A stretch of DNA of 64,000 bases from Pagrus major (lineage: Eukaryota > Chordata > Actinopteri > Spariformes > Sparidae). The notes beneath the pieces are model-generated. The model did no database searches. It had not been told where the DNA came from and was given only the letters and a program-made list of their open reading frames with translations. Location of the stretch: contig NC_133220.1 in the NCBI RefSeq assembly GCF_040436345.1, forward strand, positions 3,465,423 through 3,529,422, given 5' to 3'. This document shows, one piece after another, positions 1-64,000 of this stretch (position 1 is the first letter of the stretch; each line of letters opens with the position of its first letter). A program made the position numbers and the translations under genes.

Positions 1-1467
1 GCAGGTTTGTTTCAACTGACCCTGAGTTTCCCTGCTCTTCAGTTGAAGCCTGCAGACTGAAGGCAGTGGCAGACACGGTGTGTCCGTTTCTCGAGGAGCC
101 AGTTGATGTCGGAGCGCAAATACTCCGCAGAAATCTCCGTCGGGATTATCAGACCCCGATTGGATGTTTTATCATTATCAGCGGTCTGATGATCCAGACA
201 ATAATCCAACCCCCCTGCTGATGCACGAGATGAAGGAGCTGTTAGAGACATGATATGCTTCAACCATTTCTAACTGACCCATCACCTCCCCAGTGTCAAA
301 GAAAGACAATATGCCTCTTATTTTATGAGGTCTTCTTTATTTCCTGGAAGTACAAATGTTGTACAGTTCATCTTTTGTTGTTGAAAAATCAGTGTGCCAA
401 GTTGTGTCTATGATGAATGGATGGCCATTACTGAGCTAACAGTAGAAAAAGCATGAATGTAAATATGCCATTCATTTGAATAACTTACCTCTCATGTAGG
501 CCCTTGTGTCCTGGGGCGTGGCTCTGATGAGCTCCCCCCAGAGACGCCCTCAGCAACAGGTCGCCCACTGTTCTGACTGAGGGCATCTCTTCAGCCTCTG
601 TGAGCGGTGGTGGTGGTGGACGCCACCTGCCTCAGCCTTTTTTCTGTTCCCTATACTGGAGGTCAAATTTGAACATATCCAGAAAACACAAATTTGGAGA
701 CGTGCATGTACAACAGGCATTTAGGCGTGGCTTTCATATAGACAATATTAAATACTGGCAGTGATGGGATGGCTGCAGATTTGGCTTTTTCTTTGTTTAG
801 GGGATTTCCATAATTACTTAAATATCGCTATCACATGTTGAATGTAGCCACTGAATGCTGTTTAATGAGGGCAGGCTAAACAACACCACAACTGCTTGTA
901 ATTAAATTATACCTTACCTGTTTGGACTTTATTTTTATGTTTCATCTTTAGTTGCTGCCAGGTCCGTTTTGTGCCTGTTGGGTTGCACCTGTGCGCTCAA
1001 ACACACATATAGAATATAAATGTTGAATGAGTGGAACACTCAAGACGAAACATTTCTTTTTTTTCTCCAATTAATACTCACGCATTGACTCGGTCAGCAA
1101 TGTTCTGCCACACAAGCTGTCGCTCTTTTGCTGCTGCCCCAGTATTGCTTTTTCTTTTGAAAATATGCTCATTTTCTGCATATGCAGTCATTAATATTTC
1201 CAACTCCACTGGGGAGAAGTAGGAGGATCGAGGCTTTACTCACCTGTTGCCATGGTGGATCATGTTATCTGCGTTCCACTGATGAGGGCTTTTTATATCC
1301 TCATGCACGAGCTTCACTCAGGGGAACCTTGACTCAGAGTTGATTGAACTCATTGTTAACACCTGTTCTGAAACCGAAAACTCTGAGTTTGACAGCTCAG
1401 AGTTGGTCAACCTAGAGTTCAGGTTTTTGACTCAGAGTTTGTTAAACTTGCTTCCTGAAACAGGCCC
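1..1467 (-). mobile_element. Harbinger-like DNA transposon, partial (one end outside the window)
   Basis: The sequence just before 1467 (CTGAAACAGGCCC) and the repeated 'actcagagtt' motifs at 1330-1440 are typical of the ends of teleost PIF/Harbinger elements. The inverted paralogue supports a boundary here: in the second Ig gene (about 53170-53190) the matching intron runs into the shared GTGACTCTGCATG sequence without this element. A Myb/SANT-like frame lies inside on the minus strand. No transposase nuclease domain is visible in the window, so the element either continues upstream or is incomplete. Bases 1-470 hold no feature I can identify beyond being upstream of that frame. Confidence 0.6.
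488..1253 (-). pseudogene. Myb/SANT-like protein of a Harbinger element, exons visible
   Basis: Read on the minus strand, an ATG in good context (ccaccATGGCAACAG) at 1253 is followed by a donor. A second exon at 1082-1208 then encodes ELEILMTAYAENEHIFKRK and continues through SNTGAAAKERQLVWQNIADR. This matches the Myb/SANT-like DNA-binding protein that Harbinger transposons carry beside their transposase, related to host MSANTD genes. A likely third exon around 488-656 reads PPPPLTEAEEMPSVRTVGD and ends at a good donor (gtaagt). The splice sites look usable, but I cannot show a complete gene. The function inferred for the family is DNA binding and nuclear import of the transposase. The element may be an inactive remnant. 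Confidence 0.55.
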
Positions 1468-1519
1468 CAGGTGACTCTGCATGTTAACATACTGAGTAAC
1501 ACATGTTTTTATCTTCCAG

Positions 1520-4500
1520 GTGTCAAAGTGGTCGTGAAACAAGACAGTGATGCTGTTTTACCCTGTTCGCTCAGCAACAAGGAGGACATCACAAGAAAGA
1601 CCTTTGACTGGAGGAAAGATGAAAGTCGGCAGGAGGTGTTCTTTTATGATTCAGGAATCTTCAGAAGTGAAGATCAGCAGTTCACAGATCGAGTCTCACA
1701 TTTTCAAGATCAACTGAAGAACGGCGACGCCTCCATAAAGATCACAAAAACAAAGATGGCCGACAGCGGGAACTACAGCTGCATTTTTCCACATCTTCAG
1801 CCGAGACAAACATTCAACATTGAGCTTGTTGTTGGTGAGTGCTTTCATTAAACAGTTAAAGATGTCCACTCATTTACTGCTGCGACTGGTTCAAGAGTCC
1901 CAGATGGACTTTTGTTGTGGTCAGAACACATCTGGCAGGGCCTCGAGCCCACAGAGCTGCAGCCACATCTGGAGAGATGACCTCTGTATCAAACATGCCT
2001 GATATCAGAGACACGCTGCAGATTATGTCTCTGTGCAATGAAATTTCAGCTGTCTATAGTAGATGAAATATGACTTTTACACAGTATTACCTGTCTGTTT
2101 CAAAACAATCTAACGTGTGTTTGTTTTTCCTTTCAGATCAAGTCTTAAGAGACAGAACAGGTGAAAACATCCCAGGTGAGTCCTGATTCTGATGACGTCA
2201 CTCTCCACCTCTGCAGGTGTTTCTGTAAATGTCTTCTCAGGCCTGTCAGTCTAAACACTAACATCTGTGGGCCTGAACCTCTCTGTGTTGAACTGACTGG
2301 GATCAGTCGTCACTTAAAGGTGGACACGTTTATTATATTATAGTTATACAACAACATCTTTTAATCCAAGAAGCCTGTTTGTTATTAAATCTAATACTTT
2401 TATTCAGATTGTCTAATTACATGAAGAAGTTATTGTGCAATATGCTGCAGTCAAATAATTAATTACTGCATTTCCCAAAAAGCCTCCATATAAAGTCTTT
2501 TTGCTGACGTGACAGAATAATGTAATCTACTTTATTAATGTAGTTTAGTCCCAGGTTCATTCTGGGTTCATGAATTTTAACTTCATGTTTAATATTTATG
2601 TCACAATCCTTCTGAGTCCCAACATCACAATATTCCTTTTATTCTTCTTTTATCTCAGTAATGATCAAATAGTTTCTCTGTAGCTGAAAGAAGCTCTTTC
2701 TGAAGCAGCAGTGACATTTGAAGCCTCTGACATCATCAATATACTCGTCATCATCAAACTTCACCTGATATTCTTCACCTGACACAAGCTCTGACACAGC
2801 GGCAGCCATCATATGGTCTTTTTGAGGTTCACTAACTCAGGACAACAACTCCTGCACACTGTTGACCTCAATCAGGAGTTAATTTAATAATGTTTTGTCA
2901 CAAAGACCTTCAGTGTGTGTGTGTGTGACGTGATGCCAGGTTATAGAAGATGGTTAGTTGCATGCAAAGACCCTGAGTCTGTGTGAAGCAGCTACTTTGC
3001 AAGTGTAGCTTGTAAAACTACATGTAGTTCAGCCTGGCAGTAGTTTAACAAACTACATTTCTACTCCTGGAGAAATGTAGTTTGTAAAACTACTGCTAAA
3101 AAAAAGTAGCTTCAGCAACTACTTATACTCATTTAACTCAGCGTTAAATAAATCAACATATGGTGTATATGAAACAAAATATAATAGCCTACAAAAATTG
3201 TCCATGACGAGCTTGTGCCATATGAGCGCCGCCTTCCTTGGCACAAAGACCCGCCCACTCTGTGAAGCACGTGAGTGCTGCCAGGGCCAATCAGAGGCAG
3301 CGTTGGCTTAGCATGTCATGACATGTTTCATGCCTTTTTTCAAAGAAAAATAAAATAAAATGTATATTTTAATTAAAAAAAAGATATTTCATGTTATTGG
3401 CCAAAATTGTAGTTTGTAAATTGAGTAGTTAAACTACAAAAAATGACCCAAAAAGTAGTTGAAATACTTGACGCAGCACAAAATATGAATGTAGTTTAAC
3501 TACCAGCAAGTTACAGCAAATTGTAGTTAAACTAGTTCAACTACATGTAGTTTAAGTCTCCCCAACACTGATTATTTTTTATAATCATGAAAATATGTTT
3601 AAAACTCTTAAAATGTCTCTAAAACAGACTGGAATAACTTTTTATTTTATTTTTGTTCGGAAAAAAATATTTTTATTACATCACAGATATTTTAGTGTCA
3701 AAGGAAAGATATATAATTGTACAAATACATTTTAAAAAAACAGTTAAATCTTTCACAACCTTCTCTTGGCAGAATTTCAACTTTATAGTTAATTTTAAAG
3801 TAGTTCTCACTAACATGTGACACATCAGGTGTGTTTACCTTTGAACACTATGTTTTATATTTTATTACAATCTTTATAGTTCAGTTTAACAAGTTCACTG
3901 TATTTGTGTGTCTGCCTCAAACTGGAAACAGTTTAAAATGTTTGAAATATCGTCCCATAAAATGATGCTGGAGGCTTTTATTGCGTTTTTCTCTTCACAC
4001 TGTAAACTGGATACAAGCAGAGTGTGGATGAACAAAATCCCAATATTACTTTAATAATGCTGAAACTGTCTCTTTATAATCTATTGTTTATAATGTGTTC
4101 ACAGGTGCAGCTCCAAGGCCAATTATCATTACACTTAAAATGACAAAGGACTGGGCGCTGCTGCAGTGTGAAGCTCGTGGTGTTCCACTTCCTACAGTCG
4201 AGTGGAAGGACAGTGCTGGTAACACTCTCAAAAGTGAGTCGATTCTGAAATCAGAAGGAGGTCGTTCAGACATCACTCTCAACATTACTGTGACCAAGAC
4301 CGACACCTACAGCTGTGTAGCTACGCAGAAGGAAATCAGCCATCAGATATCTGCTGAGACCTCTGTGTATATCCAAGGTGAGATTCTTCCTAGTTGTGAT
4401 TTAATATGTAAATAATTTAAAATGTTTCAAACTGAGTGAAAAATGTCTTCATAGAAATGATGACGTTGGTTCATCAGTCACCAGAGATTAGAGAGAGAAT

Positions 4501-7500
4501 GAACGTTTATTAATTATTAACACTATATGTGCTGTATGTGATGCAGTTAGATTCCCAGTGTTACACTCACTCTCTTTACAGTAAATATGTTTCAGAGGAA
4601 ACATCTGAGGACAGTTATGAAGCTCATTGAGAAGTTTTGTGCATCATGAATCTCATAGTATCAAACTGCAACACACACAAATCTTTATTTTACTTCATAT
4701 TTCATCATAAAAGTGAAGTTTGAGTCAGGACAGTTGTGTTGGATTGCATCAGATCATTAATGTGGGCCTAATAAAGTGGCCACAGTGTGTTTGTTATTCT
4801 GTGTGTGATGATACATGACTACAATATGAGCACATACACTTGATTCATGTGTTCATTTAGTTAATTAATCAGAGAAACTGTGTTCACTGAGAGAGAAACT
4901 CTTAGTCCTGAAACACATCTGAGCTCTGTCTCCTCAAGTCACACTGGTGCTGCTTCTGGTTCTGATGCCACAGGATCTTCATCACTAAATCTTTGTCTCA
5001 GTGACATGAAAGAATGATGTTGGTACCAGCTCAGGTCCACTGAGGAGCTCAGACTGAAAGTGGTCCTGAACTCTGAGCCTCCTTTTCTGTGAAGTTTGTG
5101 GCTCCTTTCCAGTCGAGAGACAGTTTCCACAAACCAGGCCTGTAGTGAAGCTGCACAGGCTGCCTCTTCTGCCTGCTGACTGTTTAAATCCTTTACACCG
5201 ACTGTTTGTGAGTTCACACCTGGACAAGTTAAATGTACATACATGTGGTTATTGAACAAAGATTTCTGCATCGCCAGACTCAAATGAATCACAGCACACA
5301 AACTGAGTCTCACACATGATGACACCGATCTGAAATGATGAGTTATGATGAGTGATAATAACAACATGAGTCATTAAACATCAGCACAGATTTGAACTCA
5401 CTCTGACTAAATATTCATTAAACATTATGATTATATAATATTGCTAGAATTAAAGATTATTGAAGTTACAGAACAGTTGTGTTAGATTACTTTAGATTAG
5501 AGCTGCGAGGTACGGCCTTAAAATTATATCACAATATTTTTATGCCACATCCTGATACAAACAATATGTAACTCAATATTCTGAAATCTTCTCAAAAGCA
5601 CTTCATAAATGTTGGGACGGGGCCACAAAATCAAATATCTCAATATGTTTGACCAAACAGGTCCTACTGTGATAATATTGTGGGGATGACGATTGTTACT
5701 TTCACAAAACATTAACACGATGAGATTTCTGATCAATAATCATCATTAATGTGGATATAATGAGTCAGTGGTTAAAGAAAGTATCAGAACAAGTCGAACA
5801 GTCTGGTGAGTTCAGAACATGACGTCACTTTACTGTAATGAGCCTTTAAACCCAGGAACAGACAACAGTTATGATATATCACCATGTGAGAATATCAAAT
5901 ATCTAAGACAATATATAGTCTCACATCATGACAACAGTATATATTGTATATGTTGCTCAGCCCTGCTTTAGATTGTACAGGTGTTCCTATTAAAGTGGCC
6001 ACACCCAAGCCCTGTTAACAGAAGGGGACAAGCTCTTAATGACCCTGTGTTTCACATTTCATAACACATTTTCTTTATTACTTTAATGTAAATAGACAAC
6101 AAAGTTCACATGACGTCCTTTAATGTTTTTTTAAGCACAACAAATGTGTAAAAGTTCAGGAGCTGCTGTAAAGTCTTCACTGTTGATGTGTTTCTGTCAT
6201 GATGTGAGTCAGAAAAAGTGTTTTAGTTGTAAATAGTTGCCAATTTTTTTAAGAAGTTAGAGAAGTTTTACTTGTCTTGTTCTATCTAACAATGTAACGA
6301 GGTGTAATTAAGGTTTCTGTTTCTCTGTTCTTCATGTTTCTCTCCTTCTTAAACACACTGTAATCCTCATGTACAAGCAGAGAAGTGATGAACAGGAAAC
6401 ATCACCACGTTTCATTTATAATCCTGTAATTGTTCTTTATAACTGATGTCTCACTACATGTCTTGTTATCTTCACAGGTGCAGCTCCAGAACCAGGTGAG
6501 ATTCTGTTCTAGTCGTGTTGTTTCACAAACAGCTGGAGGAGTGAGTGCAGTCAGTAGTGTAGCAGTGGATGAGTGAAGATGTGCTGTGTGGATGTTGAGC
6601 TGTAAAAACAAACCAAAGGAAACCAGAAGCCCCGACACAAAGATGTGTGAGCAGATGTTCTGAAGGATTTCTATACATGGAGCACATCAGGCCCAGGTGT
6701 GTCCCCTGCTGCTGATGAAGCTCCCAACAGGTCTGCAGCCCTGGAGACAGAAAGCACAGCAACAGCAGAGTGAAGCCGTCAGAGAGGCCGTCACTGTGAG
6801 CTCTGTTTAGATTAGAGAGATTAGAGAGAGACTTTATTAATCCCAATGACAAACTGCAGCGTTACAGCAGCCGAGTTACACATGAATCACACAACAAACA
6901 CCATGAAGACACTCAGACAGGAAGAGAAGAGTTTACTCACTGATGACTTTATTATTTTATTTCTCAACTACAAACTGAACTCAGACTGAAAACTAGGAGC
7001 AAACTTTACCTCTGAATATACACAATGATAGTTCCTGTAATAATATGAGATCATGGAGGCTTTGAACTGAGTTTTTACTGGACAGTTAATACTTGTCATT
7101 AGTACCATTGTATTCAGGCTGTAACTACAAGTCTCCAACATTAATTATCAGTTTATAATTGTAGTCATTGTGACAATTAAAGCAGCAGAAGCTGATCAGA
7201 GATCTCCTGAAGGATTTGATGCTGAAGGATGAATTCAGATTCAGAAATCATGAGCAAACCTGATGTTTCACAGCAACATAAATGATCCAACTCTGCAACA
7301 TGTTCCTGAAATAAAATATGGATCCTGCTGTGATCTTTAGTGAGCTTTTGTTGGCTGAGACAGAAGAATTGTTCTGATTATATTATTTAAGAATCTGTGT
7401 GGAGAGATGTGAAACTGTGTCTCAGTCTATATGTGTCTGTAAGAATCTCTAAATATTGATTCTGTTCTTTTATTAATGAGTTAAAGTATATTTATGTTTA

Positions 7501-8460
7501 ATAGTCGGAGCTTCAACAGACTCACGCTTCATAAAACCTGTGACTGTGTGTTGATCTGCTCCCATCAGGCCCAATAACTGTGGAGCCGACCAGCACCAAG
7601 AAGCTCACAGTGATTTTAACCTTCATGTTTCTGGACAGTAGTCAGTGGTGGAAGAAGTACTCGGATACTTTACTGAAGTGAAAGTAGCAGAAACACAAAG
7701 TAAAAATACTCTGTTACAAGTAAAAGTCCACTTGAGTAAAAGTGTAAAAGTATCAGTAAAAGTATTGTGAAGAAGTTTTATATTTTATCAGATGATCCTG
7801 TGTTTTTACTGTCAGATCAAAGTGATGGACTGTAACTAAGTCCATTTATTTCTTCACTGCTGGGACCAGAACCAGAAGCAGCCTCTGAGCTGTGGAGCCC
7901 AGCAGGAGGAAACTGGACCTGAGATCAGAGCTCACATCACTGTTCCTGCTCACATTCATCCCAGTGGAGTTTTCATGTGAAACAAGTTCAGATTTCAGGA
8001 GCAGACTCACCTTTAGTTGTTCTGTGTGAGCTGTGAGGTCCAGTCTGCTGTTTATCATCTGCACTGACCTTCTGACTGATGCACTCACTTTGTATCTGTT
8101 TCAGGGTGGCCCACTGAAGCGATTACTGGTTTTGTAGTTCTTAGCCTCCTTTTAGTTGCTGCTGTTGTTGGTGGTGGGCTTTGCATCAACCATTTCAGAA
8201 AAGAAAATCAGAAGAAGAGTAAGTTTAAATATTGTATCAACAGATTCATGATGAGCAACAACACAACTCATTATTTACATTTATCTCATGTTTTGAGTCT
8301 TGACAGTTGTTTTATTTTCTCAGACATTAATCATCTTGTTGGTATTTACATTTGTGATTTTCTTGAATATAACTTTGTTTTCTTTCCTGCAGATGAGGAG
8401 ATAAGACACCTACGGTCTCAACCCAGTTCAGCAACACCACTGACCACTGGATCCATCTGA
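1520..8460 (+). CDS. Ig gene 1: B7/butyrophilin-like membrane protein (V-set, C-type Ig, TM), 5' exon missing
   Basis: Exons seen: V-set 1520-1834, linker 2137-2175 (13 codons), C-type Ig 4105-4377, micro-exon 6478-6495 (GAAPEP), transmembrane 8105-8218, tail 8393-8460. All internal introns are phase 1, as is usual for Ig exons, and every junction stays in frame. The V exon has the LPCSLS cysteine, the FDWRKD tryptophan and the MADSGNYSC motif. The C exon has LLQCEA, VEWKD and TYSCVAT. The TM helix reads GFVVLSLLLVAAVVGGGLC and is followed by a basic FRKENQKK and a short tail ending TTGSI. The signal-peptide exon is not in the window; paralogues start MELLPLVCLCLLSCSG. Fish relatives are usually named CD276-like, butyrophilin-like or HHLA2-like. 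A role as a surface co-signalling receptor or ligand is inferred from the family only. Confidence 0.8.
1835..4104 (+). other. Introns around the linker exon of Ig gene 1
   Basis: Apart from the 39-bp linker exon and the MITE-like repeat at about 2990-3571, this stretch is AT-rich intron sequence. Its first part matches the inverted paralogue around 52500-52810. I see no further coding exon. Confidence 0.6.
2990..3571. mobile_element. Non-autonomous repeat with 'tagtttaactac' ends (MITE-like)
   Basis: The block carries many copies in both orientations of a core like GTAGTTTAACTAC / GTAGTTTGTAAAACTAC and ends CCCCAACACTG. This is the style of a common teleost interspersed repeat of the DNA-transposon type. 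There is no coding capacity. It sits in the intron between the linker and C-type Ig exons of Ig gene 1. Confidence 0.5.
4378..6477 (+). other. Intron of Ig gene 1, arm of the large inverted duplication
   Basis: The sequence from about 4930 onward matches the reverse complement of 46.1-49.06 kb almost base for base. It contains a minus-strand open frame (4939-5367) that also survives in the other arm but has no recognisable domain. It also contains a MITE-like repeat at 5497-5968. Confidence 0.55.
5497..5968. mobile_element. MITE-like repeat with 'gagctg' / 'cagccct' ends
   Basis: The block runs from AGAGCTGCGAGGTACGGCC to TTGCTCAGCCCT. Inside are repeated 'aatatatc / gatatt' stretches, matching the common fish repeat that begins AGGGCTGGGCGATAT. 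The same element is present in the other inverted arm (about 47620-48085), so it predates the duplication. Confidence 0.55.
7569..7790 (+). repeat. Possible unused stem exon followed by a common teleost interspersed repeat
   Basis: After an acceptor (cccatcag) the sequence reads GPITVEPTSTKKLTVILTF in the frame expected for an Ig-gene stem or TM exon. It then runs at about 7636 into the widespread fish repeat 'agtggtggaagaagtactcgg...aaagtatcagtaaaagtattg' without a clear donor. The same arrangement is present in inverted form at 46440-46640. The exon is probably dead and replaced by the TM exon at 8105. Confidence 0.45.
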
Positions 8461-8959
8461 TCCAAACAGTAACCAGCTCTACATGTGCTGTGAAGTTCTC
8501 TGCTGTGTGTTTCCACCATGCTGGATGATGGTGAGGACATTTTGTCTGGTCTTCTCTTATTTCAGGCAGTTTGAGGATTAAAACTTGGTTTTAAAGTTTA
8601 AATTAATTTCAGGTTCAGGTTGTGTTGAGGCAGATAGTTGAGATGGAAGCAAGATAAAAAAATGTTGGCATGTTTCTCATTAACACGACCTCAATCTGTC
8701 CCTGAACTAAACCAACTGTTTTTATACTCTGACCTCACAATCTGAACCTTATCAGAAGTATTGAGAAGAGTATTATAACAGCATGTCTGCTTGATGATCT
8801 ACACAGCAAACTCACAGTTAATATACAAAATATACACATATACAGTCCTCGACTTTATCTCACAGCACTCAGTCACAAATAGTGTTTAGGTCAAGTGGAG
8901 GACACAGAATCCTGTCATTAGGGACTTAATGAAACCAGAACAAGACCGTCCAAGTTTTA

Positions 8960-9230
8960 TATACGTGTTCAGAGCCGAGGGGCTCGGACCAAAAAAGTGC
9001 CGTCACACGTCGCTGGTTCGATCCCCGGCTCCTCCCGTCCACATGTCCAAGTGTCCTCGAGCAACAGGCTGAAGCCCAAACTGCTCCCGATGGTCAGACC
9101 AGCACCTTGTATGGTAGCTCACTGCCATCGGTGAGTGAGTGAGTGAGTGAGTGAGTGAGTGAGTGAGTGAGTGAGTGAGTGAATGGATGAATGAGGGCAG
9201 CAGTGCTGTATAAATGCCGTCTATTGACCA
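8960..9230 (+). mobile_element. tRNA-derived SINE copy
   Basis: A B-box-like GGTTCGATCCCC at about 9014 is followed by the body of a common teleost SINE (tgtcctcgagcaacaggctgaa, split here by family variation, then 'gaatgagggcagcagtgctgtataaat'). A GTGA tandem repeat lies within it at 9131-9182. It is not a functional tRNA because no clover-leaf can be drawn. Confidence 0.6.
9131..9182 (+). repeat. (GTGA)n microsatellite
   Basis: About 13 perfect tandem copies of GTGA inside the SINE. Confidence 0.95.
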
Positions 9231-9427
9231 AATATTATCAGACTGCTTGTGGCGCTTAAAGCTCCTGACTGAGCTCCACATGTGCTTTAAAACCATCAGA
9301 CTTCACTGAACTAAAGCTGCTGTTAACACTGTCAGTCAGTGTGAACACTTTGTAGCTACAAGTAAATATAATGTGACTTTTATATTTTATATTGGTGTTA
9401 TTGTCATTACTTGGGACTTATGGAAGG

Positions 9428-9657
9428 CCAAAAAAAATATTCCCATGTTAAATCATAATTATGAGATAAAAACATCAAAATTATGAAAAAATCATTAAAA
9501 TATGAGAGAGAAAATTTGAAATTATGAGATCATATATTATTGTGGTAATTGCGCAATTAAAGTCTAAATTATGAGGAAACATCATAATTATGAGATAAAA
9601 CTCTAAAATTTTAATCTCATAATCATGATTTACCGTGGGAATATTTCATTTTTTTGG
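9428..9657. mobile_element. Short palindromic MITE-like element
   Basis: The left end CCAAAAAAAATATTCCCATG and the right end, which includes CCGTGGGAATATTTC and closes with TTTTTTTTGG, are inverted copies of each other with few mismatches. Each is followed inward by 'taaatcataattatgagat' or its complement. The 230-bp body is almost all A/T and non-coding. A relic of a related element is seen at 63110-63195. Confidence 0.6.
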
Positions 9658-10150
9658 TTTTCATTATTTATTGTCTTCACCTGTCAGAAATGATGTCCTG
9701 CTTCTTTGTATTTGTTAAGGTTCTGATCCAGAGTCTGTCAGGTCCAGTTACACACTGAACTCTACACTCAGTGTCCAGTTTATTAGGTACAGCGAGCTGA
9801 AGCTGATGCAGTCTGATACAACAGTCGTGCAGTAAATCCTCCTTCATGAAGGTTTAATGTTCAGTTTGTTGTTCAAAGATTCGACTTCATGATCAGTTTG
9901 CAGGCTGCAGTTTGTGCAGCTGTTGAACTGTTGTGTCTTATTCTGGCAGCTGTTTTTATTATTTATCAGAGTTCATGTATGTTTCTGTTGTTCACTGATG
10001 ATGCACTTGTAGTGTTTCATGTCACTTCAGGCAGCGCTTCATCATTTCTATACAAACGTTTGAATAAAACATGAAAAATGTCAAAACTGTGTGTTGTGAC
10101 TGTTTCTGATGTTTCTGTGTTCAAACTGTGATCGAAGAAATAAAAGTGAT

Positions 10151-10250
10151 NNNNNNNNNNNNNNNNNNNNNNNNNNNNNNNNNNNNNNNNNNNNNNNNNN
10201 NNNNNNNNNNNNNNNNNNNNNNNNNNNNNNNNNNNNNNNNNNNNNNNNNN
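10151..10250. other. Assembly gap (100 N)
   Basis: A run of exactly 100 N, a placeholder of unknown true size. It lies between the 3' end of Ig gene 1 and the LINE that opens the RING array. Confidence 1.
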
Positions 10251-11869
10251 ACACATGTCATACAATTATACATAGCAATACAATAAGACAAAACAAAATA
10301 AGTAACAATAACAAAATGACCAAAGAAAACAAAAAAAGGAAAAAAAAATAAACCAAAGACAAGACAGCCAGAGGCGTTACAGTTCACTTACACAAAATTT
10401 CTCCATAATAGAGTACGTTCTGGTAGCTTTCTTGTTTTTAAGGTCCTTGATTGTGGCAGCATAACGATGCAGCTCATGTTTAAATGGTACAATGTTCGGT
10501 TTAGATTTGGCCCATTTATTTTTGTGGATGTGAAATTTCCCTAGGCTCAAGATTAACTGACAGAAAAAGCAAAAGTCTTTATCTTGATCTTCATAGTAAA
10601 TAAAACTATGTTTTTCCTGGAAACTGATCGTTCTTCCTGTTTTAACTTGCACAAAGTGTTGGACATCATTCCAAAAAGATTTACTGTATGCACAATGATA
10701 AAATAAGTGAGAAATAGTTTCATCTTCAAGTTCACAAAAATCACACACATATTCAATGTCTAACTTAAATCTTTCAAGGGTTTTCTTTACAGGGTAAATT
10801 TGATGTAAGATTTTAAACGAGACTTCTTTCACCTTGTTATTGAGACAAAACTTCTCACCAACCAGCCATGCTTTATTCCAGTTAATATCTCCAAATTGTG
10901 CGGACCAGTTAATTTGTCCTCTAGGCAGATTTCTTGACTGTAAGCAGCTTCTCAAGAATCTGTTAGGGCAGGATTTTTTTTATAACGTCAACTCCGCCCA
11001 CAAAAATATCACAATTATAATTTTCTGGAACAACAGTGATTCTTTCTGTTCCTTTAAAAAGCTGTAGCACACCTTGAGGTAGTGCATCAAAAACCACTGC
11101 ATATTGTTTTGGTGTGACTGGGAATTGAAATTTTAACAAAAATTCTTCATAAGAAAGTAAGAGACCATGTTCATTAATAAGTTGGTCAACTAATAGAATT
11201 TTAGCTCCATCCAGTCCTCGTAGAACAATGATCGGTTTTTGTAAAGAATATCTTCATTGTTCCAAATATAATAACTGGTTGGCGAGAAATTATGTTTATA
11301 GATCAGCTTCCAGGACAACAAGGCTTGTTTATGAAAATTTGAAAGTTTAACAGGAAGTTTTTCAACTTTGTAGTTACATTTCAACATAAAGCGTATACCA
11401 CCTAATGAGTTAAATACATGTGTAGCAAAAGAGTTCCAGAAGTTGTTCTTCCGTCTACATAAATTATTTAACCAGTTAATCTTGAAAGAGTGATTTAACA
11501 TTTCAAAGGTTAACACATCCAAACCACCATCTCTCTTGGAGTTACACAAGATATCCTTTTTTAAATAATGGCATCTATTCTTCCAAATAAAGTTGAATAA
11601 CATTTGATCTAATTTCTTAGACACTAATGCAGGCATTTCTAGTGCTAGTGATAAGTATACAGATCTTGATATTCCTTCGGCTTTAGATAACAAAGTCCGA
11701 CCATTTAAAGACAGATCCCTCATTAACCACATATTGAATTTTCTTTGTATCTGTTGAGTTATTGGTTCAAAGTTCATCTCAGAGCGTCTGTTCTCATTTT
11801 TTTCAAGCACTACACCCAGATATGTCACAGTTTGTTTGATAGGAATATCACTCAGTTTCTTTCTGAAGA
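10251..11869 (-). mobile_element. 5'-truncated L1/Tx1-like LINE, ORF2 C-terminal half
   Basis: Minus-strand frames at 11190-11869 (YLGVVLEKNENRRS, LFNFIWKNR, KRDGGLDVLTFEM) and 10377-10955 match the region after the reverse-transcriptase palm and the C-terminal end of L1-like ORF2. The second includes the cysteine motif CDFCELEDETISHLFYHC. The two are separated by about 230 bp out of frame, so the copy is dead. Its 5' end abuts an E module at about 11860, inside a sequence (gaagaagtcggtgtttctcc) that is continuous in other E copies. This marks a truncated insertion or a recombination point. The 3' end is cut by the gap. Confidence 0.75.
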
Positions 11870-12535
11870 AGTCGGTGTTTCTCCTGGTCTGTTCTGTAAC
11901 ACGGTGCAACATGACGGAAACAACAGTTTCAGACAATATGAACATAATTATGCTTATTCCAGTTCAGCCAGTAGTTTCCCTTATAATCTACAAACTAGAC
12001 GGTTAATTGAAATGAGCTCTGGTACAAGGAAAACAGAATAAAATGAGGTTTCAGGTAAAAGCATTTTTGAAAACATCCATTTTTAAAATGAAGACATTTA
12101 TTAGTTTACAGACCGGATGACAAAACTGAGTCACTGACACAAGTAATGAACACTTGATCTCTGTTTGAATACTTTGAATAACAACACTTGAATGTAAATA
12201 CAATCACTTTATACATGAATTCAACTGTCAATGAACTAAAAAAACAAACTACAAAACACTACAGACACCGCTACATGTGCTTAAAACGTCATGTGACACC
12301 GTTGACAGTGTGTATAGTTATGATGACACGGTAGATCCCACAGCTCTCCTTAAAGGTTTACGCCACCAATTTTACACTTTCATGGCTTTATTCTGCTTTT
12401 TTGGCCTTTGCAGTCGTTCTCCCCAAGACCTAAGTGTAAACTTGGTGGAGCCACTCTAATTGATCACCAGTAGAGACATTAGGTTTGATAAACAATATTT
12501 GTCTCTGTGGTTTTGAGTTTTTGTACAATTATCTC
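11870..12535 (-). repeat. E module copy downstream of R1
   Basis: This is the recurring block that lies 3' of the RING exons. It contains AATAAA signals in the RING sense (agAATAAAgcc and actAATAAAtgtc), so it probably serves as 3' UTR and polyadenylation region. Other copies are at about 18160-18867, 20570-21285, 29000-29608, 31235-31800, 34900-35826 and, in fragments, 43730-43920 and 44995-45135. Confidence 0.7.
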
Positions 12536-13868
12536 TGCAGTCTGTGGGACTGCTGAAGTCTTTTCCTTCAGTGAGATGTCCTCACACATCTTGAACAACA
12601 GTCCATGATCTTTTGATGATCTTCTCTTACACATTGGACAGTCCTGTATCTGTTTGTCTGTCCACCAGTTCTGCAGACAGAGTTCACAGAAGCTGTGGCT
12701 GCATGACAGGACGACAGGGTCTTTAAAGACGTCCTGACAGATAGGACAGGAGAGATCCTCCTCTGTATGTGAGTCCATTTTCTCCTGCTGAAAACACAGC
12801 GAGCCGGTACAGTCTCTTCCTCGTGGCTCCACACTGATACTTACTTTTACTTCAAGTCGTGTTTTCAGTAAAACTCACATTCAGTGTGGAGCTGGAGCAG
12901 TTTTCAGTGTTTTGGTCGTCCCTCTTCTTGCTGTCATTGGGTGGGGGGACTGTGGTGGTGTCGGTAGTGACTGGAGGTCCTTCATCAAACTCTGGCAGAA
13001 GTCAGAGTAAAGCCAGTCCTGCGACTGATTGAAGAAGTTTGATTTCAGAATCTGAGAGAAAAATGACAAAACAGGACAAAAGAAAACAAATCAGTGAGGT
13101 AGTGGCCAAAACCTAAACACAGACCAGTCTGCTGCCTGACAAGACAGTTAAAATAAGTAAATATTAGCTTTAATGAAGACATTTTCCTAATCCAACATAA
13201 CAGTTAACTACTGTTTATTACACGTGAATGAATGCCAGTCTCCAAAACTACCGGCGACTAAGTACAACGCGTGCATTTAAAGGCAGAATCTAAAATACAC
13301 ACATTTCTAAATGAGGTTCTGAACGCAGATTCACCGCAGCGTCACTCTCCCGTTAGAGCGCGTTGACTGAATGCTTCTGCACCAGACTCCCTTTAAATTA
13401 CACTTAAAAAGATTTTTAACAAGATTTTTAAAAGGGATACGTTACTAAAAAACCTCAACACACAAGAAAAACATGTGTGAAGGCTCGTTCTGCAATTCCG
13501 CGTGAAATACGTCACTCTTAGCACCAGAAAAGCTCAAAGTCCTTAAAAATCCCCACGTGAAACCGCCTGTCTGTCTTTAAATCACAAACACTGCAACAAA
13601 GACACGCACAGCTCAACACCCAGCCATGAAGGTGCACGTCACATAACATTTAACATCCCAAAAATTCACCTGCGTGCAAGCTGCCTTACCTGAATGTCCT
13701 CACAGACGTGGTGGTGTTGGGGAGGTTCAACATGAAGAAGAATAAAACAATAAAATCCACCGAGAGAGACGCGAAAGTTGAATCATCTGCTGACGTGAAA
13801 TGTTCTGCGAGTAAAGTTAAAGTTGGAGAAGAGCAGCGTGGTGTTTGTGCCCTGCTGCTGCTTCTCAT
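12479..13868 (-). pseudogene. RING unit R1 (three exons; RING exon open, upstream frame broken)
   Basis: Exon 1 is 13690-13868, exon 2 is 12879-13051 (173 nt) and exon 3 starts at 12787. Splice sites are clean (attcag|gtaagg; ctctcag|attctg; ctgaat|gtgagt; gttttcag|cagg). Exon 3 alone encodes 99 aa from [18 protein letters not shown] with a full C3HC4 RING ([17 protein letters not shown]). This is the TRIM35/A33-type RING without B-box, coiled coil or SPRY. Compared with R6, exon 1 has two extra bases and exon 2 one base fewer, so the three exons do not join in one frame. A RING-only product from the exon 3 ATG (aaaATGG context) remains possible. The likely family role is ubiquitin ligase activity. 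The tail runs into the E module. Confidence 0.65.
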
Positions 13869-13892
13869 CCTCCTCTGCGACGTTTACTGCCC

Positions 13893-14335
13893 CCCCCCCC
13901 GTACTATAATGGACTATTCCATGAGTCATCCGCGACCGCGACCGCAGCTCGGAAGTGATGTGCTGCGGTTTGTTTACGAGAGAGGTGTACAGTCGGAGTT
14001 CTGGTAAAATGAAGCGTAATTATCCAAGCGGGTCTAATAAGAGGAAAACGCGAGAAGAAACTAAAAAGAAAAACGCCAAGTTTTTTTACTGTGCCACCAC
14101 CGGTTGACACAAATAATAACATTAATGTCAAGGAAGACGTCGTTGCGTTGTTGAGGAGCTACAATCAGCTGTTCCCGAGTCCGATAGTGCAGACAACCCA
14201 GTAGAATTGGTGGAGGAGCGACTGATGCAGACGAAGATATAGTGGTGAATAGGCCAAATAGCCACCCTTCTTCTGACCATGAACGTGATGTTGACCTACT
14301 CCCTCTCGAGCTCTCTACATGAGTTGCTTTACACA
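13893..14335 (+). mobile_element. hAT-type transposon fragment with transposase N-terminus
   Basis: From about 13906 non-unit sequence begins, right against a run of C at 13891-13900. An ATG at 14010 encodes MKRNYPSGSNKRKTREETKK. This is the basic, lysine-rich N-terminal tract typical of hAT transposases of the ZMYM/TTF-type group. A frame change follows (FTVPPPVDTNNNINVKEDV lies in another frame), so this is a short dead piece. Confidence 0.5.
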
Positions 14336-14402
14336 ATGTTAATAATTACCATTTCATTATTACAACCTCACTCCCATACACCCACTCTCTACTAGTCCAA
14401 CT

Positions 14403-14405
14403 AAG

Positions 14406-14456
<51 letters not shown>

Positions 14457-15180
14457 TCCCTGTCTCTCTCTCTCTCGCTCTCTCTCACACACACACACAC
14501 TCCCTGTCTCTCTCTCTCTCGCTCTCACTCACACACACACACACTCCCTGTCTCTCTCTCTCTCGCTCTCACACACACACACACACACTCCCTGTCTCTC
14601 TCTCGCTCTCACTCACACACACACACACACACACACTCCCTGTCTCTCTCTCGCTCTCACTCACACACACACACACACACTCCCTGTCTCTCTCTCGCTC
14701 TCACTCACACACACACACACACACACACTCCCTGTCTCTCTCTCTCTCGCTCTCACTCACACACACACACACACACACACTCCCTGTCTCTCTCTCGCTC
14801 TCACTCACACACACACACACACACACACTCCCTGTCTCTCTCTCGCTCTCACTCACACACACACACACACACACACTCCCTGTCTCTCTCTCTCTCGCTC
14901 TCACTCACACACACACACACACACACACTCCCTGTCTCTCTCTCGCTCTCACTCACACACACACACACACACACTCCCTGTCTCTCTCTCGCTCTCACTC
15001 ACACACACACACACACTCCCTGTCTCTCTCTCGCTCTCACTCACACACACACACACACACACACTCCCTGTCTCTCTCTCTCTCGCTCTCACTCACACAC
15101 ACACACACACACACACTCCCTGTCTCTCTCTCTCTCGCTCTCACACACACACATACAGACTCCCCGTCTCTCTCTCTCTC
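14403..15180 (+). repeat. CT/CA minisatellite built of 'ctccctgtctctctctcgctctcactcacac' units
   Basis: About 14 tandem units of roughly 50-60 bp. Each combines tccctgtctctctct, cgctctcactca and a CA run of varying length. Open frames across it are artefacts of the low complexity. Confidence 0.9.
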
Positions 15181-15400
15181 TCTCTTTCTCCCACTAACTC
15201 ACTCACTAATAATTCATCTTTGCAAACCCTCACTCTCTCCATCCCCTTCCTCTCACACACCATACTACTACTGTAGTTGAGCATACATTGCTTTGTAATT
15301 TATTTGTAATACATTGCACAGTAATTTGTAGTTATTGTTATATTGTAATTTCATAATTGCAATCTCATTCACTCTCTGTCTCTTTTTCTCTCACTTACAC

Positions 15401-15454
<54 letters not shown>

Positions 15455-15660
15455 ACACACAAAAACATAATTAATCCTTGCAAACCCTGCTTTATCCCCA
15501 TCTCAATCCCTTCCTCTCATACACACTTTGTATACTACTGTTGTATGACTGTTTGCATACATTGTTTCGCAATTGCTATTGTTATATTGTAATTGTTAAT
15601 TTTGTAAGTGCAATTTCACTCACACTTTACGCACAGTCTCACTTACTCATTCACTCACAC
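15181..15660 (+). repeat. Low-complexity CT/CA tract and diverged duplicate
   Basis: Continuation of the CT/CA-rich stretch, with (CT)n(CA)n at 15400-15450. The segment 15290-15360 is repeated in diverged form at 15540-15615 (ttgctattgttatattgtaat). No gene. Confidence 0.7.
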
Positions 15661-17560
15661 ACCATGGGCGTAGGTTTCTATATAGATGGTCGTGACATGT
15701 CACAACCAATGTTCGAGGATTGCAAAATAGTCACTACCAATATTTGTCTGCTGCTGAGCCAGTAGTAACGTTAGTGAGTGGTAGTAGTGAGCATCTTCCA
15801 AACTGTGTCTTGAAATGGATAAGAGGAAGAAACAGCTGAGAAACAGCGATTAAAAAGTTGAAGTCTCTGGAGGTGGAGGCTGCTAAATGTGCGAAGTTGA
15901 CGGAGCTTTTTGGTGCCGGGACCAGTGACACCGACCCGCCAGCAGCCACAGGTGCTGCTGCGCCGGGAGACGAGGGAGGAGGACCTGACGATGATGAGCG
16001 AGTGGAGGCAGACAGGGTCAGTAACGTTAGCCTGGGGCTGGCTCGGCTAAATGTTTGAGACATGTCCAAAACAAAGTAAAAAAACGTTTTTACATTGAAT
16101 GTGATGCGACCTCACTAACTGCATACTGATGAACGCAGCTGCCGCTAATGCTAACGCAGCTGCCGCTAATGCTAACGTAGCTGCCGCTAATGCTAACGTA
16201 GCTGCCGCTAATGCTAACGCAGCTGCCGCTAATGCTAACGTAGCTGCCGCTAATGCTAACGCAGCTGACGCTAATGCTAACGTAGCTGCCGCTAATGCTA
16301 ACGTAGCTGCCGCTAATGCTAACGCAGCTGCCGCTAATGCTAACGTAGCTGCCGCTAATGCTAACGTAGCTGCCGCTAATGCTAACGTAGCTGCCGCTAA
16401 TGCTAACGCAGCTGCCGCTAATGCTAACGTAGCTGCCGCTAATGCTAACGCAGCTGCCGCTAATGCTAACGTAGCTCCTCAGGGACTGAAGTCGTTATTT
16501 TCTAACTTTGACAGTCTAACATGTGGCAGCACATCAGCCCAGAGTTAAAGGGCTGTGACTGTTGGTAGTTGTGGTTGATTTTGTTCAAATACGCCGAATT
16601 GTGATATTATGGGTTATTATTGTTCAGATGATTTAGCTAAGCTAGCTAACAGATGCTAACGTCAGCGGTCTCTTGTTGCCATAGCAACAGTAAACATTCA
16701 CGTGGCCTGATGAGCTGTAAACAGAGATACAAAACACAAGTAAACCTATAGCAAATAATAAGTTTAATTTGCAATATTTACCATTGAATTTATTGTAATC
16801 TTTCAATTCATTTATTGTTTACTGAGGTGATAACTATCTAACAGGTATAATTTGTGTGTAAATTTACTTTTACTGTAGTTTTCAAATGGCTGTGTATAGT
16901 GTTAGTGTATAGTCTTGAGCATTTTCAGGTCACAAAGATCTGGCTTTTTTGCATTGGGAAACACTAGTAAAGTGTCCTAATGAAAACACGACAAAGCCAT
17001 TTGACGACCTTGTTCATAAATGATGGTGTCAGGACTTTTTTTTATGACACACACACTTTCATTGATAGGAATACTTGGTTTTGAGGAATGACCTCTATTT
17101 TGAGCATGTGACATGCTTTTGCAGGTCATCAACAAGGTTTTGCAGTTTGTACTAATTGTTTTGAGAAATGCACCAACTGTTGTGCAAATGTAAGTAATGA
17201 TGTGAGAAAAACTCCACCCCGTCTCTGGTTTTGGGTTCTTCCCGTTAGTCTCGTCCCACCCCTGGTCATAACATAACTTCTGTTGTGATTTGACACTATA
17301 ATGAACAAAGATTGATTGGTTGATTGCTATAGCTGTCAGTTTTAGTCCTTGAGTTCATAGCTACGTGCTTTATTTGTTAACTGCTATCAAGGAATATGAC
17401 TCTCCTTTGTAGTATGTGTGAGAAAGGACGCCACGAGATTTGTGGACTTCTACGTGGTGTCCGCTGATAATGTAGTGGGCTGGTCTGGACAGAAAATGCC
17501 AGAGCTGAATTTTTGTCCCAGTCCACCCCTGCCGCCCACTACTCTAACTTTTCCCTCCGC
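15660..17560 (+). mobile_element. Degenerate hAT-like transposon
   Basis: The left side reads CCATGGGCGTAGGTTTCTAT. At 15815 an ATG starts MDKRKKQLRNS, and a shifted frame at 15850-16058 gives KSLEVEAAKCAKLTELFGAG. Both are typical of hAT transposase N-termini of the ZMYM1-like group. The right side (GGACAGAAAATGCCAGAGCT, then tgtcccagtcca) resembles hAT ends. No catalytic core is seen. A 21-bp minisatellite expanded inside at 16132-16473. The stretch 16550-17400 shows nothing else I recognise. Confidence 0.5.
16132..16473 (+). repeat. 21-bp minisatellite (gcagctgccgctaatgctaac)n
   Basis: About 16 head-to-tail copies with only c/t and single-base variants. The unit length is a multiple of three, so the array stays open in frame and would encode a repeating AAANAN(V/A) heptamer. 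The downstream frame (LKSLFSNFDSLTCG) ends at 16548. Coding use is doubtful. Confidence 0.9.
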
Positions 17561-17589
17561 AACCAATCAGCGCTTAGTGAATTCAGTGA

Positions 17590-17806
17590 CAGGACTGTTA
17601 AAAGTTCCTGTGAGTCAGCCAGACTCACAGGCAGAGGCGGCGCCAGGGTCGGGCTTGCTTAGGGGATAGCCCCATCGTCATAGCCGGTCTTAACATAGAG
17701 GCATAGGTAGGCGGTTGCTTGGGGCCCCTCCACCAGCGCCTACCACACTGTTGGTGTTTAGTCCTGATGCTGTGTCACTCTCTGTGCTGAGGTAGAGGAC
17801 ATATAC

Positions 17807-17879
<73 letters not shown>

Positions 17880-18160
17880 CGTAGCCTATGAATGATATGG
17901 GAAAGCTGAGATATGGAGTATTAACAGTAATACACTTTAACTGCACGTTAACACTGATGTAAACTTTAACAAATATAAACTGTGACACAATAAACCAAAG
18001 TCTTACAACTGCCCTATTACTTATAAAGGGGATGGAAATCTAACAGCATTTTAACTAACATTCTTGATGGAATGATGGGGCTATCCCCTAAGCAAGCCCG
18101 ACCCTGGCGCCGCCTCTGCCTGTGAGTCTGGCAGACTCACAGGAACTTTTAACAGTCCTG
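17590..18160. mobile_element. hAT-like element pair with 86-bp inverted arms
   Basis: The arms 17590-17675 and 18074-18160 are near-perfect reverse complements (CAGAGGCGGCGCCAGGGTCG and on to the atagcccc side). Inside is a second hAT-style end (GGCGGTTGCTTGGGGCCCC) and a long TA microsatellite (about 17808-17878). The inverted similarity extends beyond the CAGAGG...CCTCTG terminus into flanking sequence, so this is a palindromic rearrangement and not a simple MITE. Confidence 0.6.
17808..17878. repeat. (TA)n microsatellite
   Basis: About 70 bp of nearly pure TA repeat. A second such tract is at 22052-22110. Confidence 0.95.
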
Positions 18161-18867
18161 CAGAGATAATTGTACAAAAACTCCAAACCACAGAGACAAA
18201 TATTGTTTATCAAACCTAATGTCTCTACTGGTGATCAATTAGAGTAGCTCCACCAAGTTTACACTTAGGTCTTGGGGAGAACGACTGCAAAGGCCAAAAA
18301 AGTAGAATAAAGCCATGAAAGTGTAAAATTGGTGGAGTTTCCCTTTAAGGAGAGCTGTGGGATCTACCGTGTCATCATAACTATACACACTGTCAACGGT
18401 GTCACATGACGTTTTATGCACATGTAGCGGTGTCTGTAGTGTTTTGTAGTTTGTTTTTTTAGTTCATTGACGGTTGAATTCATGTATAAAGTGATTGTAT
18501 TTACATTCAAGTGTTGTTATTCAAAGTATTCAAACAGAGATCAAGTGTTCATTACTTGTGTCAGTGACTCAGTTTTGTCATCCGGTCTGTAAACTAATAA
18601 ATGTCTTCGTTTTAAAAATGGATGTTTTCAAAAATGCTTTTACCTTAAAACTCATTTTATTCTGTTTTCCTTGTACCAGAGCTCATTTCAATTAACCGTC
18701 TAGTTTGTAGATTATAAGGGAAACTACTGGCTGAACTGGAATAAGCATAATTATGTTCATATTACCTGAAAGTGTTGTTTCCGTCATGTTGCACCGTGTT
18801 ACAGAACAGACCAGGAGAAACACCGACTTCTTCAGAAAGCCTTTGGGGACAACTGCAGTTTGTACAA
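18160..18867 (+). repeat. Orphan E module copy
   Basis: The RING 3'-flank block in plus orientation, starting ctgcagagataattgtac, with no RING exon upstream. The hAT-like palindrome ends exactly where the RING tail would be. A LINE tail interrupts its end after tttgtacaaat. Confidence 0.75.
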
Positions 18868-19551
18868 ATAGAATAGAATAGATATACTTTACTGATCCCA
18901 AGCTGGGAAATTAAGGTGTAGCAGCAGCATTACACACAGAGACGAATGACAACACAGTGAAATAAAAAGAACAACCTGGGCATATTAACATAATATAAAA
19001 TGTAATATAAAACAATGTATATATGCAAAAAATATGTATAAAAATGTATAAATGAGCAGTGTTGGTGTATACACAAGCAGTATTAATGGTAGTGCAAAAT
19101 AAAGTACAAGGTGCAGTGAACAGATGAGGTGCAGAACAGTGTAAAACATATAAAGTGCGTAGAGACTGTATGTTATGACCAGAGTTTTAGCTGTTGTTGT
19201 ACAGTGTGATGGCACGTGGCAGTAAAGATTTCCTGTATCTGTCCCTTCGACAGCGGAGCTGAAGCAGCCTGTGAGAGAAGGTACTCCGCTGTCTGTCTAC
19301 TGTGTGGTGGAGAGGGTGCTGATCATTGTCCATGATGGATAAAAGTTTCTTCAGCGTTCTCCTCTCCACCACAGTATCAGCCTGGGAGGCTGGCTCCCAG
19401 GCTTCTTGATGATTTCATCAAGTCTGTTAGTGTCGCTGGCTCTGATGCTGCTGCCCCAACACTCAGCAGCAAAGAACAAAACAAAAACAACAGACTGGTA
19501 GAAGATCTCCAACATCTTGCTGCACACGTTGAAGGATCTCAGCTTCCTCAG
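18868..19551 (-). mobile_element. LINE 3' fragment, CR1/L2/Rex1-like, ORF2 C-terminus
   Basis: The element's 3' end (AGAATAGAATAGATATACTT, then tgatcccaagctgggaaatt) is of the common fish LINE type. On the minus strand the frame reads MVERRTLKKLLSIMDNDQHP, then HRLLQLRCRRDRYRKS, and ends AITLYNNS, which is the usual C-terminus of such ORF2s. It is 5' truncated. An identical insertion at the same point is seen at 29609-30297, so the whole neighbourhood was duplicated afterwards. Confidence 0.75.
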
Positions 19552-20402
19552 GTGACATTAACTTTCGAAATGTCCCTGATGAGTTTAAGGCGCAGTAACA
19601 TTAACTTCCGTCGACTCAGCTGTTTACTGATTATTAAACAATGCTACTATCGTCTGAAGTCAGCGAGCAAGTTAACACTCCGCTCCAACATTGGACACTG
19701 TGGTTCCGCTACAGTATTAATAAATGTCTCTCTTGGGTCTCGGTCCGGTCGGATCCAGACAACTTGCCTCTCGACCCCCCTCACAGAGGGCAGGCACAGT
19801 GCAACGAGCCAGGAACCCAGAAGAAAGGCCTCTCCAGTATTTAATAGCCTTTGCTATGAGGTGGGTGGTGGTGCGTTCAAGAACGGCACAACTCTCTGAC
19901 ACAAACTTCCACCACAAGATTCCAGATGTGGGAAAATCTGTCACACAATTAGTTTCTACCACGTCGCCATCGCCACAATGTTGTTGTGCAATGTGGAGAC
20001 ACAACGTAACTCTGGTACCTAAACATTTCATCCCAACACGTTTACTACTCTGTGCAGCTGTGGAGACACCGTGTGGACAGTGAAAGCACCACGACTGGTC
20101 CCCTGAGGTTGTTAGTGTCTTCTCTTCTCTTTCTGATGCAGGTGAGGATTAATGTGAAGTACATTAAAACAAAAAGATCAGTTGTCCTTTTCGAGTATCG
20201 ACAGCTGGCATCAAATGTCTGGTCTGTAGTGCTTTTTAACATGTTTATTCATTTAAATCTGCTCAGACTGGATTTTATTCAGGCACATATTTTGTTAAAT
20301 GAGAAAGGGTTTTGAAAAAAGTATTGTTTTGGTATCCTTACTTAAATTAAGATATCATATTGAATGTAGAATTGAACACTTTTAAATGATATCTGGCCCC
20401 GC

Positions 20403-20439
<37 letters not shown>

Positions 20440-20460
20440 TGTAACACTGTAACATGATGG
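19552..20460 (+). repeat. F module copy
   Basis: A recurring block with copies at 30298-31200, 44380-44960 and partly at 22235-22385 and 39700-39900. It starts aggtgacattaactttc and ends in a GT microsatellite (20408-20434) before 'acactgtaacatgatggatt'. It carries a conserved 87-codon frame (20052-20315) with the same translation in three copies, but the DNA is also near-identical, so this does not prove coding. No known domain. Confidence 0.65.
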
Positions 20461-20569
20461 ATTTACAAAAAGCTCATCAAACCTGATCTCGTCCTTTAAC
20501 AAAGCAATTCTACTGTTTAACGGCCAATCATCACTGCAGAGGACACATTTATTGTTACTCTGCAAACTT

Positions 20570-21285
20570 TACAGCGTTTTCTTCAAACTCATGGATTTAT
20601 TACTCAAACCAGCCTCATAGGACTGTATTTTACTGCCTCACTCTTATCGGGAACAAAGTGATGCCAGGTGATAATTGTACAAAAACTCAAAACCACAAAG
20701 ACAAGAGTACTACTGCAAAGGCCAAAAAAGTAGAATAAAGCCATGAAAGTGTAAAATTGGTGGAGTAAACCTTTAAGGAGAGCTGTGGGATCTACCGTGT
20801 CATCATAACTATACACACTGTCAACGGTGTCACATGACGTTTTAAGCACATGTAGCGGTGTCTGTAGTGTTTTTTTAGTTCATTGACGGTTGAATTCATG
20901 TATAAAGTGATTGTATTTACATTCAAGTGTTGTTATTCAAAGTATTCAAACAGAGATCAAGTGTTCATTACTTGTGTCAGTGACTCAGTTTTGTCATCCG
21001 GTCTGTAAACTAATAAATGTCTTCATTTTAAAAATGGATGTTTTCAAAAATGCTTTTACCTTAAAACTCATTTTATTCTGTTTTCCTTGTACCAGAGCTC
21101 ATTTCAATTAACCGTCTAGTTTGTAGGTTATAAGGGAAACTACTGGCTGAACTGGAATAAGCATAATTATGTTCATATTACCTGAAAGTGTTGTTTCCGT
21201 CATGTTGCACCGTGTTACAGAACAGACCAGGAGAAACACCGACTTCTTCAGAAAGCCTTTGGGGACAACTGCAGTTTGTACAAAT
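20570..21285 (+). repeat. Second orphan E module copy
   Basis: It begins with the leader 'tttacagcgttttcttcaaa' that also precedes the E copies at 28890 and 43540, then continues as a normal E block to about 21285 (gtttgtacaaatgaggttcact). No RING exon is attached. Confidence 0.75.
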
Positions 21286-21304
21286 GAGGTTCACTTCCCA
21301 CATT

Positions 21305-22047
21305 TTCAAACGGTGCCCAATTTGGTGCCCGAGGCAAGATTTTGGCTGGCGCCCGCTCACATCACAGTCAATTTCACAATCAGTTTTCATACACTCACAC
21401 AGAAACTACATGTATGTATTCAAGATTTTATTTCTTTTAAGTCAAAAATATCACACCAAATAAAAACTGAAGAAAGAAACAAGTGATACATTAAAAATAC
21501 AATATAAATAAGGTATTGCACAAACATATTAAAGAATATTCTATTTACCTACAAAATAAAAACAGTCTGTATTCTTTGGGAGGAAACCTTTTGCAGCAGA
21601 AGCAGAACAAGCTGTCATTCTTGTTTGAGTACATCAGCCAGCTTCTTTTGATTTCTTCCCCACTGACTGAGACTCTGGTAAAAAAGTCATGTGGACACTT
21701 TCTCCCATCTTTGTTTTGGGGAAATGTGTGACTGTTTTTTATTTGAAATGGTCGTCTGTGAACTAACTCCTTTCTTACTGTGTTAGTTAGAAGAGATGTC
21801 CAGTCAGCAGGTCTACTGGTGCAGCCTTTAGTCCTGATGCTGTGTCCCTCTCTGTGCTGAGGTAGAGGACAGGAGCACCTGATGCTGTGTCACTGGCGGT
21901 GAAATATTTTAAAAGTGCATCTGAAGAGAGAAGAGAAGTATATGTGACCACTGGATGTTACATTTCAATAAAAAACAGATGCTTGGTTTGTGCTGTACGT
22001 AAGACTAATATAGACTAAAGTAAAGTGCAGTGAAACTTATATATAGC

Positions 22048-22113
<66 letters not shown>

Positions 22114-22640
22114 CTGTGACACAATAAACCAAAGTCTCACAACTGCCCTGTTTCTTATAAAGTGGATGGAAAAGTAACAGCATTTTAACTGACATACAAG
22201 CAGGAAAACACAGTGAACAGGTTAAAATAACACCTGAACAGGTGACGTTAACTTTCCAAATGTCCCTGATGAGTTTAAGGTGCAGTAACATTAACTTCCG
22301 TCGACTCAGCTGTTTACTGATTATTAAACAATGCTACTATCGTCTGAAGTCAGCGAGCAAGTTAACACTCTGCTCCAACAACGGTAACTACGATTCATTA
22401 AACTATTTCATTCACTTCATCACATTGACGTCACTGTACCTCTTTCTTTTTCACGTGTTTCTTCCTCTGCTTTCCTTCTTCTCCTTCCCTGGACGCCGGA
22501 TGGTTTCAGTCTTTTGGACATTGTGGTTCCGTCCAGTATCAATAAATCTCTCTCTTGGTCTTTGGGTCACGGTCCGGTCAGATCCAGGCAACTCGCAATG
22601 TGCGACCGCCCACATTGCCCATAGCAAAAACAAAAAAGTG
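21305..22640. mobile_element. Composite hAT remnant containing a TA repeat and part of F
   Basis: The left end (GGTGCCCGAGGCAAGATTTT, then ggctggcgcccg) and right end (gcgaccgcccacattgccca) are typical hAT termini. The interior shares 'tttagtcctgatgctgtgtc' with 17757 and 'atatttTaaaagtgc' with the hAT at 40692. F-module sequence sits at 22235-22385 and a TA repeat at 22052-22110. No transposase frame remains. Confidence 0.5.
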
Positions 22641-23507
22641 TGGTGTGTTAGACATTAGACTGCATCAGCCGCCGACCAGACTTTGTGAACAGTAAACGTC
22701 GGAGAGGAGGATGAGAAGCAGCAGCAGGACACAAACACCACGCTGCTCTTCTCCAACTTTAACTTTACTCACAGAACATTTCACGTCAGCAGATGATTCA
22801 ACTTTCGCGTCTCTCTCGGTGGATTTTATTGTTTTATTCTTCTTCATGTTGAACCTCCCCAACACCACCACGTCTGTGAGGACATTCAGGTAAGGCAGCT
22901 TGCACGCAGGTGACTTTTTTTTTGGGATGTTAAATGTTACGTGACGTGCACCTTCATGGCTGGGTGTTGAGCTGTGCGTGTCTTTGTTGCAGTGTTTGTG
23001 ATTTAAAGACAGACAGGCGGTTTCACGTGGGGATTTTTAAGGACTTTGAGCTTTTCTGGTGCTAAGAGTGACGTATTTACGCGGAATTGCAGAACAAGTC
23101 TTCACACATGTTTTTCTTGTATGTTGAGGTTTTTTAGTAACGTGTCGCTTTTAAAAATCTTGTTAAAAAATCTTTTTAAGTGTAATTTAAAGGGAGTCTG
23201 GTGCAGAAGCGTGCAGTCAACGCGCTCTAACGGGAGAGTGACGCTGCGGTGAATCTGCGTTCAGAACCTCATTTAGAAATGTGTGTATTTTAGATTCTGC
23301 CTTTAAATGCACTTGTACTTAGTCGCCGGTAGTTTTGGAGACTGGCATTCATTCACGTGTAATAAACAGTAGTTAACTGTTATGTTGGATTAGGAAAATG
23401 TCTTCATTAAAGCTAATATTTACTTATTTTAACTGTCTTGTCAGGCAGCAGACTGGTCTGTGTTTAGGTTTTGGCCACTACCTCACTGATTTGTTTTCTT
23501 TTGTCCT

Positions 23508-24550
23508 GTTTATCTTAAATTTTGTTTTCCTCCTTGTGAGAGTTTTGATTTCTAGTCTTCTGTTTTCCTTGTTTCTAGTGTTATTGTCCCTCCCTTTTTA
23601 TGTGTGTTTTCCCTCTTTTTGGAAGTTTTATTCTTCCCCGATTTTCTAGCCAGGCCTCTAAGAGATAGTGAGTTTTATAGCTTGTACAGAAGGTCACTCA
23701 GCTCGCATGTAGTGTTCACGTGAACCCGCGGTATTCCTAACCAATCAGATCACCTGGCTGAGTGATCGATCGTTTCTGATCACGGAGGGAGAGCAGCGGA
23801 GGAGCCGTCATAGTCGGGAGTCGGGACTCACTCATTCATTCATCCTTCATTCATTCAGATTGTGCGTCCATGAGACTGTAAGTGTTCAAGTTGTTTTGTT
23901 TATTGTTGAGGACGTATGTTTATGTGGCGGTTAATATTCGCACGGGCCGCCCGGTCCATTTATTAATATGTGACGGCGTCGCCGGAGTTAATTGTTTATA
24001 TTTTGCCGCCTGCGAGGGATAATAAATAATTAAGGGACCGTCACTCAATTGTTGCATGCCTTTTCAGTGTGCACTGCTTTCAGGGATGTGTTTAATGATT
24101 GCATTGTGTTAAATGAATGCATACATTACTGTATCAATATTTCTTTATTAATATTATATAATTTGTTTGTTTATGCCACATTTTATGTTCATAATAATGC
24201 AATAATAACCATGCATATAATTCATTTTCATTTATGTTTCTTTTAATTCTCTGTAGAAACCACACACAAGTAAAATCAAGCATCTGATAAATAAATGAGT
24301 GGCATGAGAGGAAGTGTGTGCATCATTGACTGAAATATCATAATTTCAACTGTTCTGGCAGGACAGCCTGTGGCGATTGCAGATAGACAGTTAAAAAGAA
24401 TCAGCTCAATTCATTAAAGGGTCTCAAATCTGCACCTATTTCACATAGCTTATTCATTTGTCACTCTTCAAAGACTGAGCCGAATTCAATAAAGTGTGCT
24501 TATAGTGATATCCACTGCATCTGAGTCCTCATTTTCGTCCAGGCCTGACA
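23508..24550 (+). mobile_element. Partial solo LTR with a further 0.76-kb insertion
   Basis: This stretch shares its body and 3' terminus (tgagtcctcattttcgtcc, ending CTGACA) with the fuller solo LTR at 25326-26115. A segment at 23684-24444 is flanked by ATAGCTT on both sides and is absent from the other copy, so it is an independent insertion of unknown class. It is a fossil with no retroviral or LTR-element genes present. Confidence 0.6.
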
Positions 24551-24674
24551 TACTCTGACTTCTGCCAGAAAAAATCTTTTTAGGTGTGATTTAAAGGGAG
24601 TCTGGTGCAGAAGCATTCAGTCAACGTGCTCTAACGGGAGAGTGACGCTGCGGTGAATCTGCGTTCACAACCTC

Positions 24675-25060
24675 ATTTAGGTGTTTGTTTTTTTTCACCT
24701 AAATACCTGAAAAAAATCACTTGGTTTCCCGAAAAAAGATTTGTCTCACACATGAATTTTTTTTTCTTCACTTGGTTTCCCGAAAAAAAGAGAGGAGAAG
24801 AAATTAGCTGGTTTCACATATAAAGAAATGTTTTTCCTGGAAAAAATTATTTCATCCAGTTTCACACATGAACATTTTTTTTTCCTGAAAATGATTTTTT
24901 TCCCCTGGAACACATCAAAACAAAAATTCAGTCGGTTTCACAAATTCATTTGTTGTTTTCCTGAAATTGTTTCTCCTTCACTTAGTTTCCCGAAAGTTTA
25001 AAAAAAAAAAAAATAGCCGGTTTCACATATGAAGAAAATACAGTCAGTTGCCCCCTCAGT
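24675..25060 (+). repeat. Degenerate 'ggtttcacacatgaa / cttggtttcccgaaaa' tandem repeat
   Basis: Alternating T-rich and A-rich motifs (CACTTGGTTTCCCGAAAAAA and GGTTTCACATATGAAGAAA) recur about every 60-90 bp, five or six times with heavy divergence. It replaces a short piece of the R2 intron between 'acctcatttag' and 'cacttgtactt'. Confidence 0.7.
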
Positions 25061-25325
25061 TGCACTTGTACTTAGTCGCCGGTAGTTTTGGAGACTGGCA
25101 TTCATTCACGTGTCATAAACAGTAGTTAACTGTTATGTTGGATTAGGAAAATGTCTTCATTAAAGCTAATATTTACTTATTTTAACTGTCTTGTCAGGCA
25201 GCAGACTGGTCTGTGTTTAGGTTTTGGCCACTACCTCACTGATTTTTCTTTTGTCCTGTTTTGTCATTTTTCTCACAGATTCTGAAATCAAACTTCTTCA
25301 ATCAGTCGCAGGACTGGCTTTACTC

Positions 25326-26115
25326 TGTCACACCGAGGTTTTTTGTGAGGTTTGTCTTGTCTTGGGTTTTTGTCTCGTTACTTCCTGTTTTATTTTCAAA
25401 TCTAACTCTCCTCTCGTCTCAGGTCACTTGCCCTTCCTCATGTGTCACCGGTCTGATTGTCTCACCTGATCCCTGATCGTTTCCACCTGTTCCCCATTTC
25501 CCTCATGTGTTTAAAGTCGGCGTCTTCCCTTTGTCTTGTGCCAAAGTGTTTCGTCCTTGTCCGTGCACCCAAGCCCTGAATCATCGTCATACTCAGTTTT
25601 GCCAAAGAGAATGTATTTGCCACGTAAGGTGTTTTATGCTTCCTCTTTATGAGGGATTTTTTGTTTAATCTTTTCTAGTTTAGTGTTCATTTTGTTGTTA
25701 CTGCCTTTTGTCCTCCCGCTTGCGGAGTGATTTTTTGTTAGATAGTGTTAGATGGTAGTAGAGCCCCTGTTTAGGTGAGCCGTTTTCTTTAGTCCCGTTT
25801 ATCTTAGATTTGGTTTTCCTCCTTCGGGAGCGTTTTGTGTTATTAATCTAGCCTTTTTGTTTTCCTCCTTGTGAGAGTTTTGATTTCTAGTCTTCTGTTT
25901 TCCTTGTTTCTAGTGTTATTGTCCCTCCCTTTTTATGCGTTTTCCCTCTTTTTGGAAGTTTTATTCTTCCCCGATTTTCTAGCCAGGCCTCTAAGAGATA
26001 GTGAGTTTTATAGCTTATTCATTTGTCACTCTTCAAAGACTGAGCCGAATTCAATAAAGTGTGCGTATAGTGATATCCACTGCATCTGAGTCCTCATTTT
26101 CGTCCAGGCCTGACA
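25326..26115 (+). mobile_element. Solo LTR inserted in a duplicate of RING exon 2
   Basis: A 790-bp element with TG...CA ends (TGTCACACCGAGG ... GGCCTGACA), an AATAAA near its 3' part and a 5-bp target duplication TACTC (25321-25325 and 26116-26120). It carries no internal genes, so it is a solo LTR. It landed inside exon 2, which continues as 'tgacttctgccag' on the far side. It looks moderately old and is older than the tandem duplication that copied it. Confidence 0.7.
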
Positions 26116-27144
26116 TACTCTGACTTCTGCCAGAAAAAATCTTTTTAGGTGTAATTTAAAGGGAGTCTGGTGCAGAAGCGTGCAGTCAACGCGCTCTAAC
26201 GGGAGAGTGACGCTGCGGTGAATCTGCGTTCAGAACCTCATTTAGAAATGTGTGTATTTTAGACTCTGCCTTTAAATGCACTTGTACTTAGTCGCCGGTA
26301 GTTTTGGAGACTGGCATTCATTCACGTGTAATAAACAGTAGTTAACTGTTATGTTGGATTAGGAAAATGTCATCATTAAAGCTAATATTTACTTATTTTA
26401 ACTGTCTTGTCAGGCAGCAGACTGGTCTGTGTTTAGGTTTTGGCCACTACCTCACTGATTTGTTTTCTTTTGTCCTGTTTTGTCATTTTTCTCTCAGATT
26501 CTGAAATCAAACTTCTTCAGTCAGTCGCAGGACTGGCTTTACTCTGACTTCTGCCAGAGTTTGATGAAGGACCTCCAGTCACTACCGACACCACCACAGT
26601 CCCCCCACCCAGTGACAGCAAGAAGAGGGACGACCAAAACACTGAAACCTGCTCCAGCTCCACACTGAATGTGAGTTTTACTGAAAACACAACTTGAAGT
26701 AAAAGTAAGTATCAGTGTGGAGCCACGAGGAAGAGACTGTACCGGCTCGCTGTGTTTTCAGCAGCAGAAAATGGACTCACATACAGAGGAGGATCTCGCC
26801 TGTCCTATCTGTCAGGACGTCTTTAAAGACCCTGTCGTCCTGTCATGCAGCCACAGCTTCTGTGAACTCTGTCTGCAGAACTGGTGGACAGACAAACAGA
26901 TACAGGACTGTCCAATGTGCAAGAGGAGATCATCAAAAGATCAACGACTGTTGTTCAAGATGTGTGAGGACATCTCACTGAAGGAAAAGACTTCTGCAGT
27001 CCCACAGACTGAAGAGGGAGGGAAGGCGAAAAAGGAAGTGAAAATGATGGTGTCTGTCTGCTGTTGTCCTGTGTGCAGAAGTGAAAATGATGGTGTCTGT
27101 GTCCCTGACTAGGGTAGGGGAATCTATCTAGCGAGGGAGGAGAG

Positions 27145-27209
27145 CGGGCGGCGACAGGCTTTATAAGCCGCCGACCAGACTTTGTGAACAGTAAACGTCG
27201 GAGAGGAGG
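27145..27209 (+). promoter_or_regulatory. TATA promoter and leader of R3
   Basis: GCTTTATAAGCC at about 27154-27166 is followed by GCCGACCAGACTTTGTGAAC and the exon 1 ATG at 27210. The same TATA plus 'agccgccgaccagact' block is seen before R4 in reverse and in variant form before other copies, so it is likely the core promoter of the family. Confidence 0.55.
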
Positions 27210-28581
27210 ATGAGAAGCAGCACCAGGACACAAACACCACGCTGCTCTTCTCCAACTTTAACTTTACTCACAGAACATTTCACGTCAGCAGATGATTCAA
27301 CTTTCGCGTCTCTCTCGGTGGATTTTATTGTTTTATTCTTCTTCATGTTGAACCTCCCCAACACCACCACGTCTGTGAGGACATTCAGGTAAGGCAGCTT
27401 GCACGCAGGTGAATTTTTGGGATGTTAAATGTTATGTGACGTGCACCTTCATGGCTGGGTGTTGAGCTGTGCGTGTCTTTGTTGCAGTGTTTGTGATTTA
27501 AAGACAGACAGGCGGTTTCACGTGGGGATTTTTAAGGACTTTGAGCTTTTCTGGTGCTAAGAGTGACGTATTTCACGCGGAATTGCAGAACAAGTCTTCA
27601 CACATGTTTTTCTTGTGTGTTGAGGTTTTTTAGTAACGTGTCGCTTTTAAAAATGTTGTTAAAAATCTTTTTAAGTGTAATTTAAAGGGAGTCTGGTGCA
27701 GAAGCGTGCAGTCAACGCGCTCTGACGGGAGAGTGACGCTGCGGTGAATCTGCGTTCAGAACCTCATTTAGAAATGTGTGTATTTTAGATTCTGCCTTTA
27801 AATGCACGCGTTGTACTTAGTCGCCGGTAGTTTTAGAGACTGGCATTCATTCACGTGTAATAAACAGTAGTTAACTGTTATGTTGGATTAGGAAAATGTC
27901 TTCATTACAGCTAATATTTACTTATTTTAACTGTCTTGTCAGGCAGCAGACTGGTCTGTGTTTAGGTTTTGGCCACTACCTCACTGATTTGTTTTCTTTT
28001 GTCCTGTTTTGTCATTTTTCTCTCAGATTCTGAAATCAAACTTCTTCAATCAGTCGCAGGACTGGCTTTACTCTGACTTCTGCCAGAGTTTGATGAAGGA
28101 CCTCCAGTCACTACCGACACCACCACAGTCCCCCCACCCAGTGACAGCAAGAAGAGGGACGACCAAAGCACTGAAACCTGCTCCAGCTCCACACTGAATG
28201 TGAGTTTTACTGAAAACACGACTTGAAGTAAAAGTAAGTATCAGTGTGGAGCCACGAGGAAGAGACTGTACCGGCTTGCTGTGTTTTCAGCAGCAGAAAA
28301 TGGACTCACATACAGAGGAGGATCTCTCCTGTCCTATCTGTCAGGACGTCTTTAAAGACCCTGTCGTCCTGTCATGCAGCCACAGCTTCTGTGAACTCTG
28401 TCTGCAGAACTGGTGGACAGACAAACAGATACAGGACTGTTCAATGTGTAAGAGGAGATCATCAAAAGATCAAGGACTGTTGTTCAAGATGTGTGAGGAC
28501 ATCTCACTGAAGGAAAAGACTTCAGCAGTCTCCACAGACCCTCTGCAGTCCCACAGACTCTCTGCAGTCTGCACAGACTAA
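27210..28581 (+). pseudogene. RING unit R3 (compact three-exon unit with TATA promoter)
   Basis: Exon 1 is 27210-27388, exon 2 is 28027-28199 and exon 3 is 28291-28581. It starts only about 100 bp after the R2 stop, in the same direction. The RING ORF from the ATG at 28300 is 93 aa. The last zinc-ligand pair reads CSMC in place of CPMC, still with both cysteines. The tail ends [16 protein letters not shown], made from the short tandem 'ctctgcagtc(c/t)cacagac' repeat that is expanded in R7. The long reading frame through exons 1 and 2 is broken, as in R1, R2, R4 and R5. Product, if any: a small RING-only protein of TRIM35/A33 type. Confidence 0.65.
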
Positions 28582-28999
28582 AGGATTAACTCACACTGAA
28601 ATGGACTGAAATACAACTTAAACTGTCCTGTGTTTTTAAATCTAACCTGCCGCTCTGTGTTTCATTTATTATCGAATGAGGCTTTTTATTTTGAACATTT
28701 TCACAAACACAGGAACAACTTAAGTAGGTCTGCATATATATTTCTGTATTGCTCCGCTATTTCTATTTATTGTAGACTAGTGAGCTGGCTGCCACATGAT
28801 GTGAAAATATAAATGAATGCACATTTAGGTCGACAGGTTTTTTTGGCGAGGGACGGGGGAAGAGGACACATTTATCGTTACTCTGCAAACTTTACAGCGT
28901 TTTCTTTAAACTCATGGATTTATTACTCAAACCAGCCTCATAGGACTGTATTTTACTGTCTCACTCTTATCAGGAACAAAGTGATGCCAGGTGACCACA
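28582..28999 (+). other. 3' flank of R3
   Basis: Non-coding sequence (ggattaactcacactgaaat, then 'tttatgttaccgc'-style UTR-like text) that reappears at 43143-43700 without a RING exon. It leads into the E module. No gene. Confidence 0.5.
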
Positions 29000-31230
29000 A
29001 AATAACTGTACAAAAACTCAAAACCACAAAGACACGAGAACTACTGCATAGGCCAACAAGGTGGAATAAAGCCATGTAATACTAAGTGTCAAATTGGTGG
29101 AGTTTCCCTTTAAGGAGAGCTGTGGGATCTACCGTGTCATCATAACTATACACACTGTCAACGGTGTCACATGACGTTTTAAGCACATGTAGTGGTGTCT
29201 GTAGTGTTTTTTTAGTTCATTGACGGTTGAATTCATGTATAAAGTGATTGTATTTACATTCAAGTGTTGTTATTCAAACAGAGATCAAGTGTTCATTACT
29301 TGTGTCAGTGACTCAGTTTTGTCATCCGGTCTGTAAACTAATAAATGTCTTCATTTTAAAAATGGATGTTTTCAAAAATGCTTTTACCTTAAACCTCATT
29401 TTATTCTGTTTTCCTTGTACCAGAGCTCATTTCAATTAACCGTCTAGTTTGTAGGTTATAAGGGAAACTACTGGCTGAACTGGAATAAGCATAATTATGT
29501 TCATATTACCTGAAAGTGTTGTTTCCGTCATGTTGCACCGTGTTACAGAACAGACCAGGAGAAACACCGACTTCTTCAGAAAGCCTTTGGGGACAAAGGC
29601 AGTTTGTACAAATAGAATAGAATAGATATACTTTATTGATCCCAAGCTGGGAAATTAAGGTGTAGCAGCAGCATTACACACAGAGACAATGACAACACAT
29701 TGAAATAAAAAGAACAACCTAGGCATATTAACATAACAATATAAAATGTAATATAAAACAATGTATATATGCAAAAAATATGTGTAAAAATGTATAAATG
29801 AGCAGTGTTGGTGTATACACAAGCAGTATTAATGGTAGTGCAAAATAAAGTACAAGGTGCAGTGAACAGATGAGGTGCAGAACAGTGTAAAACATATAAA
29901 GTGCGTAGAGACTGTATGTTATGACCAGAGTTTTAGCTGTTGTTGTACAGTGTGATGGCACGTGGCAGGAAAGATTTCCTGTATCTGTCCCTTCGACAGC
30001 GGAGCTGAAGCAGCCTGTGAGAGAAGGTACTCCGCTGTCTGTCTACTGTGTGATGGAGAGGGTGCTGATCATTGTCCATGATGGATAAAAGTTTCTTCAG
30101 CGTTCTCCTCTCCACCACGGTCTCAGCCTGGGAGGCTGGCTCCCAGCCTTCTTGATGATTTCATCAAGTCTGTTAGTGTCGCTGGCTCTGATGCTGCTGC
30201 CCCAACACTCAGCAGCAAAGAACAAAACAAAAACAACAGACTGGTAGAAGATCTCCAACATCTTGCTGCACACGTTGAAGGATCTCAGCTTCCTCAGGTG
30301 ACATTAACTTTCCAAATGTCCCTGATGAGTTTAAGGTGCAGTAACATTAACTTCCGTCGACTCAGCTGTTTACTGATTATTAAACAATGCTACTATCGTC
30401 TGAAGTCAGCGAGCAAGTTAACACTCCGCTCCAACATTGGACACTGTGGTTCCGCTACAGTATTAATAAACGTCTCTCTTGGGTCTCGGTCCGGTCGGAT
30501 CCAGACAACTTGCCTCTCGACCCCCCTCACAGAGGGCAGGCACAGTGCAACGAGCCAGGAACCCAGAAGAAAGGCCTCTCCAGTCCTTAATAGGCTTTGC
30601 TATGAAGTGGGTGGTGGTGCGTTCAAGAACGGCACAACTCTCTGACACAAACTTCCACCACAAGATTCCAGATGTGGGAAAATCTGTCACACAATTAGTT
30701 TCTACCACGTCGCCATCGCCACAATGTTGTTGTGCAATGTGGAGACACAACGTAACTCTGGTACCTAAACATTTCATCCCAACACGTTTACTACTCTGTG
30801 CAGCTGTGGCGGCACCGTGTGGACAGTGAAAGCACCACGACTGGTCCCCTGAGGTTGTTAGTGTCTTCTCTTCTCTTTCTGATGCAGGTGAGGATTAATG
30901 TGAAGTACATTAAAACAAAAAGATCAGTTGTCCTTTTCGAGTATCGACAGCTGGCATCAAATGTCTGGTCTGTAGTGCTTTTTAACATGTTTATTCATTT
31001 AAATCTGCTCAGACTGGATTTTATTCAGGCACATATTTTGTTAAATGAAAAAGGGTTTTGAAAAAAGTATTGTTTTGGTATCCTTACTTAAATTTAGATA
31101 TCATATTGAATGTAGAATTGAATATTTTTAAATGATATCTGGCCCCGCTGCAGTGTGTGTGTGTGTGTGTGTGAGAGTAACACTGTAACATGATGGATTT
31201 ACAAAAAGCTCATTCTGAGGTACCAAAACA
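29000..31230 (+). repeat. E + LINE + F block, duplicate of 18160-20460
   Basis: E module 29000-29608, the LINE tail on the minus strand 29609-30297 and F module 30298-31200 repeat the block at 18160-20460 in the same order, with the LINE at the same base. They differ by scattered substitutions and small indels. The duplicate shows a post-insertion segmental duplication in direct orientation about 10.8 kb apart. Confidence 0.8.
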
Positions 31231-31234
31231 ACAG

Positions 31235-31800
31235 TTTCAGGTAATATGAACATAATTATGCTTATTCCAGTTCAGCCAGTAGTTTCCCTTATAATCTACA
31301 AACTAGACGGTTAATTGAAATGAGCTCTGGTACAAGGAAAACAGAATAAAATGAGTTTTCAGGTAAAAACATCCATTTTAAAAATGAAGACATTTATTAG
31401 TTTACAGACCGGATGACAAAACTGAGTCACTGACACAAGTAATGAACACTTGATCTGTTTAAATACTTTTTTCCAACACTTATCACTTTATACATGTATT
31501 CAACCGTCAATGAACTAAAAAAAACACTACAGACACCGCTACATGTGCATAAAACGTTTGACAGTGTGTATAGTTATGATGACACGGTAGATCCCACAGC
31601 TCTCCTTAAAGGTTTACGCCACCAATTTTACACTTTCATGGCTTTATTCTACTTTTTTGGCCTTTGCAGTCGTTCTCTCCAAGACCTAAGTGTAAACTTG
31701 GTGGAGCTACTCTAATTGATCACCAGTAGAGACATTAGGTTTGATAAACAATATTTGTCTCTGTGGTTTTGAGTTTTTGTACAATTATCTCTGCAGTCTG
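31235..31800 (-). repeat. E module copy of R4
   Basis: Minus-orientation E block directly downstream of the R4 RING exon, slightly shortened around 31365 and 31470. It meets the plus-orientation F block head-on at about 31230, which marks an inversion breakpoint. Confidence 0.7.
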
Positions 31801-33146
31801 TGGGACTGCAGAGGGTCTGTGGGACTGCTGAAGTCTTTTCCTTCAGTGAGATGTCCTCACACATCTTGAAAAACAGTCCATAATCTTTTGATGATCTTCT
31901 CTTACACATTGGACAGTCCTGTATCTGTTTGTCTGTCCACCAGTTCTGCAGACAGAGTTCACAGAAGCTGTGGCTGCATGACAGGACGACAGGGTCTTTA
32001 AAGACGTCCTGACAGATAGGACAGGAGAGATCCTCCTCTGTATGTGAGTCCATTTTCTGCTGCTGAAAACACAGCGAGCCGGTACAGTCTCTTCCTCGTG
32101 GCACCACACTGATACTTACTTTTACTTCAAGTCGTGTTTTCAGTAAAACTCACATTCAGTGTGGAGCTGGAGCAGGTTTCAGTGTTTTGGTCGTCCCTCT
32201 TCTTGCTGTCATTGGGTGGGGGGACTGTGGTGGTGTCGGTAGTGACTGGAGGTCCTTCATCAAACTCTGGCAGAAGTCAGAGTAAAGCCAGTCCTGCGAC
32301 TGATTGAAGAAGTTTGATTTCAGAATCTGAGAGAAAAATGACAAAACAGGACAAAAGAAAACAAATCAGTGAGGTAGTGGCCAAAACCTAAACACAGACC
32401 AGTCTGCTGCCTGACAAGACAGTTAAAATAAGTAAATATTAGCTTTAATGAAGACATTTTCCTAATCCAACATAACAGTTAACTACTGTTTATTACACGT
32501 GAATGAATGCCAGTCTCCAAAACTACCGGCGACTAAGTACAAGTGCATTTAAAGGCAGAATCTAAAATACACACATTTCTAAATGAGGTTCTGAACGCAG
32601 ATTCACCGCAGCGTCACTCTCCCGTTAGAGCGCGTTGACTGCACGCTTCTGCACCAGACTCCCTTTAAATTACACTTAAAAAAGATTTTTTAACAACATT
32701 TTTAAAAGCGACACGTTACTAAAAAACCTCAACACACAAGAAAAACATGTGTGAAGCCTTGTTCTGCAATTCCGCGTGAAATACGTCACTCTTGGCACCA
32801 GAAAAGCTCAAAGTCCTTAAAAATCCCCACGTGAAACCGCCTGTCTGTCTTTAAATCACAAACACTGCAACAAAGACACGCACAGCTCAACACCCAGCCA
32901 TGAAGGTGCACGTCACATAACATTTAACATCCCCCAAAAAAATTCACCTGCGTGCAAGCTGCCTTACCTGAATGTCCTCACAGACGTGGTGGTGTTGGGG
33001 AGGTTCAACATGAAGAAGAATAAAACAATAAAATCCACCGAGAGAGACGCGAAAGTTGAATCATCTGCTGACGTGAAATGTTCTGCGAGTAAAGTTAAAG
33101 TTGGAGAAGAGCAGCGTGGTGTTTGTGTCCTGCTGCTGCTTCTCAT
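31712..33146 (-). pseudogene. RING unit R4 (three exons)
   Basis: Exon 1 is 32968-33146, exon 2 is 32154-32326 (173 nt) and exon 3 starts at 32062. The RING ORF from the ATG at 32053 encodes 113 aa with all eight zinc ligands ([17 protein letters not shown]) and a tail reading into E sequence. Structure and splice sites match R1. Like R1 it lacks the indels that make R6 continuous. Upstream lie two TATA-like sites and a perfect hairpin (33257-33336). Confidence 0.65.
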
Positions 33147-33179
33147 CCTCCTCTCCGACGTTTACTGTTGACAAAGTGT

Positions 33180-33200
33180 GGTAGGCGGCTTATAAAGTCT
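33180..33200 (-). promoter_or_regulatory. Proximal TATA promoter of R4
   Basis: On the minus strand GACTTTATAAGCCGCC lies about 45 bp upstream of the exon 1 ATG, the same block as before R3. Confidence 0.5.
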
Positions 33201-33256
33201 TAACACCGCCCTCTCACCCTCCCTCCTCCCTCCTCTCTCCTCCCTCACTAGACACA

Positions 33257-33336
33257 TTCTGAGAATCTTCACTTCTTCTCTCTCAGAATTGTGCACAGGC
33301 ACAATTCTGAGAGAGAAGAAGTGAAGATTCTCAGAA
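33257..33336. repeat. Perfect 37-bp inverted repeat (hairpin, 6-nt loop)
   Basis: The left arm 33257-33293 and right arm 33300-33336 are exact reverse complements, separated by cacagg. The arm begins TTCTGAGAATCTTCACTTCT. It lies between two TATA-like boxes upstream of R4. A relic of the arm (acacattctgagaatct) is at about 37867 near the exon-1-only copy. Confidence 0.95.
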
Positions 33337-33339
33337 GTC

Positions 33340-33372
33340 TGGTCGGCGGCTTCTCTATATATACACACCGGC
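33340..33372 (-). promoter_or_regulatory. Distal TATA box upstream of the hairpin
   Basis: On the minus strand GTGTGTATATATAGAGAAGC is followed by GCCGCCGACCAGACT, the same block that follows the TATA box of R3. Transcription from here toward R4 would begin near the hairpin arm. Confidence 0.45.
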
Positions 33373-34300
33373 GAGGAGTGACGCAGAGACGCTCCTCATC
33401 GTCACAAAAAAGGTGTGCGGACTTCCCTGAATCCCGCACTGCACGGTATCACTCCGCCGTGAATTTCAAGACAAAATAGACCCCGATTTCAAGTCAGAAT
33501 TACACAAACACGACTCCACCGTTGTTTTTTGCGCCCGGATTCAATCGAAACCGGAACCGACACCGAATAAATAGACAATATGTTTGGTTGTCATTAACGA
33601 GCCAGGGTCGGTTTTAACGTTTTGGTGCGGCAGTGGATGGAGAAGGGCAGCGGCGTGTTGCAGCCGTATGTAATAAAACAACACCCTCCCACAGCTAGAA
33701 ACACGCACGTGCGCGCACACAGAGAGAGAGAGAAGGAGAGAAACGCTAATAGTGACGTTAACAGCACAGCAGGTGGATCCAGTGAAAATAAGGCAGAGAT
33801 GGGAGGGGATGAGACCAATATAAGATCAGAGGGGCCATAAGGCAAACTGTGACACACAGATCCCCCGATTCAACACCACACATGTTCTCGAGTTGTCCTA
33901 AAGCCACAGTCCACCACACAACAGCCAACAGCCGTTTGGATTGTAAGATTTCAAAAGGCTGTAGCTTGGAAGTGGTGAGAGATAAATCCACAGTGTAAAT
34001 GAGAAAAATATTCATAATGACCTAAAGTTTGTGATGGGAGAAAATTTAATCATCTAATTTGCATATTGTGACGTCACCAGGTGACTGAAAGTAACTTTCA
34101 GTAAAACTGATTTTTGAACATATTTACACAGAAAAAAAATATTTATATTGTCATCTCATCCTCAAAATAAAGGAACAGGAGTTTGATTTGAGTAAATTTA
34201 TTAATCTAATTTGTATGTCACCAGGTAAAATTCAGTAAAACGGAATTCTGAACATATTTACACAGTAGATTTTTTTTCATTTCATTTCATTTTTTCATAG
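33373..34300. other. Unassigned stretch between R4 and the piggyBac fragment
   Basis: Contains a piece (33455-33550) related, with small changes, to the inverted segments at 39415-39480 and 44100-44160, where it reads DPDFKSELHKHDSTVV in one frame. The rest, to about 33860, is GA-rich with a chance open frame (33622-33840). I see no gene I can name. Confidence 0.35.
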
Positions 34301-34307
34301 ATTTTTT

Positions 34308-34535
34308 TCATCCTCTCATCCTCAGAGTAAATGAACAGGAATCTGATTGGAGTAAATTTCCTAATCTAACTTGTAAAAAGGAAAGAAAACTCTCGCAGTG
34401 ATCAGCGTGTGTTGCTTGTGTGACAGTGTGTGCAGCTGCAGCATCGTCATCAGAGGGCAAATCGTCCCCTTCTGAATCGCGATCAGCAAAGATCTGTGCA
34501 AGCACCTCATCCGCACTGTAAAGTCTTTTGGGCAT
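34308..34535 (-). pseudogene. piggyBac transposase N-terminal fragment
   Basis: The minus-strand ATG at 34535 begins MPKRLYSADEVLAQIFADRD, followed by the acidic SEGDDLPSDDD. This is the usual start of piggyBac (PGBD4-like) transposases in fish. The frame ends after 75 codons without the catalytic region, so it is a remnant of a plain DNA transposon. The element edges are uncertain; a TTAA lies near 34772. Confidence 0.55.
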
Positions 34536-34899
34536 TTTGTTTTTTATTACAAAAGTCGCTGTCTGTCTCTCGATCTGTCCAGCACACTTCTGCCACCGCT
34601 CCGCGGCTCTCTCCTCTCCCACTCTACAGTTTAGCGCTGCCGCTCCGACAGCGGATGTCGGGTTTCAAACTTTTTTTTCTCAGGTATTTTGCATAGAAAC
34701 ACTGACGTCAGGATTGAAGTGAATCTATTGGCCATCTAGTGGTAGCAAGCAGTAACAGCACAAGGCAGTAGTTTTAAAGATATGGGTAACATCCTGGGTG
34801 TGTGTAAATCTGTCCCCCCCCTGTGTCCTCCACAAAGCCACTCAGTGAATTAACAATGCAGCCTCTGAACCTCTGTTTTACTGTACAAAATAAATTATC

Positions 34900-35826
34900 T
34901 GAAAACTTTTCTGTGTGACGATTTGTTTTGTTTCAAGTACAATAGACGGAGCTCATAATGCTGCCTGTGTGATTCTCATCGACTGTTTCACTTGTAGAAT
35001 CTGCGTCTCCGCTTTGTCATGTAAATATTTAATAAACTGGTGAATGAACAAACTTTCTGATGAGCTGAGAGTTTGTTGACTTTCAGAGTTGAACATCACG
35101 AATCCTTTGAAAATGTGGGAAGTGAACCTCATTTGTACAAACTGCAGTTGTCCCCAAAGGCTTTCTGAAGAAGTCGGTGTTTCTCCAGGTCTGTTCTGTA
35201 ACACGGTGCAACATGACGGAAACAACACTTTCAGGTAATATGAACATAATTATGCTTATTCCAGTTCAGCCAGTAGTTTCCCTTATAATCTACAAACTAG
35301 ACGGTTAATTGAAATGAGCTCTGGTACAAGGAAAACAGAATAAAATGAGTTTTAAGGTAAAAGCATTTTTGAAAACATCCAATTTTAAAAATGAAGCGTT
35401 TATTAGTTTACAGACCGGATGACAAAACTGAGTCACTGACACAAGTAATGAACACTTGATCTCTGTTTGAATACTTTGAATAACAACACTTGAATGTAAA
35501 TACAATCACTTTATACATGAATTCAACTGTCAATGAACTAAAAAAACAAACAAACTACAAAACACTACAGACACCGCTACATGTGCTTAAAACGTCATGT
35601 GACACCGTTGACAGTGTGTATAGTTATGATGACACAGTAGATCCCACAGCTCTCCTTAAAGGTTTACGCCACCAATTTTACACTTTCATGGCTTTATTCT
35701 ACTTTTTTGGCCTTTGCAGTCGTTCTCCCCAAGACCTAAGTGTAAACTTGGTGGAGCTACTCTAATTGATCACCAGTAGAGACATTAGGTTTGATAAACA
35801 ATATTTGTCTCTGTGGTTTTGAGTTT
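34900..35826 (-). repeat. Long E module copy of R5
   Basis: The fullest E block. Beyond the usual end it continues through a 91-codon minus frame (34953-35228, ...FVMFNSESQQTL...HQFIKYLHDKAETQIL) also partly kept at 43794-44084. No known domain. Confidence 0.65.
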
Positions 35827-37093
35827 TTATACAATTATCTCTGCAGTCTGTGGGACTGCTGAAGTCTTTTCCTTCAGTGAGATGTCCTCACACATCTTGA
35901 AAAACAGTCGTTGATCTTTTGATGATCTTCTCTTACACATTGGACAGTCCTGTATCTGTTTCTCTGTCCACCAGTTCTGCAGACAGAGTTTACAGAAGCT
36001 GTGGCTGCATGACAGGACGACAGGGTCTTTAAAGACGTCCTGACAGATAGGACAGGCGAGATCCTCCTCTGTATGTGAGTCCATTTTCTCCTGCTGAAAA
36101 CACAGCGAGCCGGTACAGTCTCTTCCTCGTGGCTCCACACTGATACTTACTTTTACTTCAAGTCGTGTTTTCAGTAAAACTCACATTCAGTGTGGAGCTG
36201 GAGCAGGTTTCAGTGTTTTGGTCGTCCCTCTTCTTGCTGTCATTGGGTGGGGGGACTGTGGTGGTGTCGGTAGTGACTGGAGGTCCTTCATCAAACTCTG
36301 GCAGAAGTCAGAGTAAAGCCAGTCCTGCGACTGATTGAAGAAGTTTGATTTCAGAATCTGAGAGAAAAATGACAAAACAGGACAAAAGAAAACAAATCAG
36401 TGAGGTAGTGGCCAAAACCTAAACACAGACCAGTCTGCTGCCTGACAAGACAGTTAAAATAAGTAAATATTAGCTTTAATGATGACATTTTCCTAATCCA
36501 ACATAACAGTTAACTACTGTTTATGACACGTGAATGAATGCCAGTCTCCAAAACTACCGGCGGCTAAGTACAAGTGCATTTAAAGGCAGAATCTAAAATA
36601 CACACATTTCTAAATGAGGTTCTGAACGCAGATTCACCGCAGCGTCACTCTCCCGTTAGAGCGCGTTGACTGCACGCTTCTGCACCAGACTCCGTTTAAA
36701 TTACACTTAAAAAAGATTTTTTAACAACATTTTTAAAAGCGACACGTTACTAAAAAACCTCAACACACAAGAAAAACATGTGTGAAGGCTCGTTCTGCAA
36801 TTCCGCGTGAAATACGTCACTCTCAGCACCAGAAAAAGCTCAAAGTCCTTAAAAATCCCCACGTGAAACCGCCTGTCCCAAAAAAAAAATTCACCTGCGT
36901 GCAAGCTGCCTTACCTGAATGTCCTCACAGACGTGGTGGTGTTGGGGAGGTTCAACATGAAGAAGAATAAAACAATAAAATCCACCGAGAGAGACGCGAA
37001 AGTTGAATCATCTGCTGACGTGAAATGTTCTGCGAGTAAAGTTAAAGTTGGAGAAGAGCAGCGTGGTGTTTGTGTCCTGCTGCTGCTTCTCAT
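35827..37093 (-). pseudogene. RING unit R5 (three exons)
   Basis: Exon 1 is 36915-37093, exon 2 is 36185-36357 and exon 3 starts at 36093. The RING ORF from the ATG at 36084 is 85 aa and intact (CPIC, CSHSFCKLC, CPMC). The usual glutamate after FC is a lysine here. The first intron is shortened near the donor by loss of about 110 bp (36870-36890) relative to R1. Upstream is a TATA-like GTGTATATATGG (minus strand, about 37133-37144) with a variant leader. The long frame is broken as in R1. Confidence 0.65.
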
Positions 37094-37184
37094 CCTCCTC
37101 TCAGACGTTTACTGTTCACAATGGGCGGCTCCTCCATATATACACGGTACACCGGCAGGGAAGTGACGCCGAGACCTCGTTACT

Positions 37185-37797
37185 CATTACACATTTCTAA
37201 ATGAGGTTCTGAACGCAGATTCACCGCAGCGTCACTCTCCCGTTAGAGCGCGTTGACTGCACGCTTCTGCACCAGACTCCCTTTAAATTACACTTAAAAA
37301 GATTTTTTAACAAGATTTTTAAAAGCGACACGTTACTAAAAAACCTCAACGTACAAGAAAAACATGGGTGAAGGCTCGTTCTGCAATTCCGCGTGAAATA
37401 CGTCACTCTTAGCACCAGAAAAGCTCAAAGTCCTTAAAAATCCCCACGTGAAACCGCCTGTCTGTCTTTAAATCACAAACACTGCAACAAAGACACGCAC
37501 AGCTCAACACCCAGCCATGAAGGTGCACGTCACATAACATTTAACATCCCAAAAAAAAAGTCACCTGCGTGCAAGCTGCCTTACCTGAATGTCCTCACAG
37601 ACGTGGTGGTGTTGGGGAGGTTCAACATGAAGAAGAATAAAACAATAAAATCCACCGAGAGAGACGCGAAAGTTGAATCATCTGCTGACGTGAAATGTTC
37701 TGCGAGTAAAGTTAAAGTTGGAGAAGAGCAGCGTGGTGTTTGTGTCCTGCTGCTGCTTCTCATCCTCCTCTCCGACGTTTACTGTTCACAGAGTCTG
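37185..37797 (-). pseudogene. Exon-1-only remnant of a RING unit
   Basis: Exon 1 (37585-37763) with its donor and about 380 bp of first intron. It ends abruptly at 37185, where it joins the promoter side of R5. No exon 2 or RING exon follows before R5, so transcripts from here could only splice into R5 exons. Confidence 0.7.
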
Positions 37798-38347
37798 GTC
37801 GGCGGCTGATGCAGTCTAACACCGCCCGCTCACCCTCTCTCCTCCCTCCTCTCTCCTCCCTCATGAGACACATTCTGAGAATCTGAGAATCTGAGAATCG
37901 ATAGAGGGTGAGCGGGCCGCGATAGGCTACATCAGCTAATAGCTAATATTTACTTATTTTAACTGTCTTGTCACGCAGCAGACTGGTCTGTGTCGGACAT
38001 TTCAGTACTTAAAGTGTGGGTGTCTGTGCACAATCTGGCGTGATTTTGTCGCTCCTGTACTACAATTGGTCCTCAGTACTGTCTAAAACAGCTTCCACAT
38101 CTCACATCTAAACAGCCTTGGAAATTAAAACAGTTTTAGCTGTGCAGGATATTCGTGCATGGTGTGCAAATGGAAGTTTGTCACTGACAGCAGTTTTTTC
38201 ACTGCCAATCATGTGGCGTAGCCGAATCGTTTTAGATCCTACGTTCCCTGAAGGCAACATGATAGGGGAAGGTCTGTAGCCTTTTGGTTGAGCTGTCTTT
38301 CATGATGCCACGCCCCTCTCAGTTGATGCCACGCCCCCCCACGCTAG
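37798..38347. other. Spacer with short 'tctgagaa' repeats
   Basis: CT-rich leader sequence, three tandem ATCTGAGA copies at about 37874-37900, a small piece of RING intron (37940-37995) and otherwise unrecognised non-coding DNA. Confidence 0.4.
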
Positions 38348-38664
38348 ATCAGGGTCAAAAGTCTGAAACTGAAAAAAAAGATTTGAAACTGAAAAAAAAC
38401 TAAGATCTGAATCTGAAAAGATAAAACATGCAACTGAAAGAAATAGGATCCAAATATCAAAACATATGAAAGTGAAAAATGAAAATAAATGATTTATTCA
38501 AAAGAATTACCAGAGTTGATCATAATTATTTTTAACCTGAAAAAACTTTTTGTACATTTATTTTTATTTTGAATACGTTGATGTATTTTTCAAAATTCAA
38601 GATCAAAACTTGAAATTTCAGTTTCAAATTTTACTTTTTCAAGTACAAAACATTTGACCCTGAT
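38348..38664. mobile_element. MITE-like element with ATCAGGGTCAAA ends
   Basis: The left end ATCAGGGTCAAAAGTCTGAA and the right end, which closes TTTGACCCTGAT, are inverted. The interior is made of 'tgaaactgaaaaaa' and its complement. 317 bp, non-coding. Confidence 0.6.
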
Positions 38665-38775
38665 TTAGCTCCATAGACTTCTAGCAGAGACCGACATTTA
38701 ACCCTTTGTGTGCCATAATCACTGACTAAACACTGCGGACAGCGGTTGTATCGATTGTAGGTACACAAGTGTAGC

Positions 38776-38896
38776 GGTGGAGAGGAGGAAGCAGGACACA
38801 GGGCACAAACACCACGCTGCTCTTCTCCAACTTTAAGTTTACACGCAGAAAATTTCACGTCAGCAGATAATTCAACTTTCACGTCTCTCTCGGTGG
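38776..38896 (+). pseudogene. Fragment of RING-unit exon 1
   Basis: About 120 bp matching exon 1 in plus orientation (CCACGCTGCTCTTCTCCAAC to tctctctcggtgg). It ends at base 38896 exactly where a hAT-like terminus (CAGGGACGTGCACATGATTA) begins. Confidence 0.65.
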
Positions 38897-39420
38897 CAGG
38901 GACGTGCACATGATTATAGAGGGGCAGAGGCTCAAAGTCAGAAAAGGGCCGTATGTGCGCGCACATTATTTTTCAGGCCTTAATAACACAATGTGTAGAT
39001 TAATGTAAAATTAATAAACAAAGTACTTTTAGAAAGCTAATTAATTAGCCGTGTATCCTGTGTAGCTGTGAGTGATGTGCAATTGTCAACATGAGTCTAT
39101 TCACATTATTATAATACTGAGATTTGGAAGATGTGCAATTCAGCTGCAATTCTAAAAAGCAACAAAACACTGGTTTATTATTCAGCTGTTTATTGTTGAA
39201 GATAAAGACTTTAACATTGAACATTGAAAAAAATACAAAAATAAATAATGGAAAAAAACTTAAATGTGAAAATCAGCGTCCCTCCTTCCTCCCTTACAGC
39301 AGCAACCAATCGAATGTGATATTGTTTCCAAGGCTGCACATTAACACAGCTTGCATAACAGAAAGACAATCATGGGAGGACAAGTGCAAACTAGAAATAC
39401 AGGCTACACAACAACGGTGG
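38897..39420. mobile_element. hAT-like end and unclassified repeat
   Basis: Starts CAGGGACGTGCACATGATTA, then ggggcagaggctcaaagtc, typical of hAT termini. From about 39215 the sequence is shared with 43925-44095 (gaacattgaaaaaaatac). No transposase. Confidence 0.45.
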
Positions 39421-39616
39421 AGGCGTGTTTCTGTAATTCAGCCTTGAAATCTGGGTCTATTTTTGTCTTCACGGCGGAGTGAAACTGAAGGGCTGAAGGA
39501 GTGAGAGGAAAGTAGACCCAGGTAAACTTTCCTACCGCAAACTCCTCCTCGATGAGAATCACGCAGGCAGCATTATGAGCTCCATCTATTGTACTCGACA
39601 CAAAACAAATCGTCAC
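39404..39616 (-). other. Candidate conserved coding fragment, unknown
   Basis: A minus-strand open frame of 70 codons including NAACVILIEEEFAVGKFTWV and AVKTKIDPDFKAELQKHAS. Related DNA occurs at 44105-44290 (one-base difference breaks the frame) and at 33455-33550. I recognise no domain. It may be a last-exon fragment of a host gene carried along with the repeats. Confidence 0.3.
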
Positions 39617-39849
39617 ACAGAAAAGTTTTCAGATGATTTATTTTGTACAGTGAACTGTTCACCAGCGATGACTCGATGCAGATAAAATAAACTTTTTTGG
39701 GGGGTGGTGCGTTCAAGAACGCCACAACTCTCTGACACAAACTTCCACCACAAGATTCCAGATGTGGGAAAATCTGTCACACAATTAGTTTCTGTTTTGG
39801 TATCCTTACTTAAATTAAGATATCATATTGAATGTAGAATTGAACATTT

Positions 39850-42596
39850 TTAAATGATATCTGGCCCCGCTGCAGTGTGTGTGTGTGTGTGTGTGTAGTG
39901 TAACACTCTGTAACATGATGGATTTACAAAAAGCTCATTCTGAGGCAACAAAACAACAGTTTCTGTGGAGACTGCAGAAGTCTTTTCCTTCAGTGAGATG
40001 TCCTCACACATGAACAACAGTAGTTTACGTTTTGATGATCTTCTCTTACAAACTGGACAGTCCTGTATCTGTTTCTCTGTCCACCAGTTCTGCAGACAGA
40101 GTTCACAGAAGCTGTGGCTGCATGACAGGACGACAGGGTCTTTAAAGACGTCCTGACAGATAGGACAGGAGAGATCCTCCTCTGTATGTGAGTCCATTTT
40201 CTCCTGCTGAAAACACAGCGAGCCGGTACAGTCTCTTCCTCGTGGCTCCACACTGATACTTACTTTTACTTCAAGTCGTGTTTTCAGTAAAACTCACATT
40301 CAGTGTGGAGCTGGAGCAGGTTTCAGTGTTTTGGTCGTCCCTCTTCTTGCTGTCATTGGGTGGGGGGGACTGTGGTGGTGTCGGTAGTGACTGGAGGTCC
40401 TTCATCAAACTCTGGCAGAAGTCAGAGTAAAGCCAGTCCTGCGACTGATTGAAGAAGTTTGATTTCAGAATCTGAGAGAAAAATGACAAAACAGGACAAA
40501 AGAAAACAAATCAGTGAGGTAGTGGCCAAAACCTAAACACAGACCAGTCTGCTGCCTGACAAGACAGTTAAAATAAGTAAATATTAGCTTTAATGAAGAC
40601 ATTTTCCTAATCCAACGTAACAGTTAACTACTGTTTATTACACGTGAATGAATGCCAGTCTCCAAAACTACCGGCGACTAAGTACAAGTGCCAGGGGTGG
40701 TCCTGGCTAGATTTACGCCCTGGGCGAACCATCCCTTGCACACATACACGCCCACACACACACACACACACACACACCTGAGGAGTCCTGCAAGGAACAT
40801 TACATGTGGCTGAGGAGGTAGATGCTCCAGGACCATCCCTGAAGAGGCCTGTGTGGCTGCAGAGGTAGATGGCTCCTCATCAGACTCCAGGACCATGTCT
40901 GTGGCTGCTGTGGAAGTATCTGACTCCTCATTTTGGCCAGTGGGTGCTCCAGCTCCAAAATATTTCAGAAGTGCCCCTGAATTTACAATTAAGATACAAT
41001 ATGTAAGTTAGACTACACTTACATCACACATGCATCAGTTACCCAATGAAAATGACCATAATGCACATTTTATTAACATTTGTTAACATCCTGTTAACTG
41101 AGCATAACACACTACAAATTATTCAAAAGGCTTTATCACATGTAGCTTACAAAATGCCATGTCAATGTATAGTAGAAGTTATTTAAGTTAGCATGTAGCA
41201 TTAAAAACTCCACAGTCAGGACGTCTGTGTGAATTTGCACTTGTTGTGTTGCAAACACAAACTAGCCTAGGTTGCCTATGGGTGAAATTAGTTGCATGAC
41301 ATGATGCCTCAATTCTAATAGTTGCTAGTTCAGCAAAACTAAAAAACCAAATACAGTCGTCTTCTGTGGCTAAGTAGCAACATATTAGCAAGAGGCTAAT
41401 AAACAGCCTATAGGCTACTGTCACTCAGAAATCTGCATTCCTTTATCTTTTGCCCGTTTCTTCTCTTCTTCTTTTCTTCTTTTTCTGAACTGGGCACCTG
41501 ATGGCTTCTTTGGTCTTTTATTTTGATCCATGATGAAGATGAAGACTCGACATCATCACCTTTTGCCAACACCGTCCGTTCGCCCGTCAAACAACCGGAG
41601 TCACGTGATGTAAACAAATTCACGTAGATGCATGCACAGGTTTTTGTTTGTTTGTTTGTTTGTTTTTACATTTTTCACATAACCCAATGAATTACATGTA
41701 GGTATATGGGTCTATATTAATTTTAGGAATGAAATACAATTTATTTGGAAGCAGTTTGTGTTGTGTGGCCTGGGATCATCAGTCTATCCCCCCCTCCCCC
41801 TGCTGACACACACACCTGTGTGACTCTCAGCAGCGAGTTGATGTCACAATGAGGCCGCAGTGCCCACTCCACTGACTGAGTCTGGAAAACTTGCCAGTTT
41901 TGTTTTATCTTTTTTTTTTTTTTTTTGAGCGCCCTCACATAGATTGCGCCCTGGGCGGTCGCCCACATTGCCCATAGCAAAAACCGGCCCTGTGACAAGT
42001 GCATTTAAAAGGCAGAATCTAAAATACACACATTTCTAAATGAGGTTCTGAACGCAGATTCACCGCAGCGTCACTCTCCCGTCAGAGCGCGTTGACTGCA
42101 CGCTTCTGCACCAGACTCCCTTTAAATTACACTTAAAAAGATTTTTTAACAAGATTTTTAAAAGCGACACGTTACTAAAAAACCTCAACATACAAGAAAA
42201 ACATGTGTGAAGCCTTGTTCTGCAATTCCGCGTGAAATACGTCACTCTTGGCACCAGAAAAGCTCAAAGTCCTTAAAAATCCCCACGTGAAACCGCCTGT
42301 CTGTCTTTAAATCACAAACACTGCAACAAAGACACGCACAGCTCAACACCCAGCCATGAAGGTGCACGTCACATAACATTTAACATCCCAAAAATTCACC
42401 TGCGTGCAAGCTGCCTTACCTGAATGTCCTCACAGACGTGGTGGTGTTGGGGAGGTTCAACATGAAGAAGAATAAAACTATAAAATCCACCGAGAGACGT
42501 GAAAGTTGAATCATCTGCTGACGTGACATTTTCTGCGTTTAAACTTAAAGTTGGAGAAGAGCAGCGTGGTGTTTGTGTCCTGCTGCTGCTTCTCAT
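39850..42596 (-). CDS. RING unit R6: three exons joining in one open frame, RING E3-type protein
   Basis: Exon 1 is 42420-42596 (59 codons), exon 2 is 40298-40471 (58 codons, 174 nt) and exon 3 is 39850-40206 (118 codons plus stop). All introns are phase 0, giving about 235 aa. Exon 1 ends HHHVCEDIQ, exon 2 runs [18 protein letters not shown] to SSSTLN, and exon 3 runs [17 protein letters not shown], with C3HC4 ligands [17 protein letters not shown]. Relative to R1-R5, exon 1 lacks two bases and exon 2 has one extra C; together these open the whole path. The RING is TRIM35/A33-type; B-box, coiled coil and SPRY are absent. The C-terminal tail reads through repeat-derived sequence including a TH dipeptide run. 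The first intron holds a 1.3-kb hAT element. Ubiquitin-ligase function is inferred from the domain. Confidence 0.6.
40692..41994 (-). mobile_element. hAT element in the first intron of R6, 8-bp target duplication
   Basis: Flanked by ACAAGTGC at 40684-40691 and 41995-42002; the empty site (gtacaagtgcattt) is seen in R4 and R5. Ends are CAGGGGTGGTCCTGGCTAGA and ...GCAAAAACCGGCCCTGTG. On the minus strand at 41408-41623 a frame with [20 protein letters not shown], then KIKECRFLS, matches a hAT (ZMYM-type) transposase N-terminus. The catalytic part is missing, so it is non-autonomous. Confidence 0.75.
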
Positions 42597-42708
42597 CCTC
42601 CTCTCCGACGTTTACGGTTGACAAGGTGTGGTCGGCGGCTGACAAAGTTGCGGACGGTGACGCGAATCAGAGCGCGTCAGAACGAATCAGCGCCCAGGAA
42701 GTGAAGTT

Positions 42709-42785
42709 CACTGACAGTAAGTCCTGTCAGTGAACTTCACTGACAGTAAGTCCTGTCAGTGAACTTCACTGACAGTAAGTCCTGT
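42709..42785 (+). repeat. 29-bp tandem repeat, about 2.6 copies
   Basis: The unit gtcagtgaacttcactgacagtaagtcct is repeated head to tail. Each unit contains a near-palindrome GTCAGTGAACTTCACTGAC. Confidence 0.85.
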
Positions 42786-43073
42786 GCTGGACCATCAGCA
42801 GCCGTTGTCTCGTCTGTCTGCACTCTCACTTGTGGGTGTGGCAGCAGAGTCGGTCCAGAAGAAGGGAAACATCCAGCTCATTTATGGAGAACAGGATACT
42901 TTGATGGCAGTGGCTCCCTGTGGCTTTGACATCTTACATGGAAATGAATAATATATTTTTTTATATCATCGTCACTGTTTTAGTCCGACAGTGATTCTTA
43001 CACCCTCCGACAGTAAAAACGTGCAGCCTACTCACAGAAATCTGTTCTATCAAGTTGTGATTAATTGATCCTG
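42786..43073 (+). repeat. Left arm of a 0.29-kb inverted repeat with a short coding-like frame
   Basis: Matches the reverse complement of 45135-45413. It carries an open frame ending GNIQLIYGEQDTLMAVAPCG, then FDILHGNE and a stop at about 42950. This looks like the last exon of some gene, but I cannot name it. Confidence 0.6.
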
Positions 43074-43142
43074 AGTTAATATCATTGTGTTTTATGCTCA
43101 AGCCTGAGGGGTGATCACTGTATGTGGCTGAGGATAAAAAAG

Positions 43143-44380
43143 AAGGATTATCTCACACTGAAATGGACTGAAATACAATTTAAACTGTCCTGTGTTTTTA
43201 AATCCAACCTGCCGCTCTGTGTTTCATTTATTATCGAATGAGTCTTTTTATTTTGAACATTTTCACAAACACAGGAACGACTTAAGTAGGTCTGCATATA
43301 TATTTCTGTATTGCTCCGCTATTTCATTGTAGGTTATTTCTTTTGTTTCATTAAATGCACCAAAACATGGCATCATTGAAATGGAAATGCAAAGTTCAAC
43401 TACCTCATACTGTGAGCATAAGTAGCCCGCTGCAGAGCTGCCACATGATGTGAAAATATAAATGAATGCACATTTAGGCAGACAGATTTTTTTGGCGATG
43501 GACGGGGGCAGAGGACACATTTATCGTTACTCTGCAAACTTTACAGCGTTTTCTTTAAACTCATGGATTTATTACTCAAACCAGCCTCATAGGACTGTAT
43601 TTTACTGCCTCACTCTTATCGGGAACAAAGTGATGCCAGGTGATAATTGTACAAAAACTCAAAACCACAGAGACACGAGTACTACTGCAAAGGCCAACAA
43701 GGTGGAATAAAGCCATGTAATACTACATGACGTTTTAAGCACATGTAGCGGTGTCTGTAGTGTTTTGTAGTTTTTATTTTGTTTCTGTTTCACTTATAGA
43801 ATCTGCGTCTCCGCTTTGTCATGTAAATATTTAATAAACTGGTGAATGAACAAACTTTCTAATGAGGTGAGAGTTTGTTGACTTTCAGAGTTGAACATCA
43901 CGAACCCTTTGAAAATGTGAGAAGTGAAACATTGAACATTGAAAAAAATACAAAAATAAATAATGGAAAAAAACTTAAATGTGAAAATCAGTGTCCCTCC
44001 TTCCTCCCTTACAGCAGCAACCAATCTAATGTGATATTGTTTCCAAGGCTGCACATTAACACAGCTTGCATAACAAAAAGACAATCATGGGAGGTGTGAG
44101 GCGTGTTTCTGTAATTCAGCCTTGAAATATGGGTCTATTTTGTCTTCACGGCGGAGTGAAACTGAAGGGCTGAAGGAGTGAGAGGAAAGTAGACCCAGGT
44201 AAACTTTCCTACCGCAAACTCCTCCTCGATGAGAATCACGCAGGCAGCATTATGAGCTCCATCTATTGTACTCGACACAAAACAAATCGTCACACAGAAA
44301 AGTTTTCAGGTGATTTATTTTGTACAGTGAACTGTTCACCAGCGATGACTCGATGCAGATAAAATAAACTTTTTTGGGGG
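43143..44380 (+). repeat. Mixed repeats: R3-type 3' flank, E fragment, 39.2-kb-type block
   Basis: 43143-43700 matches 28582-29060, 43730-43920 is a broken E module, and 43925-44340 matches 39215-39700 with small differences. No gene. Confidence 0.55.
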
Positions 44381-45135
44381 GGTGGTGCGTTCAAGAACGG
44401 CACAACTCTCTGACACAAACTTCCACCACAAGATTCCAGATGTGGGAAAATCTGTCACACAATTAGTTTCTACCACGTCGCCATCGCCACAATGTTGTTG
44501 TGCAATGTGGAGACACAACGTAACTCTGGTACCTAAACATTTCATCCCAACACGTTTACTACTCTGTGCAGCTGTGGAGACACCGTGTGGACAGTGAAAG
44601 CACCACGACTGGTCCCCTGAGGTTGTTAGTGTCTTCTCTTCTCTTTCTGATGCAGGTGAGGATTAATGTGAAGTACATTAAAACAAAAAGATCAGTTGTC
44701 CTTTTCGAGTATCGACAGCTGGCATCAAATGTCTGGTCTGTAGTGCTTTTTAACATGTTTATTCATTTAAATCTTCTCAGACTGGATTTTATTCAGGCAC
44801 ATATTTTGTTAAATGAAAAAGGGTTTTGAAAAAAGTATTGTTTTGGTATCCTTACTTAAATTAAGATATCATATTGAATGTAGAATTGAATATTTTTAAA
44901 TGATATCTGGCCCCGCTGCAGTGTGTGTGTGAGTGTGTGAGAGAGTGTAACACTGTAACATGATGGATTTACAAAAAGCTCATTCTGAGGTAACAAAACA
45001 ACACTTTCAGGTAATATGAACATAATTATGCTTATTCCAGTTCAGCCAGTAGTTTCCCTTATAATCTACAAACTAGACGGTTAATTGAAATGAGCTCTGG
45101 TACAAGGAAAACAGAATAAAATGAGTTTTAAGGTA
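44380..45135 (+). repeat. F module copy followed by an E fragment
   Basis: F block 44380-44960, again with the 87-codon frame at 44566-44829, then 140 bp of minus-orientation E (44995-45135) that stops inside 'gagttttaaggta' at the right arm of the inverted repeat. Confidence 0.65.
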
Positions 45136-45413
45136 TGTGATCAATTAATCACAACTTGATAGAACAGATTTCTGTGAGTAGGCTGCACGTTTTTACTGTC
45201 GGAGGGTGTAAGAATCACTGTCGGACTAAAACAGTGACGATGATATAAAAAAATATATTATTCATTTCCATGTAAGATGTCAAAGCCACTGCCATCAAAG
45301 TATCCTGTTCTCCATAAATGAGCTGGATGTTTCCCTTCTTCTGGACCGACTCTGCTGCCACACCCACAAGTGAGAGTGCAGACAGACGAGACAACGGCTA
45401 CTGATGGTCCAGA
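45135..45413 (-). repeat. Right arm of the 0.29-kb inverted repeat
   Basis: Reverse complement of 42786-43073 with few differences. The two arms flank 2.06 kb of E/F modules. Confidence 0.7.
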
Positions 45414-45432
45414 CAGAAGATTAGGAATTGCT

Positions 45433-45700
45433 CACTGTGCAGACTGCAGAGGGTCTGTGGAGACTGAAGAGGGTCTGTGGGATTGAAGAGGGTCTGTGGG
45501 ACTGAAGAGGGTCTGTGGAGACTGCAGAGGGTCTGTGGAGACTGAAGAGGGTCTGTGGGACTGAAGAGGGTCTGTGGAGACTGAAGAGGGTCTGTGGAGA
45601 CTGAAGAGGGTCTGTGGGACTGCAGAGGGTCTGTGCAGACTGCAGAGAGTCTGTGGGACTGCAGAGGGTCTGTGGAGACTGCAGAGGGTCTATGGGACTA
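45433..45700 (-). repeat. 19-22-bp minisatellite at the 3' end of R7
   Basis: About 13 copies of 'gactg(c/a)agagggtctgtgg(ga/a)' directly after the R7 RING stop. R3 carries three copies of the same unit as part of its coding tail, R4 about two. Confidence 0.9.
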
Positions 45701-45913
45701 CTGAAGTCTTTTCCTTCAGTGCGATGTCCTCACACATCTTGAAAAACAGTAGTGTATCTTTTGATGATCTTCTCTTGCAAACTGGACAGTCCTGTATCTG
45801 TTTGTCTGTCCACCAGTTCTGCAGACAGAGTTCACAGAAGCTGTGGCTGCATGACAGGACGACAGGGTCTTTAAAGACGTCCTGACAGATAGGACAGGCG
45901 AGATCCTCCTCTG
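45690..45913 (-). pseudogene. RING unit R7, partial RING exon cut by the gap
   Basis: The frame reads [18 protein letters not shown] through [20 protein letters not shown] to a stop near 45690. The start and exons 1-2 are lost in the N gap at 45914. The RING ligands are intact. It lies on the same strand as, and just downstream of, Ig gene 2. Confidence 0.65.
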
Positions 45914-46013
45914 NNNNNNNNNNNNNNNNNNNNNNNNNNNNNNNNNNNNNNNNNNNNNNNNNNNNNNNNNNNNNNNNNNNNNNNNNNNNNNNNNNNNNNN
46001 NNNNNNNNNNNNN
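45914..46013. other. Assembly gap (100 N)
   Basis: Exactly 100 N, true size unknown. It removes the start of R7 and the end of Ig gene 2. Confidence 1.
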
Positions 46014-49000
46014 TTGATGCAAAGTCCAGCTGAAACAGCAACAACAACTAAAAGGAGGCTGACAACTACAAAACCAATAACCCATCCAGCAGACCACCCT
46101 GAAACAGATACAAAGTGAGTGCATCAGTCAGAACGTCAGTGCAGATGATAAACAGCAGACTGGACCTCACAGCTCACACAGAACAACTAAAGGTGAGTCT
46201 GCTCCTGAAATCTGAACTTGTTTCACATGAAAACTCCACTGGGATGAATGTGAGCAGGAACAGTGATGTGAGCTCTGATCTCAGGTCCAGTTTCCTCCTG
46301 CTGGGCTCCACAGCTCAGAGGCTGCTTCTGGTTCTGGTCCCAGCAGTGAAGAAATAAATGGACTCAGTTACAGTCCATCACTTTGATCTGACAGTAAAAA
46401 CACAGGATCATCTGATAAAATATAAAACTTCTTCACAATACTTTTACTGATACTTTTACACTTTTACTCAAGTGGACTTTTACTTGTAACAGAGTATTTT
46501 TACTTTGTGTTTCTGCTACTTTCACTTCAGTAAAGTATCCGAGTACTTCTTCCACCACTGACTACTGTCCAGAAACATGAAGGTTAAAATCACTGTGAGC
46601 TTCTTGGTGCTGGTCGGCTCCACAGTTATTGGGCCTGATGGGAGCAGATCAACACATTCTCTTCCTGTCTGAGTGTCTTCATGGTGTTTGTTGTGTGATT
46701 CATGTGTAACTCGGCTGCTGTAACGCTGCAGTTTGTCACTGGGATTAATAAAGTCTCTCTCTAATCTCTCTAATCTAAACAGAGCTCACAGTGACGCCTC
46801 TCTGACGGCTTCACTCTGCTGTTGCTGTGCTTTCTGTCTCCAGGGCTGCAGACCTGTTGGGAGCTTCATCAGCAGCAGGGGACACACCTGGGCCTGATGT
46901 GCTCCATGTATAGAAATCCTTCAGAACATCTGCTCACACATCTTTGTGTCGGGGCTTTTGGTTTCCTTTGGTTTGTTTTTACAGCTCAACATCCACACAG
47001 CACATCTTCACTCATCCACTGCTGCACTACTGACTGCACTCACTCCTCCAGCTGTTTGTGAAACAACACGACTAGAACAGAATCTCACCTGGTTCTGGAG
47101 CTGCAACTCTGTGAAGATAACAAGACATGTAGTGAGACATCAGTTATAAAGAACAATTACAGGATTATAAATGAAACATGATGTTTCCTGTTCATCACTT
47201 CTCTGCTTGTACATGAGGATTACAGTGTGTTTAAGAAGCAGAGAAACATGAAGAACAGAGAAACAGAAACCTTAATTACACCTCGTTACATTGTTAGATA
47301 GAACAAGACGAGTAAAACTTCTCTAACTTCTCTTTAAAAATCAACTATTTACAACTAAAACACTTTTTCTGACTCACATCATGACAGAAACACATCAACA
47401 GTGAAGACTTTACAGCAGCTCCTGAACTTTTACACATTTGTTGTGCTTAAAAAAACATTAAAGGACGTCATGTGAACTTTGTTGTCTATTTACATTAAAG
47501 TAATAAAGAAAATGTGTTATGAAATGTGAAACACAGGGTCATTAAAAGCTTGTCCCCTTCTGTTAACAGGGCTCGGGTGTGGCCACTTTAATAGGAACAC
47601 CTGTACAATCTAAAGCAGGGCTGAGCAACATATACAATATATACTGTTGTCATGATGTGAGACTATATATTGTCTTAGATATTTGATATTCTCACATGGT
47701 GATATATCATAACTGTTGTCTGTTCCTGGTTTTAAAGGCTCATTACAGTAAAGTGACGTCATGTTCTGAACTCACCAGACTGTTCGACTTGTTCTGATAC
47801 TTTCTTTACCCACTGAGTCATTATATCCACATTAATGATGATTATTGATCAGAAATCTCATCGTGTTAATGTTTCGTGAAAGTAACAATCGTCATCCTTA
47901 TATAATACTGATGTCACAGTAGGGCCTGTTTGGTCAAACATATTGTGATATTTGATTTTGTGGCCCCGTCCTAACATTTATGAAGCGCTTTTGAGAAAAT
48001 TTCAATATATTGAGTTACATATCGTATATCAGGATGTGGCATAAAAATATTGTGATATAATTTTCAGGCCGTACCTCTCAGCTCTAATCTAAAGTAATCT
48101 AACACAACTGTTCTGTAACTTCAATAATCTTTAATTCTAGCAATATTATATAATCATAATGTTTAATGAATATTTAGTCAGAGTGAGTTAAAATGTGTGC
48201 TGATGTTTAATGACTCATGTTGTTATTATCACTCATCATAACTCATCATTTCAGATCGGTGTCATCATGTGTGAGACTCAGTTTGTGTGCTGTGATTCAT
48301 TTTAGTCTGGCGATGCAGAAATCTTTGTTCAATAACCACCTGTATGTACATTTAACTTGTCCAGGTGTGAACTCACAAACAGTCGGTGTAAAGGATTTAA
48401 ACAGTCAGCAGGCAGAAGAGGCAGCCTGTGCAGCTTCACTACAGGCCTGTGTGGCTCCCTGGTCATTTTAGTGAGATATTGTTTGCATTGTTAACTGGGT
48501 CAGCCCCTTCATTTTCTGATTAAATTTACCTGTGTAGACACACCTGGTCCCGGCCGGGCTGAAACAGTTACTACCTGACGCCAGTAGATGGCGGTAGCAA
48601 CTGAAAGCGTGGTGGTTGCTGCGGGCAACCGTTGTCGTGGTAACCGTTGTATCAAGTGCAGAGGAAGTCCAGCCGCAGCAGATACAGTGCAGCTGGTTTA
48701 CATCCGATTCTGGACACTAATAAGTGTGTGTTTATCTGTTTATGTCTGTTCAGACATCTGTTGTACATAATAAATCCCCCTTAACACCTGAAGTGGACGT
48801 CTAAAATTCAGTGTGTCACACCTGGTTTGTGGAAACTGTCTCTCAATTGGAAAGGAGCCACAAACTTCACAGAAAAGGAGGCTCAGAGTTCAGGACCACT
48901 TTCAGTCTGAGCTCCTCAGTGGACCTGAGCTGGTACCAACATCATTCTTTCATGTCACTGAGACAAAGATTTAGTGATGAAGATCCTGTGGCATCAGAAC

Positions 49001-52000
49001 CAGAAGCAGCACCAGTGTGACTTGAGGAGACAGAGCTCAGATGTGTTTCAGGACTAAGAGTTTCTCTCTCAGTGAACACAGTTTCTCTGATTAATTAACT
49101 AAATGAACACATGAATCAAGTGTATGTGCTCATATTGTAGTCATGTATCATCACAGTTGTACGTAGTCATATCCAACATAAAGAAGATAATGAATGATGT
49201 AAATGATCCTTAAAGGTGAATTCAGACTGAACACAAAAGTTGATTTTATTCCAGTTAATTTAACAGCTGGAGGGTTTTTACAGTGAATGTTTCAGCAGCA
49301 CAAACATGAACTCCACTTCTTCTTATTATTTCCATCAGAACACTTTTATCTGCTTTTTATATTTTAAGTCTCAGAGTTCCTTCAGTTTGAAACATTTTCA
49401 ACATCAACAGACTTTGAGCTGATTACCTGTGTGTTCAGTCTGAACTCGTTAAAACACACGGGTAATTCAAGTTGCTTCAATATTTAAAAACCACTGACCT
49501 GCCAAGTGCACATATATCTCAGAACCAATCTGATGGCTGATTGTCTCCTGCGTAGCTACACAGCTGTAGTTGTCAGCCTTCGTCACAGTTGTCTTGACAG
49601 TGATGTATGAACGACCTCCTCTTTCTGAGATCTGTGGCTTCTCAGCATTAAGAGTGTTGTTATCACTGTCCTTCCACTCTACTGTAGGAAGTGGATCACC
49701 ATGAGCTTCACACTGCAGCAGAGACCAGTCATTTGTTTCATCAATTATCTTGATATATGGCTCTGGAGCTGCACCTGTGAACATAATATGAACAACACAT
49801 TATAATATCGATGCACAACATATGTCAGCCTGATAAATTATCACATAACGCCAAATATGTTGTCCCTGGTGTGGATGTTTTTTATAGTTTCAGAGGAAGA
49901 CAACAAGATTGAAATTTGCAATACATGTTCTACCAGAGTTGACAGAGGAGGGAAAAAAAAGTTTTAACACAACAAATCTTATTAGAGAGAATTTATTTAA
50001 TTTATTTATTACTGGAGAACATTAAATCATCCATCTTTTCTCACACCTGAGTCTTTTACCCTCTGGTGTGCATTAACTTCCAAAGTCTTTTGTGATGTGA
50101 AATTATCAGCTATCTAATCGGTATCGGCCATGAGAAGAAAGTAATTATTGGTATCCACTGAAAAAAATCCATAATGTGCATCTCTAGAATAAAATGGACA
50201 ATTTCAGCATTAAAAATGTAAAATTGAGATTGAACTGAAAAAAAAAAAACTGTTTACAGGTAGAAGAGTAAAACACAGAGAACACAGTAATAGAAAAGCC
50301 TCCATTATTGTTTGAAAGTATGACATTTTTAACTTAATTTCTGCTACATTTTATGAGCTAAAATTCAAAAAATGAAAGACTGAATCTTCAAAGGTAAACA
50401 CACTTAATGTGTAATCAGGACTGAATAGTGTTGGTTAGAAATTGCTTTAAATATGTGTTCTGAATGCAAATTAATCATAAAATTTGATGAAAGGTGCTTT
50501 ACAGCCAACAGAAGGCTGTGATACATTTAACTGCCGTGTTTTTATATATTTTCATAGTTTAATTCTTTCAAACGAGGGTGGACTAAATATTAGAAACACC
50601 TCTCAGTATCTCAACACACTACACAGACATTACAGTTTAAAACTAACACAAACTACAGTCTCCAAACTGACAATAAGACTGAATCAACATCTCTGAACAG
50701 TTTCAACACAATCTGATCATTAAAACCTTCATGAAGATTAATTCCTGGTCTGTTTAATGAGACTGGTGAGTTTTATCTGTGTTACCTGATAAACTGGAAT
50801 ATTGAGTGTTTATAACTTTGAATGTGTTTTTGTCACTGAGATGATCAAAGCACAATATTTACAGTTTCTATTGACTGTCATTATAAATATAATATAAAGG
50901 CAGTTTTCAGTGTAAATCTTTAACACTGACACAAACTGAACAGATGTTGTTGTCTCCAGATGTGTAACACAGCAGAATGACACACAGAGGTTCAGCTCAA
51001 CAGATGTGAGTGTGTTGAATGATACTGAGGCCTGTGGAGCTGATGGCAGCCATTTTCTATCAATGAGAGCTGGAGAGTGACGTCATCAGAATCAGGACTC
51101 ACCTGGGATGTTTTCACCTGTTCTGTCTCTTAATGTTATAAGGTGCGGAGGATGCACGCGACCCGATATTTACGTGTAAAATTAATAAACAAACATAAAA
51201 CATATTTTCATGTTGACGACAGAAGTCAACACACACATATTACACCTCATCTGAAAGCTGACATGTTCGTTTTTATCAACACATTTAGGAACCTAAAATA
51301 AAGATTTACGACATCACAACAGCAGCGTCTCACTTTACGGCAGTAAACAGTTAGCTGCTTACTAGCTAGCCTGTGTAGCCGCAGTTAAAATGTGTTTATA
51401 GGTGTAAAAACAGACATTTATAGACGAACAGCGGCTCGTTTTAAAGACAAAAGTCCACCCGTTAAATCCAGCGCGTTTAAACGGAAGCGGAAGTCAAAAC
51501 CACCACAATAAAAGTCGATTGTGTCCCTCGTTTATTTTTAGCGCCGCTCGTCAAACTTTCCGAAAAACTTCATTTTAATCAATTTAAAGTATCGACAAAA
51601 GATTTGACCAATGATGTTCAGTATCTCTGAAATCAGTAAACGCCCCGGAACAAAACCAACCAATCAGCATCTTTCTACGACCTAAAGGGACGAACCTAAC
51701 GGGCTTTTAACTGCATCAGCCAATCACAGGACAGCATCTGTACCTCCGCGTCACATGTGTGTTATTGACAGCTGCTCTCATCCAATGGTAAGTCAGCACC
51801 GTGAAAACACTCTGAGTCAGCAGCCAATTAAATTACCTGTGTGACCATATATGGAAGTGACTGTTGTCGGACTTCCTGTGGTCGCGGGACACCCACATAA
51901 CAGAGAAACTTTATTGATCTGTTTAAGGAGACATGATTCAATGATAATAAATATGTAAATCTTTATTTAAACACTCACAACATCTTTTTATCGTCAACTT

Positions 52001-54808
52001 TAACACTGAGGGACATTTTCCAGCATCTTAAAGGGATTTATTATCATCATTTGGTAACTTTGGAGAAGTTTTAGAGAGCTCTGTGGACATCTGCTGGAGA
52101 TAATCTGTACTGCACTTTCTAAAATATCTCAGAGCCTCTTCTGTCTGTCAGCCTAAAATTTGGTTCAGACATTTTAGACAAGTTGATGGAGAGATCCTGT
52201 GAATTTCAGCCTGATGGCCCAGATTATAGCTTATTCATTTAATTTAAAACATGAAATGAAACAAACAAACAAAATAAAACTTTTACTTTTTCTCTGTTTA
52301 ATCATTTACCAGTTCAACTCTCTCTGAGCTTTAAATAAGATCAACACAGCTGATAAACCTCAGAGTGTTTGCTTTACAGTGATCTCTGGTGGACATGTAT
52401 CAGCTCCTCATGGTCTTTGTATTATACAGTTTAAAATGAGTAAATATTAAGAGGCAGAGACGCACAAAATCAAAATGAAACCCCAAGAGGTTAAGACTTG
52501 ATCTGAAAGGAAAAACAAACACATGTTAGATTGTTTTGAAACAGACAGGTAATACTGTGTAAAAGCCATATTTCATCTACTATAGACGGCTGAAATTTCA
52601 TTGCACAGAGAGACTTAATCTGCAGCGTGTCTCTGATATCTGCATGTTTGATACAGAGGTCATCTCTCCAGATGTGGCTGCAGCTCTGTGGGCTCGAGGC
52701 CCTGCCAGATGTGGATTCTGACCACAACAAAAGTCCATCTGGGACTCTTGAACCAGTCGCAGCAGTAAATGAGCGGACATCTTAAACTGTTTAATGAAAG
52801 CACTCACCAACAACAAGCTCAATGTAGAATGTTTGTATCGGCTGAAGACGTGGAAAAAAGCAGCTGTAGTTCCCGCTGTCGGCCATCTTTGTATTATGGA
52901 TCTTTATGGAGGCGTTGCCGTTCTTCAGTTGATCTTGAAAATGTGAGACTCGATCTATGAACTGCTGATGTTGACCTGAGAGGCCGTTATTGTGATGAGT
53001 GCCTGCATCATACATGAACACCTCCTTCTGACCATCTTTCTTCCAGTCAAACAGCTTTCTTGTGATGTCCTCCTTGGTACTGAGCGAACAGGGTAAAACA
53101 GCATCATCATCTTCTTTCACGACCACTCTGACACCTGGAAGATAAAAACATGTGTTACTCAGTATGTTAACATGCAGAGTCACCAGGAAACAAAGTCAGA
53201 TAACAACTTTACACACCACAACAATAACTCACACACCTGTTTCCTCTAACATAATAGTTTTGGTTGTGTCGTGCTTGTACTAATGTGGCACCCTGGTCAT
53301 TTTAGTGAGATATTGTTTGCATTGTTAACTGGGTCAGCCCCCTTCATTTTCTGATTAAATTTACCTGTGTAGACACACCTGGTCCCGGCCGGGCTGAAAC
53401 AGTTACTACCTTACGCCAGTAGATGGCGGTAGCAACTGATAGCGTGGTGGTTGCTGCTGGCAACCGTTGTCGTGGTAACCGTTGTATCAAGTAAATTTAA
53501 TTTATATAGCACTTTTCATAGATAAAATCACAAAGTGCTTTACAACAAGGATAAAATGCAATAGAATACAGAGATCACAACAAAAAACACACAATGGCAC
53601 AAATCCGGGCAGCTTCACAGAGGTCCCAGAACATCAACATCAGTAAAGAGCCTGTCTAGAAAGATTAAATTCCCTCTTAAAACCTTCAGTGGACTCTGTG
53701 CTACGTAAAGTCAATGGTAGTGCATTGCAGAGGCGAGGGGCAGAGGCCTGGAAAGAGCAGTCACCTCGTGTTTTAAAATGAGTGCAGGGACCGTCAAGAG
53801 TTTCTGATCTGATGACCTTAAAGAGCGTGAGGGAGAGTAGGTCTCAGTAGCTCTGTGATGTAGGAGGGAGCCTGGTCATGGAGGGCTCGAAAAGTAAGTA
53901 CTAAAATCTTAAAATGAATCCTAAAATTAATCGGTAACCAATGTAGGGAATATAAAATTGGGCTGATATGATCCCTTTTCTTGGATCCAGTTACGAGCCT
54001 TGCAGCTGCATTCTGCACAGTTTGAAGGCGATTTACAGCCTTTTTGTTAAAACACATAAAAAGAGCATTACAATAGTCAATGCGGGATGAAACAAAGGCA
54101 TAATTATAATCTCCGTTTCAGGTCTTGAAATCATGGACCTCAGTTTAGCGATATTCGGCAGATGATAGAAGCAGTTCTTCACCAACTGTTTACAGTGGTG
54201 GTCCAGAGACATGTCCTCGTCAAACACAACACCTAGGTTTCGTAAGCTCGGTTGGACAGAGACCTGACTGACCTAAATGCTGCTTTATGGGGGGAATGGC
54301 ACCATCAGGGGCAATAATCAGTGTTTCAGTTTTGGCATAGTTCAGTTCACCAGTGTAGCTAGTTTACATCCGATCCCGGACACTAATAAGTGTGTGTTTA
54401 AATGTTTATGTCTTTTCAGACATCTGTTGTACATAATAAATTCCCCTTAACACCTGAAGTGGACGTCTAAAATTCAGTGTGTTACAGTATACAGTAAGTA
54501 TATTTAAGCGTACAGTATAGTTAATTAGGTTTTTGTTATTGAGCTTTGTGTTGAATTTTACAAAATGTATTCAGCTGGAAACTCTTCAGCTTTATAACAC
54601 CAGGAGAAGTTGTAGTTTTATTCATGTCAGATCTGATTTATTGGACTGAATTCAAAGACACAACTAACCACCAAACTATCCTGTTCCTCAGCTGCAACAC
54701 ACGTTTTTTAACTTTGTAATTCAAATATGTTCACTGTACTTTCTAAGGACATCAGATTTAAGCTTCACCTCTCTCTCTCACACACACACACACTCTCTCA
54801 CACACACA

Positions 54809-54881
<73 letters not shown>

Positions 54882-55842
54882 TACACTTACACAAAATACA
54901 CACACACACACACACACTACACTTACACAAAATACACACACACAATGTTTAACTAATGATTAACTAATGATCTGACTTGGTAACTATTCAGTATCATGTT
55001 TCACACTGATTCATATATAACTCATGAATAAAGTGACTCTAACCCACAGATATTTATTTATGTATTAATGTATTTAATGTTTAATTGTTGAGGGACCAGT
55101 TTGTGTTAAACCTGCTGCACACTACAGCTTTTATAGCCGAAGCTAATCAGTAATGAACGTCACCATGAACTCATCATCAGCTGATGATTGATCGATAACG
55201 TGTCTCCCAGTCTGTCCTGTGGTAACTCATTATCTACTATATAGTTTATATGTAACTCATTAACGATCCAATAACTATCAAGTCCTTCCTGATGAAGATC
55301 TGCGCCACGTCTCTGTTTTATTGAGGGAACTACTTTAGTTCAAAGTGAACTGAACTTTAAGAGTCAAAGTCCAACAATCACAACATCCTGAAGGTTTCAT
55401 GTCTGCACGAGCGTTTCTGTGAAACCTGTGCGTGTCTGCAGCAGGATGGAGACGACGCACACGCACACGCACGCACTGACGCACGCACGCACACACACAG
55501 CAGTGATGACGACATCATTACAGAGCATTTCGAGATCAAAACTCAGCATCATCCAGCTGTAATTCTCCTGTAATCGATCCAATCAATACTATCGATGTGT
55601 GCTGATGATCAGGGTGCGTGTGTGACGTCACAGCGCCCTGAGCAGGTGTCTTGTACGCACTAAAGCAGGAAGCAGCTGATGAACATCCAGCATGTTTCCG
55701 CATTGTTCCGCTGCTCAGATGAAACAAAGTGAGAATTAAAAACTGTCAGTGAGTGATGATCAGTTTTCTTACCGTCTCCAGCAGCAGACGTTTCTCCAGA
55801 GCAGCTCAGCAGACAGAGACACACGAGAGGAAGAAGCTCCAT
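46014..55842 (-). CDS. Ig gene 2: inverted paralogue of Ig gene 1, probably damaged
   Basis: Exons seen: signal peptide 55773-55842 (MELLPLVCLCLLSCSGETSA), V-set 52808-53134, C-type Ig 49499-49774, micro-exon 47089-47106, TM from 46098 down into the gap (GFVVVSLLLVVVAVSAGLC). All are phase 1. The V exon keeps LPCSLS, LFDWKKD and MADSGNYSC; the C exon keeps LLQCEAHG, VEWKDS and NYSCVAT. The 13-codon linker exon of gene 1 is split here: its acceptor half is at about 52495-52512 and its donor half at about 51102-51130, with a 1.36-kb TTAA-flanked insertion between. Skipping the linker keeps the frame (phase 1 to phase 1), so a shorter protein could still be made. The tail exon is lost in the gap. 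Role: surface receptor or ligand of the B7/butyrophilin type, by family. Confidence 0.7.
46100..49060 (-). repeat. Arm of the large inverted duplication (mate of 4.93-8.1 kb)
   Basis: The reverse complement of this stretch follows Ig gene 1 introns closely, including the MITE at 47620-48085 and the antisense open frame at 48217-49020. It differs by a 371-bp LTR insertion at 48450 and a deletion of about 0.9 kb near 46650 (gene 1 positions about 6900-7550 are not found here). Confidence 0.7.
48450..48820 (+). mobile_element. Solo LTR-like element in an intron of Ig gene 2
   Basis: 371 bp with TGTGGC...GTCACA ends, flanked by CCTG on both sides and absent from the matching intron of Ig gene 1 (about 5145, acaggcctggtttg). 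It contains an AATAAA near its end and no genes. It is a fossil younger than the inverted duplication. Confidence 0.65.
49775..51101 (-). other. Intron of Ig gene 2
   Basis: AT-rich intron sequence between the linker and C-type exons. It corresponds only in part to gene 1; the MITE at 2990-3571 of gene 1 is not evident here. No exon seen. Confidence 0.5.
51134..52490. mobile_element. 1.36-kb TTAA-flanked insertion splitting the linker exon of Ig gene 2
   Basis: TTAA at 51130-51133 and 52491-52494 brackets sequence absent from gene 1, where the exon reads 'aagtcTTAAgagacag' once. One end reads CCTCTTGGGGTTTC inward, reminiscent of piggyBac ends; the other (TGTTATAAGGTGCGG) is not a clear inverted copy. 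No transposase frame is present. The interior has a GC-rich stretch with gene-start-like text around 51420-51560. It is probably a non-autonomous piggyBac-superfamily element. Confidence 0.6.
53284..54486 (+). mobile_element. Second copy of the 48450-type LTR, split by a LINE
   Basis: The left part 53284-53491 and right part 54358-54486 match the solo LTR at 48450-48820 (TGTGGCACCCTGG ... GTGTTACA). A LINE fragment replaces a short middle piece. Fossil in intron 1 of Ig gene 2. Confidence 0.6.
53492..54357 (-). mobile_element. L2-like LINE, 5'-truncated ORF2 C-terminus
   Basis: Minus-strand frames read LGV-type RT text (MFDEDMSLDHHCKQLVKNCF at 54227) and then NAAARLVTGSKKRDHISPIL, SLHWLPINFRIHFKIL and HDQAPSYITELL, the standard end of L2-clade ORF2s in fish. 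The two frames are not continuous. The 3' end has 'tttatatagcacttttcat' and 'aagtgctttaca'. Confidence 0.75.
54768..54945 (+). repeat. (CA)n/(CT)n microsatellite cluster
   Basis: Alternating CT and CA runs with two copies of 'actacacttacacaaaata'. Further CA/GCAC-rich runs are at 55450-55500 and 56272-56305. Confidence 0.95.
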
Positions 55843-55960
55843 AGTTGTGATGTCCTCTGAGGACTTCACCACACTGATGGTGTCTCTATATGACGGAGCT
55901 TCACACACTCCTCAACACCCTGACTGGTTCATCACAACCTGTTTCTGCTCCTCAGCCTGA
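55843..55960 (-). promoter_or_regulatory. 5' UTR and promoter region of Ig gene 2
   Basis: On the minus strand CGTCATATAGAGACACC (TATA-like) lies about 50 bp upstream of the ATG. The region from about 55735 to 55950 is nearly identical to 62475-62690 upstream of Ig gene 3, so both genes share the same promoter sequence. Confidence 0.5.
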
Positions 55961-57639
55961 AGCTAAGGCACTTCCGGTACTAATATTTCAGAATAAAAGC
56001 GCCATCACCAGGCCTGCAGCTGCCATCGCATTTTGTCTGGGTGTTGGCCACTGACAGGAGGGAAGTAACGAAGTACAAATACTTTGTTACTGTACTTGAG
56101 TAGATTTTTCAGGTGTCTGTACTTCACAAGAGTTTTTATTTTTCTGACAACTGTTGATCTCTTGATCATTTGATCTCTTATGCTCACGTGTTGACCACAG
56201 AAGATGTTTGACGAGAAACGGAAAATAGCAGCCTCCTTAAAAGAGGATGTGTCACTCATCATACCTGTCACGCACACACACACGCACACACACACACACA
56301 CACGCACCTGCACCGTCAGACCTTTCTGTGCCACACATCGAGGCTGGTTTAAGACAGTAGAGGGCGCCACAGTCTTGAAAATGGACGCTAAGATAAACAC
56401 CTCAGATTTCAGGTAAAGAGGGAAAACTTCTCTTTTTGTTTCTAACTTGTGGTTTAAATACTTGAATCCCAACTAACCCAGACAGACCGAGCAGGAACAG
56501 CAGCTGGGCTCGATGCTTCAGGAGGCTCCAACAGAGTCTGGATCTGAATACAGTCCAATGTATGATGAGTGGTGGATTTACAAATAACCCAGTTATCTAG
56601 TTAACTGGAGGATGTCCAAAGACTGAAGAGAAAGTCAGAGGAACACCTGGAAACACGGACATGATGATAAATAATGTACCGTCTTTTGTTGTGAAATGCA
56701 GTGATGGAAGGTAACTAAGTACATTTAAAAAGAAATGATGAGTCCAATAATCAGAGAAATGCTGAATATCAGTTCAGATAATTGGCCCGACTGATAATCG
56801 GTCGACCCACAGTGAACAGCTTATACTTAATGTTAATGTGAAAATATGCATGATTTACTTTTACTTGTAGTTTTGATATTTAAGTACATTTATTGCTAAA
56901 TATTATCTTCTATACTTACCTAGATTTAGATGCATACTTCTTTCTGCACATTGATACAGAAAGAAAATAGTTCCTACATGAAACTGTTCACAACAAGCTC
57001 TGTGGATCATCTTCAGTTACTGAGTCGTGTTTCTGTACAGAACAAATCTCGATGGATAAACATCAGAGTAAGACAATATATGTATATATATATATATATA
57101 AAATTTTGCGGTGGACTGTCCCTTTAAGTATGTAAAAGGTTCAATGTGTAATAATCAGCCACCTGATACTCAAACATATATATACTCTGACAAATTAGCT
57201 ATTTAGCACAGTTAGCCGTGCAGCTAGCGGTTCTATCCTGTATACACTCTTAACGTCTTAAAATCAAACCTGTTATTTCTCCACATTTTGATGATTTTTG
57301 AATGATTAAAACTAAAATTGTCACATATTGCACCTTTCAAAAAATATCAAAATAACTTTAATTTCTATTAAATATATTAATTCCAGCACTTTCAATAACC
57401 TGTGTCTATTTTCAAAAACTTTCAATGCCTTGATATTTTCCTTAAATTCTCAAACTTTAAAGCATTTCAAGGACACGTAGGAGCCTCGTCTTAGAAACGG
57501 ACCAACAGGGTCAAATCACTTTTATTCACTTCATGCACACTGAACACGCAGAACACAGAGCAGACAGTAAAAACAGTGTTAATGTTTTGTAACATGAACA
57601 CAAGTCACACTTGTGTAACCATTTCACAACTCTTCAGAC

Positions 57640-58100
57640 TTTATCTGGTCATCATGAAAGAAAAAGTTTGACATTTTATAAAAGTCTCCTGTTGAGAGTT
57701 AAATGAGCAGATTGATACCACGCTCACATCTGCCCTTACAGATGAGGCTACAGCCCTCAGCTGGTTAGCTTAGCATAAAGACTGGAAACAGGGGGAAACG
57801 GCTAGCCTGGCGCTGTCCACTGTAAAAAACACAAAGTGTACGACAACATTATGGGGTGCTCTGTGGACGGACTATCTTGCTTCTGTCCAGAGGTTTAAAA
57901 AAAAAAATCAGCGTTGGCGAAACTCAGCCGCCTTTTAGTCTCTCGTGCAGCGATGACCAGACCTCCAGATGGAGCCAGGCGAGCCGTTTCCACGTTTTTT
58001 CCAGTGTTTATGCTAAGCTAAGCTAAGCTAACTGTCTCCTGGTCTCATATTAAACACACAGACATGAGAGTGATGTCAATCTTCTCATTTCTAAATTTCC
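57640..58100. mobile_element. Widespread teleost interspersed repeat with inverted 'gcttagcataaag' motifs
   Basis: TTAGCTTAGCATAAAGACTG at 57767 and its near-complement TTTATGCTAAGCTAAG at 58005 flank the core. The text 'gaaacggctagcctggcgctgtcc' and 'acatgagagtgatgtcaatcttctc' is characteristic. Confidence 0.6.
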
Positions 58101-58474
58101 TAAAACATAAACTATTCTCTAAAAATACATAAGCAGCATTGTCTCACGAGAAAACAATTCTAATAGCACACAATATAAAAATGTAAAAAAAAATGTATCA
58201 GTTATTTTTAAACTTGTAACAGCATCATGGCACGCTTCAGATGAAGTCTGGTAGTTTTGTCTGAATGTAACAATATATCATCACATTGTCCCGGCACACT
58301 CTGCTGTAAACACACGTCTGTGACAGGAACACTGTTCAACGAGTCGCACCAACAGTTCAGATTACACACAAAAACAAGATCTGTTAACACGTCAGGGTCA
58401 CAGCTTCACATACATACATACCTACTGTGTGAAGCGTCCTTGGGTCTCCTGAAAGGTGCATTATAAATCCAAGC

Positions 58475-58476
<2 letters not shown>

Positions 58477-58508
<32 letters not shown>
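58477..58508 (+). repeat. (ATT)n microsatellite
   Basis: About ten TTA/ATT units. Confidence 0.95.
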
Positions 58509-59088
58509 GTTATTATTAAAAACAAAAAAGCCTAAAACAAACGTGATCTGTCAAAGGAATGATTGAGGCCTTAATGTTTAGTTCGGACTGTGACGGTGCG
58601 ATCTCGTTACCTTTAGCTGCTGTTTGGTCAAAAGGATTTAATTTACATCTTTTAATGTAAATTTCTATTTAAGGATTTTTAACTTGCAGCACTTTCTCTT
58701 ACTACGCTGAAACATTATGCACCAAAACACAAAGCTAAGTTTCTTGTATGTGAAAACCTCCCTGACAGTAAATTTGATTGTGAAACAGGTGAAAAGTAGT
58801 TTGTATATTAGAGATGTTAACTTTGTGACACATGGTGTCTGTTCTTCTACTTATCACCTTTCCATTATTTTATTCTTTAACCGCTATTCAAACAGGATCT
58901 TTGTGTAAAACATCACAATAAAGGAAACAGTAATGTCACAGTATCTCTGCAGCGATGCACAGGATTAACCTCCCCTCTCCTCTTCTAATGCAGGTCAACG
59001 ACCCGCTATCAGCTTCATTTCAGTTTTGCAGAGTGGCGTTGAAGATGTGGCGTTGTTTCGTCGTGGGCTGTTGTTGGTTTCCTTATTG

Positions 59089-62003
59089 TCACAGGGCCAT
59101 TGTTGGCTCCGGAGTTGAACCTGCAGCAAATAACACAAAATAATGATGAGAATCTGTGTTTTCTTTCAACGTGTTTCCAATCTAAACATTTACACTGATT
59201 TTTTTCCTCGTATAAGACGCTGACGACACGACCTGCTACTGCATTACTATTGTTTGGTCTTGTAACGTCGCTTTGTGGGTTGAAGTCTGGGTCATTTCTC
59301 TCTTATTTGATGAGCGAAGGATCTGTTTAGTTGTCAGACTGAACAGCATCATACCGACACACTTCTGCCGGCTTCTCCATTCACACAGACGCCCTCTCGC
59401 CTCTGTTGCGGCTCTGTTACCACCTCCGCTGGCCAATCAGAGGCTGAAGGAAACTGTCCCCACTCTACACCTCTGTAACTTTCATTCATTCATTCATTCA
59501 TTCCTGCCTAGAAAAGCAGCGTGAACGGGGCTTCTGCAGGTACAAGGTCTCAAGAAAAAGTCTTGGTACCAAAATAAAGGTAACACTTGTGAGATTTGTG
59601 CAGAGCTGTAAGCACCAGTGCAGATCTCGCTGGGTCGGAGTAAAATGAAGCTGGAACACAGCATAAATAAAATATCTGAGTTCTGCCTGACAACTTTCAG
59701 CATTTGTAGAGTCACAGCTCAAAACATTTAGAAAACCACAGCACAACATCTGAACGATCCCTCTGACAGGACTGATGCTAATAAAGTGCAGCAGGGCAAA
59801 GTTACAGAGATTTCAGTGGAGATGTGATGAAGTGTTCGACTTTCAAATCTGCAGTCTCAGCTTTTATCTGGCATATCGTTTGTATTGTTAGCATGAAACG
59901 CTGTGACCGCTAGCGTCAGCTTTGTGGGCATGCACCGCTTCTGTTACTCGTGCTTTAGTTGCTGAGCGGTGGGATTAATGGGATTAATGGGATTAATGGG
60001 ATTAATGGGATTAATGCGCTTTGAGCCGAGTCTTCTTGCTAAACCAGAGTGACAATCTTGAATCTATTATCACACAAATGAACTACAAATAAGATTTCGT
60101 GTTGAGTCATCAGTCATCATGAAGGGTTTTGGTCTCTAACATGACTGAGTGCTTCCTGTTTGTTTGACAAAAACAGATTCAGCGATAACGACAAACTTTC
60201 ATCAACGACTCGATGAAAAGGAGGAATTGAGGCCCACTGCAGAGCTCTCTTTACAGGAACATAATTAACATTCACATCTGTATTTACATTTTATTTATTC
60301 ATTATTAGACCCAGAAGCTTCTTATATAAATATATTGTCAGTGAATTTTCTATAAATCTAAACACCAAAGACAAACACTGTCGTAGACTCTGGAAATGAC
60401 AGTCACAGTATCTTTTATATTGATGCCGGCACATTATGGATATATTGATTAAAAATATTCAAACTTACCTTCGTTTCTTCTTTTGATGTAGATATAAACG
60501 AGCACTATGAGCACTGTAACTGCCAAAATTACTCCAACAACTACAGGTATAATTACAAGGGCTTTGTGTTGTGTTTCCAGCTTGTTACCTGAAACAAAAT
60601 GCAGAAAAAGCTAATGTAACACTCATGTACAGCAGACTGAACACAGAGTTAACACAGAGAACAGTTAATATGAAAACAACACACATGAAAATCACAAAAA
60701 CAGAGACTCACTACTTATAAATGCAAGGATCCCAGAAACAGACAGTTCACCAGTTTCTTCCAGTCTGGCTACACAGTGATAGAGGCCGCTCTTGCTCACA
60801 GTAGTTTCAAGGACGATGGAGTAGCTGCCTTCTCCTTCTGTGACCTCTGTGGTCTTAACAGGGAGGATGTCTCCACTGAGGGTCTGCCACACTACTGTAG
60901 GCTTTGGGAAAGTACCTTGAACCTCACACTGCAGCAGCATCTTGTCTTCTTTTTGATCAAGTATTTTGACGTTTGGTTTTGGAGGTGCACCTGTGAACAT
61001 ATTAACAAGAGCTTTTTAAAAGCACCACGAGGAACTTTTAACTGGTCGTGAAACTCGTCTCTAGAGTCAAAGTCCTGGTCAGAGTCGCTGTAAATCACCT
61101 CTGTATCGTCTCCTCGGTCTTCAAACTGACCCCGGTCGGTCTCAGAGATCGCTGAGCCCAGCTGCCCGCGGTCCAGGCAAACTGTCAGCTAATGGGGCCA
61201 CTAAGCTGTATGGCTAACTAGGCAAATAAGCTATCAGCAGCTAGTCGCTACAGCCGAAGATATCTACAGCAAAGACCATAGTGAGCAGCAGTTAGCAAGT
61301 ACTCTAGTGATTTCCTATTGGAGCTGCCTTCGACAGGTGCCCACATCTTACGTGTTACACCTTTAAGTGAAGGTGGTCATCAGCACGAGAGTTAATCAGT
61401 CCGGCCTCACCACCTTTCAGCAGGACATGACGTCAGTAAAGAGCCACTACCTGAGTGTAAGCTGCAGTATTAACATCGATAAGCATCCGAGAAACGAAGA
61501 TAAAATAATGTTCAGTCTGAACAGAGAAGGGACGTCTGAACCAGTCACTGTTGAAGAGCTACAACATGGTGTGATAAATTAAATGCTGTACTCTGCAGCC
61601 ACGCTAGCAGCTCTGAGAGGCTGTACTTAGAAGCTAACTGCTTTGAGCTAAATGCTAACATGCTCAGGAAGACAGATGTGTTCCAGCACGGATACTAAAG
61701 GTCCTTTTTGTAAGAAAAGTTTATGTGACATCTTCCAACTGGACGACACTTTGGGGTGACGACCATCCAACTTAACATGAAACTTATTTTTCATCATCTT
61801 TTTTTTTTAGTAACTGGCAGGAGTGGGAACACTGTTTGAAGCTAGAAAGGTGGCAGGGTCCTGATTATTTAGTTTGTTTAGACAGAAAAATGAAGATCTT
61901 TCTCTTCTCATTAACATTTCTTCATCAAAACTACGGAGCGCTCCTTTAATCATCATGAAAAACTGAGAGGTGTGGCTGTTACCATTAGGTTTCATTTCAC
62001 AGG

Positions 62004-62064
<61 letters not shown>

Positions 62065-62580
62065 CATCCAGCATGTTTCCACATTGTTCCGCTGTTCAGA
62101 TGAAATTGTCAGGATGTCAATGTCAGGTCTTTCGACGACAAGACTCACTTGTTCAGACTTCACCTCGACCCCGCATAGCATGACATGACTCTCCCCCCAA
62201 ATAAATAAATAAATAAATAAATAAAAATCATCATATGCACTTGTATGTTCCTAACTCTAGCACTTACATCATAGCACTTATGAAAGGTATCCTTGTTAAA
62301 TAGCAGCTACTTTGCTCAGAAGAGGCTTAAATATTGTTTCTATCTTTTCTACTTTATCAACGGTGACATGTTGTGTTTTCTTTCTTTTGACAAATGTACT
62401 TATTTGTAAGTCACTTTGGACAAAAGCGTCTGCCAAATGCCCTAAATGTAAATGTAAATATATATGAAATAAAGTTAAAACTGTCAGTGAGTGATGATCA
62501 GTTTTCTTACCGTCTCCAGCAGCAGACGTTTCTCCAGAGCAGCTCAGCAGACAGAGACACACGAGAGGAAGAAGCTCCAT
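59089..62580 (-). CDS. Ig gene 3: signal peptide, single C-type Ig, TM; no V-set exon seen
   Basis: Exons: signal 62511-62580 (the same 23 codons as gene 2), C-type Ig 60712-60990 (93 codons; MLLQCEVQG, VVWQTLSG, GLYHCVAR), TM 60469-60588 (HKALVIIPVVVGVILAVTV, then IVLVYIYIKRRNE) and a candidate last exon 59089-59120 giving GSTPEPTMAL and a stop. Phases are all 1, so the exons join in frame. No V-type exon is visible between 60991 and 62510, only repeats, so the protein would have one Ig domain unless the exon was lost in this assembly. An AATAAA in the minus sense at 58868-58873 could end the 3' UTR. Likely a surface protein of the same family with a different TM and tail. Confidence 0.65.
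59971..60017 (+). repeat. 10-bp tandem repeat (gggattaat)n
   Basis: Five tandem copies of 'tgggattaat' within the intron before the last exon of Ig gene 3. Confidence 0.9.
61997..62062 (+). repeat. (CA)n microsatellite
   Basis: About 33 CA units in intron 1 of Ig gene 3. A following copy of 'atccagcatgtttccacattgttccgctg' also occurs at 55683 upstream of gene 2. Confidence 0.95.
62188..62225 (+). repeat. (AAAT)n microsatellite
   Basis: About eight AAAT/ATAA units. Confidence 0.9.
62285..62465 (+). mobile_element. SINE/LINE-type 3' tail
   Basis: The text TTTGTAAGTCACTTTGGACA, then aaaagcgtctgccaaatg and 'taaatgtaaatgtaaata', is a very common teleost short-element tail. It lies directly against the shared promoter/signal block of Ig gene 3, on the intron side. 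Confidence 0.6.
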
Positions 62581-62689
62581 AGTTGTGATGTCCTCTGAGG
62601 ACTTCACCACACTGATGGTGTCTCTATATGACGGAGCTTCACACACTCCTCAACACCCTGACTGGTTCATCACAACCTGTTTCTGCTTC

Positions 62690-64000
62690 AGGCTGAGAAA
62701 CAGAAACAAACACTTCAGACAGGAAGTTTTCAGGAACATCCTCTACACACCTGTAACTCTTGAAATCTGCAGTTTGTTTGTTAAAGTGAGAAACACTTTA
62801 TAAAAAAAAGTATAAAAGTAAATATAGAAAAACAAACTGCAGCTCCTCAAACATTCACTTTTTCAGCAGAAACGAAACTTTGTCACCAGCTGAGACTTGT
62901 CTTTGTTGCAGGTCCTGACATGTCACAGCTTCATCAGGAACATCAGCAGCTAACGTTGTGAAATCAGGTGGCTGAAGTAGAAATAATCACATTTCATGAG
63001 AACAGAGCTCAGAAACAGAAGTAACAGCTCATTTGTTTCAGATATTTGATCATTGTACAAATAAACAAGGGGAAAAGGAAAACATGATGATGATTAATAT
63101 ATATTCCTCTGGTAAATCATAATCATGGGATTAAAACAATTTTAAACTCATTTTTTTAATCTCATAATTATGATTTAGGATGAGAATATTTTCTTCATCA
63201 AGCTGAATTATTTTATCTTTTCTTGTCTCGCTGGCAGACGTGAGAAGAAATGAAACTTAACTTTCTCTGGTTTTTATTAAAATGTGGTCACCTAAGTAAA
63301 AACCTGACAAACTTATTTCCACTTCATGAAGTTTATAACATTGTTTCTGTTGACAGTATCAGAAATGTGGAAATTCAGTTGTGTGTTTTTGACGTGAGGT
63401 CGAAGTCAAAGACGTGTTTTACTGGACAGATTATTAAAAACACCTCTGAATATGATGCATGTGATGAAAAACCTCTGACACATGTAATCTTTGTTTTGAT
63501 TTAAGTTTTTGTACTTACACTCTGTTTGGTCACTGCACTGTTCATGGAGAGGATGACAACAAAGTCTGCTTTATCTTTTACATTAGTATAAAAAGGATTT
63601 TCCCTTGTTCTCTATTATGATCCTCAAAACGAAGATGCAGCCTCCTGAAGCTTCCCGTGCTGAGCAGCACTGCTTTGTGGACTTGAATTCACAGAAATTA
63701 AATGACTTGACTTGATATTGTTTAAATATATTTTTACTCTGTATACTCTGTCCCAACAGTCATCCTGTTTATCAGGCGTAAAATGTTATGAAACAACTTT
63801 AATATCATGAAAATCAAAGTTGTAGATTCAGTCATCAAACAGCTGAAGAGCAGAGAAACATGCTGACGGACTGAAGTGTGTTTGTTTGTACTTTTCTTCT
63901 TTTAACAGCTAAAAACATCCAGAACAGTCACAACACAGTCTGACATTTCTCCTGTTTTATTCAAACATTTGTACAGAAATAATGAAGCGCTGCCTGAGAC
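62690..64000. other. Upstream of Ig gene 3, no gene seen
   Basis: AT-rich sequence with a relic of the 9.4-kb MITE at about 63110-63195 (aatctcataattatgattta). The open frame at 63250-63504 has no domain and no supporting splice context. I see nothing else. Confidence 0.5.

Follow-up and report, generated by a model that had tools for sequence, protein, structure and literature searches.

In the 64,000-nucleotide stretch of Pagrus major DNA analyzed here (the window), two B7/butyrophilin-like Ig genes lie on either side of an array of RING-coding sequences. The left Ig gene (1459 to 8460, plus strand; V at 1459 to 1851, C at 4080 to 4415, transmembrane segment near 8080) was identified with Pfam and PDB searches, and the right one (46014 to 53195, minus strand) by its translation and its DNA similarity to the left gene, so that genes of this type do stand on both sides, as an earlier note on this DNA had described. 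The array, from 10251 to 45913, is exactly one contig with a gap of 100 N at each end. The left gap occupies 10151 to 10250; the right gap, 45914 to 46013, interrupts two exons, that of the last RING copy and the one encoding the transmembrane segment of the right Ig gene. A masked BLAST comparison of the contig with its flanks gave no match at an E value of ≤1e-3. Since gaps bound the array, its place and orientation relative to the Ig genes are without the support of continuous sequence. The array had been described as lying between two facing Ig genes; Ig genes do flank both sides, but the location rests on scaffolding across the gaps and is thus a scaffolding claim. The idea that the RING is a captured exon of the left Ig receptor was rejected because the first RING copy is on the opposite strand, and membership in the right receptor is not demonstrable, the gap cutting both the RING and the Ig exon there.

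Seven RING copies with intact zinc ligands

As the earlier note had stated, seven C3HC4 RING-coding exons are present in both orientations, two on the plus strand and five on the minus strand. The plus-strand open reading frames are c2 (26771 to 27112; 113 aa) and c3 (28300 to 28581; 93 aa), the latter running into a short minisatellite. On the minus strand are c1 (12479 to 12778; 99 aa), which continues into a downstream module, D; c4 (31712 to 32053; 113 aa); c5 (35827 to 36084; 85 aa), the start of whose tail is common with c1; c6 (39850 to 40197; 115 aa), with a 3-nt in-frame deletion after the RING; and c7 (45690 to 45913), which has lost its 5' end, including RING residues 1 to 5, to the gap and has an in-frame stop after the RING. 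The ligands C11, C14, C26, H28, C31, C34, C47, and C50 are kept in all seven, again as claimed earlier, and no stop or frameshift occurs within the 77 codons of the RING exons (72 visible codons in c7). The copy scanned with Pfam, c1, matched the C3HC4 RING at 46.6 bits (cutoff, 25.2), and a PDB search with the RING gave TRIM69 as the best match, followed by RNF8 and TRIM39. The N-terminal C3HC4 RING of the TRIM/RBCC architecture is therefore present. The tails of the c1 to c6 open reading frames (85 to 115 aa) differ. A search for relatives of the RING gave 2 pattern matches in viral contigs and 39 in bacterial and archaeal contigs, none of which was confirmed.

A repeated unit with many different ends

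Blocks of 0.2 to 2.2 kb within the contig are 86 to 99.5% identical, far beyond chance. The best-ordered units comprise a promoter/exon 1 module (P; 32539 to 33268, minus strand, in c4), a module with the end of intron 1, exon 2, and intron 2 (Q; 32070 to 32533, minus strand, in c4), the RING exon, and module D behind it (31226 to 31788, minus strand, in c4). Related P stretches lie at approximately 13271 to 13889, 22655 to 23316, 27133 to 27807, 36602 to 37121, 37189 to 37884, and 41995 to 42648, and further D stretches at approximately 18158 to 18869, 20670 to 21310, 29002 to 29613, and 43642 to 43780; that at 29002 sits 0.4 kb behind the c3 open reading frame. The description of all seven copies as the same three-exon unit holds for c1, c3, c4, and c5, where exons 1 and 2 still precede the RING exon at close range, but not for c2, c6, and c7. 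By exact-motif search, the exon 1 donor, the exon 2 acceptor and donor, and the RING acceptor were all found in c1, c3, c4, c5, and c6, while c2 has no exon 1 upstream and c7, cut by the gap, shows the RING only. The exon 2 splice sites are kept in all six copies in which they are visible. A TATA-like site together with exons 1 and 2 and all splice sites was seen only in c3 and c4; an exact search did not find the TATA-like site in four of the six copies with visible upstream DNA, c5 among them, the upstream of c7 not being visible. Upstream ATGs number 4 in the predicted c3 leader and 5 in that of c4. The frames tried of exons 1 and 2 gave no Pfam match, and the idea that either exon encodes a known domain was rejected for those frames. 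RING-less fragments are also present in the array, and copy ends fall at many different positions.

Two elements of transposon type were found in the array. An insert of about 1.3 kb, which we take to be hAT-like (40692 to 41998, minus strand), splits the c6 unit within intron 1, with GCACTTGT on each side and CAGGG-like ends. A truncated LINE piece (10377 to 11858, minus strand) adjoins module D of c1; the zf-RVT match is confined to its open reading frame at 10377 to 10979, and the neighboring open reading frame had no Pfam match. Rfam, at the gathering threshold, gave one match in the whole window, outside the array.

A broken B-box behind a minisatellite

The B-box had been reported missing throughout the array. 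However, c7 carries a B-box relic, broken by a stop and a frame slip (45345 to 45457, minus strand), behind a 20-bp minisatellite of 13.6 units (45435 to 45699, minus strand) that lies between it and the RING. The end of this relic, with the DNA downstream, recurs at 42782 to 43070 on the plus strand, with no RING ahead of it. By reading, a frame slip is common to both relics, and stops further break the c7 frame. The c7 relic had no Pfam match; a PDB search with its translation, read through one frame slip, listed five matches at an E value of ≤10, all to TRIM39, TRIM41, TRIM21 (two), or XNF7, the best at 0.045. A TRIM35-like exon 1 probe matched the relic in tblastn with an E value of 3.65e-4. 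An intact B-box was not seen, only the broken c7 relic and the partial one at 42782. As to the coiled coil and B30.2 of the TRIM/RBCC architecture, the exon 1 probe, which covers only the exon 1 portion of the coiled coil, did not find the coiled-coil start in the window, and two provisional probes did not find PRY-SPRY there (best E value, 0.95).

The proposed birth from a TRIM35-like first exon is supported as far as TRIM is concerned, the RING being followed by a B-box relic. The TRIM35/hltr label is putative and comes from a fish consensus; the seven copies are 50 to 73% identical to the TRIM35-like exon 1 of that consensus over 56 to 102 columns.

Divergence among the copies

Purifying selection on the RING was not detected by pN/pS, which was 0.90 when pooled over 21 copy pairs. 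A hand count of the RING substitutions, at least 20, gave 16 to 17 nonsynonymous and 3 to 4 synonymous changes; these fit a dN/dS of 1, and a dN/dS of 0.3 has a P value of 0.004 or 0.001, although without codons 57 to 59 the value of 0.3 is no longer excluded (P = 0.06 to 0.17). Codons 58 and 59, behind the RING, read HG, QR, QG, YG, KL, or TL. RING core codons 8 to 54 are less variable than the tail (8 of 141 versus 11 of 69 sites, P = 0.02), and if substitutions alone are modeled as neutral, the RINGs would jointly escape any stop and any ligand change with a probability of 0.02 to 0.05. Incompatibility with a single tree was seen for 24 of the 45 informative-site pairs in c1 to c6, and gene conversion would render the RING sites in these tests non-independent.

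Exons 1 and 2 had been said to decay while the RING ligands are kept. Decay faster than that of the RING was not seen. Among c1, c3, and c4, variable sites per kb numbered 25 in P, 15 in Q, and 22 in the RING; among c1, c4, and c5, they numbered 45 in the 3' half of P, 11 in Q, 30 in the RING, and 45 in D. The exon 2 module, Q, is the least diverged, the RING is intermediate, and P and D are as high or higher, so a general claim that the RING changes faster than its flanks was dropped. Against Q alone, the RING was more variable in c1 to c6 (16 of 228 versus 12 of 464 sites, P = 0.007), with a P value of 0.11 in c1 to c5 (11 of 231 versus 11 of 464 sites). The earlier note had proposed a young RING-only family, to be given up if the RING evolved at the rate of a flanking "E module," which it did not define; taking this to be exon 2, as our comparison assumes, the RING has evolved at least as fast, and the young family is without support from selection.

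Origin of the array

The array looks more like the debris of a recent, messy duplication than like a new gene family, although small proteins could still arise from it. Our preferred reading, which we regard as probable, is that segmental duplication left it as debris of the 5' end of a single TRIM35/hltr-like gene, one already broken. From c3 and c7, pieced together with the partial relic at 42782, we infer that the ancestral order began with promoter/exon 1 and exon 2, followed by the RING exon, the 20-bp minisatellite, the broken B-box, a further stretch of about 0.9 kb, and module D. The TRIM gene would have been broken behind the RING before amplification; rounds of duplication and inversion, probably accompanied by gene conversion, would then have spread copies in both orientations, several of them severed or joined to other DNA at the minisatellite or close to it. 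Such cuts would lead the RING frames of c1 to c6 into differing tails, those of c1 and c5 being common. We infer this mode of spread and the pseudogene status of the copies, which would be evolving without detectable protein constraint. If transcribed, c3 and c4 would yield a short RING protein from behind their upstream ATGs, one that could bind an E2 but would have no coiled coil; TRIM ligases usually need a coiled coil. Points against the debris reading are the intact RING frames and ligands, the less variable core, the kept exon 2 splice sites, the substitution counts that still allow a dN/dS of 0.3 once codons 57 to 59 are set aside, the non-independence of sites that gene conversion would bring, and the lack of a Pfam match for the relic.

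Several of these points would instead suit a recently arisen family of functional RING-only mini-ligases, whose members might compete for E2 enzymes with full TRIM35-like proteins. The ligands are kept in 7 of 7 RINGs, a neutral model seldom spares both frame and ligands, the core varies less than the tail, c3 and c4 each retain the TATA-like site as well as every splice site, and a RING-only allele transcript is reported for zebrafish ftr39 (PMC2657112). We nonetheless consider such a family unlikely, given the pN/pS of the RING, the C termini that differ among copies, the TATA-like site missing from most visible upstream regions, and the upstream ATGs in both predicted leaders. A narrower version, in which a very young mini-ligase family holds its core while gene conversion and mutation diversify linker codons 58 and 59, we hold to be decidedly unlikely.

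A transposon that had captured a TRIM 5' end and carried the unit could also explain why copies lie in both orientations and why module ends recur near unit positions 884, 1030 to 1034, and 1760 to 1769. Yet the copies in this window have no pair of ends in common, and at least part of the recurrence at 1030 to 1034 comes from the hAT-like insert of c6 and from other DNA at about 24.7 to 25.06 kb; we think this origin very improbable. With copy ends at so many different places, a single transposon finds no support; a segmental-duplication amplicon fits. An assembly artefact, either a repeat-rich contig from elsewhere scaffolded between the Ig genes or a set of falsely duplicated copies, would accord with the gaps at both contig ends, one of them interrupting two exons, and with the masked comparison. 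We give it hardly any credence, as the whole array lies inside a single contig and the copies differ by more than simple false duplicates would (e.g., 11859 to 13571 versus 35161 to 36877, 97.6% identical over 1,721 bp). This alternative concerns the placement of the array more than its existence.

Under the debris reading, the array illustrates the reduction of a fish TRIM gene to a RING-only open reading frame, with a first-exon minisatellite between the RING and the B-box marking the break and segmental duplication then multiplying the remnant. Any copy that is translated would let the action of a TRIM RING by itself be tested in a natural setting; if none is, the array is a warning for annotators, because a domain search easily calls such open reading frames genes. 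Were the narrower mini-ligase reading true, with its diversifying linker, the array would parallel the diversifying B30.2 families, but with a RING only.

Comparison with known fish TRIM systems

Among the matches listed in a literature search, titles and abstract openings did not name a RING-only TRIM35 array, which is not proof of absence. Three systems come close. The teleost TRIM35/hltr multigene subset resembles the array in its TRIM-type RING and its multicopy expansion in fish, but a B30.2 domain is reported in all 37 zebrafish trim35/hltr genes, whereas here the B-box is broken and B30.2 was not found (PMC3137616). Zebrafish btr31 likewise retains its RING despite the loss of B-boxes and coiled coil; unlike the array, it keeps B30.2, with a transmembrane segment in between (PMC3137616). 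In the zebrafish ftr39 RING-only allele, reported from transcripts, a fish TRIM first exon is also broken behind the RING to give a RING-only protein; that case, however, is one allele with a 2-bp deletion, while the present one is an array of amplified copies, observed in genomic DNA and cut at a minisatellite or close to it (PMC2657112).

The array and its place between the Ig genes

The array spans 10251 to 45913, which is exactly the contig lying between two runs of 100 Ns (10151 to 10250 and 45914 to 46013). The earlier note had set it between two facing B7/butyrophilin-like Ig genes (left, 1459 to 8460, plus strand; right, 46014 to 53195, minus strand). As a feature of a single contig the array is genuine; where it lies relative to the Ig genes, and which way round, depends on scaffolding, with no BLAST match between the contig and either flank (E ≤ 1e-3, low-complexity masking). 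The right gap truncates RING copy c7 at one edge and, at its other edge, the transmembrane exon of the right Ig gene. The Ig genes are inverted copies. Their 3' halves (4800 to 8189 versus 46014 to 49155) are near-identical, at 90 to 100% per 100-bp bin except in the final bin, next to the gap, where identity is 80%. What aligns in the 5' half is mainly the V exon, together with its 3' neighbor, and the C exon (79%); most intron sequence is unalignable. They are perhaps mosaic genes made by conversion or partial duplication. Another Ig C-like reading frame, seen by translation at 60692 to 61015 on the minus strand, suggests a third B7/butyrophilin-like gene.

RING copies and unit structure

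The RING core is present seven times in the contig, with all eight zinc ligands intact in every copy. The RING ATG and open reading frame are at 12778 in c1 (minus, 99 aa), 26771 in c2 (plus, 113 aa), 28300 in c3 (plus, 93 aa), 32053 in c4 (minus, 113 aa), 36084 in c5 (minus, 85 aa), and 40197 in c6 (minus, 115 aa); c7 (minus) begins inside the gap and runs 73 residues from gap to stop. The c1 RING matched Pfam C3HC4 models above the cut-off, and its best PDB relatives by sequence were TRIM69, RNF8, and TRIM39. In an alignment of six of the seven copies, the tails diverge past about residue 80, except that those of c1 and c5 begin alike.

Two modules lie 5' of the RING. Module P comprises exon 1 and its donor, and the P modules of c3 and c4 also carry a TATA-like TTTATAAG. 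Module Q comprises the end of intron 1, exon 2, and intron 2. An exact-motif search located both splice sites of exon 2, the donor of exon 1, and the RING acceptor in c1, c3, c4, c5, and c6; c2 has no exon 1, and only the RING was seen in c7. The earlier description of the same three-exon unit in all seven copies is not confirmed. Intron 1 of c6 is split by a 1.3-kb insert with CAGGG-like ends, flanked on both sides by GCACTTGT; we take this insert to be hAT-like. Outside the array, a UnaL2 LINE 3' element is at 62393 to 62446 (Rfam, gathering threshold).

RING-less stretches of P, Q, or D (the module behind the RING) lie at about 18.2, 20.7, 22.7, 24.6 to 25.3, 37.2 to 38.9, and 43.6 kb; a D stretch at 29.0 kb, 0.4 kb behind c3, may be part of that copy. 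The end points of copies are highly variable, in contrast to a fixed-end transposon. The contig also holds a CT/CA-rich minisatellite (14408 to 15185; 48-bp period, 16.5 copies) and, at 16132 to 16476, a tandem array with a 21-bp unit (16.4 copies).

Exon 2 (12879 to 13051 and equivalents) belongs to the module that has diverged least within the array. It carries a T-, P-, D-, and S-rich frame without a Pfam match; in c3 and c4 this frame stays open for 44 codons and runs into that of the RING, and c6 has one additional base in it. The predicted c3 and c4 leaders, spliced from predicted exons with transcription assumed to start 30 bases downstream of where the TATA-like site begins, have 4 and 5 ATGs before the RING ATG, which is at mRNA position 382. 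RING translation from these mRNAs would need leaky scanning or reinitiation. E2 binding is possible for a RING of this type, but TRIM ligases usually need a coiled coil to dimerise.

Selection on the RING

Pooled over 21 pairs, RING pN/pS was 0.90 (77 codons). There were at least 20 RING substitutions, by hand count from the codon table 16 to 17 nonsynonymous and 3 to 4 synonymous; these counts disfavour a dN/dS of 0.3 (P = 0.004 or 0.001) and fit a dN/dS of 1. Without hypervariable codons 57 to 59, 0.3 is no longer excluded (P = 0.06 to 0.17). With the same copies compared, variable sites per kilobase were 22 and 30 in the RING, 15 and 11 in Q, 25 and 45 in P, and 45 in D. RING divergence thus lies between that of Q and that of P or D, and the proposed picture, in which the RING is conserved while exons 1 and 2 decay, is not seen. 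A neutral model covering substitutions only, with an assumed transition bias of 2, put the joint chance of no stop and no lost ligand at just 0.02 to 0.05, and the RING core was less variable than the tail (P = 0.02). The RING could be under weak constraint. Among informative sites of c1 to c6, 24 of 45 pairs were incompatible with a single tree, which makes gene conversion or recurrent change among copies likely and every site test approximate.

A B-box relic and known fish TRIM families

The B-box, earlier considered missing throughout, persists as a broken relic behind the c7 RING (45345 to 45457, minus strand). Behind that RING come an in-frame stop, 13.6 units of a 20-bp minisatellite, and then the relic, which reads CSLHSEQFLIFCLDHQ, then a stop, then CLVC in a different frame. 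With the frame slip read through, the PDB matches to its 37 aa at E ≤ 10 were limited to five sequences, one each from TRIM39, TRIM41, and XNF7 and two from TRIM21 (best E, 0.045); Pfam gave no match. A provisional fish TRIM35-like exon-1 consensus, used as a probe, matched the same position (E = 3.65e-4). The relic end and downstream DNA are repeated at 42782 to 43070 (98.4% identity over the 127 bp compared), where, reading the frames, the slip is shared and the stop is absent. Because both relics carry the same slip, the B-box was probably broken before the relic piece was duplicated.

Minisatellite units stand behind the RING in c3, c4, and c7. Beyond the RING/minisatellite region, module D follows in c1, c4, and c5, whereas c2 and c6 continue with other sequence; the minisatellite was probably the place where copies were cut or fused. 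Two provisional PRY-SPRY probes found no relic in the window (best E, 0.95). Class IV TRIMs of fish include three large subsets. In zebrafish, 37 trim35/hltr genes were found, all with B30.2 (PMC3137616). The array represents an amplified and degenerate form of such fish TRIMs, and its membership in trim35/hltr is putative.
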